IMG/VR virus record: IMGVR_UViG_3300031730_000199
Span: 1 to 32,399 of that record
DNA: 32,399 bases
Reading direction: 5' to 3' (one strand)
DNA from: a virus
A program made the position numbers and the translations under genes. Each line of letters opens with the position of its first letter. The stretch's first letter is position 1. Of this stretch, positions 1-32,399 are shown one piece after another. The notes beneath the pieces are model-generated. The model had not been told where the DNA came from. It did no database searches and was given only the letters and a program-made list of their open reading frames with translations.

Positions 1-1047
1 CGTCAGGTCGCCGGTGAGCTGCTCGTAGGTGATGCCCAGCGCTGCTGCCACCGCCCGGAACTGGGTGCGCAGGAACTCGGAGTACGAACCGCCCAAGTCC
101 GCGGGCTCCGAGAACTTGATGTCCTCGCCCGGCTCCAGGATCTGCAGCGTGCCCGGCTCAAGCCCGGCCAGCGTGATGCCATCGCTGTCCGGGTCGCCTT
201 CCCCCATCAGGTTGTCCTCGGGATTCTGGCGCGTGACGAAGCCGGCGAACATCGCTGCGGTCTTCTTGCGCACCAGCTCGGCGTCGTCGTACTGGTCCAG
301 TTCGTTGAGCTTGACCAGCGCCCGCGACAACCAGGGCTCGCCGCGGATCTGGCCCGGGCGCAGCACGCGGTACAGGTGGACGATCTCCCGCGCATCCACG
401 CGCACGGTCTCCATGCCGCCCTGGCCGGACATGGGCGCCAGCCGACCGTCCTCCGGGTGAGACCGGTACAGGTGGTAGGCCACGCGCCGCCCCAGCGCGT
501 CAAACTCGATGCCGCAGCGCACGACGTTGCCCGGCACCGTGCTCCCCGCGCTGGCCGGCAGGTCGGTGTTGAGGTCCACCGGCAGGTGCTCGGCTTCCAG
601 CAACTGGATCTGCAGCGGCACCGCGAGGCCATCGTCAGGCCGGCGCGGCCGCAGCCGGATGAGGCACTCGCCGCCTTCCAGCATGGCCCGACAGGCAAGC
701 GCCTGCAGGCCGTAGAAGTCGGTCTGGCCTGCTGCGTCCGCCTCCTCGGTCCAGTCGCGCCACAGCGCCTGCACGTCGGCCTTGAAGCCCTCGTCGGCGG
801 CCAGGCTCTGCGGCTTGATGCCGGTGCCCACGGCATTGGCCACGAAAGCCTCGATGCCGGCCTGTGCCCAGGCGTTGCGGCGGACCAGGTCGCGGCTCTT
901 GCTGCGCAGATCGCTGTGGGTCGCGAGCAGTGCGGCCACCGCGCCGGGGTTGCCGGGCATCCAGGCCAGCGAGCGCCGGCCACGGCCGGCGGCTTCGTGC
1001 ACAGGGCCTTGACCGAACAGGCTCCGGAGCTTTGAGATCCAGGCCAT
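1..1047 (-). CDS. Phage portal protein, lambda family (partial, C-terminus outside window)
   Basis: The reading frame is open from an ATG at 1047 to the window edge, giving the first 349 residues. Portal proteins form the dodecameric ring at one capsid vertex through which DNA is packaged and to which the tail attaches. Recognisable lambda-family stretches include SKSRDLVRRNAWAQAGIEAF (about residues 49-68), QALACRAMLEGGECLIR (about 133-149), IQLLEAEHLPVD and EIVHLYRVLRPGQIRGEPWL (about 222-241). The ATG shares one base with the stop codon of the gpW-like gene just upstream, so the two are translationally coupled. Position after terminase and gpW matches the usual packaging order. The family call rests on sequence recall and synteny; the missing C-terminus cannot be judged. 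Confidence 0.93.
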   Translation of the reverse strand, partial: MAWISKLRSLFGQGPVHEAAGRGRRSLAWMPGNPGAVAALLATHSDLRSKSRDLVRRNAWAQAGIEAFVANAVGTGIKPQSLAADEGFKADVQALWRDWTEEADAAGQTDFYGLQALACRAMLEGGECLIRLRPRRPDDGLAVPLQIQLLEAEHLPVDLNTDLPASAGSTVPGNVVRCGIEFDALGRRVAYHLYRSHPEDGRLAPMSGQGGMETVRVDAREIVHLYRVLRPGQIRGEPWLSRALVKLNELDQYDDAELVRKKTAAMFAGFVTRQNPEDNLMGEGDPDSDGITLAGLEPGTLQILEPGEDIKFSEPADLGGSYSEFLRTQFRAVAAALGITYEQLTGDLT

Positions 1048-1253
1048 CAGAAGCCCTTGCCCGTCGTGACGCGGATCTGGCGCGCGGGACGCTGCCCGGC
1101 GCTGCGCGCAAGTTCGACTTCCACCGCCCGGATGGCAGCCTGCAGTTCTTCGACCGAGCGGTACTCGACCGTCTTGTCGCCGAAGCTCACGCGGCGCTCG
1201 CCGGTGGCCAGCGCGCGCTTCAGGGCTTCGAGTTGATTGATCGTGTAGGTCAT
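1047..1253 (-). CDS. gpW-like head-tail joining protein
   Basis: A 68-residue basic protein beginning MTYTINQLEALKRALATGER. The small size, the N-terminal helix, the block FGDKTVEYRSVEELQAAIRAV (21 residues here, at about 24-44) and the position between large terminase and portal are typical of the lambda gpW family. This protein plugs the portal after packaging and prepares the head for tail attachment. It starts 22 bp after the terminase stop and its own stop overlaps the portal ATG. No strong Shine-Dalgarno sequence is visible, so it may be coupled to the terminase. The call is firm from motif and synteny together. Confidence 0.88.
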   Translation of the reverse strand: MTYTINQLEALKRALATGERRVSFGDKTVEYRSVEELQAAIRAVEVELARSAGQRPARQIRVTTGKGF

Positions 1254-1275
1254 AGGGTGTGGGTCAGTCGTTTGT

Positions 1276-3285
1276 TCATCGGGTCAGCCATCGGCTCTTG
1301 ATCACGCGCCGACCGGTGGCACGGGTGTCATGGGTGCGGGGCCCAGAAACAGCGAGGCCACCGCGATGGGTGGCCTCTTGGGGTTCAGGTACTTGGGGTG
1401 CCGGATCGGGCGGCGGCTCATCCGGCGGCCGCTCCACACCGAGCTGCCGTTCCAGTTCGCGCCAGTGGCGTTCCTCGAAGCGGTCCAGGCCGGCCGCCGC
1501 AGCGGCCGCTCGTCCGTACACGTAGCAGTCGAGCGCCTCGTTGCGCTCGCGCATCTTTTGCCACTCGCGCACGGGGAAGCCGTTGCGGTCTCGGCGGGTC
1601 ACCAGCTGCTCGGCGCACAGTTGCTGGATGAACTCGGCATCGACCTTGGGCAGGTGCACGTAGCCCACCGGGTAGCGGGTGAAATCGCCGTCCCCCTCCT
1701 CACTGCTCACCTCCGGCACCTTGCGCAGGTTGTTGTAGAACTCCAGCTTGGCAATGCCCACCGCCACCGCATAGAGCTTGATGCCGCGACGCAGCTTCTT
1801 GCCCCCTTTGGTCACCTCCACCGCGGTGGGCGTGCCGATCAGCGCCGCGCCCCGGGCCACCCCCTTGACCGCCATCACGCGCGGGTCATGGCAGGCCCGC
1901 ACGAAGGCGTAGGCCTCCTGGGTCGCGAAGCCCGTGTCGAGCGCAAAGCGCGCCAGCGGCATCTGCGCGCCCGACGCATGCGTCCAGGTCTCGGCCAGCA
2001 TCTCGGCCAGGCGCTTCCACACTGCATCGCGGGCGGTGTCACCCATCAGCACCCGGTGCTCCACCAGCCAAGACTCCTTGCCGCGGCCATAGGCCCAGAC
2101 TGACGCCTCGATGCGGTCCTTCTGCACGTCGGCACTGCCCACCAGCAGCAGGCCGCCGGCCGGCACGCTGCCTACCGGATAGTCCTCGCGGCGCTCGACC
2201 AGGCGCTGCCAGTCAGGGGCCTCCCCGTCCTCGACCCAGGTCTCTCCCAGCTCCGTGTTCTTGAAGGTCTTGATGGCAGCGGCCGAGCCGGATTCCTTGT
2301 CCACGGCCCGCTCCCACGCGGCGGCGATGTCGGACCAACTGCGCCAGCCCACCGGGCTGTACAGCGAGGACAGGTGGAAGCCCGCCGTCTTGGCGCCGTT
2401 CTCTGGTGCCATCGCGCGCCACTCGCCTTGCTCCAGCATCACCGTCTTGCGGTGCTCGGCGATCGGGTCTTCGCAGTTCTCGCAGATGTAGGCCGCCGTC
2501 TCGGGCTGCCCTTTGTCCCAGCGAAGTTGTTCGAACCTCAGCCACTGCCGGTGGCCGCAGTGCGGGCAGGGCATGAAGTAGCGGCGTTGGTCGCTGGCCT
2601 CGTACTCGCGCTCGATCGCACTGGCCCCAGCGATCGTTGGCGTGGAGACGATGAGGATCTTGCGCCGCGCGAAGGTGCGGGTGCGCGCCTCCGCCAGCGC
2701 GATGGCATCACCTTCGCCCTCCACGTCCAGCGGATAGCCGTCCACCTCGTCGAGGAACAGATAGCGCACCGGCATCGACCGCAGGCCCACCGCGCTGTTG
2801 GCCCCGGTCATCACCAGCACGCCGCCGCGGAACTCCTTGGCCAGGATGGTGTTGCCCGAGTCCCGTGAGCGGGCCGGTGAGATCAGTTCCTGCAGCACCG
2901 CCGACTCTTCGATCAACGGGTCGATGCGCTGCTTGGAGTTGCGCTTGGCCATCTCCACCGTGGGCCACACCGCCATCATCGGGCCGGGTGCGTGGTGGAT
3001 CACATAGCCAATCCAGCAGCAGCCACACTCGGTCGCGCCGATCTGCACGCCCTTCATGAACACCACGCGCTCCACCGGCGAGGTGGGCGACAGGCTGTCC
3101 ATGATCTCCTGCAGGTACGGCGTGCGGCTGGTGCGCCAGCGCCCCGGCTCGGCCGAGGCCTTGCTGGAGAGCATGCGGTGCCGGTCCGACCATTCGGAGA
3201 CCGTCAGCAGCGGGTCGGGCGTAAGGCCTTCGCGCCAGGCGCGCTCGATCTCCGTGGCGCCTTCGTAGTCCTCAGTCATCTTCAT
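1276..3285 (-). CDS. Phage terminase large subunit, GpA type
   Basis: A 669-residue protein, normal for lambda GpA-like terminases. It is the packaging motor: an N-terminal ATPase translocates DNA and a C-terminal nuclease cuts concatemers. The ATPase shows a deviant Walker A region, KGVQIGATE at about 78-86, and Walker B RYLFLDEVD at about 174-182. Two Cys pairs follow (FMPCPHCG and YICENCE), probably a zinc-binding insert. The nuclease region includes FALDTGFATQEAYAFV. The start is taken at 3285 (MKMTEDYEG); ATG 3279 is an alternative, and both follow the small terminase stop at 3296 closely. A longer in-frame start further upstream would run into the small-subunit gene and is unlikely. The C-terminus is a proline-rich, basic tail. 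Confidence 0.95.
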   Translation of the reverse strand: MKMTEDYEGATEIERAWREGLTPDPLLTVSEWSDRHRMLSSKASAEPGRWRTSRTPYLQEIMDSLSPTSPVERVVFMKGVQIGATECGCCWIGYVIHHAPGPMMAVWPTVEMAKRNSKQRIDPLIEESAVLQELISPARSRDSGNTILAKEFRGGVLVMTGANSAVGLRSMPVRYLFLDEVDGYPLDVEGEGDAIALAEARTRTFARRKILIVSTPTIAGASAIEREYEASDQRRYFMPCPHCGHRQWLRFEQLRWDKGQPETAAYICENCEDPIAEHRKTVMLEQGEWRAMAPENGAKTAGFHLSSLYSPVGWRSWSDIAAAWERAVDKESGSAAAIKTFKNTELGETWVEDGEAPDWQRLVERREDYPVGSVPAGGLLLVGSADVQKDRIEASVWAYGRGKESWLVEHRVLMGDTARDAVWKRLAEMLAETWTHASGAQMPLARFALDTGFATQEAYAFVRACHDPRVMAVKGVARGAALIGTPTAVEVTKGGKKLRRGIKLYAVAVGIAKLEFYNNLRKVPEVSSEEGDGDFTRYPVGYVHLPKVDAEFIQQLCAEQLVTRRDRNGFPVREWQKMRERNEALDCYVYGRAAAAAAGLDRFEERHWRELERQLGVERPPDEPPPDPAPQVPEPQEATHRGGLAVSGPRTHDTRATGRRVIKSRWLTR

Positions 3286-3295
3286 CAGTCCGGCA

Positions 3296-3832
3296 TCAAT
3301 CCACCCGGGGCCGCAAGTCGCCCAGCTCCTGCAGGTGCTCGCGCACCGCGTTCTCCAGCGCCACATGCATCGCGTGCGGGTCAGCGCCCAGCCGGGCGGC
3401 CAGTTGCGCCGAGATGCGCGCCGGCCAGTTCAGCCATGCATCACGCTCGGTGCGCGCCAGCTTGAAGACGTGGGCAATGGCTTGCGGCCGGTCCACCAGT
3501 TCACCCTTGAGCCGCGCCAGGCGGACCTTGTTGGTCTGCGCCTTGACCACTTCGTTGACCGTGCGGGCCTGCAGCAGCGAGGTACCGCCGCCAGCACCGG
3601 AAGGCACTGGCCCTGGCGCCGGTTCCTCGGCCTGCGGCACCGCCACCTTGACGGCGGGCTTGCGCGTGCCGTTGCGGGGCTCCTCGGAGTTGCGTGCCCA
3701 CTCGCGGTCCGCACGGTCCGGGTCAAGGGTGCCGTCCGGCTCGGGCGTGATGCGGCCGGCACGGATTGCCTTGTGCACCGCCGTGTCACTGACCCCGCGG
3801 TGGCGGGCGTAGGCGCGTATCGATAGTCCCAT
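3296..3832 (-). CDS. Phage terminase small subunit
   Basis: A 178-residue protein. Its first about 50 residues form a winged-helix or Nu1-like DNA-binding domain (MGLSIRAYARHRGVSDTAVH, then AIRAGRITPEPDGTLDP). A low-complexity Pro/Ala linker at about 63-85 leads to a helical segment (VNEVVKAQTNKVRLARLKGE) typical of the region that oligomerises and binds the large subunit. Small terminases recognise the packaging start site on the phage DNA. The stop lies 11 bp before the large-subunit start, so the two are co-transcribed. The gene is divergent from the small plus-strand gene at 3938; promoters for both directions should lie in 3833-3937, but I see no convincing -35/-10 pair there. Confidence 0.88.
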   Translation of the reverse strand: MGLSIRAYARHRGVSDTAVHKAIRAGRITPEPDGTLDPDRADREWARNSEEPRNGTRKPAVKVAVPQAEEPAPGPVPSGAGGGTSLLQARTVNEVVKAQTNKVRLARLKGELVDRPQAIAHVFKLARTERDAWLNWPARISAQLAARLGADPHAMHVALENAVREHLQELGDLRPRVD

Positions 3833-3873
3833 CGCAGTGTTGGATTCCTCGCACTCAAGCCATCGACATTGCG

Positions 3874-3900
3874 CTTGGCTTCCATGCGGAACAGCGCGTT
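3874..3900 (+). promoter_or_regulatory. Leader element copy A
   Basis: First of six copies of a fixed design: CTTGGCTTC (3874-3882), six variable bases, then GAACAGCGCGTT (3889-3900). It ends 37 nt before the ATG of the small gene at 3938. Only short complementary arms are seen near it (CAAGC at 3856-3860 with GCTTG). An ATG inside the element (3884) is in frame with the gene and would add 18 residues beginning MRNSAFI. Function is unknown; see the findings. Confidence 0.7.
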
Positions 3901-3937
3901 CATACGTTCATCGTCAACACCATCAAAGGACACGGAC

Positions 3938-4159
3938 ATGAACCCGATCGATCAACTCCTCACCCGCATCGCCCAGCAGCACCTGCGCATCGACACGCTG
4001 GAGACGCGCAAGTCGGACGGCCTGGACTTCCACGACGTAGCGGTCTGGGGCGTGCGCGAGGCCCTCGAAGCCGCCTTCAACGCGGGTGTCGAACAAGGGA
4101 AGAAGCAAGCACTGCAGCAGGCACGCAAGGCCACGAAGTCAGAGAGCAGCAACGGCTGA
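3938..4159 (+). CDS. Small phage protein, DUF6900-like
   Basis: A 73-residue protein with the core LDFHDVAVWGVREALEAAF (about 29-47), resembling the small DUF6900 proteins of phages and plasmids (recalled similarity, not tested). No enzyme motif is visible; it is helical with a Lys/Gln-rich C-terminus. The start is the ATG at 3938. An in-frame ATG at 3884 inside leader element A would give an 18-residue extension, but the extension consists of the element itself and is probably leader. It is the first gene of the plus-strand block that lies between the terminase and methyltransferase genes. Confidence 0.65.
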   Translation: MNPIDQLLTRIAQQHLRIDTLETRKSDGLDFHDVAVWGVREALEAAFNAGVEQGKKQALQQARKATKSESSNG

Positions 4160-4171
4160 TCGCAAGCCACA

Positions 4172-4216
4172 GAAGCCAAGCGCAAAGCGCTTGGCTTCAG
4201 GCCCGAACAGCGCGTT
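4172..4216 (+). promoter_or_regulatory. Leader element copy B with perfect 12-bp hairpin
   Basis: GAAGCCAAGCGC (4172-4183), loop AAA, then GCGCTTGGCTTC (4187-4198): a perfect 12-bp stem. The 3' arm contains the first conserved box (4190-4198). Six bases later comes GAACAGCGCGTT (4205-4216), 40 nt before the ATG at 4257. There is no T-run after the stem, so it does not look like a simple intrinsic terminator. Confidence 0.8.
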
Positions 4217-4256
4217 CATCACGTCACCCAAACAACCCCCTGCAAAGGACCACGAC

Positions 4257-4853
4257 ATGACCACCATCCAACAACTGACCGCCACCCAACACGCCGTCCT
4301 GGCCTACGCCATCGAGCACAACGACGGCAAGATCACCTGGTTCCCCGACCAGGTCAAAGGCGGCGCCCGCAAGAAGGTGCTGGTTGGACTGTTCGGCCGC
4401 AGACTGATTGCGGCAGACGGCCCCGACTGGCTGGTGGCCGACGCCGGCTATGCGGCCCTGGGCCTCCAGCGGCCCGCGCCGATGCCGCTGGTGAACGACC
4501 CCGAGATCGAGGCCGTGGTGACCGCGGCGGAGGCCGAGTGGACCCGGCTCGACCTTCGACTGGATGCCCCGCAAGAGTCCGAGCAGCAAACGCAACCGCA
4601 GGCCGAGCAACCCCAGGAGCCGGTACCTCCCACCGCGGGCCAGAGCCGCACCCGCGAGAACACCAAGCAGGCCCTGGTGATCCAGATGCTCAAGCGCCCC
4701 GAAGGCGCGACGGTGGCCCAGATCATGGCGGCCACCGGCTGGCTCAACCACACGGTGCGCGGCACCTTGTCGGGTGTGCTGCGCAAGCGGCTTGGATTGA
4801 CTGTCGTCTCGGCCAGGAACCCGGAAGGCGTGAGCGCCTACCGCATCGCCTGA
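4257..4853 (+). CDS. DUF3489 domain-containing protein
   Basis: A 198-residue protein. Residues about 131-197 match the DUF3489 pattern: KQALVIQMLKRPEGATVAQI followed by MAATGWLNHTVRGTLSGVLR and a C-terminal Y-R-I. This is a winged-helix-like fold that may bind DNA. The N-terminal half (about 1-75) looks like a second helical domain (HAVLAYAIEHNDGKITWFPD). A Gln/Pro-rich linker at 105-128 joins the two. The family is common on phages and plasmids of proteobacteria, with no proven role. The start at 4257 lies 40 nt after leader element B; the frame is open upstream through the element, but no better start is seen. Confidence 0.82.
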   Translation: MTTIQQLTATQHAVLAYAIEHNDGKITWFPDQVKGGARKKVLVGLFGRRLIAADGPDWLVADAGYAALGLQRPAPMPLVNDPEIEAVVTAAEAEWTRLDLRLDAPQESEQQTQPQAEQPQEPVPPTAGQSRTRENTKQALVIQMLKRPEGATVAQIMAATGWLNHTVRGTLSGVLRKRLGLTVVSARNPEGVSAYRIA

Positions 4854-4868
4854 CCGGAGCGGCTCACC

Positions 4869-5099
4869 ATGCTGAGACTCATCACCATCCTGGAGAGCCT
4901 CCGGCGCCAGCCGCGCCGGCTCACCGACGAGGAGAACCTGTACCTCCACCATCTCGGCGACGAGCTGCAGCGCGCCCCCAGCGATGCGGCCCGCTGGCGC
5001 ATCCTCGAGAGAGAAGGCATGGGCCGATCCGACGGCTTCGATCTGGGCAGCGACGTCCTCGAACGGCTCGCTCAGTTGCGCCGCGCAGCGATGAACTGA
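4869..5099 (+). CDS. Hypothetical small protein
   Basis: A 76-residue, Arg/Leu-rich, wholly helical protein beginning MLRLITILESLRRQ. No family is recognised. A GGAG sequence lies about 9 nt before the ATG and the DUF3489 stop is 15 bp upstream, so the two genes are probably co-transcribed. It is the only early gene of the block without its own leader element, which fits it being the second gene of a two-gene unit. Confidence 0.6.
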   Translation: MLRLITILESLRRQPRRLTDEENLYLHHLGDELQRAPSDAARWRILEREGMGRSDGFDLGSDVLERLAQLRRAAMN

Positions 5100-5131
5100 G
5101 GCCCATGGCTGGCGCGGCGACCCACGCCTCA

Positions 5132-5188
5132 CCAAGCACCCGCCGATAGACACCCGCGACGCTTGGCTTCCATGCCGAACAGCGCGTT
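5132..5188 (+). promoter_or_regulatory. Leader element copy C
   Basis: Boxes at 5162-5170 and 5177-5188 with the six-base spacer CATGCC. The upstream arm CCAAGC (5132-5137) can pair with GCTTGG (5161-5166) across a long loop. An internal ATG (5172) opens a 21-codon frame beginning MPNSAFI, whose TGA overlaps the ATG of the next gene at 5234. This could be a translationally coupled leader peptide. Confidence 0.7.
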
Positions 5189-5233
5189 CATACACGTGTC
5201 GCGATTGACAACACCCACCACGAGAAGCCTCGC

Positions 5234-5593
5234 ATGAGCACCATGACCCTCACCATCGAACGTACCCCCCGCACCCTCACCTTCGGCGCCGCCGTTCTCG
5301 AGGTCGAGGAACTGGGCGTACGTCTACCCTTTTCCCGCGAGCCCGTGACCCTCAGCGAGGTCGGCGGCTATGGGCCGATCAGGATCTACGTCACCGAAAC
5401 CCACGCACTCACTCCCGACGAGTTCGACGCCTTCTCGCGCAACCTGCTGGTCTCGCGCGACTGGCTGCGCGGCAAGGGCGGCAGCGTGGCGGACGGCTAC
5501 CTCTGCGTCGAGATCACCGCGCCGGGCCGGCCCTACCTCTACGTCAACCCCGAGGGCTCGGACTACGCGCGGTATGTCTCAAGGCTCGGCTGA
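5234..5593 (+). CDS. Hypothetical phage/plasmid protein, 119 aa
   Basis: A mixed alpha/beta protein beginning MSTMTLTIERTPRTLTFGAA. The C-terminal stretch APGRPYLYVNPEGSDYARYV is of a type seen repeatedly in small proteins of mobile elements, but I cannot name a family with confidence. No catalytic motif, signal peptide or membrane segment is evident. The start follows leader element C by 45 nt; GAG and AAG runs in CGAGAAGCCTCGC could act as a weak ribosome site. The next gene is about 100 bp downstream behind its own leader element. Confidence 0.6.
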   Translation: MSTMTLTIERTPRTLTFGAAVLEVEELGVRLPFSREPVTLSEVGGYGPIRIYVTETHALTPDEFDAFSRNLLVSRDWLRGKGGSVADGYLCVEITAPGRPYLYVNPEGSDYARYVSRLG

Positions 5594-5603
5594 TTAAAAG
5601 AGT

Positions 5604-5651
5604 CGATCACGAGGCCCGCAAGGCCTTGGCTTCGTGATCGAACAGCGCGTT
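5604..5651 (+). promoter_or_regulatory. Leader element copy D with covarying hairpin
   Basis: CGATCACGA (5604-5612) pairs perfectly with TCGTGATCG (5632-5640). Inside the loop GGCC (5613-5616) can pair with GGCC (5622-5625). Conserved boxes are at 5625-5633 and 5640-5651. Here the long 3' arm is formed by the variable six bases and their flanks, not by box 1, unlike copy B. The ATG of the next gene follows 39 nt after the element. Confidence 0.8.
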
Positions 5652-5690
5652 ACTACTGCTGCCGCAACGATCCACGAACGGACCCTCACC

Positions 5691-5879
5691 ATGAACCAGC
5701 GCATCGCCAACCACACCAACTTCAACGCCGCCGACTACGCCTACCTGCACGCCAAGGACTGGACTGACGAAGAAATCCTGGCGCGCTGGGATGCCGAAGC
5801 CGCGCGCGGTGCCGGCCCCTGCGGCTGGGAGGCAGAGGTTGCACGCGCCAAGCTCGACAACGTCACGAAGCGCCGCTGA
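5691..5879 (+). CDS. Hypothetical small protein, 62 aa
   Basis: Begins MNQRIANHTNFNAADYAYLH and has the helical stretch AKDWTDEEILARWDAEAARG, ending in a basic tail. No family is recognised and no motif beyond a helix-rich profile is visible. It has its own leader element (copy D) 39 nt upstream and is followed by the hairpin at 5890-5917. Coding status is supported by the leader and by the intact frame, but the protein is short. A longer in-frame start upstream would run into the leader element. Confidence 0.55.
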   Translation: MNQRIANHTNFNAADYAYLHAKDWTDEEILARWDAEAARGAGPCGWEAEVARAKLDNVTKRR

Positions 5880-5889
5880 GACCTGGATT

Positions 5890-5917
5890 TGTCCTGACGG
5901 CCGGCGCCGCCAGGACA
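5890..5917 (+). terminator. Hairpin after the 62-aa gene, possible terminator
   Basis: TGTCCTG (5890-5896) pairs with CAGGACA (5911-5917), with a GC-rich inner stem between. It lies 10 bp after the stop of the 62-aa gene and abuts the stem of leader element E. No U-tract follows, so termination is uncertain; it may be part of a larger fold with element E. Confidence 0.4.
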
Positions 5918-5959
5918 GGAAGCCAAGAACGACTTGGCTTCCTCATCGAACAGCGCGTT
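5917..5959 (+). promoter_or_regulatory. Leader element copy E with perfect 11-bp hairpin
   Basis: AGGAAGCCAAG (5917-5927), loop AACGA, then CTTGGCTTCCT (5933-5943). The conserved box is again the 3' arm, as in copy B, but the stem ends differ. GAACAGCGCGTT is at 5948-5959, and the ATG of the next gene follows 38 nt later at 5998. Confidence 0.8.
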
Positions 5960-5997
5960 ACTACAAGCATCGCAACCATCAACGCCCAGGAGCACCA

Positions 5998-6363
5998 ATG
6001 ACCAACCACCCGCACATCCCCGCCACGCAGAACACCGAGTGGGGCTTCTTTGGTGGCATGAACGAACAGGCTGCAACCGCCTGGCCGATCGCAATGACCG
6101 CGATCTCCGACGCCACCGGCGAGACCCTGGCGTCCGTCCGGATCTTCCTCGACAGCCGCCACGGACGGCACTTTGCGGACGAAGTCCTGGGCCGGCAGCA
6201 TGGAGGCCAGGCGCTGGCTGACGCGATCCGCGCCACCATCCGGCAGTGGATGGACTGGAAGATCGGACGCCAGACCAGCAAGCAGTACGGCATCCCGCCT
6301 GGCATGCCCTACCTGACGGGCTTTGTGATCCACGGCGAGATCAACGAAGAGCTGGCAGCCTGA
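5998..6363 (+). CDS. Conserved hypothetical protein of mobile elements, 121 aa
   Basis: Contains FFGGMNEQAATAWPIAMTAI, then a segment LDSRHGRHFADEVL and the C-terminal YGIPPGMPYLTGFVIHGEI. This arrangement is widely seen in proteins of plasmids and integrative elements, as I recall, but no function is established to my knowledge. The protein is soluble and alpha-rich, with conserved W, H and G positions suggesting a compact fold. The start at 5998 (CCAGGAGCACCAATG) has a good AGGAG 7 nt upstream. It is preceded by leader element E. Confidence 0.72.
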   Translation: MTNHPHIPATQNTEWGFFGGMNEQAATAWPIAMTAISDATGETLASVRIFLDSRHGRHFADEVLGRQHGGQALADAIRATIRQWMDWKIGRQTSKQYGIPPGMPYLTGFVIHGEINEELAA

Positions 6364-6383
6364 TCCTCGACACGGAGCGCCTG

Positions 6384-6611
6384 ATGAACAACTCCGCAAC
6401 CGAACGCGAACAGGCGCTGCGTTGGCTGATTGCCAACCGGCGTCAGGATGTCTCCATCGAGCAGGCGGTGCGCGTGGTGTGCGCGGTGCTGCCCCGCGAT
6501 CTCGCAACGATGCAACTGCTGCGTCGTATCGCCGAAGAAGAGGATGGCAAACAACCCGCCGTGCCCAAACTCAACTGGCGGTCACCTCCAGGTCTGCCGC
6601 CTCGCGGGTAG
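6384..6611 (+). CDS. Hypothetical small protein, 75 aa
   Basis: Begins MNNSATEREQALRWLIANRR and is helical (LATMQLLRRIAEEEDG) with a proline-rich tail. No family is recognised. It lies 20 bp after the preceding gene and is likely co-transcribed with it. Its last about 40 bases overlap the end of the methyltransferase gene on the opposite strand (stop at 6571), so the two transcription units converge here. Confidence 0.5.
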   Translation: MNNSATEREQALRWLIANRRQDVSIEQAVRVVCAVLPRDLATMQLLRRIAEEEDGKQPAVPKLNWRSPPGLPPRG

Positions 6612-7818
6612 CCTTCTTGCCGGTGAAGTCCTCCCACCGGCGCACGATCACATCGGCGTACTTCGGATCCAACTCCATCAACCGGGCGCGGCGGCCGGTC
6701 TTCTCTGCCGCGATCAAGGTGGTGCCCGAACCACCGAAGCAGTCCAGCACGGTGTCGCCGGGCCGGCTGGAATTGCGGATTGCCCGCTCCACCAGTTCGA
6801 CCGGCTTCATCGTTGGATGCAGATCGTTCTTGTGCGGCTTCTTGATGTGCCACACGTCGCCCTGGTCGCGGTCGCCGCACCAGTGCCGGCTGGCGCCTTC
6901 GCGCCAGCCGTAGAGGATCGGCTCGTACTGGCGCTGATAGTCGGCGCGGCCGAGCGTGAACGTGTTCTTGGCCCAGATGATGAAGGTGGACCACTTGCCG
7001 CCGGCCGCACGGAACGCGGACTGCAGGGTGTCCAGCTCGCTCGAACTCATCGCCACGTACACCGCCCCGTCGCAGCTGGCCAGCGCCGGGCTCAGCGCGT
7101 CGGTCAGGAACTGCTCGAACCCATTGCCCAGGTTGTCGTTCAGGATCGCGCGGTTCTTGCCGCCCAACTTGTCCTTGGGCGTGTTGGCGTAGTTCACGTT
7201 GTAGGGTGGATCCGTAAAGACCATGTCCACCTGCTCGTCTCCGAGCAAGCGCTCGTAGCTCTCAGCCTGCGTCGAGTCGCCGCAGAGCAGGCGGTGTGGG
7301 CCCAGCACCCAGACGTCGCCAGGACGCGAGATCACCGGGGTCTGTTCATCGGCCACTTCCGGTACGGCGTCCTCATCCGTCCGGCCCTCGGCTGCGCCGT
7401 CGTCAGCCAGCAAGTCGGCCAGTGCATCGGCATCGAAGCCGGTGAGCGAGAGGTCGTAGTCGTCGTCCTGCAGGGCCGCCAGCTCAACACGCAGCAGCGC
7501 ATCGTCCCAGCCAGCGTTTTCGGCGATGCGGTTGTCCGCGATCACCAGTGCCCGGCGCTGCGTGGGGCTCAGGTGCTCCAGCACCACCACCGGCACAAGG
7601 TCCAGCCCGAGCTTCTGTGCGGCGGCCAGGCGCCCGTGGCCGGCCACGATCACGCCGTCGGCACCGGCCAGGATCGGATTGGTAAAACCGAATTCGACAA
7701 TCGAGGCTGCGATCTGGGCGATCTGCTCGACCGAGTGGGTGCGGGCGTTCCTGGCGTAGGGCAGCAGCCTGGTGATGGGCCACTGCTCAATCTTGCCGGC
7801 CAGCCAGGAGACCGTCAT
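6571..7818 (-). CDS. ParB-like domain/DNA methyltransferase fusion (D-P-P-Y type)
   Basis: A 415-residue protein. Residues about 10-135 are a ParB/Srx-like domain with GVIVAGHGRLAAAQKLG at 55-71. The C-terminal half is an amino-methyltransferase of the beta order: catalytic DPPY (203-206) comes before the AdoMet site DCFGGSGTT (359-367), with HPTMKPVEL near 334. DPPY points to N6-adenine methylation. A phage enzyme of this kind would modify its DNA against host restriction or in a regulatory way; no restriction partner is present. The ATG overlaps the stop of the upstream paralogue (ATGA), so the two are coupled. The start was chosen for that overlap; a longer frame upstream is not coding. 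Confidence 0.92.
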   Translation of the reverse strand: MTVSWLAGKIEQWPITRLLPYARNARTHSVEQIAQIAASIVEFGFTNPILAGADGVIVAGHGRLAAAQKLGLDLVPVVVLEHLSPTQRRALVIADNRIAENAGWDDALLRVELAALQDDDYDLSLTGFDADALADLLADDGAAEGRTDEDAVPEVADEQTPVISRPGDVWVLGPHRLLCGDSTQAESYERLLGDEQVDMVFTDPPYNVNYANTPKDKLGGKNRAILNDNLGNGFEQFLTDALSPALASCDGAVYVAMSSSELDTLQSAFRAAGGKWSTFIIWAKNTFTLGRADYQRQYEPILYGWREGASRHWCGDRDQGDVWHIKKPHKNDLHPTMKPVELVERAIRNSSRPGDTVLDCFGGSGTTLIAAEKTGRRARLMELDPKYADVIVRRWEDFTGKKATREAADLEVTAS

Positions 7819-9215
7819 GGCGCGGCCTCCTTCGCCTGCTGGCGCCGCGCCGCCACCGCCTCGAAGTCCTGACCCGTGCCCTGAAGCGTCACCGGCACGC
7901 CGGGGAAGTTCTGCTGGAAGCGCTTGATGGCAACGTCCACGTACTCCGGTGCGATTTCCATCGCACGGCACGCGCGGCCGGTGCGCTGAGCGGCCAGCAT
8001 CGTGGTGCCGCTGCCGCCGAATGGCTCAAACACCACGTCGCCTGAGTCCGAGTACGCATCGATGATGAACTCGGGCAGCGCGACAGGGAACACCGCTGGG
8101 TGGTCGATGTCCTGGCCGATCTTTCCCTTGTGGCGCATCACGCGGATCACCGAGTCGGGGATGCGCATGTCCTGCGTGGGCTGGCCCTTGTGGGCCCATC
8201 CGTTGACCGTGCCATCTTTGCTGCGCATCGCCGTGGACGAACCATCGGCGCGCAGGTGCGATTCCTGGCCCGCGTGCTTGCAGGGCACGGTCTTGTGTGG
8301 CTTGCGAGTGTGCCGGTTGAAGTGGAAGATGAACTCGAAGCTCGGTGCCAGGCGGCCTTGCCAATCGCCCGGCATCCCCGGCCCCTGGTCCCAGACGTAC
8401 CAGGCGAAGCGCCGCCAGTCCTGTGCGCGCATCCAGCCGAGCCAGCCGTCCCAGTACGGGATCACCTCGTTGTCGCGGTGGATCAGGCCGAGGTTGACCA
8501 GCACCTGGCCGTCGTCTGCCATCGGTACGGCGGCGAACACACCACGCATCAGGGTGTCCCAGTCGCCGGCACCACCGGTGGTGTAGTCGCGTTGTTTGCC
8601 GTAGGGCGGCGACGTGAAACACAGCCGGGCCTGTTCGCCCTGCATCAGCGCGGCGACCACGGCAGGGTCGCAGGCATCGCCGCAGACCAGGCGGTGCGAT
8701 CCGAGCACCCAGACATCGCCCGCGCGGGACACTGGCACGGCAGGAGCCGGCGGGACATCGTCAGCGGCCTCGGAGTCTTCGTCCTGCTCCACGTCGCCGT
8801 CACCACCCGCCACGTCATCGGCCAGCAGGGCGTCGATCTCGGCGTCCTCGAAACCGGTGAGCGCCAGGTCGTAGCCGGCCTGCGACAGCTCGGCAAGTTC
8901 AAGCGCCAGCAGTTCATCGTCCCACCCCGCGTCGAGTGCCAGACGGTTGTCCGAGATGACGTAGGCGCGCTTCTGCGTGGGCGACAAGTGCCCCAGTTCG
9001 ATCACCGGCACTTCGTCCAGCCCCAGCTTGCGCGCCGCAGCCAGCCGACCGTGACCGGCGATCAGGCCGTTGGCGCCATCGACCAGCAACGGGTTCGTCC
9101 ACCCATACTCGACGATGCTGGCGGCGATCTTGGCCACCTGCGCGTCGGTGTGGGTGCGCGGATTGCGGGCGTAGGGAATCAGCGCCTCGACCTTGCGGTA
9201 CTCGACGTGGAGCAT
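7815..9215 (-). CDS. ParB-like domain/DNA methyltransferase fusion (T-S-P-P-Y type)
   Basis: A 466-residue paralogue of the downstream gene. The ParB-like domain (about 5-130) has GLIAGHGRLAAARKLG at 50-65. An acidic linker (about 132-153, rich in D and E) leads to the methyltransferase, with TSPPY at 201-205 and FEPFGGSGTT at 396-405. The S-P-P-Y form is seen in N4-cytosine and some N6-adenine enzymes, so target base and sequence differ from, or cannot be inferred from, the neighbour. The ParB-like domain probably helps bind DNA or a nucleotide; ParB-like domains bind CTP in other proteins, which is only a possibility here. There is no clear Shine-Dalgarno sequence before the ATG. Confidence 0.92.
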   Translation of the reverse strand: MLHVEYRKVEALIPYARNPRTHTDAQVAKIAASIVEYGWTNPLLVDGANGLIAGHGRLAAARKLGLDEVPVIELGHLSPTQKRAYVISDNRLALDAGWDDELLALELAELSQAGYDLALTGFEDAEIDALLADDVAGGDGDVEQDEDSEAADDVPPAPAVPVSRAGDVWVLGSHRLVCGDACDPAVVAALMQGEQARLCFTSPPYGKQRDYTTGGAGDWDTLMRGVFAAVPMADDGQVLVNLGLIHRDNEVIPYWDGWLGWMRAQDWRRFAWYVWDQGPGMPGDWQGRLAPSFEFIFHFNRHTRKPHKTVPCKHAGQESHLRADGSSTAMRSKDGTVNGWAHKGQPTQDMRIPDSVIRVMRHKGKIGQDIDHPAVFPVALPEFIIDAYSDSGDVVFEPFGGSGTTMLAAQRTGRACRAMEIAPEYVDVAIKRFQQNFPGVPVTLQGTGQDFEAVAARRQQAKEAAP

Positions 9216-9306
9216 GTTCGTTTGGGTGTCCCAAAAGCAGCGGCCCGCCCGGGGACGGCGTGAACCCGGAGCGGACCGCGAACGGCGGTGTGGTGTTGAA
9301 GTGAAT

Positions 9307-9339
9307 GAGCCCGCCGACGGTCAGGCCGTGGGCGGGCTC
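9307..9339. repeat. Strong hairpin upstream of the methyltransferase genes
   Basis: GAGCCCGCC (9307-9315) pairs with GGCGGGCTC (9331-9339), and ACGG (9317-9320) pairs with CCGT (9326-9329) inside. No T-run lies on either side. It is about 92 bp before the methyltransferase start on the minus strand, so it would fall in that leader. It could be a transcription barrier or a leader structure. Confidence 0.6.
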
Positions 9340-9351
9340 AGGAAGGGATCA

Positions 9352-9420
9352 GGTTTGCGGGACGGGGAGCACGAGGTGCAAACCACTGCAACCCGCAAAC
9401 CCCTGCAAACCTTGGTTTGC
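9352..9420. promoter_or_regulatory. Cluster of five GCAAACC sites
   Basis: The heptamer GCAAACC occurs at 9378, 9395 and 9405. Its complement GGTTTGC starts at 9352 and 9414. The last two form a near-palindrome, TGCAAACCTTGGTTTGCA (9404-9421). Five sites in 69 bp look like a protein-binding array: an operator of the methyltransferase genes or an origin iteron set. Confidence 0.65.
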
Positions 9421-9654
9421 AATCTGACGCTAGGGCAATGTCGCGCTGTGGACGCCCGCATGGCGATATGGCCAGGAAGGACCCCTTTTGCCGGGGGCCC
9501 GGTCCTCGCTGTCGCCACTTGCCAGAAGATAGACCAAATACTACGGCCAAACCCCCCAATCTGTTGCAGTGCCCGTGAGCGCCAAAAAGGACAACGGGCC
9601 AAAACGGGGGACAAACGCTGGACGCATTACCCTACGTTGCCATTTCATTCAGAA

Positions 9655-9680
9655 GGGCCGTCGCAGTGGTGCCACGGCCC
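9655..9680 (-). terminator. Hairpin after the DUF6362-like gene
   Basis: On the minus strand GGGCCGT and ACGGCCC form a 7-bp stem about 8 bp after the stop codon at 9688, followed by TTCTG. The U-tract is short, so it is a weak candidate for a terminator at the end of the replication operon. Confidence 0.45.
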
Positions 9681-9687
9681 TCGCTGC

Positions 9688-10098
9688 TCACCGGCCGGGC
9701 GTCGCCTGTGCCGGTGCGTTCAACCGCTCAGCCACCACCAGCAACGCCTTCTGCCAGCGCCGCCATGCCGTGGTCCGGTCGCAGGCAAAGCGGATCGTGA
9801 TGTCCCGCCAGCCACGGCGCTTGGCCCGCATCCACACGAGGTGGCGCTGCTCGACCTCCAGCCACTGCACCCAGCGCATCACCTCCAGCATGCGATCAAT
9901 CGCCTTGGGCTCGGGCGGGAAGGGCCGGTGCACCTTCTCATCGGCCGAGAACGACTCCCACTCGTTGCGCAGCACGACGGGCCAGGTGTTGAAGTAGCCC
10001 TGCACCCGCACAGGCGGCAGGCGCTGCCCGGTGTCGGCCGCTTCCTGGAAGCGCAGCGCGACGTCCTCGATGGTCCACTCAGGCTTGCGATCAACCAC
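9688..10098 (-). CDS. DUF6362-like phage protein with C-terminal HTH
   Basis: About 136 residues. The N-terminal half has EWTIEDVALRFQEAADTGQR and LPPVRVQGYFNTWP. The C-terminal half ends in RRGWRDITIRFACDRTTAWR and a further helix, a pattern like a sigma region 4 or ArpU-type helix-turn-helix. I take the GTG at 10098 as start: GGGAGG lies 8 nt upstream, and the codon overlaps the stop of the preceding gene. An ATG at 10119 is an alternative. Being last in the early operon suggests a late-gene activator acting on the terminase operon. That role is inference from position and HTH. Confidence 0.75.
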   Translation of the reverse strand: MVDRKPEWTIEDVALRFQEAADTGQRLPPVRVQGYFNTWPVVLRNEWESFSADEKVHRPFPPEPKAIDRMLEVMRWVQWLEVEQRHLVWMRAKRRGWRDITIRFACDRTTAWRRWQKALLVVAERLNAPAQATPGR

Positions 10099-10300
10099 GG
10101 CGCTTGCCTCCCAGGCCATACAGCCGCTCGCCGATGCGGCGCACGATCTCTCGCTCCACGAAGTCCAAGCGCTCATCGGTGGCGTCGACGACTAGGATGC
10201 GCTGGTCGCGCCAGCCGCGTTGCTTCATCGCGTCCAGGTCCACGGTCTCCGGCTGCACACGGGCAAGCGCGCAGCGGTACGGGGGTGTCAAAGTCTTCAT
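10091..10300 (-). CDS. Hypothetical small phage protein
   Basis: About 69 residues, beginning MKTLTPPYRCALARVQPETV and ending in a helix LDFVEREIVRRIGERLYG with a basic tail. No family is named. Two starts are possible. ATG 10309 overlaps the stop of the RuvC-like gene (ATGA) but has its Shine-Dalgarno sequence too close. ATG 10300 has AGGA 8 nt upstream and is preferred. Its stop overlaps the start of the DUF6362-like gene, so all three are coupled. Confidence 0.65.
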   Translation of the reverse strand: MKTLTPPYRCALARVQPETVDLDAMKQRGWRDQRILVVDATDERLDFVEREIVRRIGERLYGLGGKRRG

Positions 10301-10305
10301 GGTCT

Positions 10306-10767
10306 TCATCCTTCCTGCGCGATGGCCCAATGCAGCAGCGCCAGGGCGTCGGCTTCGTTGTCATCGACGGGCTGGTGGCCGAGGGCACGCATGGCCGCCA
10401 CCATGGCGTCCTTGTTGGCGTTGCCCTTGCCGGTGGCGTGCTTCTTGATCGTGCCCACCGGCACGCCTTGGTAGGGGATGCGGTGGTGCTCACACCAGGC
10501 ACTCAGGTGCGCCAGGAAGCCGCCGTAGGCGTGCGCGGCATCCACGCCCGCGTGGCGCCGCACCTCCTCGAAGTACACGGCGTGCAGCTCGCCTGCCGTG
10601 CGGTGCAGTTCCTGCAGCCAGTGCTTGAAGCGCAGGTAGCGCATGCCGCCGCCTTCGAAGCGACGGGGCGAGAACGGCTCGGAGCCGCTGGTGATGCTGC
10701 CGTCCTGCTGGCGCAGTGCCCAGCCGGTGTGGGTGCCCAGGTCGAGGGCAAGGGTGGTGGTGTTCAT
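10306..10767 (-). CDS. RuvC-like Holliday junction resolvase
   Basis: A 153-residue protein with the RuvC signature LALDLGTHTGWAL (7-19, first acid D9), VYFEEVRRH with E67/E68, and DDNEADALAL with D136-D140 as the last acids. Also seen are PVGTIKKHATGKGNANKD (103-120), typical of RuvC. It would cut four-way junctions and branched DNA made during phage replication and recombination, before packaging. It follows the primase-helicase gene but is separated from it by the 255-bp repeat region at 10768-11022. The start is the ATG at 10767. Confidence 0.9.
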   Translation of the reverse strand: MNTTTLALDLGTHTGWALRQQDGSITSGSEPFSPRRFEGGGMRYLRFKHWLQELHRTAGELHAVYFEEVRRHAGVDAAHAYGGFLAHLSAWCEHHRIPYQGVPVGTIKKHATGKGNANKDAMVAAMRALGHQPVDDNEADALALLHWAIAQEG

Positions 10768-10790
10768 CGAATCAGTCCTTGGGGTGCGGG

Positions 10791-11006
10791 GACTGACGCA
10801 GCCGACGTTCGCGACGGAAACTTCTCTACACCTGTGTGTGCGCGCGCACGCGTGAGAAGTAAATCCTTGGCTACGTCAACTGCGTCAGTCCGGTCCTGGT
10901 TTTGGTGGGGTTGACACAGCCGACGCGAACGGCGGATGTGTCTCTGCACCGATAGATGGGCACGTGCATGGGAGACAAATCAGTCGCTGCGTCAACTGCG
11001 TCGGTC
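10791..11006. repeat. Two tandem about 117-bp units with nested inverted repeats (origin or control region)
   Basis: Unit 1: GACTGACGCAGCCGACG (10791-10807) and CGTCAACTGCGTCAGTC (10874-10890) are inverted, 15 of 17 matching. Inside are ACTTCTC (10820-10826) with GAGAAGT (10854-10860), and the palindrome GTGCGCGCGCAC (10838-10849). Unit 2: GACACAGCCGACG (10913-10925) and CGTCAACTGCGTCGGTC (10990-11006) are the matching ends. Inside are TGTCTC (10939-10944) with GAGACA (10972-10977), and TGCAC with GTGCA. Outer ends repeat at offsets of 116-118 bp. The region lies next to the primase-helicase gene, so a replication origin is a fair guess. Confidence 0.65.
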
Positions 11007-11022
11007 CGATCGGTTCATGGCA

Positions 11023-13332
11023 TCAGTTGTCCGCGTACGGGGTGTAGGCAGGCCGAGGAGGCTCCTTCAGCCCGACCCCCTGATAGCCCCGCACGCCTGC
11101 GGAGTTCCGCCACTTCTGCAGGCCGCGGGACAGCAGCAGGTCGGAGAAGCGGCGCTGCACACCGACGAATTCACCGGCAGCCTCGGCCCACTGCTTCCAG
11201 TCGTTGAAGAGCTCGGACGTCAGCGACCTGGCGCCGGCTGTGCGCACGCAGCGCTCCTCCAGCCACCGGCCCAGGGCGTCCTCCGACTCGAAGTACTCGT
11301 CGGTAGCGTCCTGCACCGGCTGCGGAGGCGTCAGGCCACTGCGCTGCCACGCCAGGCACCCCTGCACGCCCCACTCGAAGATGGCGTGGCGCTCGGTCAG
11401 GAGCTTGGTCTGCAACTGCTTGTCCCGGCGCTCGGGCGGCACGGTGATCGTGAACGGCACCAGGTGCAGGCGCCGGCGCATCGCCTCATCGATGTTGCGG
11501 ATCGCCGGCTTGTGGTTGCCCGCGATCACCAGCTTGAACTGCGGCACGTAAGTGAAGAAGTCCTGCCGCATGAAGCGCGCCGACACCCGGTCGCCACCGG
11601 TGATCTCCTTGATCTTGGACTCGTTCCAGCGCCGGCCCTGCTCGGTCTCGGTGGCGGCCACGAAGCGGGCGCCGCGCAGCCCGGCCAGGTCGGTCGGGTG
11701 CCGGTCGCCGCGGGTCTCCATGAACGTGTCCATCGGCGCGTTGGCTGCGTAGTCGCCGACGATCGTGAACAAGGTATTGACGAACACGCTCTTGCCGTTG
11801 GCGCCGGTGCCGTACAGGAAGAACAAGGCGTGCTCTTGCGTACTGCCGGTCAGGCAGTAGCCGAACACCCGTTGCAAGTACCCGAGCAGCTGCGGGTCGC
11901 CGCCCGTGGCCTGGTCGAGGAACTGCATCCAGTTCGGGCACTGGGCGCCCGGGGTCAGGGTGGCCGTGGTCACCTTGGTCATGCGGTCGGCGCGATCATG
12001 CGGCCGCATCCCGCCCGTGCGCAGGTCCACCACGCCACCCGGCGTGTTGAGCAGCCACGGGTCGGCGTCCCACTCCTCGGTGGTGCCGGCGTGCCGGCGA
12101 TCGGCCCGGGCCAGGCGTTCCACGCCACTGACCGTGCCCGAGCCGGCCAGCTTCGCCGCGGTCTTGATGCTTGTGGCCTTGAGCGAGGCATGCCGGCAGA
12201 CGTGGCGCACCAAGTCGCTGGCCGCGAGCGTGTCCTCGGAGCGCCAGCGCTGGCCATCCCACATCAGCCACTTGCCCCAGCCGGCCACGTAGCGCCAGTC
12301 GCGCTGATAGCGCCGCGTGAAGGTCAGCGCCAGGGCGTCGTCGGTGCCCCAGACGGTCTCCTCGCTGTCGTGTTCATCCATCGCGCTGTCCTGCGGCGCA
12401 TCGATGTCGTCCGACGGCGGATACACCGCCATGCGCGGCCCGTTGGCGATGAAGTCGGCGACGTCAAACCCCTGGTCGAGGGCGTCAGCGGCATCCCAGC
12501 CCTCGGGGCGATCAGTGGGCGGGTACAGGATGTGGCAGCGGGTTGCGCCGGCCGCGAGCACCGCCTGCGAAGCCCGGTCGGCGTACTCCCAGCCCGGCTT
12601 GTCCTTGTCCGGCCAGATCAGCACCGCCTTGCCGGCCAGCGGGCTCCAGTCGGTCTTGTCCACCGGCGCGTTGGCGCCGTGCATCGCCGTGGTGGCGGCC
12701 ACGCCGGTGTCGATCAGCGCCTTGGCGCACTTTTCACCTTCGACCAGGACCACCAGGCTGGCGGCGATCAGTCCCGGCTGGTTGTACAGCGGCCGCGGAT
12801 CGGGCGGCGCCATCTTGCGGCGTTTGACGTCCCAGGGCCGGAACTCCTTTTTTCGGCCTGGCGGGTCGTGGCGGTAGACGACCGCGATCAGCGCGCCGGC
12901 TGCGTCGTGGTAATCCCACTTGGCGGTGGCCGGGCCGAGGTCGTCCACCGGGGCGTCCTTCTTCAGCCGTGTCTTGCGCACTGGTGCCGCGCGGGCACGG
13001 CCCAGCAGGTCCTCGGCCTGGCCCAGCACGGCAGGGAAGTCGCCATGCACGTCGATGCCGAAGTGGCCGGCGATCAGCGCGAAAACATCGCCGCCGTCGC
13101 CCTGGGCGCGGTCGGTCCACAGCCCGGCCTTCTCGCCGTCCAGCACGATCTCCAGGCTGTCGCCCGGGCTGCCGAGGATGTCGCCGATGCAGAACTTGCC
13201 CCGCCGCTTCTTGCCGGCCGGGAACAGGTTGGCCAGCACGGAGTCCAGCCGCGCGATCAGCTCGGCGCGGATCTCCTCGCGCCGGGTGTCGCCGTGCGGT
13301 TTCACGATCGGGGTGTCGTTGAAGTCGATCAC
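11023..13332 (-). CDS. Phage primase-helicase, Toprim plus SF3 (P4/D5 family)
   Basis: A 769-residue protein. A zinc-poor N-terminal domain (about 1-110) precedes a Toprim-type primase core with LVEGEKCAKAL (E198) and WPDKDKPG (D242, D244). The C-terminal D5/SF3 helicase has Walker A GTGANGKS (508-515), the acidic segment ATETEQGRRWNE, and sensor-like AGNHKP (604-609). It would make primers and unwind DNA at the phage origin. The start is GTG 13332 (VIDFNDTPIV), which overlaps the stop of the AlpA-like gene; longer frames upstream read through that gene in another frame. The 255 bp downstream carry repeat units that could be its origin. Confidence 0.93.
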   Translation of the reverse strand: MIDFNDTPIVKPHGDTRREEIRAELIARLDSVLANLFPAGKKRRGKFCIGDILGSPGDSLEIVLDGEKAGLWTDRAQGDGGDVFALIAGHFGIDVHGDFPAVLGQAEDLLGRARAAPVRKTRLKKDAPVDDLGPATAKWDYHDAAGALIAVVYRHDPPGRKKEFRPWDVKRRKMAPPDPRPLYNQPGLIAASLVVLVEGEKCAKALIDTGVAATTAMHGANAPVDKTDWSPLAGKAVLIWPDKDKPGWEYADRASQAVLAAGATRCHILYPPTDRPEGWDAADALDQGFDVADFIANGPRMAVYPPSDDIDAPQDSAMDEHDSEETVWGTDDALALTFTRRYQRDWRYVAGWGKWLMWDGQRWRSEDTLAASDLVRHVCRHASLKATSIKTAAKLAGSGTVSGVERLARADRRHAGTTEEWDADPWLLNTPGGVVDLRTGGMRPHDRADRMTKVTTATLTPGAQCPNWMQFLDQATGGDPQLLGYLQRVFGYCLTGSTQEHALFFLYGTGANGKSVFVNTLFTIVGDYAANAPMDTFMETRGDRHPTDLAGLRGARFVAATETEQGRRWNESKIKEITGGDRVSARFMRQDFFTYVPQFKLVIAGNHKPAIRNIDEAMRRRLHLVPFTITVPPERRDKQLQTKLLTERHAIFEWGVQGCLAWQRSGLTPPQPVQDATDEYFESEDALGRWLEERCVRTAGARSLTSELFNDWKQWAEAAGEFVGVQRRFSDLLLSRGLQKWRNSAGVRGYQGVGLKEPPRPAYTPYADN

Positions 13333-13601
13333 TCGGCACCTCCGTCTTCCTGGCTGGCGCCGGCCTGGCGGTCGTGCGCGGCCTGGGGTGCCGGGTTGCT
13401 GGCAGCCCATGCGTGCAGTTCGTCGCGACGAAAGCGCAGCAGGCCTCCCATGAGGTAATGCGGGATGCGGTACTTGGCGCGCATCTTGTGGTCGGCGAAC
13501 CAGTAGTAGGGCAGGCGCAGGGCGACCGCCGCTTCCCTGGCATCGATCATGGGCTCCAGCGGAGGGGTGGAAGTGGGTGGGGTGTTCATGGGCTTGTTCA
13601 T
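13329..13601 (-). CDS. AlpA/MerR-like helix-turn-helix protein
   Basis: A 90-residue protein. Residues about 19-66 (IDAREAAVALRLPYYWFADH, then a Tyr-rich segment with MGGLLRFRRDELHAW) have the layout of an excisionase or AlpA-like winged helix: an HTH, then a basic wing with a W. Such proteins in replication operons may load the primase, guide excision or act as regulators; here it sits directly before the primase-helicase. The ATG overlaps the stop of the Cas4-like gene (ATGA), and its own stop overlaps the primase GTG. Confidence 0.78.
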   Translation of the reverse strand: MNKPMNTPPTSTPPLEPMIDAREAAVALRLPYYWFADHKMRAKYRIPHYLMGGLLRFRRDELHAWAASNPAPQAAHDRQAGASQEDGGAE

Positions 13602-14335
13602 GCTTGTGACTTCCAGCAGCGGTCCTGCCACGCGCACATGCGGCACTCGAAGTGGGTGGCATCGGTGAAGCTGCGCGGCAGCAGATCGCCCGCCTCGGTG
13701 GCGGTGATGACCTTGACGGCGCGATCGGACATGCGCTGCGCCAGTGCTGCGTCGAAGGGGACGAGTTCGATGTAGATCTCCATGGTGTCGGCGTTCAGCG
13801 CGGTGAAGAGCGCCGGGTGTTCGTGCAGATCGAGGTAGGCCTGGTAGGTCGCCAGTTGGGCGGCGTAGACCGGCTTGGCCACGGCCAGGCCGCTCTTGTG
13901 AAGTTCGCGCCAGGCCTTCGAGCCCAGGCACTTGGCTTCCCACAGCGCCGGGTACTTGAAGCCCTCCGGGCCGCCGACGATCACGCCGTCGATGTGGCCA
14001 CGCAGGCGGCCGCCGGCCACGGAGAAGCCGTACTGCCCGCCTTCGCCCCTGCGGGTGCGCAAGTCGAAACCTGCGTCCCTCAGCCACGCGACCAGGCAGT
14101 CCTCCATGACGTGGCCGCGCTCGAAGATGCGCAACAGCCGGCCCTGGAAATCCCGGCCGGGATCGACCGGGGCCTGGGCGTACTCGTACTGCAGCGCCCG
14201 CTCGCAGGCCACGCCCAGGCGCGAGGCGCCCAGGTACTCGCGCGGAGTCTCCTGGGCGCGGGCCCGCTGCAGTCCTTCGTCAACCAGGGCGGTGATCTGG
14301 GCGGAGACGCTCGATGCGGAGTTGAAGTCCATCAT
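13598..14335 (-). CDS. PD-(D/E)XK nuclease, Cas4/RecB-like
   Basis: A 245-residue protein. Catalytic residues: GHIDG (D116), ALWEAK (E133, K135) and QLATY (Q160 to Y164). Cysteines C44, C231, C234 and C240 match the iron-sulphur pattern of Cas4 and AddB nucleases. Cas4-like phage nucleases degrade DNA ends or create single strands for recombination. Its neighbours, a Sak4-like ATPase and a possible ssDNA-binding protein, fit that role. Start 14335 is chosen, with GGGAG 8 nt upstream and overlap with the preceding stop; ATG 14332 is also possible. No CRISPR array is present. Confidence 0.88.
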   Translation of the reverse strand: MMDFNSASSVSAQITALVDEGLQRARAQETPREYLGASRLGVACERALQYEYAQAPVDPGRDFQGRLLRIFERGHVMEDCLVAWLRDAGFDLRTRRGEGGQYGFSVAGGRLRGHIDGVIVGGPEGFKYPALWEAKCLGSKAWRELHKSGLAVAKPVYAAQLATYQAYLDLHEHPALFTALNADTMEIYIELVPFDAALAQRMSDRAVKVITATEAGDLLPRSFTDATHFECRMCAWQDRCWKSQA

Positions 14336-14829
14336 CGGGCGCTCTCCCACGGCAGGTCATCGGGCATGTCGGCGAAGGCGTGGGCGGCCCCAGCGCTGGG
14401 CTTGGGCGCCATCGGGTCCGGCGTAGCCGTGCCGCCCCGCACCGGCGAGACCTTGGTGGTCTCGTGGTGCTCGACCATCGCCAGCGTGTAGCCGGTAACG
14501 ATGGCGTCGATGACACGCAGCGCCTCGGCCTCCGAGTACGCGCCCAGCGGCTTGTCGAAGCCGATCTCGCCGGCGGCCTCGCCGAAAGACTTGAGGCACC
14601 GGCGCATCGCGCCCAGCTCGATCTCAGAGGGGTCGAACATGGCGACCTCCCTGATGCCGGTGTCCTCGTCCTGCGCCAGCGCGCGGCCGCACAGCATGTG
14701 GAACGCGTCCTGGCAGCGGCGCGAGCAGAACACCCAGTCGATGGGGTAGCGCCGGGGATCGCCGACCCCGTACCGCGGGTCGGTGTGGCCGAATCCCCGG
14801 GCCTGCCGTTTGCAGACCCAGCATTTCAC
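14332..14829 (-). CDS. DUF6511-like zinc-ribbon protein
   Basis: A 165-residue protein starting from GTG (14829), with GAGGGG 5 nt before it. The N-terminus has C3-x2-C6 (MKCWVCKRQARGFGHTD) and C35-x3-C39 (VFCSRRCQDAF), a probable zinc site like that of the DUF6511 family (recalled). The rest is helical and acidic and may bind a partner. Its position between a ssDNA-binding-like protein and a nuclease points to DNA metabolism, but no reaction is known. The gene starts 9 bp after the preceding stop and its own stop overlaps the Cas4-like start. Confidence 0.75.
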   Translation of the reverse strand: MKCWVCKRQARGFGHTDPRYGVGDPRRYPIDWVFCSRRCQDAFHMLCGRALAQDEDTGIREVAMFDPSEIELGAMRRCLKSFGEAAGEIGFDKPLGAYSEAEALRVIDAIVTGYTLAMVEHHETTKVSPVRGGTATPDPMAPKPSAGAAHAFADMPDDLPWESAR

Positions 14830-14838
14830 GGTCTCCCC

Positions 14839-15504
14839 TCACTGCGCCCAGGACGGCTTGCCCGTCACCTTGGCGCGTTGTTGAGAGGGCTGCGCGGCTG
14901 GCGCGGCGGCCGGGCGTGTGGCGGCCCTGGGCGAGGCGCTGGACGCGGCGGCGGATCCGGTGGGGCGGTTGCCGCCCGCAGGGGCCGGGGCCGGCAGGCC
15001 GGACAGCTTGGCGTAGTCGGGGTGGTCAGGCTCCACCGCGAACTTCACGACGTTGCGATCCTGGCCCCGCCCATCCTTCTCCACGTCCACGCGAGCCAGG
15101 AACTCCAGGCCGTCGAGCTCGTGGAAGCCTTCGATGCGGCGCGAGGCCACTGCCTGCGGCGAGTGGTCCTGCGGATGGACGTTGCGCGCGCTGTTGAGCG
15201 CCGCGCGAATGAAGCTGCGCCCCATCTGGCCCCAGGTCGGGCCCTTCTCGGAGTGCAGGCCGATGTTGCTCCACATCTTGCGCTTGGCGTGCGGGCCGGC
15301 GGTGATCACGAACTCGGCCGCCAGATAGATCGAGCCGGTCTCGAAGGACTCGGTGGCGTAGCCGCCTTCCCAGCCGTTCTCGGGCACGTCGCAGCCACCG
15401 GGCTTCAAGGTCATGCGCACCGGCACCAGGGTGCCGCGCGGGATGAGGTCGAAGCCTTGCTGTTGTTCGGCGTCGTTGAAGTCTTGCCAGGCGTTGTTGG
15501 TCAT
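14839..15504 (-). CDS. Possible ssDNA-binding/recombination protein
   Basis: A 221-residue protein. The N-terminal about 165 residues are beta-rich (DLIPRGTLVPVRMTLKPGG; IYLAAEFVITAGPHAKRKMW), compatible with an OB-like fold. The C-terminal about 50 residues are an Ala/Pro/Ser-rich disordered tail ending KPSWAQ. It lacks the acidic DDDIPF tail of bacterial SSB. It is directly coupled to the Sak4-like ATPase (ATGA overlap), and Sak4 proteins usually travel with an SSB, which is why I propose this role. It could equally be an unrelated structural or helper protein. Confidence 0.5.
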   Translation of the reverse strand: MTNNAWQDFNDAEQQQGFDLIPRGTLVPVRMTLKPGGCDVPENGWEGGYATESFETGSIYLAAEFVITAGPHAKRKMWSNIGLHSEKGPTWGQMGRSFIRAALNSARNVHPQDHSPQAVASRRIEGFHELDGLEFLARVDVEKDGRGQDRNVVKFAVEPDHPDYAKLSGLPAPAPAGGNRPTGSAAASSASPRAATRPAAAPAAQPSQQRAKVTGKPSWAQ

Positions 15505-16373
15505 TGCGATTGCTCCGTGAAGTCGTGGGTGTGGGTGGTGTCAGGGGTGGTGTTCTTGGCCTGGTGGACCGGCGTCATGGCGCTGGCGCACTTCGCGATC
15601 AGTGCCCCCAGGTCGGGCGGCTCCAGCAGCTCAAGCCGGCCGCTGCGGTCCTTGGCCGGGAAGCCAAACGGATTGACCGTGTGGGTGACGAAGGCTCGGT
15701 ACGTGCTGTCGTCCTCGGCCCGGATCTCGGCCAAGGTCACGACCTCGTCGACGATGCCGGGCAGTTCCAGGCTGGTCTTGCTGCCCTCGATCTGCGGCAC
15801 GAACACCTTGCGGTTGAAGTCGTCCAGGCGTTCGTCCAGGATGCAGACGAAGATGACGTTCTTGCCGCGGGCGTGCTGCAGATGCGTCAGGGCGCCGACC
15901 ATCTCCTGGCCCAGCAGCCCGTAGGCGGCGCGCAAGTCGAGCTTGCCGGTGCGGTCGCTGACCGCGCCGGGCTGCGCCTTGCACCACGCGAAGCACTGGC
16001 GCGACAACTGCGTGATCGAGTCCAGGAAGAAGGTCTGGTAGTGCTCGAGCTGGGCCGGGTCGCCGAACTTCTCCACGACGTGGTCGTAGTGCGCCTGCGA
16101 GAAGCTGCTCGCGGGCGATAGCGAGCGGTCCGGGCCTGCGAGGAAGACAAAGAAGTCGCGGCTCTCGGGCCAGGACGCCGGGCGGATGGTGTCGCCCGGC
16201 CAGTCGGCCACGGCCAGGTCGCCAGCCTCGATGTCGAGGAACAGCGTGGTGGCGGGGTCGAGGTCCTTCAGGCGCGAGGTCTTGCCGATGCCGGACTTGC
16301 CCAGCAACAGCAGCTTCACGCCTTTGCGCTCAGCCATGCGCTGGGCCGCAGACACGATGGGAAGCCGGCTCAT
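15501..16373 (-). CDS. RecA-like AAA ATPase, Sak4-type phage recombinase
   Basis: A 290-residue protein. Walker A GKSGIGKTS is at 25-33, FLDIEAGD at 45-52 and Walker B FFLDS at about 115-119. This short RecA-core layout, without the extra N- and C-terminal domains of RecA, fits the Sak4/AAA_24 phage ATPases that promote strand annealing. The start ATG 16373 overlaps the stop of the preceding gene, and the stop overlaps the next start. A longer frame to 16691 exists but would read through the upstream gene and is rejected. Sak4 proteins need an SSB partner, here perhaps the next gene. Confidence 0.88.
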   Translation of the reverse strand: MSRLPIVSAAQRMAERKGVKLLLLGKSGIGKTSRLKDLDPATTLFLDIEAGDLAVADWPGDTIRPASWPESRDFFVFLAGPDRSLSPASSFSQAHYDHVVEKFGDPAQLEHYQTFFLDSITQLSRQCFAWCKAQPGAVSDRTGKLDLRAAYGLLGQEMVGALTHLQHARGKNVIFVCILDERLDDFNRKVFVPQIEGSKTSLELPGIVDEVVTLAEIRAEDDSTYRAFVTHTVNPFGFPAKDRSGRLELLEPPDLGALIAKCASAMTPVHQAKNTTPDTTHTHDFTEQSQ

Positions 16374-16879
16374 GCGTCGGTCCAATCGAATGTCAGCGTG
16401 ATGGCCGCCTTGCCGGGTTCCACCGTGCGCGCACCGGCGAACTGCTGCTGCAGCACTGGCGGCCAGTTCGTGTACTTCGATTCGGGCACCGAGAGTTTGA
16501 CGTCGAGGTAGGACTCGATCGGCTCGCCGGACGCGACGATGCGCTGGGCGATCTCGCCCAGTTGCTTCTGGTCCCAGCTGACCTTCTTGGGCTGCTCGAA
16601 CTTGACGCGCAACGGGCCGTCGTTGACGTGTGCGGTGCCGAAGTCGCGGCCGGACTCGCGCAGCGCGGTGCGGGCCTGCTCGCCGTAGCACTGCTCGAGC
16701 GCTGCGTCGAACTTGGTCCGGGTTTTCTTGAGCGTGGCCTGGGCGGCGTCGAGGTGGGCATCAATGGCGCACTTGTGCTCGGGCGCCAGCTTTGCCAGTT
16801 GGCTCACGGACAGCTCCGCGAGGTTGAGGCCCAGCTCAGCGGGCAGAACGCTCAGGTCGTAGGGGGTTGGGTTGCTCAT
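16370..16879 (-). CDS. Hypothetical phage protein in recombination operon, 169 aa
   Basis: Helical in the middle (AHLDAAQATLKKTRTKFDAA) and beta-rich at the C-terminus (VEPGKAAITLTFDWTDA). The stretch VPESKYTNWPPVLQQQF is a recurrent feature of phage proteins I have seen near recombination genes. I know no function. GAGG lies about 9 nt before the ATG. It is 11 bp after the HTH gene and overlaps the Sak4-like gene, so it is part of the same transcript. Confidence 0.6.
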   Translation of the reverse strand: MSNPTPYDLSVLPAELGLNLAELSVSQLAKLAPEHKCAIDAHLDAAQATLKKTRTKFDAALEQCYGEQARTALRESGRDFGTAHVNDGPLRVKFEQPKKVSWDQKQLGEIAQRIVASGEPIESYLDVKLSVPESKYTNWPPVLQQQFAGARTVEPGKAAITLTFDWTDA

Positions 16880-16890
16880 CGCCGCCTGCC

Positions 16891-17154
16891 TCACGAGTAC
16901 GCCCGGGTGAAGGTCGAGTAGCGCGCAACGCGCCGCTCGAAGGCTTCGACCTCGGAGATCAGGTAGGTGACACGGGCGCCGAGCTTGCAGAAGACCGGGC
17001 CGAGCTGTTCTTGGCGCCAGCGGCGCAGGGTCTTGACCGAGAGCCCCCAGCGGGTGGCGAGTTCGGTTTCGTCGAGGGCCAGGCGCGCGGGCTCTGCTTG
17101 CGGGCGCTGCTGGGCATGCCGTGCAGGTTTGTGAATCGGGACTTGGACTTGCAT
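16891..17154 (-). CDS. Helix-turn-helix protein, first gene of the replication operon
   Basis: An 87-residue protein. LDETELATRWGLSVKTLRRW (about 26-45) is an HTH of the MerR/AlpA kind, followed by a wing (LGARVTYLISEVEAFERRVA). The start is ATG 17154, with AAGGAGG nine bases upstream; an in-frame ATG at 17184 lacks this. Being the first gene of the minus operon, and adjoining the four-repeat array at 17204-17244, it is a candidate regulator of its own promoter or of the divergent gene. That link is inference. Confidence 0.8.
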   Translation of the reverse strand: MQVQVPIHKPARHAQQRPQAEPARLALDETELATRWGLSVKTLRRWRQEQLGPVFCKLGARVTYLISEVEAFERRVARYSTFTRAYS

Positions 17155-17203
17155 TTCGATGTGCCTCCTTGATGAATAGGGCACATCGAAGTCTCCGCAC
17201 GGA

Positions 17204-17244
17204 TTTGTGGTCCGTTTGTGGTTCGTTTATGGGGCCATTTATGG
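17204..17244. promoter_or_regulatory. Four helically phased TTTRTGG repeats
   Basis: TTTGTGG at 17204 and 17215, then TTTATGG at 17226 and 17238. The spacings are 11, 11 and 12 bp, so all face one side of the helix. They lie between the HTH gene (start 17154, minus) and the second Cas4-like gene (start 17337, plus). This looks like an operator or iteron array; no promoter hexamers were firmly identified around it. Confidence 0.7.
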
Positions 17245-17336
17245 TTCTGCCGCAGCCCTCGGTTTGCGGCGTGGCTGTTCGACTCGGACTGCTGAACGGT
17301 GCGACTTATTGGCGCGGTCTCGGGCAAACTTCCGCT

Positions 17337-18236
17337 GTGCGAACGCCATCCGTCACTTCAATCGAACCACGCGGATCGCAGGGCCGTGCCCCAACCAAAA
17401 CGCCCTGGGAACGCTTCGCCCTGGATGTCCTGCCGGTGACCTACATCGCCGAGCAGTGCTACTGCGAACAGCGGGTGCACCTGTGGCTGAAGAAGCCGAG
17501 TTCGATGGTGTCGATTCCGCGTGAGAAGGAGATGCTCGGGGGCCCGGCACTTGCCCTGCGGCACGCCGCAGACGCGGGGCTCACCTTCCACGCGCAAGCC
17601 GCCGCGCTTTCCCGGCCTGTCACTCAGACCACGCTTCGCAAGGTCCTTCGGTCAGAGCCGTCGGTGGTGTTGGTCGAGTCGCCGCTGCAGGCCCTGTTCG
17701 AGGGTTTTCCCATCACCGGGATACCTGATGCGGTGCACTTCGAGCAGGCAGTGGCGCGCTGCGTTCTCGACTACAAGGTCACCGACTCGAACCAGTTGCA
17801 GATGAGCCACCGCGTGCAGTTGTGGCTGTACGGCTGGCTGTTGCAAGAGTCCAGCTTTAAGTTGTCCGATGCCCTGATGGTCAGCGTGCTTGTGCCCAGC
17901 GCGAGCGCGGTCGCCTTCGAGAAACTTAACGAGGTCGAGCGTCAAGACTTGGCGGTGACGGTGCACCACCATGCTCGCGCCGTCGTCGATGGCGAGCCGG
18001 AGCGGGAGAACTGGTACGTCAAGAAGCTGGCGTTGTCCGATGGGTTCTGGGTGCGGTTGCGCATCTTTCGGTATGACCGGCGAAAGGCCAAGCGCGAGTT
18101 GGCGTTCTTCGCGCAGTACTGGAGAGGTGAACGTGCGGCGATTCCATCTAAAAACTTGCGCAAGTGCCGCGTGTGTCTCTACAACAGCACGGGCGCGTGC
18201 AAGAAAGCCCTCGTGCCCTTTGAGGGCGCTCCGTAG
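17337..18236 (+). CDS. Second PD-(D/E)XK nuclease, Cas4-like
   Basis: About 299 residues. Cysteines C41/C43 near the start (IAEQCYCEQRVHLWL) and KCRVCLYNSTGACKKA at the C-terminus suggest an iron-sulphur cluster. Catalytic motifs are GIPD (D131), VLDYK (D145, K147) and Q161 to Y165. The start is uncertain: I use GTG 17337, because the protein's conserved part begins just after it; ATGs at 17230 and 17240 fall within the repeat array. It is transcribed away from the operon that holds the other Cas4-like nuclease (only the shared motif plan links them), and converges with the unknown gene ending at 18436. Its substrate cannot be told from sequence. Confidence 0.82.
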   Translation: MRTPSVTSIEPRGSQGRAPTKTPWERFALDVLPVTYIAEQCYCEQRVHLWLKKPSSMVSIPREKEMLGGPALALRHAADAGLTFHAQAAALSRPVTQTTLRKVLRSEPSVVLVESPLQALFEGFPITGIPDAVHFEQAVARCVLDYKVTDSNQLQMSHRVQLWLYGWLLQESSFKLSDALMVSVLVPSASAVAFEKLNEVERQDLAVTVHHHARAVVDGEPERENWYVKKLALSDGFWVRLRIFRYDRRKAKRELAFFAQYWRGERAAIPSKNLRKCRVCLYNSTGACKKALVPFEGAP

Positions 18237-18413
18237 CCACGGATGCCGACGAAGTGCTTGGCAGTACCTCGCGCCGCGCTCGGTGCCTGCCCCTGCAACG
18301 ACGAACACCTGCCGCAATTCTCCGTGGCGCGCATGTCCCGCGTGCGTGAGGATCTGGCGTCCGGCGACGCAGCCGAAGCAGCCGAAGCAGCACGTGTTCC
18401 ACGGGTGAGGTAA

Positions 18414-18434
18414 CAGCAGGGGATGGTCCTGCTG
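18414..18434 (-). terminator. Hairpin at end of the 318-aa gene
   Basis: CAGCAGG (18414-18420) pairs with CCTGCTG (18428-18434) around a 7-base loop, directly after the stop at 18436 on the minus strand and followed by TTACC. A plausible weak terminator for the immunity block. Confidence 0.5.
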
Positions 18435-18435
18435 G

Positions 18436-19392
18436 TCATGGTTTGCGGCGCACCCTGTACCGCGCCCGCTGGGCCTTCTCGATCACATCTTCGCGAGCGG
18501 CCACGCCGCCGAAGGCATCGTCGAACGACTGGTAGCCGGTGTTGGCCAGCGCGTTGACCTCGGCCCACGACAGTTCCGGCGGCGCCTTGTTTTCCACACC
18601 CCACATCGTCTTGACGATCTTGGCCCGCTCGGGCGACAACTCGCGCGACTGCTTGAAGTGGGGCAGTCTCAGGCGCAGGCCCTGCAGGAACTGCTCAGGC
18701 TCGGGAACACTGGACGCCACCCGGCTGCGCAGAACCCGCTCGAACGCTGGCGCATCGAACCGAGCCTGGCCCTGGTCGTCCAGGCCGATGAAGTCGTTCA
18801 GCACGCGCGGCGCATGGACATGCCATGGTTCGGCGGCGACCGCCCGTAGGAGCAGGACGATCCCGCCGCACGGCCAGATCGGGTCATTCAGGACCGCTCG
18901 GAGTGCCTCCACCGGCGCCCGCGCCCACAGCCGGGCCACGAACACCGGGACCCAGTCGTCGCTCCCGGCGACGCGGGCCGCGCCCAAGTGCCACAGGTGG
19001 TCCGGTACCCGAGCCGGCTGTCGAGAGCGGTCGCGCCGCTCGATGCCGATCCAGTCCGCCAGATCGTCCAGCCAGGCCTGCACGTTGAACGAGTAGACCG
19101 CGATCTCCTCCAGCGCTTGCGTGAGCCTGCAGGGCCGATAGCCTGGTGCCGTGTAGCTGAACGTGCCGGCCTCTTCGTCGATCTCGACTTCCACGTCGAT
19201 CTCGTCGTCAAACAGCGGTACCGGGATGTGCGACAGGTGGCCATGCGGAACAATCCAGCGCCGCTGCAGGAATGGCTGCGCCCGGCTGAGCAACTGGGGC
19301 GCGCAGATCCGCTCCTGCGGGCTGCGCACCCGCTCCATCGTGGACAGGAACTGCTCAAACAGGCAGCCCGGCTGCATCACGCCCGAGGGCAT
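18436..19392 (-). CDS. Hypothetical protein, last gene of the immunity block
   Basis: About 318 residues, acidic and rich in Trp and Pro in places (for example VQAWLDDLADWIGIERRD; IWPCGGIVLLLRAVAA). It has no recognised domain, signal peptide or clear membrane segment; a beta-rich part at about 50-95 includes DDEIDVEVEIDEEAGTF, and the rest is helical. The start is set at ATG 19392, where GAGG lies six bases upstream and overlaps the stop of the 466-aa gene. ATG 19413 and GTG 19419 are possible. It is probably translated together with the 466-aa gene, so they may work as a pair. I do not recognise the function. Confidence 0.6.
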   Translation of the reverse strand: MPSGVMQPGCLFEQFLSTMERVRSPQERICAPQLLSRAQPFLQRRWIVPHGHLSHIPVPLFDDEIDVEVEIDEEAGTFSYTAPGYRPCRLTQALEEIAVYSFNVQAWLDDLADWIGIERRDRSRQPARVPDHLWHLGAARVAGSDDWVPVFVARLWARAPVEALRAVLNDPIWPCGGIVLLLRAVAAEPWHVHAPRVLNDFIGLDDQGQARFDAPAFERVLRSRVASSVPEPEQFLQGLRLRLPHFKQSRELSPERAKIVKTMWGVENKAPPELSWAEVNALANTGYQSFDDAFGGVAAREDVIEKAQRARYRVRRKP

Positions 19393-19400
19393 CTGCCGCC

Positions 19401-20801
19401 TCAGTACTCCCATGCGCACCCCAGCCGGACGAGCTGCGCGAAGACCAGGTCCCGGTCTGCCTCGGTCTTGCAGCGGTCGCTCAGCCCGTTCGGTGCGCGG
19501 ACCTCCACCGTGACGGTGCGCGCCCGGCGCTGGGCCTGGCGCGCAAGACGCAAGGACAGCTTGACCTCCAGGATGTCATAGCCGACGAAGTCTGCAAGCC
19601 CGTAGTCCTCGCGCGCCACGTCGTAGACACTGCGCTCTTCATCGCGATGCCGCCGGATGCGCAGGTCGCTCTGCACGATGCGAGTCATCGAGTGGCCGCG
19701 GAACGGGACCTCCCGGGTGTGCGACCTGGACACGACGAGATGCTGGATCGCGATGTCTTCGATGCCATCGATGCGGTGGGTCTTGAGGCGCGCCAGCATG
19801 CCCGCGTCTGAGAAGCCGATCAGTTCGAATTCGCGCATCGGCATGGTGCGGATGTCGCCGCTGCCGCCCAGCACCACGTCACGGAACAGCGCCGCCAGCG
19901 CCGGCCGACTGGCCTTGTCGTCGCAGAAGATGCCGAGCGCGCCTTGCCCAGGCTGCCAGGCGAAACGGACCTGGGTCACGGCCGGTTCGTCCCGCTCGAT
20001 CACCTCGCCGTCATCCAACTGCTGGTAGTGCACCCGCTTGCCGTTGAACAAGGCGCTGAGCGTGTAGAGCGTGACCGGCTCGCCAGGCTGGGCCGCATCG
20101 CGGCGCACGAACGCTTCGATCACGATGTCCTCCGGATCGATCTGAGGAAACATCGCCACCAGGCCCGCCCGCAGTGCCGCCTGCGTGTCGTCGTCCAGCA
20201 GCGGTTGCACGTCCTTGGGACCGAGGTAGTGGCTGGAGTACTTGCCGGCCTGCGCCTGGCGCAGCATCTCCTGGCGGGTCTCGGCATGGTCGAAGCAGCG
20301 GTCCTTGGATCCGGCGATGCACTCCTGACCCAGGTACAGCCACAGGGCCAGGGTGAACTTGTCGTCAGGCACCGGGATGCTGGCGCCGCTGTCCGTGGCA
20401 GCGGGGCCGGCGTCGTCCAGCACCTCACCCATGGCCAGCGCGCCGGATTCGTCGCACAGCAGCACGATGCGTTCGGCTGCACGCTCCAGGCGGGCCTGGA
20501 TGGCGATTGAGAAATCCGCGACCGCCGCGAACACGGCATTGCGCGAAGCGACGGCAAGCGGGCCGACGGCCTCGACCAGCGGTGCCACCGAGGCCGGACT
20601 GCCGGTGGCATGCTCCAGCAGGGTTTGCAGCAGGGCAGGGCGCCGCGCCCGGCGTACCAGCTTGACGAAGTGCTCCATGTGGGCCAGCCGATCCGGCCCC
20701 TCGTCACGGGTGCGGGCCCGCGCCTTCTTCTCAGTCTCAGGCATCAGCGGCGCCGCCGCGGGGAGTTGTTGTTGTTCGACGGAGGCGGCCGTGGTCGGCA
20801 T
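19401..20801 (-). CDS. Hypothetical 466-aa protein
   Basis: No family is recognised. The first about 40 residues are low-complexity and charged. Residues about 40-110 are helical (EHFVKLVRRARRPALLQTLL). The middle (about 150-330) is alpha/beta, with FDHAETRQEMLRQAQAGKYS and QVRFAWQPGQGALGIFCDDK. The C-terminal third is basic and strand-rich (ILEVKLSLRLARQAQRRART; TVTVEVRAPNGLSDR). The last part resembles a nucleic-acid or partner-binding sheet, but this is only an impression. It has its own probable promoter and leader after the terminator at 20855-20882, with AAGG 9 nt before the ATG. It is coupled to the 318-aa gene. Its place next to repressor and protease suggests phage immunity or exclusion. 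Confidence 0.6.
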   Translation of the reverse strand: MPTTAASVEQQQLPAAAPLMPETEKKARARTRDEGPDRLAHMEHFVKLVRRARRPALLQTLLEHATGSPASVAPLVEAVGPLAVASRNAVFAAVADFSIAIQARLERAAERIVLLCDESGALAMGEVLDDAGPAATDSGASIPVPDDKFTLALWLYLGQECIAGSKDRCFDHAETRQEMLRQAQAGKYSSHYLGPKDVQPLLDDDTQAALRAGLVAMFPQIDPEDIVIEAFVRRDAAQPGEPVTLYTLSALFNGKRVHYQQLDDGEVIERDEPAVTQVRFAWQPGQGALGIFCDDKASRPALAALFRDVVLGGSGDIRTMPMREFELIGFSDAGMLARLKTHRIDGIEDIAIQHLVVSRSHTREVPFRGHSMTRIVQSDLRIRRHRDEERSVYDVAREDYGLADFVGYDILEVKLSLRLARQAQRRARTVTVEVRAPNGLSDRCKTEADRDLVFAQLVRLGCAWEY

Positions 20802-20854
20802 GCAGTGCTACCTTTCAGATTGAATGCGCGATTGCGCGAGTGGTTAACAGTCGA

Positions 20855-20882
20855 GCGAAAGAAATGCCGGCACGCGGCCGGC
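20855..20882 (-). terminator. Intrinsic terminator after the ImmA-like gene
   Basis: On the minus strand GCCGGC (20882-20877), loop CGCGT, GCCGGC (20871-20866), then ATTTCTTTC. The stem with a U-rich tail lies about 20 bp after the stop at 20903 and would separate the HTH-ImmA transcript from the downstream 466-aa gene. Confidence 0.6.
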
Positions 20883-20902
20883 GGGGATTCAGTGAACTGG
20901 GG

Positions 20903-21730
20903 TCAGCGGCGAGCGTCGTTGCGCGGTGCGGAGGGTGGCAGGTAGCCGTAGCGCTCCATGCGGACTTCGATGAAGCGCCGGTGCACGCCGAAGCGCGGCG
21001 CCAGGGCCTTTTGCAAGGCCTCCACGGCACCGGCCTGACCCTCGGCAGTCAGCTGCAATGACGCACCCGGCAGGTCCGGATCCAGTGAAGGGCTGTGCTG
21101 GATCTGCACCCCGTGCGCCGCGGCCAGGTCCTCGATCGCGCGCCGCAGGGCCAGTCGCGGCACGAGCAGGGAGCCCATGAACTCGTTGGCGCGTAGTTCG
21201 GCAAAGTGGACCTCGCGCGGGATCTGAAGCCCAGGCGCGGCCGCTGCTGCCAGATGATCGGCATCACGCGTCGTGGTGCGGTAGGCCTTATGCGCCCGGG
21301 GATCCACGTCGTCGAACAAGCCGGGCCCGCGCGCCGCGGCGGCAATCCAACCCGGGGCATCGAAGATGGCATGCCCCAGTTCGTGCGCGAAGGTGCTGAG
21401 CATCAGCGCGTCGCCGGATTCCGTCGCCACCGGCGAGATGGCCAGCACGGCGGCGTCCGTCCCGGCGTGGGGATCGAACTCGCACACGCCCAGCACCGGC
21501 TGGCCTTGTTCGTCAGTGACCGGGTGCTCGGTGTCCACCCACAGATCGAAGGCGATGCCGTTGATCCGCAGGCCGTCCAGGCCCTTCAGGGTGGCCAGCG
21601 GGATCGCATCGGTCTGTGCCGTGACGAGCTGCAGGCGGGCCTGCGCCGCGACGCGCTCCACTTCAGAATGCTTCAGGTACCGGGGCAGCTTGCGGTCGCA
21701 GCACCGGTAGTCCAGGGTCAGCACCGGCAT
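20903..21730 (-). CDS. ImmA/IrrE-family metallopeptidase
   Basis: A 275-residue protein. The zinc motif HELGH is at 116-120 (preceded by ALMLSTFA), and E178 in FAELRANEFMGSLLVP is the likely third ligand. Members cleave or inactivate phage and integrative-element repressors of the XRE class, thereby inducing the element, as in the ICEBs1 ImmR/ImmA pair. The gene starts one base after the XRE gene's stop, so both are co-translated. That tight coupling to an XRE repressor supports the repressor-protease role here; the substrate is inferred. Confidence 0.88.
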   Translation of the reverse strand: MPVLTLDYRCCDRKLPRYLKHSEVERVAAQARLQLVTAQTDAIPLATLKGLDGLRINGIAFDLWVDTEHPVTDEQGQPVLGVCEFDPHAGTDAAVLAISPVATESGDALMLSTFAHELGHAIFDAPGWIAAAARGPGLFDDVDPRAHKAYRTTTRDADHLAAAAAPGLQIPREVHFAELRANEFMGSLLVPRLALRRAIEDLAAAHGVQIQHSPSLDPDLPGASLQLTAEGQAGAVEALQKALAPRFGVHRRFIEVRMERYGYLPPSAPRNDARR

Positions 21731-22009
21731 TCACTGGCCCCCAGCGCTCTGGCGGCGGTACATGCGAACCACGGCACCCACGTCCTGCTGCATGTCCGGC
21801 GGCAGGCGCCGGGCCTCGATGAACGCCTCGTCCGGGTCCTCGCCCAGGATCTCGGCCGCATTGCGGATCAGGTCGTCCTTGGGGGGCTTTTCCATCTCGC
21901 GCTCGATGCGTGACCAGTACGCGGGCGAGATGTCCAGGCGCCGGGCGAAGTCGTTCATCGCGATGCCCTTGGCGTCCCGCTTCTGCCGGATGTATGAGCC
22001 GAATCCCAT
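21731..22009 (-). CDS. XRE-family repressor-like HTH protein
   Basis: A 92-residue protein beginning MGFGSYIRQKRDAKGIAMND, with the XRE helix-turn-helix at about 5-60 (ARRLDISPAYWSRIEREMEK). The remainder is a short helical tail, so it lacks the long C-terminal domain of CI-type, RecA-cleaved repressors. Induction would therefore need an outside protease, which the next gene supplies. GAGG lies seven bases before ATG 22009. Its promoter overlaps an SOS box. Confidence 0.87.
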   Translation of the reverse strand: MGFGSYIRQKRDAKGIAMNDFARRLDISPAYWSRIEREMEKPPKDDLIRNAAEILGEDPDEAFIEARRLPPDMQQDVGAVVRMYRRQSAGGQ

Positions 22010-22046
22010 GCGATGACCTCGTTGCGTGATTAGTGAACGGAGAGAA

Positions 22047-22062
22047 CTGTATAAATATACAG
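22047..22062. promoter_or_regulatory. LexA (SOS) box overlapping the repressor promoter
   Basis: CTGTATAAATATACAG is a perfect inverted repeat of seven bases with a two-base centre and keeps the CTG-N10-CAG form of the beta/gammaproteobacterial LexA site. On the minus strand it covers the -10 element of the repressor promoter. It could also be the repressor's own operator. Confidence 0.75.
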
Positions 22063-22074
22063 GTGTGCTGTCAA
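22048..22074 (-). promoter_or_regulatory. Promoter of the repressor-ImmA operon
   Basis: -35 TTGACA (22074-22069) and -10 TATACA (22053-22048), with 15 bp between, read on the minus strand. The spacing is a little short. The expected start point gives a leader of about 30 nt before ATG 22009. Confidence 0.6.
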
Positions 22075-22203
22075 CAGGCACTGCGTGGGGTGCCGTCCGG
22101 GCGTGCGGCTCACCGGCTTCGGTGCCGATTGCCCTGCGTTGCCATCCTGTTCAGGGATTCCGGCCGAGCATCCTGCCCGTTGCAATTCCCCGGATCTGTC
22201 CCG

Positions 22204-22422
22204 ATGAACATCGAACTCGATGCCCCCGCCGAGATGCCGGCCGGCGCACGCGCCGCCGAGATCATGGCCATCCTGGCCCGCGCCATCGTGCGGACCCTGG
22301 TGGCACCGGACGGCACGCCGGAGGCCGGCGCGGCCACTTGCCGCAAAGAGGCGGTTGGCCTTGGCTTTTCGGCCAACCAGCGCGTTCATACAACCCCTTC
22401 TCAACCGGAGCCGTTGTGCTGA
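22204..22422 (+). CDS. Hypothetical small protein before DUF2924
   Basis: A 72-residue protein beginning MNIELDAPAEMPAGARAAEI, with a helix MAILARAIVRTLVAPDG. Short proteins of this kind, with an ILARAIVR-like helix, often precede DUF2924 genes, as I recall. Its last third (GFSANQRVHTTPSQPEPLC) is the translation of leader element F and is probably not functional sequence, so the gene and the leader overlap. The stop overlaps the GTG of the DUF2924 gene. Evidence that it is a real gene is moderate. Confidence 0.5.
   Translation: MNIELDAPAEMPAGARAAEIMAILARAIVRTLVAPDGTPEAGAATCRKEAVGLGFSANQRVHTTPSQPEPLC
22353..22386 (+). promoter_or_regulatory. Leader element copy F with covarying hairpin
   Basis: GGTTGGCC (22353-22360) pairs with GGCCAACC (22371-22378) around a ten-base loop. 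Boxes CTTGGCTTT (22360-22368) and AACCAGCGCGTT (22375-22386) keep the 9-6-12 layout. Where the second box differs from the others (AACC instead of GAAC), the 5' arm differs to match. The GTG of the DUF2924 gene follows 29 nt later. Confidence 0.8.
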
Positions 22423-22886
22423 ACGATCTCAAGACGAACGACCTGCAGGCGTCGATCGCTGCCCAGGTGGCGGGCCTGCCGCACCTGCCGATGCAGGAAC
22501 TGTGGGTGCTGTGGGACCGCTACTTCTCGCGCCGGCCGGAGCGGCCAAACCGCGACTTCCTGGCCGCGCGCATCGCCTACAAGCTGCAGGAGCAGGCCTT
22601 CGGCGGCCTGGCGGCCGAGACGCGCCGGCGCCTGGAGGCCATCGGCGCGAAGCATTCCAAGATCAAGGTGCGTGCCAAGCCGCGCGAGATCAGTTTCGCG
22701 CCGGGGACCGTCCTGCTGCGCGAATGGGGTGAGCGGGAGCACCGGGTGGCAGTCACCGCCGAAGGGCTGTTCGACTACGAGGGCCGCTCGTTCAAGAGCC
22801 TGACCGCCGTGGCGCGGCACATCACCGGCACGCAGTGGAACGGGCCCTTGTTCTTTGGCCTGCGCGGCGCGCGGGGGGCGGCATGA
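22416..22886 (+). CDS. DUF2924 domain-containing protein
   Basis: A 156-residue protein beginning VLNDLKTNDLQASIAAQVAG from a GTG, with GGAG five bases upstream. The conserved DUF2924 core runs about 22-150: LPMQELWVLWDRYFSRRPER, then YKLQEQAFGG, LREWGEREHRV, FKSLTAVARHITGTQWNGPL and a terminal FFGL. The second half resembles a small DNA-binding beta/alpha fold. The family is usually found directly before large serine recombinases in phages and integrative elements. The stop overlaps the recombinase ATG (ATGA). Its role in recombination is not established. Confidence 0.88.
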   Translation: MLNDLKTNDLQASIAAQVAGLPHLPMQELWVLWDRYFSRRPERPNRDFLAARIAYKLQEQAFGGLAAETRRRLEAIGAKHSKIKVRAKPREISFAPGTVLLREWGEREHRVAVTAEGLFDYEGRSFKSLTAVARHITGTQWNGPLFFGLRGARGAA

Positions 22887-24274
22887 GCGGGCTCACCAAA
22901 GAGAGCGTCCTCAGCAAGCCGCGCAAGCGCTGCGCGGTCTATTGCCGGGTGTCCTCGGACGAGCGGCTGGACCAGGAGTTCAACTCCATCGATGCCCAGA
23001 AAGAGGCTGGCCATGCCTACGTGGCCAGCCAGCGGGCCGAAGGCTGGATTTCGGTCGCGGACGACTACGACGACCCTGGCTTCTCCGGCGGCAACACCGA
23101 ACGTCCGGCGCTCAAGCGGCTGCTGGCCGACATCGAGCGCGGCTTGGTCGACATCGTGGTGGTCTACAAGATCGACCGCCTGACACGCAGCCTGGGCGAC
23201 TTCTCCAAGATGGTGGAGGTGTTCGAGCGCCAGAGGGTGTCGTTCGTGTCGGTCACCCAGCAGTTCAACACCACCACCTCGATGGGCCGGCTGGTGCTCA
23301 ACGTGCTGCTGTCGTTTGCGCAGTTCGAGCGGGAGGTCACCGGCGAGCGCATCCGCGACAAGATCGCCGCCAGCAAGCGCAAGGGGATGTGGATGGGCGG
23401 CATGCCGCCACTCGGCTACGACGTGCGGGATCGCATCCTGATCGCAAACGACGCCGAGGCGGCGGTGGTGCGGCGCATCTTCGAGGAAATGCTGACCCTG
23501 GGATCGCCCACGCAGATCGCGGCCGGCCTCACCGCCGAGGGGATCACGACCAAGGCGTGGACCACCCAGGACGGCCAGCACCGGCTCGGCGGGCGCATCG
23601 ACAAGAAGTTCCTGCACAAGCTGCTGCGCAACCGCGTCTACCTGGGGGAGATTGCGCACAAGGGGGCCTGGTACCCCGGCGCGCACGCGGCCATCATCGG
23701 CCAGGACCTGTGGGACCGGGTGCACGCCGTGCTGGCCCGGGACGGCCACGCCCGCTCGGCCGACACCAAGATCCGGTCGCGCACGGACGCCTTGCTCCGG
23801 GGCCTGCTCTACGAGCCCTCGGGGGAGCGCATGTATCCGACCTACACGAACAAGAACGGGCGCAAGTACCGCTACTACGTGTCCAAGTCCGAGAGCCGGT
23901 TCGGCGCGCCGGGCAAGGGCTATGAGCGCCTGCCGGCCCCTGAAATCGAGGCGGCGGTGATCGCGCAGATCCGGACGGTGCTGGGCAGCCCGGAGGCCAT
24001 CGCCGCGGTGGTGCGCCACATCCAGCGCGATGGCGCCCCGGTCGACGAGGCCACCACCGTGATGGCGATGAGCCGGCTCAACGACGTGTGGGACCAGTTG
24101 TTCCCGGTCGAGCGCCACCGCATTGCCAACCTGATGATCGAGCGGGTCGACCTGGTCCATGACGGCGAGGCACAAGGCATCAAGGTGACGTGGCAGGAAC
24201 TGGGCTGGGACGCCCTGATCGGCGAGTTCGTGCCGCGGGGGATCGGCGCGGAACTGCTGGAAGTGGAGGGTTGA
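22883..24274 (+). CDS. Large serine recombinase, probable integrase
   Basis: A 463-residue protein. The N-terminal resolvase domain begins CAVYCRVSSD (catalytic S24) with IVVVYKIDRLTRS and the helix TGERIRDKIAASKRKGMWMG. The recombinase domain follows (PPLGYDVRDRILIANDAEAA, then LRNRVYLGEIAHKG). The third region (LLRGLLYEPSGERMYPTYTN) lacks the CxxC pairs of the usual zinc ribbon. It catalyses integration and excision at att sites by four-strand cleavage with covalent serine-DNA links. Its genomic target is unknown; an attachment site should lie nearby. The small overlapped genes on either side suggest a single integration operon. Confidence 0.94.
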   Translation: MSGLTKESVLSKPRKRCAVYCRVSSDERLDQEFNSIDAQKEAGHAYVASQRAEGWISVADDYDDPGFSGGNTERPALKRLLADIERGLVDIVVVYKIDRLTRSLGDFSKMVEVFERQRVSFVSVTQQFNTTTSMGRLVLNVLLSFAQFEREVTGERIRDKIAASKRKGMWMGGMPPLGYDVRDRILIANDAEAAVVRRIFEEMLTLGSPTQIAAGLTAEGITTKAWTTQDGQHRLGGRIDKKFLHKLLRNRVYLGEIAHKGAWYPGAHAAIIGQDLWDRVHAVLARDGHARSADTKIRSRTDALLRGLLYEPSGERMYPTYTNKNGRKYRYYVSKSESRFGAPGKGYERLPAPEIEAAVIAQIRTVLGSPEAIAAVVRHIQRDGAPVDEATTVMAMSRLNDVWDQLFPVERHRIANLMIERVDLVHDGEAQGIKVTWQELGWDALIGEFVPRGIGAELLEVEG

Positions 24275-24636
24275 TGGACACCTCGCTCGAAACCTTTGTG
24301 CCCCTGCAGTTCAAGCGAAAGAAGGGGCAATGGCTGGCCGATTCGGGGACATCCGTGCACGACGTCCGGATCCTCGAGGCCGTTGCCCGTGCACTGCACT
24401 GGTACTCACTCCTGGACTCCGGTGCGTTCAACGGTGTGGCCGAAATCGCGCGTGCTGAAGGGTTGATGCCAACGACGGTCGGCAGGCTGCTGCGGTTGGC
24501 AAGGCTGGCCCCAGACATCATCGAGCAGTTCATGGCGGGCAGCCAGCCTCGGCGAGTCACCCTGCTATGGCTGATGCGTCACGACATTCCGGCGCTTTGG
24601 GCCGAGCAGCGCCAGATGCTTGAGATCTTCAAATAG
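24274..24636 (+). CDS. HTH-like protein linked to the serine recombinase (paralogue 1)
   Basis: A 120-residue protein beginning MDTSLETFVPLQFKRKKGQW; its ATG shares one base with the recombinase stop. A central HTH-like part (VAEIARAEGLMPTTVGRLLR, then LARLAPDIIEQFMAG) occupies about 57-91. It shares the LETF[VI]P start, the HW..LL..G and LARLAP segments and a C-terminal PALWAEQRQM with the next gene. Proteins of this kind often lie behind phage serine recombinases; a recombination-directionality or accessory role is possible but unproven here. Confidence 0.7.
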   Translation: MDTSLETFVPLQFKRKKGQWLADSGTSVHDVRILEAVARALHWYSLLDSGAFNGVAEIARAEGLMPTTVGRLLRLARLAPDIIEQFMAGSQPRRVTLLWLMRHDIPALWAEQRQMLEIFK

Positions 24637-24644
24637 GAAGCGGC

Positions 24645-25130
24645 ATGTCCAAGAAGCACTATGGCGTGCAGACAGCACACCCCGTGTCTCACGAGATCCC
24701 GACACCTGCGGGAGGGGTGCGTCTGGAGACCTTCATCCCGTGGACGATGGTCAGGCGCGGAGTGAGGCGGGAGGTCATCACGCCGCTGGATGCTCCGCAG
24801 GAGTTTGCGGTGGAAGCGAGCCGGGAGCATGAGGCCCGGGTCGTAGCGCAGGACTCCGCGCTGGTGCGGGCGCTGGGGCTGGCGCATCACTGGCAGCGGC
24901 TGCTCGACGAGGGGCGGTACCGGACGATCACCGAGATCGCCGCAGCCGAAGGCATGGACCTGGGGCAGGCCAGCCGAGTGGCGCAACTGGCGCGGCTGGC
25001 GCCAAAGCTGGTCGAGGTTTGTGTGGCACGTGGGCCCCACGCGCTCTCTCTGGAACCGTTTGTCCGTCGTAAGCTGCCGACGCTTTGGGCGGCACAGCAG
25101 GAGATGATCGCGGTGACATTGAGCGTATAG
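24645..25130 (+). CDS. HTH-like protein linked to the serine recombinase (paralogue 2)
   Basis: A 161-residue protein beginning MSKKHYGVQTAHPVSHEIPT. It is a clear paralogue of the preceding gene over about 80 residues (EIAAAEGMDLGQASRVAQLA, RLAPKLVEV, TLWAAQQEM), with a longer N-terminus. It starts eight bases after the first one stops. The two may form a heteromer or act on different att sites. No other motif is seen. Confidence 0.68.
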   Translation: MSKKHYGVQTAHPVSHEIPTPAGGVRLETFIPWTMVRRGVRREVITPLDAPQEFAVEASREHEARVVAQDSALVRALGLAHHWQRLLDEGRYRTITEIAAAEGMDLGQASRVAQLARLAPKLVEVCVARGPHALSLEPFVRRKLPTLWAAQQEMIAVTLSV

Positions 25131-25469
25131 ACGTCACATCATCTTCAGCTTCCCCAAGCAGATCGCAGTTCCGGCAGAACACGCGCCCGCTCGTAGCGGG
25201 TAGGTGACGCTCTCGACCGGTCGGCGCATGATCCCGTGCAGGCAAGACTCGACCAACGGGGCTCACGCCGTTCGTGACGGTCAGATCTGGGTATAGGAAG
25301 CTCCAACGCCCTCGGCAAAGCCCAAGACAAGCTTGCTTGACTGGCCTGCACGTGAAGCTCCAAGTACGTGAATTTTGGCGCCTTGATCACTGCGTCCGCT
25401 GATTCGGCGGACAGTTATAGGTCGTACCATTGGCCTTGATCGACACAGTCCAGCGAGTCCGTCACGATC
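25131..25469. other. Intergenic region, probable right boundary of the element
   Basis: A 339-bp stretch with no gene I trust. It holds a small inverted repeat (CCCGCT, CGT, AGCGGG at 25186-25200) and, on the minus strand, fragments of open frame with some coding flavour. The gene order changes from phage-type to envelope-type here, so an att site may lie in it. The left att site is outside the window, so no core can be defined. Confidence 0.5.
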
Positions 25470-26168
25470 ATGCAACTGGCGCATACACCGGCGACATTCC
25501 CTCGTGCAGCGCATCGCAGGATCCCCGCGGCGGGCCTCCTCCCGCTGCTGATGCTGGTCAACCTAGCCGGCTGCGCCAACGACCAGCAGCGGACGCGCGC
25601 CGAAGGCGCCGGGATCGGCGCGGTCATCGGCGCAGCGATCGGTGGTGCCATCGGCGGGCGCGACGGTGCCGCCATCGGCGCTGTCATCGGTGCCGGCGGC
25701 GGCGCGGTCTTCGGTGATCAGCAGGCGAAGAAGAAGCAGCAGTACGCCGAGAGGGAGGATGCGCTGAAGCTTGCGATCCAGCAGGCCCAGGAGACCACGC
25801 GCCAGGCCCGTTTGGCCAACGAGAGCCTCCGGCGCGACATCGTGGTGTTGGACGACGCCGTCAAGCGCCTGAAAGGCCAGCGCATGGACGCCCGTCGTCG
25901 CACTAAGCTGGCCCAGGCGAGCCGGCAGCAGTTGAAGCAGTCCAACGCGAAGGTCGAGCAGCAACTGGTTGCAGTGCGGCAGGAGATCGGCAGGCAGCAG
26001 CAGGCACTACAGCGCGACGTCGAGATGGCACGCGCAGCGCCGGAGGCGCCGTCGCCGCCAGCACTGCGCTTGGTCGGGGCCGGCGTGGACGATCTGCGGT
26101 CACAGGAGCGCGCTCTGGAACGTGCCAAGGCGCAGTTGGCGTTGCTCGATTCGAACCGCGCGTTCTGA
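25470..26168 (+). CDS. Lipoprotein with glycine zipper and coiled coil
   Basis: A 232-residue protein. Signal peptide, then lipobox LAGC with C35 (LMLVNLAGC) as the acylation site. Residues about 46-82 are a glycine-zipper region (GAGIGAVIGAAIGGAIGG and GAAIGAVIGAGGGAVFG). The remainder is a long, highly charged coiled coil (KKKQQYAEREDALKLAIQQA). Glycine zippers occur in outer-membrane and pore-linked lipoproteins. Start is uncertain: the signal peptide is long, and no good ribosome site precedes ATG 25470; a start nearer the hydrophobic segment is possible. It is the first of three co-directional genes. Confidence 0.78.
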   Translation: MQLAHTPATFPRAAHRRIPAAGLLPLLMLVNLAGCANDQQRTRAEGAGIGAVIGAAIGGAIGGRDGAAIGAVIGAGGGAVFGDQQAKKKQQYAEREDALKLAIQQAQETTRQARLANESLRRDIVVLDDAVKRLKGQRMDARRRTKLAQASRQQLKQSNAKVEQQLVAVRQEIGRQQQALQRDVEMARAAPEAPSPPALRLVGAGVDDLRSQERALERAKAQLALLDSNRAF

Positions 26169-26180
26169 GCGAGGGGACCC

Positions 26181-26714
26181 ATGACACATTGCCATCCGTC
26201 TGGGCTGCTGCGCATTGCCGCTGCCGTGCTGTGCGCCGCCACGCTGGCGGCTTGCCAAACCACCGGCGATCCGCGCAAAGGCGGCCTGCTGGGCTGGAAC
26301 GAACAGCAGGCGATGGCGCGGCAGCGAGCGCTGGAGGCCCAGCGTACGGCCGCACAGCGTGAGCTGGGCCAGGAGAAGCAGCGGAGCGCCGAATTGATAG
26401 CCCGCCAGTCGCAACTCGGGTCCGAGGCGCAGACCCTACAGGCATCGCTTGCCAGCGCGCTGGGCGAGAACGACGCGCTCGACGCCCGGCTGCTGGATCT
26501 GATGGGCCAGCGCAAGCTGGCGGACGCCGAACTGGCGCGGCTGCAGAAGACGCTAGAAGCGAGCCGGGCCGCGCGCGCCGCCGCTCGGAGCGCGGCGGCG
26601 GACAGGACGGCGTCTGCGCCGGTCGCGGCAGACAAGCTGGCGTGGCATTCGCAAGAAGTGAATCAGTACAACCAGCTGCTGCACGCGGCGGTGATCCTCC
26701 TGATGGGGCGCTGA
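26181..26714 (+). CDS. Coiled-coil lipoprotein
   Basis: A 177-residue protein with a signal peptide (LLRIAAAVLCAATLAAC) and lipobox LAAC, C25 being the acylated residue. Then QTTGDPRKGGLLGWNEQQAM and a long Ala/Arg/Glu-rich coiled coil to about 145. It starts twelve bases after the preceding stop with GAGGGGA just upstream. It has the same lipid anchor and coiled-coil plan as the upstream gene, so the two could act together at the envelope. No enzyme motif is visible. Confidence 0.75.
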   Translation: MTHCHPSGLLRIAAAVLCAATLAACQTTGDPRKGGLLGWNEQQAMARQRALEAQRTAAQRELGQEKQRSAELIARQSQLGSEAQTLQASLASALGENDALDARLLDLMGQRKLADAELARLQKTLEASRAARAAARSAAADRTASAPVAADKLAWHSQEVNQYNQLLHAAVILLMGR

Positions 26715-26715
26715 G

Positions 26716-27753
26716 GTGGCCTGGGGTATCAGGCGGCGATACTGCTGCACCAACGTCCCTGCACGCTGCCCGCATGCGCTCGGCGATGCGCTGTTCAGCC
26801 AGGCGCAGTTCGACCGCTGGAACGGCACCTGTCGGGGCGACGCCGACCGCCTGGGCTGCGGTGCCGCGCTGCAGACGGGGCGGGCGGACAACCGCCGGCC
26901 CTTGTGGGTGGTCGCGAGCGTCGCCGCGGCAGGCCTGTGCGCGGGAGCTGCCGTGCTGCTGCGCACAGTCGTGTTCCCACCACCGCTGGAGGACATCGGT
27001 TTCGTGGCCAGCCGCACGACGGTGGCGGACACGGCCAGCGAGGTAGTGGTCTCGCTGCGCCGCGGCGGCGGCTCGCAGACGCCCGCGCGCCTGCAGGCGC
27101 GTTTCGTCGATGGCAGCGCGCGGTCCGGCGTGGACTACCTCGCCCCGGCGTCCACCCTCGATTTCCCGCGGGGACAGGATCAGCTGGAGATCCACATTCC
27201 GGTCCTACGCGACGGCAACCTGCGCAGGGACGAGCGCCACTTCTCAGTCGTGCTCGACAACGTGCTGGGGCGGCCCAGCCACACGGTTGTGATCGCGCCG
27301 CCGGCCGCCGATCCCGGGGGCCGTGTCGTACTGGAGCAGTCGCTGCTGTCGGCTTCGCGCATCGCCGCGGACATCGCCGGCTTGGTGGTCAAGATCGAGA
27401 CGATGGAAAGGCTGCTGTCCGAATTCCGCAGCGACAATGCCCGCTTCGAGGAAATGCGGCGCCAGCAACGCTCCGCCGCGGACAACCTGGTCCGCGCCCG
27501 CGAGGCCTACCTGCGCGCAGTGCAGGAACTCAAGGCGCTGCCGCCGCGGACGGTGCTGGCGACGGCCGACCGCCTGGCTGTGGACCTGCGCGAGCGGCGC
27601 TTCAAGCAGCAGGCCGACACGCTGCCCGTGCTGAGCCGGCACCTGGAAGAACTGCTGAAGGGTAAGTCGCCCGACATGGACCGCTGGGTCACCGAACTCG
27701 GCGCCACCGTGCCACGGGTGCCGGGCGGGAACGTCCGCAGCCCCAATGTCTGA
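26716..27753 (+). CDS. Membrane protein with cysteine cluster and Calx-beta domain
   Basis: A 345-residue protein from a GTG that follows the upstream stop by one base. Residues about 9-50 hold six Cys (CC, C18, and C-x8-C type pairs), a possible zinc-binding N-terminus. One membrane span lies at about 63-83 (LWVVASVAAAGLCAGAAVLL). A Calx-beta-like domain follows (about 94-190: SGVDYLAPASTLDFP; RRDERHFSVVLDN). The rest is a helical, charged tail (about 205-330). Orientation is likely cysteine domain inside and Calx-beta outside. The combination is unusual. It is the third gene of the plus operon and converges with the SPFH-like gene. Confidence 0.72.
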   Translation: MAWGIRRRYCCTNVPARCPHALGDALFSQAQFDRWNGTCRGDADRLGCGAALQTGRADNRRPLWVVASVAAAGLCAGAAVLLRTVVFPPPLEDIGFVASRTTVADTASEVVVSLRRGGGSQTPARLQARFVDGSARSGVDYLAPASTLDFPRGQDQLEIHIPVLRDGNLRRDERHFSVVLDNVLGRPSHTVVIAPPAADPGGRVVLEQSLLSASRIAADIAGLVVKIETMERLLSEFRSDNARFEEMRRQQRSAADNLVRAREAYLRAVQELKALPPRTVLATADRLAVDLRERRFKQQADTLPVLSRHLEELLKGKSPDMDRWVTELGATVPRVPGGNVRSPNV

Positions 27754-27773
27754 AGACCGGCTGGCGGCGGGCA

Positions 27774-27797
27774 GGCGGCCGTTCAGCGCCGGCCGCC
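27774..27797. terminator. Convergent-gene hairpin, possible bidirectional terminator
   Basis: GGCGGCC (27774-27780) and GGCCGCC (27791-27797) form a 7-bp stem between the Calx-beta gene and the SPFH-like gene, partly inside the latter's last codons. No U-tract follows on either strand. Confidence 0.4.
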
Positions 27798-29924
27798 GGA
27801 CGGCGCCGGGGTCTCGTCCGCATCACCGTGGGACGTCCGTGCGTTATCGGGCGCCGGCAGCCAGGGCAGGTCGTCGCGCGTCGCCGGTACCGTCTTCGGC
27901 GCAAGGGCCGACGAAGCACGTTCGGCAGACAGTCGCGGCATGCGCGTGCCCAGATCTTGGCGCAGAGTTTTGGCCACCTCCCTGCCTTCGTCGCTCTCCG
28001 GGTCGTCCAGCGCATCGCGCTCGCGCGCACCCAGGCTCTTGATGAGCGCGATGCGGTTGCCGTCAAGCGCCTCGCGCTCCTTGCGCTCGTGCTCGAGCGC
28101 AAGCCGGGCCTCGTCGAGCGCGGCATCGCGCACGACCAAGTGCTTGGCCTTGCGCGTTGCCAGCGCGGTGATGTCGGCGTCGGTGTCCAGCCTGCGCAAG
28201 GCCCGTACCTCGATCGACAGGCCGAACTCCTTGCGTATCGCGTCGCCGGCCAGGCGCTCGGCCCACGCGACGATCTGCGTATCGTTGGAAGCGCTGGTCC
28301 AGTGCTGCGCCAGATCGGGGCCCATCGCCATGCGACCTTCCAGCACATTCTTCACGCGCTGCCGGATGTCTGCCAGCTCGAGCGCGATGGCGATGCTGCG
28401 CCGTTCCTCGGCAGACCACGCGCCTGCGGGCACCTGCACTTCCAGTCGCGTGGCCATCACGCGCATGCGCGTCTCGGTCAGTGTCGACTCGCTGCGATAG
28501 CCGAAGTCCTTGCTCTCGAACTGTTCCCAGCCGGCCGCCGTCATGTCGACCACCTCGATCGTGCCGGCGATAGGCACGATGTCGGCCTCGCCGCGGTTGT
28601 ACTGCGGCTTGATATCGGCTTGGAAGTCGACAGTCTGGCCGCGCAGCGCCTTGAAGCGCAGCGCATCCTCGGTCGGTGCCTGCCGGATGTTGACGATTTC
28701 CGAGTTCAAGCCGTAGTCGGCCAGCCGCTTGACGATGGCATCCTCGAGCGCCGGCTTGACCTTGTCCTCGAAGTGCAGATTGAAGTCCTGATGGTCGAAG
28801 CGCTGCACCACGTCGCGGCAAATCTGCCTGACGCGGTCTGCGATAGGCTGTTGCACGTCCAGCGCATCGGGCACGACCAACAGGTGCAGCCGGGAGACGT
28901 TAGGCCCCAGCCGGGTCTGCAGCGAGATCGCGAACTGCACCTGACCGACGGCGTTCTTCAGCTCGTACTTCTGCTGGTCGGCGCCAATGTCCACGCGCAC
29001 CGGCTCCAGCAGCTTCAGCGCCGCGATGTCGGGCAGGCTCTGAAACATCTGTACCTTAAAGCCGATCGTGCGCGCCTCGTCCTCGATGCGCTGGCGCATC
29101 TGCTTCTCGATGGAGTCTTCGCCACGCGAGAAGTGCTGCACCACGTCGTAGTAGCGGCGCGCGAACAGCAACTCCTTGACGGCCTCGCCGATGGCGCGCG
29201 ACATCGCGGCGCGCACCTCGGCATCGCCATTCAACCCGCTCTTCCTGTAGGCCTGGTAATTAGCCAGCCGCAGCAAGGCGGTGGTCTCGGCCATGCGGTC
29301 ACGGCTGCTGTCGGCGAGCGTGAAATGGTCGGCATTGGGCGCTGTGCGGCTGACCTCCACCTGCAACGGTGGTACGTTGCGCAACTGCAGCCCGATGCGG
29401 AAGTGTGCGCCGCCCAGCGCGCGGCGCACTCGTTCGCTCACGCCCTTGTCGAGATCTACGGACTCGCCGATGCCCGTGGAGGTGCGTTGGAAGATGTCCA
29501 ACAGATTGTCGTCACGCTTGAGCTGCTCGCGAAGCATGGTCATCTCGTCGTTCAGCGCGCCGCTGATGAGCTGGTAGAGCACCTCGCCGGGACTGGGCGC
29601 CCCGGACAAGGTCTCGACGAGCCGGTACGCCTGCATGTCCTCGTTGGCTTGAATTACGAACGAGGCGTCGAAGTCCAGATCGACCGCGTTGGTGCCTTCG
29701 GACCAGCGGAATTTCCAGTCCTGGACCTGCTTGGGCACCGTGAACTGCTTAACGAAGTAGTGGACCTCGCCACGGCGGCCGATCAGACCCCCCAAGAGGG
29801 TCTTTCTGTACGGTCCGGCGCGCTTGTCCGCGAACACGACCCGGTGCCCCGCGCCGTGAGCCTGCTCGCTGAACGACTCGGCATTCACCACGCGCACCAG
29901 CTCGTCGATCACATGTTCCGTCAT
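27783..29924 (-). CDS. Large SPFH/band 7-like protein
   Basis: A 713-residue protein. The N-terminal part (about 20-105: VFADKRAGPYRKTLLGGLIG; WKFRWSEGTNAVDLDFDASF) looks like an SPFH core. Three later stretches with a helix-glycine-strand pattern (RTIGFKVQMFQSLPDI; LADYGLNSEIVNIRQA; KEFGLSIEVRALRRL) look like repeated SPFH C-terminal elements. The end (about 590-713) is charged coiled coil and disordered. No signal peptide or membrane span is seen. SPFH proteins form ring assemblies on membranes. Start 29924 has AGGAGA five bases upstream. It is the second gene after the 806-aa gene. The domain call is a pattern reading and could be wrong. Confidence 0.6.
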   Translation of the reverse strand: MTEHVIDELVRVVNAESFSEQAHGAGHRVVFADKRAGPYRKTLLGGLIGRRGEVHYFVKQFTVPKQVQDWKFRWSEGTNAVDLDFDASFVIQANEDMQAYRLVETLSGAPSPGEVLYQLISGALNDEMTMLREQLKRDDNLLDIFQRTSTGIGESVDLDKGVSERVRRALGGAHFRIGLQLRNVPPLQVEVSRTAPNADHFTLADSSRDRMAETTALLRLANYQAYRKSGLNGDAEVRAAMSRAIGEAVKELLFARRYYDVVQHFSRGEDSIEKQMRQRIEDEARTIGFKVQMFQSLPDIAALKLLEPVRVDIGADQQKYELKNAVGQVQFAISLQTRLGPNVSRLHLLVVPDALDVQQPIADRVRQICRDVVQRFDHQDFNLHFEDKVKPALEDAIVKRLADYGLNSEIVNIRQAPTEDALRFKALRGQTVDFQADIKPQYNRGEADIVPIAGTIEVVDMTAAGWEQFESKDFGYRSESTLTETRMRVMATRLEVQVPAGAWSAEERRSIAIALELADIRQRVKNVLEGRMAMGPDLAQHWTSASNDTQIVAWAERLAGDAIRKEFGLSIEVRALRRLDTDADITALATRKAKHLVVRDAALDEARLALEHERKEREALDGNRIALIKSLGARERDALDDPESDEGREVAKTLRQDLGTRMPRLSAERASSALAPKTVPATRDDLPWLPAPDNARTSHGDADETPAPSGGRR

Positions 29925-29978
29925 GGCACTCTCCTGGACTGTTTTCTGACGTATGCAGCGCGCATGGCCGTGGTACCT

Positions 29979-32399
29979 TCAGGCGGCGGACAGGCATCGC
30001 AACACCAATTGCGTGGCGCGGATGCGGCGCCGCATCCGGCGGACCATGTCGATGTCGTCGTCGGCTTCGAAAGCCTCGCGCGTGGCCTGCTGCGCGGCCA
30101 GCGACTCGCGGCCCTGTCCGATCAGGCCGCGGCGATGCTGCAGCGGCAGCACCGCACGTACGCCCGCGGCGATGCGCGCGAGCGCGCCTGCGGCCTGCGC
30201 TGCGTCCACTTCGTCGTCGGCCTGCAGGTCCAGCGCCACGGTGCGCAGGAAGCGCACGATGTCTGCCACCGGCAGCACGCCTGCGCCGGCGACACCGAGC
30301 CTGGGCTCTTCTCCCACTTCCAGGTGCGCCATGGCCAGAAGGCGCCCGATCATGCCGGCGTCGCCAGCGCTGTGGACATCGTGCACCGGCAGCAGCTCCA
30401 GCCGTGCCAGCACACTGCCTGCCCGGCCGTCGGGGTCGAGTTGCGGTGCCAGCGCTTCCAGGCACAGGAAGGCCAGACGCTGGCCCTGAATGCCGCACAG
30501 CGGCGCCTTGGCGCGCAGGTTGGCGGCGGCGGCGAAGCCCGCGCGCACGTCGGCTTCGCGGGCCTGGACGACGCCGCCTGCGACCGCCGTCCACACCGGG
30601 GGTGCCTCGGCCGCCGCCAGGGCCATCAGATAGTGCAGCGCCAGCGCGGCATAGCGCGGCACGCCGTGCAGGCCAGGCAGTTCGGCCGCGGCCTGGCCCC
30701 AAGGGGCCGCGGTGGCGGTGGTCTCGTCCAGCACGCGCGCGAGTGCCGCGGCAACCGCCCGCGGCCAGCGGCGCGCCAGCAGCAGCAGGGCCCACAGCGA
30801 CGTGAGCTGGCACCGTTCCAGTTCCTGTATCGCCGGCCCTGCCGCGGTGGTCTCGCGCAGCTGCGTCCAGAAGTCCCGTGTCTCGGCGGACGCGTCCTGG
30901 TTCGCTGCCGCGAACACGGTGCGCAGCGGCTGCAGCCCCTGTTCGACCTGAAAGCGCAACTCGCAGCCGACCACTGCGCCTGCCAGCGCGTCGATCACCG
31001 ACATGGGCAGCCGCGGCTCAGCCTCCTGGCTGTCCGACGACAAGTATTCGACCAGCGCGTACAGCCGTTCGCCGATCACGCCGGGGCCGGCGTGGCGTGC
31101 CACCGCGCGCTGCCAGGCCTCCATCAGCCACTCTGCCGACACGCTGCGCACACCCGCGGCGTCCAACCGGGCCAGGGTGCCAAGGAAGGACTCTCGGTAG
31201 CGCGCCGATGCCTGGTCGTCGATTAGGTAACGGTCGAGTAGGCTGTCCGTGCGGCCGGCCAGCAGCGCGGGGTGGTGAGCGATCACCCAGCCGGACTCGG
31301 CGTAGGGGCTGGCAGGGTCGGACAAGCTGTACCCGGCGCCGCGGGTTGTGCCCGACAGCGGACTAGCGTCCGCGACCGAGACGAGGTAGCGCACGCCCAA
31401 TTCACTCAGCACCTGGTCGACGTGACCGGCCAGCCAGCGTTCGTGCCGAGTTGGTTTGGCGGGGAGCGACGCAGCGGGCGCACTCGTGCCTGGCGCCGCC
31501 GCCGGTGGCTGCGGTGGGGCGATGCCGGTCAGCAGGTCGTCGACCAGCGCCTTGAATTCGGGAACGCCCAGGCATCCGAACAACGAAGCGACGATGCGCG
31601 GAACAGCATCGAAGGGCGACTCCTGCTCGTCGACGCGCGGTGCCGCCGTGCGGTGGGCCGCACCTGTGACCTCAAGGGTCTTCACCGATTTGTCGAACGG
31701 ATCCAGCCGCCCTTCGCCGGCATCCCATTCCGCTGCCACCGAGATCAGCAGCCGCGACTTGCGCGTGCGCAGCCGCTCACGCAGGGCCTTCACGCCGACG
31801 CCGTTGTTTGAACTGAGGAACATCGTCGTCTTCTGGTCCTGCCGCCGCTGCACGAGCAGCAACGTTCCGTGGGAATCCGCAGGCCACGCCTCGTCGGCCG
31901 CCAGGTCGCCCAGCGGCGGCACGACGTCGTTGGCGACGCCCAGCAGCCTGAGCGTAGCCTCCTGCCCAGTGGCCCAGTGAGCGAGGCGGTGCAGTAGCCG
32001 CTCGGCGCGGTCCATCGCACCTTGCTGGTGGCGCAGCACGATGATGGATTGCTCCGTCCATGCTTGGCAGGCTGCATCGAAGACGGGGTCGGGGCCAGCC
32101 GGGCCGAACTCGCAGTCGCTGCGCTCGATCCAGCTCAGCGCCGTGGCCCAGGTTGCGCGCTGTTCGCCGTGGCGCGCGCCAGAAAAGCTGGTCTCATTGA
32201 ACGTGTTGCCGAAGAACGTGTAGCTGTGCCCCTCGCTGCGGCGGCCGAGCTTTTCGGGCGCTTCTTCCCGGTCGCCGCGCGGGGGCGGGCGGCTTGTCCT
32301 GCTGGCGTCGGAACCCTTGCCCGCCGCGCCCAACGTGGCCGCGGGCCTGCGCGGTCCGCCTGTATCGGCTATCGCGATAGCGGCCTCGCCATCCTGCAC
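29979..32399 (-). CDS. Large unknown protein (partial, N-terminus outside window)
   Basis: At least 806 residues; the frame is open to the window edge, so the true start may be further right. Residues about 55-75 (FFGNTFNETSFSGAR) have a five-residue F periodicity, and residues about 175-215 (GTLLLVQRRQDQKTTMFLSS) have an alternating strand pattern but no clear P-loop. The C-terminal half is helical and Ala/Leu-rich with pieces that look like repeats. No catalytic motif is recognised. It is followed at 54 bp by the SPFH-like gene, so the two are co-transcribed and may work together. Confidence 0.6.
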   Translation of the reverse strand: MQDGEAAIAIADTGGPRRPAATLGAAGKGSDASRTSRPPPRGDREEAPEKLGRRSEGHSYTFFGNTFNETSFSGARHGEQRATWATALSWIERSDCEFGPAGPDPVFDAACQAWTEQSIIVLRHQQGAMDRAERLLHRLAHWATGQEATLRLLGVANDVVPPLGDLAADEAWPADSHGTLLLVQRRQDQKTTMFLSSNNGVGVKALRERLRTRKSRLLISVAAEWDAGEGRLDPFDKSVKTLEVTGAAHRTAAPRVDEQESPFDAVPRIVASLFGCLGVPEFKALVDDLLTGIAPPQPPAAAPGTSAPAASLPAKPTRHERWLAGHVDQVLSELGVRYLVSVADASPLSGTTRGAGYSLSDPASPYAESGWVIAHHPALLAGRTDSLLDRYLIDDQASARYRESFLGTLARLDAAGVRSVSAEWLMEAWQRAVARHAGPGVIGERLYALVEYLSSDSQEAEPRLPMSVIDALAGAVVGCELRFQVEQGLQPLRTVFAAANQDASAETRDFWTQLRETTAAGPAIQELERCQLTSLWALLLLARRWPRAVAAALARVLDETTATAAPWGQAAAELPGLHGVPRYAALALHYLMALAAAEAPPVWTAVAGGVVQAREADVRAGFAAAANLRAKAPLCGIQGQRLAFLCLEALAPQLDPDGRAGSVLARLELLPVHDVHSAGDAGMIGRLLAMAHLEVGEEPRLGVAGAGVLPVADIVRFLRTVALDLQADDEVDAAQAAGALARIAAGVRAVLPLQHRRGLIGQGRESLAAQQATREAFEADDDIDMVRRMRRRIRATQLVLRCLSAA

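Follow-up and report, generated by a model that had tools for sequence, protein, structure and literature searches.

The window, by which we mean the whole 32,399-base virus record analyzed here, carries the genes of a tailed and probably temperate phage (Table 1). Besides the leftward terminase gpA and nu1 genes and a rightward set of small genes, it encodes two leftward ParB/DNA-methyltransferase proteins, primase, Cas4-like exonuclease, and Sak4 proteins, an HTH repressor, and a DUF2924-serine recombinase module. The small genes are headed by copies A to E of a 27-nt element, and the DUF2924-recombinase unit is headed by copy F. Only about 40 bp separate copy A from the divergent nu1 gene.

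Table 1. Coordinates of the genes, element copies, and stem-loops in the window
Feature	Position	Strand or direction	-35 hexamer	-10-like hexamer	Predicted start	Gene behind	Remarks
Terminase gpA gene	1276-3366	leftward
nu1 gene	3296-3832	leftward
Small-gene set	3938-6363	rightward					DUF6900, DUF3489, 119-aa, 62-aa, and phrog_8020 proteins
Copy A	3874..3900	+	TTGGCT, 3875-3880	GTTCAT, 3898-3903	3910	DUF6900, 3938-4159	First copy of the cluster; exact match with promoter layout (17-bp spacer); putative promoter
Stem-loop	4174..4200	+					Between the DUF6900 and DUF3489 genes; 3' arm over the copy B -35 hexamer; putative function
Copy B	4190..4216	+	4191-4196	GTTCAT, 4214-4219	4226	DUF3489, 4257-4853	Exact match with promoter layout; putative promoter
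DUF3489 gene	4257..4853	+					Predicted double winged-helix protein; candidate regulator of the element
Copy C	5162..5188	+	5163-5168	GTTCAT, 5186-5191	5198	119-aa protein, 5234-5593	Exact match with promoter layout; putative promoter
Stem-loop	5604..5641	+					Behind the 119-aa gene; 3' arm over the copy D spacer; putative function
Copy D	5625..5651	+	5626-5631	GTTACT, 5649-5654	5661	62-aa protein, 5691-5879	Exact match with promoter layout; putative promoter
Stem-loop	5918..5944	+					Behind the 62-aa gene; 3' arm over the copy E -35 hexamer; putative function
Copy E	5933..5959	+	5934-5939	GTTACT, 5957-5962	5969	phrog_8020, 5998-6363	Exact match with promoter layout; putative promoter
HTH repressor gene	21734-22081
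Copy F	22360..22386	+	22361-22366	GTTCAT, 22384-22389		DUF2924, 22416-22886	Exact match with layout but no YR start at position 36; putative promoter, weaker case than A to E; within the 3' end of a 72-aa ORF (22204-22422)
DUF2924-serine recombinase module	from 22416

All six copies are exact, lie on the plus strand, and occupy the positions given in the preliminary description, where none is expected by chance (no matches in 100 dinucleotide shuffles). From the end of the element to the start codon, copies A to F leave 37, 40, 45, 39, 38, and 29 nt, which agrees with the previously claimed range of 29 to 45 nt. Since copy F lies inside the end of another ORF, coding constraint may account for part of its sequence. 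The element had been described as two boxes around six variable bases. Across 219 nonredundant copies, (G)CTTGGCTT and AACAGCGCGTTCAT are nearly constant and enclose six free bases. The conserved unit proved to be longer than the two boxes: a G stands ahead of box 1 in 82% of the copies, box 2 is followed by CAT or ACT, and YRYC occupies element positions 35 to 38.

The exact pattern was found in at least 117 stretches of bacterial genomes and at least 119 stretches of viral contigs. The named hosts are mostly Burkholderiales, Rhodocyclales, Lysobacterales, and other proteobacteria, and they also include Nitrospira and a Geobacter MAG. Additional relatives were gathered by protein searches with three of the small-gene families. 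A position-weight scan of 468 loci with a cutoff of 18 bits, from which the nonredundant subset was taken, yielded 772 copies in phages and prophages and none at that score in reversed sequence. Of 50 long phage records picked via the element or via DUF3489 neighbors, 48 contain the element, mostly several times, and none contains the reversed pattern. Across 12 host genomes, exact copies are grouped in prophage-like stretches, such as 58.9 to 109.2 kb in Nitrospira defluvii, with a few two-mismatch sites outside them. AcaML1 is the sole carrier in the named-phage collection, and an 85-nt query consisting of the element and its flanks gave no match in the plasmid and E. coli genome collections. 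The preliminary description could not match the element to a known riboswitch family, and Rfam returned no bacterial match and no more than a chance microRNA match elsewhere. Our literature search found neither the element in a phage context nor a function for DUF3489 or DUF2924, and a paper citing AcaML1 offers no more than general sigma-70 predictions, made for a different phage.

Among the matches listed, the element is exactly 27 nt long in 448 of 449 copies, the start codon lies 36 to 39 nt past it in 332, and 403 have a Shine-Dalgarno match of 4 nt or more. The same matches contain about 25 credible downstream protein families, mostly small and of unknown function, and their gene order is mostly constant (families 1-0-3-2), with insertions. 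Copies also precede the integrase module. As stated earlier, each copy heads a gene; the element acts in a single orientation and recurs in hundreds of related phage loci ahead of both the same and different genes. This distribution bears on the idea of a functionless, decayed repeat dispersed by duplication along with the genes. Such a repeat could explain one sequence standing before several adjacent genes, but it is hardly credible here, because the boxes stay near-invariant while flanks and genes diverge, are kept by orthologous and nonorthologous genes in many host groups, and are present in nearly all of the long phage records (48/50).

When the element is numbered with +1 at position 36, its anatomy resembles that of a promoter. 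The -35 hexamer TTGGCT is present in 212 of the 219 copies, and the gap to the -10 hexamer is exactly 17 bp, in keeping with a sigma-70 -35 box close to TTGACA and a spacer of 16 to 18 bp. The -10-like hexamer is GTTCAT in 159 and GTTACT in 29 of the 219 copies. Sigma-70 prefers an A at -11; the hexamer has the T at -7 but lacks this A and so departs from the sigma-70 -10 box TATAAT, and a sigma-70 scanner called no promoter in the element region. A CAGCGC block is conserved just upstream of the hexamer. Seven nucleotides past the hexamer there is a start signature, with a pyrimidine at -1 in 97% and a purine at +1 in 82% of the copies. YR at position 36 is found in 86 to 94% of copies with ATG distances of 35 to 48 nt, in just 44% of those with distances of 25 to 34 nt, and not in copy F. 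Its steady frequency over the longer distances indicates that the signature keeps its place relative to the element rather than the ATG, and it appears mostly to stay there when the start codon moves by about 13 nt. The leader that would follow is typically 28 to 30 nt long and A/C-rich from about +3, ending in a Shine-Dalgarno site and the ATG. Upstream of the boxes, A-tracts are centered at -41, -52, and -63 and so recur every 11 bp (lag-11 autocorrelation, 0.37; phase score, 2.72, versus 0.006 with an SD of 0.16 for a circular-shift null). Their enrichment is moderate (40 to 58% A), and they are present in copies with and without the stems described below. Judged on sequence, the phased tracts at about -41 and -52 correspond to an UP element, the subsites of which span -37 to -45 and -45 to -58 (PMC2613000).

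We consider it likely that the element is a multicopy, phage-specific promoter. Its anatomy, its conservation, its confinement to prophage-like clusters, and the occurrence of stems only behind tandem genes can be read directly from the DNA, and from these we infer the promoter activity, the start site, the function of the stems, and the need for a phage factor. In the proposed mechanism, RNA polymerase would read the -35 TTGGCT, the 17-bp spacer, and the -10-like GTTCAT or GTTACT, probably aided by the upstream A-tracts one helical turn apart, as in UP elements, and transcription would start at position 36, typically 28 to 30 nt ahead of the ATG. From every copy, a short transcript would arise that covers one or two small genes. 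Where such genes stand in tandem, the stem-loop past the stop codon would mark where the preceding transcript ends, and it would overlap the next promoter. A phage-encoded factor, for which DUF3489 is one candidate, would let the host polymerase use the promoter.

With this geometry, the start site would come after the element, which would not be part of the mRNA that it drives. The preliminary description had instead suggested a folded leader, and an alternative of that kind would have the boxes and the stem act within the downstream mRNA, for example, as a site at which a phage protein or small RNA controls translation. Transcription would then begin further upstream. The narrow distance to the Shine-Dalgarno site and ATG, the A/C-rich unstructured leader, and the covarying upstream stems would suit such an RNA. 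However, A-tracts in helical phase precede the boxes, the pairs within the element show no covariation, the stem excess is nearly absent in first copies, and the roughly 40 bp between copy A and nu1 are all the room that another promoter would have, all of which makes a leader RNA improbable. Alternatively, the boxes may serve mainly to bind a phage repressor that keeps these genes silent in the prophage and be superimposed on an ordinary promoter, a variant of the promoter explanation in which the conservation is owed to the repressor. An operator would accord with the strictness of the two-part site, its free 6-bp center, the HTH repressor gene of this temperate phage, and the presence of copies ahead of the integrase module as well. 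Nevertheless, the boxes fall exactly at -35 and -10 and reach the start signature, which a repressor alone would not need, and the site is not a dyad, the GAA of box 2 being often replaced, so that we regard an operator as unlikely.

Folding confirmed that copies B, D, E, and F each have a perfect upstream stem within the previously claimed 8 to 12 bp, i.e., 12 bp in copy B (GAAGCCAAGCGC/GCGCTTGGCTTC), 9 to 10 bp in copy D (CGATCACGA/TCGTGATCG), 11 bp in copy E (AGGAAGCCAAG/CTTGGCTTCCT), and 8 bp in copy F (GGTTGGCC/GGCCAACC). Folds of copies A and C gave no comparable perfect stem. Because the stems are out of register between copies, mutual information and swap tests were used, the latter comparing the element and its own 45 nt of upstream sequence with upstream sequences taken from other copies. 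Own stems of at least 10 bp numbered 11, versus 1.7 expected, and stems of at least 8 bp involving at least 3 spacer bases numbered 12, versus 2.8 expected; the effect is clear in the phrog_8020 and 119-aa families and absent in the DUF6900 family. The earlier observation that the arms keep their structure while changing in sequence is thus borne out by covariation above chance, but the claim that the partner of box 2 in copy F changes along with it is not supported: three orthologues of copy F (L036, L037, and L140) keep GTTGGC or GTACGC upstream together with the nonpairing CTGCCCGACC or CTGCCCAACC, so that the stem is not preserved in them. In tandem copies, which have another element at most 1,300 nt upstream, the mean folding energy is -17.03 for own versus -15.67 for swapped sequences (SD, 0.14), and in first copies it is -12.80 versus -12.47 (SD, 0.14). 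First and tandem copies both carry the boxes, the phased A-tracts, and the YR signature. The stem excess in tandem copies, with almost none in first copies, is what one would expect if the stem formed part of the preceding gene's end, and it does not support the idea that the stem is the working part of a leader. The stems may accordingly represent the 3' ends of the preceding genes, with the 3' arm shared with the next promoter. On the plus strand, the 8 nt after the 3' arm contain a mean of 1.1 T, and no stem is followed by 5 or more T; without a T-run on this strand, the stems are not standard intrinsic terminators. A-rich sequence precedes the 5' arm. Ends formed by Rho and trimming, or terminators of leftward transcripts, are possible roles.

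The element could also be an attC-like gene-cassette recombination site, perhaps for the serine recombinase behind copy F, given that each small gene has about one copy, the gene content varies, the hairpins have variable arms, and one copy heads a recombinase unit. We think this very improbable: the element is far stricter than attC and keeps a narrow distance to the ATG, the gene order is mostly unchanged (families 1-0-3-2), first copies have no hairpin, and the A-tracts and YR signature would be left unexplained. Within the element itself, no covariation was detected, the possible pairs being either invariant or changed without compensation, and there is no conserved covarying helix in every copy such as a structured leader would have. 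An internal hairpin of TTC/GAA, GC/GC, and outer GCGC pairs was rejected for this reason, and its pairs are broken in diverged copies (GTTCAGAGCGTT, CAGCAGCGCGTC, and others). Perfect ACTTC/GAAGT stems occur in a few diverged copies (L400, L448, L458, and L463) and are rare.

If the element is a phage-specific promoter, the question arises of what recognizes it. The -10 hexamer without A at -11 and a sequence nearly unchanged across the phages of different hosts point to a phage-encoded factor. The regulon of a phage-encoded sigma factor was considered and rejected, because a search for sigma region 4 domains placed Sigma70_r4_2 above the cutoff in only 1 of the 50 phage records. Sigma-32 and ECF promoters are presumably unlike the element in spacing and boxes. 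The gene behind copy B encodes a DUF3489 protein (Pfam PF11994; E value, 1.2e-27), the AlphaFold2 model of which (mean pLDDT, 83) shows two helix-wing units with a poorly predicted linker between them. The best PDB matches to the fold are mostly winged-helix proteins, none with an E value of <0.001, and a PDB search with the sequence gave no match. DUF3489 is encoded in 49 of the 50 phage records, a co-occurrence that is weak evidence because the records were picked via the element or DUF3489 neighbors. DUF3489 is only a candidate for the reader of the element. In a diverged Eleftheria relative, homologous genes lie behind GAGCGTTCAT or GAGCGTGAAT, in which the -35 boxes are altered, a hint that the promoter may change in step with its reader. 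A more speculative proposal, which we hold to be rather doubtful, is that a new phage initiation factor, possibly DUF3489, lets the host polymerase open a -10 box without A at -11; if true, such a factor would make one phage-borne promoter usable in many different hosts.

A single promoter sequence of this kind would define a regulon across a large, uncharacterized group of phages and prophages. About 25 small gene families of unknown function and a recombinase module would come under one control and could be tested together as early, lysogeny, or antidefense genes. If a phage factor is needed, it would be another way in which phages redirect the host polymerase. The results also indicate that stems beside repeats may belong to the neighboring gene.

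Several known systems share features with this arrangement. Mu Pm is a single Mor-dependent middle promoter with a partial UP element and a Mor dyad centered at -43.5 (PMC4390567). Like Pm, the element would be a phage promoter served by the host polymerase with UP-element contacts and, by inference, a phage activator; unlike Pm, it is multicopy and lacks a dyad upstream of -35. The window proteins searched include no Mor-like protein. The SAS/ESAS repeats of cluster K mycobacteriophages, which infect Gram-positive hosts, share a single orientation and precede some of the small nonstructural genes; about half of them have an inverted repeat upstream, and SAS is 13 bp long (GGGATAGGAGCCC) and located at the start codon (PMC3203893). 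The short one-orientation repeat ahead of small genes and the upstream inverted repeats are shared, but the SAS consensus at the start codon is not matched, the element differing in sequence and sitting about 38 nt before the ATG, and the SAS paper describes no -35/-10 layout. The stems resemble intrinsic terminators in lying just past the stop codons of tandem genes and differ from them in lacking a T-run after the 3' arm on the plus strand. A further parallel to the promoter proposed here is a sigma-70 promoter with an UP element (layout in PMC2613000), with which it shares the 17-bp spacer, a -35 box of the form TTG.C. (4/6), the A-tracts at about -41 and -52, and a YR start 7 nt past the -10 hexamer. 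It differs in the GTTCAT or GTTACT hexamer without A at -11, the CAGCGC block upstream of it, and the third A-tract at -63. The element probably represents an apparently undescribed and widespread family of phage promoters, of a known kind but with an unusual -10 box.

The last copy of the element in the window, copy F, lies within the 3' end of an ORF that overlaps the start of the DUF2924 gene. Sequence around this copy and the ORF 3' end is largely retained in the orthologues from three related loci (L036, L037, and L140), and because much of it is kept there, the copy F promoter may be located inside a coding region.

The prophages also carry a variant of the element, CTTGGCTTTGTCGGCCAACAGCGCGTG, which has one mismatch and GTG at its end and is found on the strand opposite to the small-gene copies, 15 to 16 kb away from them. 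Rare diverged copies in four other related loci (L400, L448, L458, and L463), which have CTTGACTTC or CTTTACTTC together with GAAGTGAAGCGTT or GAAGTAGAGCGTT, contain a perfect 5- to 6-bp stem inside the element.

Among DUF3489 proteins (candidate regulators of the element) from several loci, three dissimilar members have in common a near-identical linker insert, RSEVSRGEAERVRST, which resembles the result of a short mobile repeat inserting at one and the same position. Both strands of window positions 27786 to 32399 hold long open frames, and a PHROGs search of the two minus-strand examples returned no match.

Features of the window and variant element sites in prophage host genomes
Feature	Location	Strand
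72-aa ORF	22204-22422	
DUF2924, serine recombinase, and second recombinase-like protein (phrog_14161) genes, in series	22416-25127	
Two adjacent proteins, each with a ParB-like N-terminal part and a DNA methyltransferase	6574-9212	leftward
Long open frame, example	27828-31226	+
Long open frame, example	27786-29924	-
Long open frame, example	29982-32399	-
Variant element	G053:C6:114637-114663	
Variant element	G052:C22:34365-34391	
Variant element	G055:C9:1853-1879	

The DUF2924-recombinase module has an equivalent gene layout in phage AcaML1, where the annotation names a large and a small subunit of a "site specific recombinase."

Follow-up and report, generated by a model that had tools for sequence, protein, structure and literature searches.

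A LexA-type box in the core promoter of a putative xre–immA lysogeny switch in a tailed-phage record

Upstream of a small putative repressor gene in the phage DNA described here lies an A/T-rich palindrome, and the question raised by this locus is whether the element is read by the host SOS regulator LexA, by the phage repressor itself, or on behalf of a neighboring operon, and what its occupancy would mean for lysogeny. The window, that is, the whole stretch of 32,399 nucleotides that was analyzed, is a tailed phage or prophage record (terminase, primase), in which the region of 25.4–32.4 kb looks like host DNA, as inferred from its gene content. A flank protein encoded at 27783–29924 showed 43% identity to a Caballeronia replicon at best and had no match in sets of 274, 399, and 401 genomes, and an 806-aa flank protein matched no plasmid or viral contig. 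The promoter and the two genes behind it comprise the following elements.

22069–22074, minus strand: −35 hexamer TTGACA of the xre promoter, aligning with TTGAC(G/A/C) of relatives
22047–22062, minus strand: LexA-type (SOS) box, reading CTGTATATTTATACAG along xre transcription, assigned from the exact 16-mer at SOS genes and the matrix score
22046–22051, minus strand: −10 hexamer TACAGT, with a 17-nt spacer, overlapping the LexA box and aligning with TATGAT of most relatives
22022–22037, plus strand: putative XRE operator TTGCGTGATTAGTGAA, between the promoter and xre, with 1 mismatch to the TTGCGYGNNNAGTTAA motif
21731–22009, minus strand: xre, putative repressor, a 92-aa helix-turn-helix (HTH) protein (Pfam HTH_31 and HTH_3 above cut-off; alignment), with the start codon at 22009
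20903–21730, minus strand: immA, putative M78-like metalloprotease of 275 aa (HELGH ... RANEFMG)
20866–20882, minus strand: intrinsic terminator-like hairpin after immA, conserved in relatives
20832–20847, plus strand: second putative XRE operator TTGCGCGAGTGGTTAA, just before gene C, with 2 mismatches to the motif and a conserved position

The palindrome CTGTATAAATATACAG, a 16-mer at 22047–22062, occurs once in the window, and its dyad is broken at the two central bases only, giving 2 mismatches when read on the other strand. Between its CTG and CAG stand 10 bp made up solely of A and T, in a window whose G+C content is 63–74% per kb, which confirms the original prediction of an A/T-only palindrome in a GC-rich genome. 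No other exact CTGT-N8-ACAG, here with an A/T-rich center, is found in the window. By chance, matches to CTGTATAAATATACAG with up to 3 mismatches are expected at 0.02 per window (dinucleotide shuffles); CTGT-N8-ACAG was present in 0.15% of 100,000 sequences modeled on the 193-bp intergenic region, and CTGTAT-N4-ATACAG in none. The −35 hexamer had been claimed to lie just beyond the palindrome, as it does, at 22069–22074 on the minus strand, and the pair TTGACA/TACAGT is the only sigma-70-like promoter detected in 20700–22450, reading toward xre and immA. The box covers most of its spacer and overlaps the −10 hexamer, and is thus located within the repressor promoter, as had been proposed.

That the palindrome has the half-site layout of a LexA operator was also part of the original prediction, and is borne out by a pattern search with CTGTATAWWTATACAG in 120 Burkholderiales genomes, in which nine genomes carry one site each, all being this exact 16-mer, as compared with no site for the same pattern read backward. 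Eight of the nine are positioned 1–62 nt from the start of SOS genes, namely lexA, recA, umuD, and a Y-family polymerase gene (two sites each; the gene names were assigned by reading translations), and the ninth is separated by 114 nt from a divergent gene of integrase-like type (L037, Burkholderiales). Genomes containing related prophages carry CTGT-N8-ACAG or CTG-N10-CAG boxes at lexA, which read CTGTACGAAGATACAG, CTGTGATTTTATACAG, or are of a CTGG type, the latter occurring in one genome as the pair CTGGTTAAAAATACAG and CTGGTTGTTAATACAG. A matrix built from these four lexA boxes scored the window site at 20.1, higher than the boxes used to train it (17–18), and no other site in the window exceeded 8.8. 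Another box-like sequence, at 22068–22083, reached just 2.5 and was dropped. The motif CTGT-N8-ACAG has been described as that of LexA in most beta- and gamma-proteobacteria (PMC3323433). By its sequence, the palindrome is therefore a LexA-type box, with a motif of the Burkholderiales type that may not be the host's, and LexA control of the xre–immA operon is, at this level, well supported.

The XRE protein, of 92 aa, consists of an HTH domain only, without a cleavage domain (Pfam), bearing out the earlier view that it is too short to be a RecA-cleaved repressor. The next gene, judging from its motifs and the gene order, encodes a putative ImmA-like HELGH metalloprotease, in keeping with the ImmA that had been noted there. 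Its match to Peptidase_M78 (E 0.0099) is below the Pfam cut-off, and it has no sequence match to solved structures or in named phages or plasmids; the zinc-site motifs HELGH and RANEFMG are invariant or nearly so across aligned relatives.

The pair is part of a conserved module (18436–22009 and 22204–24636), in which a recombinase and a gene that we take to be DUF2924-like are divergent from xre-immA-C-D-xis, and which is found in most of about 75 viral contigs. Its further members in the window are as follows.

22204–24274, plus strand: divergent integration operon of a small ORF, the presumably DUF2924-like gene, and a serine recombinase gene, conserved next to xre
22883–24274, plus strand: serine recombinase (phrog_95 integrase, E 1.5e-103)
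19401–20801, minus strand: gene C, 466 aa, with a weak fold resemblance to RdgC/RexA
18436–19419, minus strand: gene D, up to 327 aa with an uncertain start, following gene C in nearly all relatives
16891–17184, minus strand: xis, small excisionase-like DNA-binding protein (phrog_66, E 1.3e-8), conserved after gene D

The conserved terminator stands between immA and gene C. Gene C has no family match and no match at the sequence level. Its model (mean pLDDT 77) gave E. coli RdgC as the top Foldseek match (E 1.2e-5, probability 1.00, with a low TM), followed by inner kinetochore CENP-N/Iml3 chains and then, weakly, lambda RexA (E 0.046), the fold matches having TM values of 0.14–0.22; phage RdgC proteins are among its best viral matches. 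RexA and RdgC have been placed in the same fold group, and RdgC lowers RecA-dependent LexA cleavage (PMC11077077). We take the RdgC/RexA-like character suggested by the model of gene C as a lead rather than an assignment. For gene D there is no family match, and its good model (pLDDT 89) gave no convincing fold match. In one relative (L068), xre, immA, and xis are kept, with gene C undetected and gene D partial. Phage AcaML1 (L002), looked at for its similar recombinase, has the recombinase module and xis in common with the window, but is without xre-immA.

Relatives of XRE were collected from both genomes and viral contigs, and those of ImmA from viral contigs; the two sets overlap. CTGT-N8-ACAG is present at the xre promoter in none of the 18 XRE loci with upstream sequence, the 79 ImmA loci yielded one weak box candidate only (L089, CTGCACAAAAAGACAG), and about 80 related loci altogether contain no convincing LexA box at the xre promoter. 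Most of them carry instead TTGCGYGNNNAGTTAA-like sites, located downstream of the promoter, in many cases ahead of the −35 hexamer as well, and once more before gene C; the site matching 22022–22037 keeps a constant spacing to immA in most relatives. The window has kept two of these three copies and lost the one upstream of the −35 hexamer, with the LexA box residing in the spacer and −10 region. Consensus LexA boxes are common in viral contigs, and six other contigs have a box with TTGACA at the same spacing; among the boxed sites examined, none stands beside an XRE/ImmA relative, and the exact box combined with the downstream XRE operator had no match in viral contigs. The box at the xre promoter is known from this one record, which precludes an argument for it from conservation. 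Because the relatives are without the box and have TTGCGYGNNNAGTTAA-like sites there, and because the upstream copy is lost in the window, this lineage most likely gained the box or brought it in. Being lineage-specific, it would be an add-on rather than the basic design of the switch, and through it the lysogeny switch of the lineage appears to have been coupled directly to the host SOS response.

Two alternative readings deny that the host LexA protein acts at this box. LexA motifs differ among some bacterial groups, and that of the Xanthomonadales likewise differs. A title cited in PMC8565304 refers to another LexA motif in some betaproteobacteria, and this box type may accordingly not be the host's, the box then being inert or used by another protein. 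We regard this as improbable, in view of the named module relatives being betaproteobacterial MAGs, with this type of box at the lexA promoters of four of those genomes, and of the modeled intergenic sequences, in which a site so near the consensus is unlikely to occur by chance. Palindromes in their own promoters are frequent binding sites of XRE regulators (PMC12565409), and the present palindrome does overlap the xre promoter; it is nevertheless highly improbable that it is XRE's own operator, serving autoregulation and resembling a LexA box only incidentally. About 80 loci with the same kind of XRE are devoid of the palindrome, although the recognition region ISPAYWSRIEREMEK is invariant in 12 aligned XRE proteins, whose HTH is highly conserved. 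The exact 16-mer, moreover, marks SOS genes elsewhere. The conserved HTH in relatives that lack the palindrome and have another repeated motif, two copies of which the window keeps, therefore argues against the palindrome being XRE's operator.

The remaining alternatives accept a LexA site and assign it a different task. The recombinase operon (22204 onward) is divergent from xre wherever both are seen, and the ninth exact 16-mer in Burkholderiales is close to a divergent integrase-like gene. However, 141 nt separate the box from the first plus-strand gene, and no promoter-like site on the plus strand was found in 20700–22450, the sole promoter reading toward xre with the box inside it, making it decidedly improbable that the box mainly serves SOS-linked integration or excision. 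The site might also be real and do the reverse job, in that SOS would raise XRE beyond what ImmA removes, and immunity would be restored or deepened, with induction delayed or damped. This reading is favored by the position of xre directly behind the promoter that it shares with immA, by the retention of the XRE operator nearest xre, and by the terminator after immA, owing to which genes C and D need not rise. It appears unlikely on balance, as related ImmA-type proteases remove their repressor upon damage (PMC10904395, PMC12637031), and extra XRE would hence be cleaved.

We consider it rather probable that a host LexA operator is located in the core of the phage xre–immA promoter, in a lineage without the upstream XRE operator, and that DNA damage would bring about net induction through it. 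In the undamaged cell, LexA bound to the spacer and −10 region would block RNA polymerase, and XRE would occupy the operators of its own, one past the promoter and the other ahead of gene C. On DNA damage, RecA filaments would promote self-cleavage of LexA, opening the promoter for the production of more XRE and ImmA. The same damage is expected to activate ImmA and thereby to remove XRE: PprI and CapP, proteases of the same kind as ImmA, cut their repressors when activated by single-stranded DNA (PMC10904395), from which it follows that ImmA may open the XRE lock in parallel. Removal of XRE would then free genes C and D, along with the genes for excision and replication that lie on the same strand as these. 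According to this scheme, the two locks, which respond to one and the same damage by separate routes, would both have to be opened at once. We infer LexA binding in the host, repression by XRE, cleavage of XRE by ImmA, and the net shift to induction. It is plausible, as the original prediction held, that SOS induction would raise ImmA, also relative to XRE, and end lysogeny; however, because XRE would rise together with ImmA from the common promoter, the XRE operators are kept, and immA is followed by a terminator, the net effect on induction could vary in size and could even be neutral or opposite. A more elaborate version, which we put forward tentatively and consider rather doubtful as a whole, is a two-input gate, in which LexA and an ImmA-sensitive XRE guard one promoter and the operon would open only when the RecA/LexA and single-stranded DNA/ImmA routes both report damage. 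The operon would also lead to a protein of RdgC/RexA-like character with a possible feedback on RecA, and the LexA input would have been gained by one lineage as an XRE operator was lost.

In the ImmR/ImmA, DdrO/PprI, and CapH/CapP systems, the gene for a small XRE-type HTH repressor is followed by that for an HExxH metalloprotease. The window pair has the same order of genes, and shows weak sequence similarity to the CapH/CapP models. PprI has been described as an SOS-independent route (PMC10904395), whereas in the window a LexA box is added to the promoter of the pair. LexA control of a prophage repressor region is already known. In CTX-phi, LexA acts with RstR and also controls rstR itself (PMC3323433), and CTX prophage induction requires LexA cleavage, according to the title of Quinones 2005 given in PMC4439123. 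As in the window, a host LexA box is situated in the promoter region of a small prophage HTH repressor, beside the repressor's own operators (PMC3323433). CTX-phi is, however, filamentous, with no ImmA-type protease mentioned, in contrast to a tailed phage with an ImmA-like gene on the boxed promoter, and the box of the window is absent from its relatives. In GIL01 of Bacillus thuringiensis, a phage promoter is likewise under direct repression by host LexA together with a phage factor, gp7 (PMC4551915), which acts on LexA without binding DNA, unlike the putative DNA-binding XRE with its own operator motif. The Gifsy prophages also have a repressor that is not cleaved through RecA, and its removal depends on a factor whose gene is under LexA control (PMC3121763); that antirepressor gene lies outside the immunity region and its product binds the repressor, whereas in the window repressor and putative protease share one LexA-boxed promoter.

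In a limited literature search, no description of an XRE/ImmA promoter with a LexA box was encountered, and the apparent graft of LexA control onto an XRE/ImmA switch is thus, on the sequence evidence, what seems new here. Damage sensing by LexA-gated prophages is usually regarded as distinct from that by ImmA-gated mobile elements; here, one promoter seems to combine the two. The box-free relatives form a natural before-and-after pair with the window, through which one can ask what benefit a phage derives from coupling the host SOS response to a switch already equipped with a damage sensor of its own.

Some minor features of the window were also observed. A block of about 30 nt at 22125–22154, before the recombinase operon, is conserved in many aligned relatives. 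Between gene D and xis, a Cas4-like nuclease gene occupies 17400–18236 on the plus strand, the corresponding gap being short in a relative (L003). CCATAAA/CCACAAA repeat units at 17200–17245, just upstream of xis, are present in that relative too. Finally, two adjoining genes at 6571–9215 each match phage DNA methyltransferase and ParB-like families.
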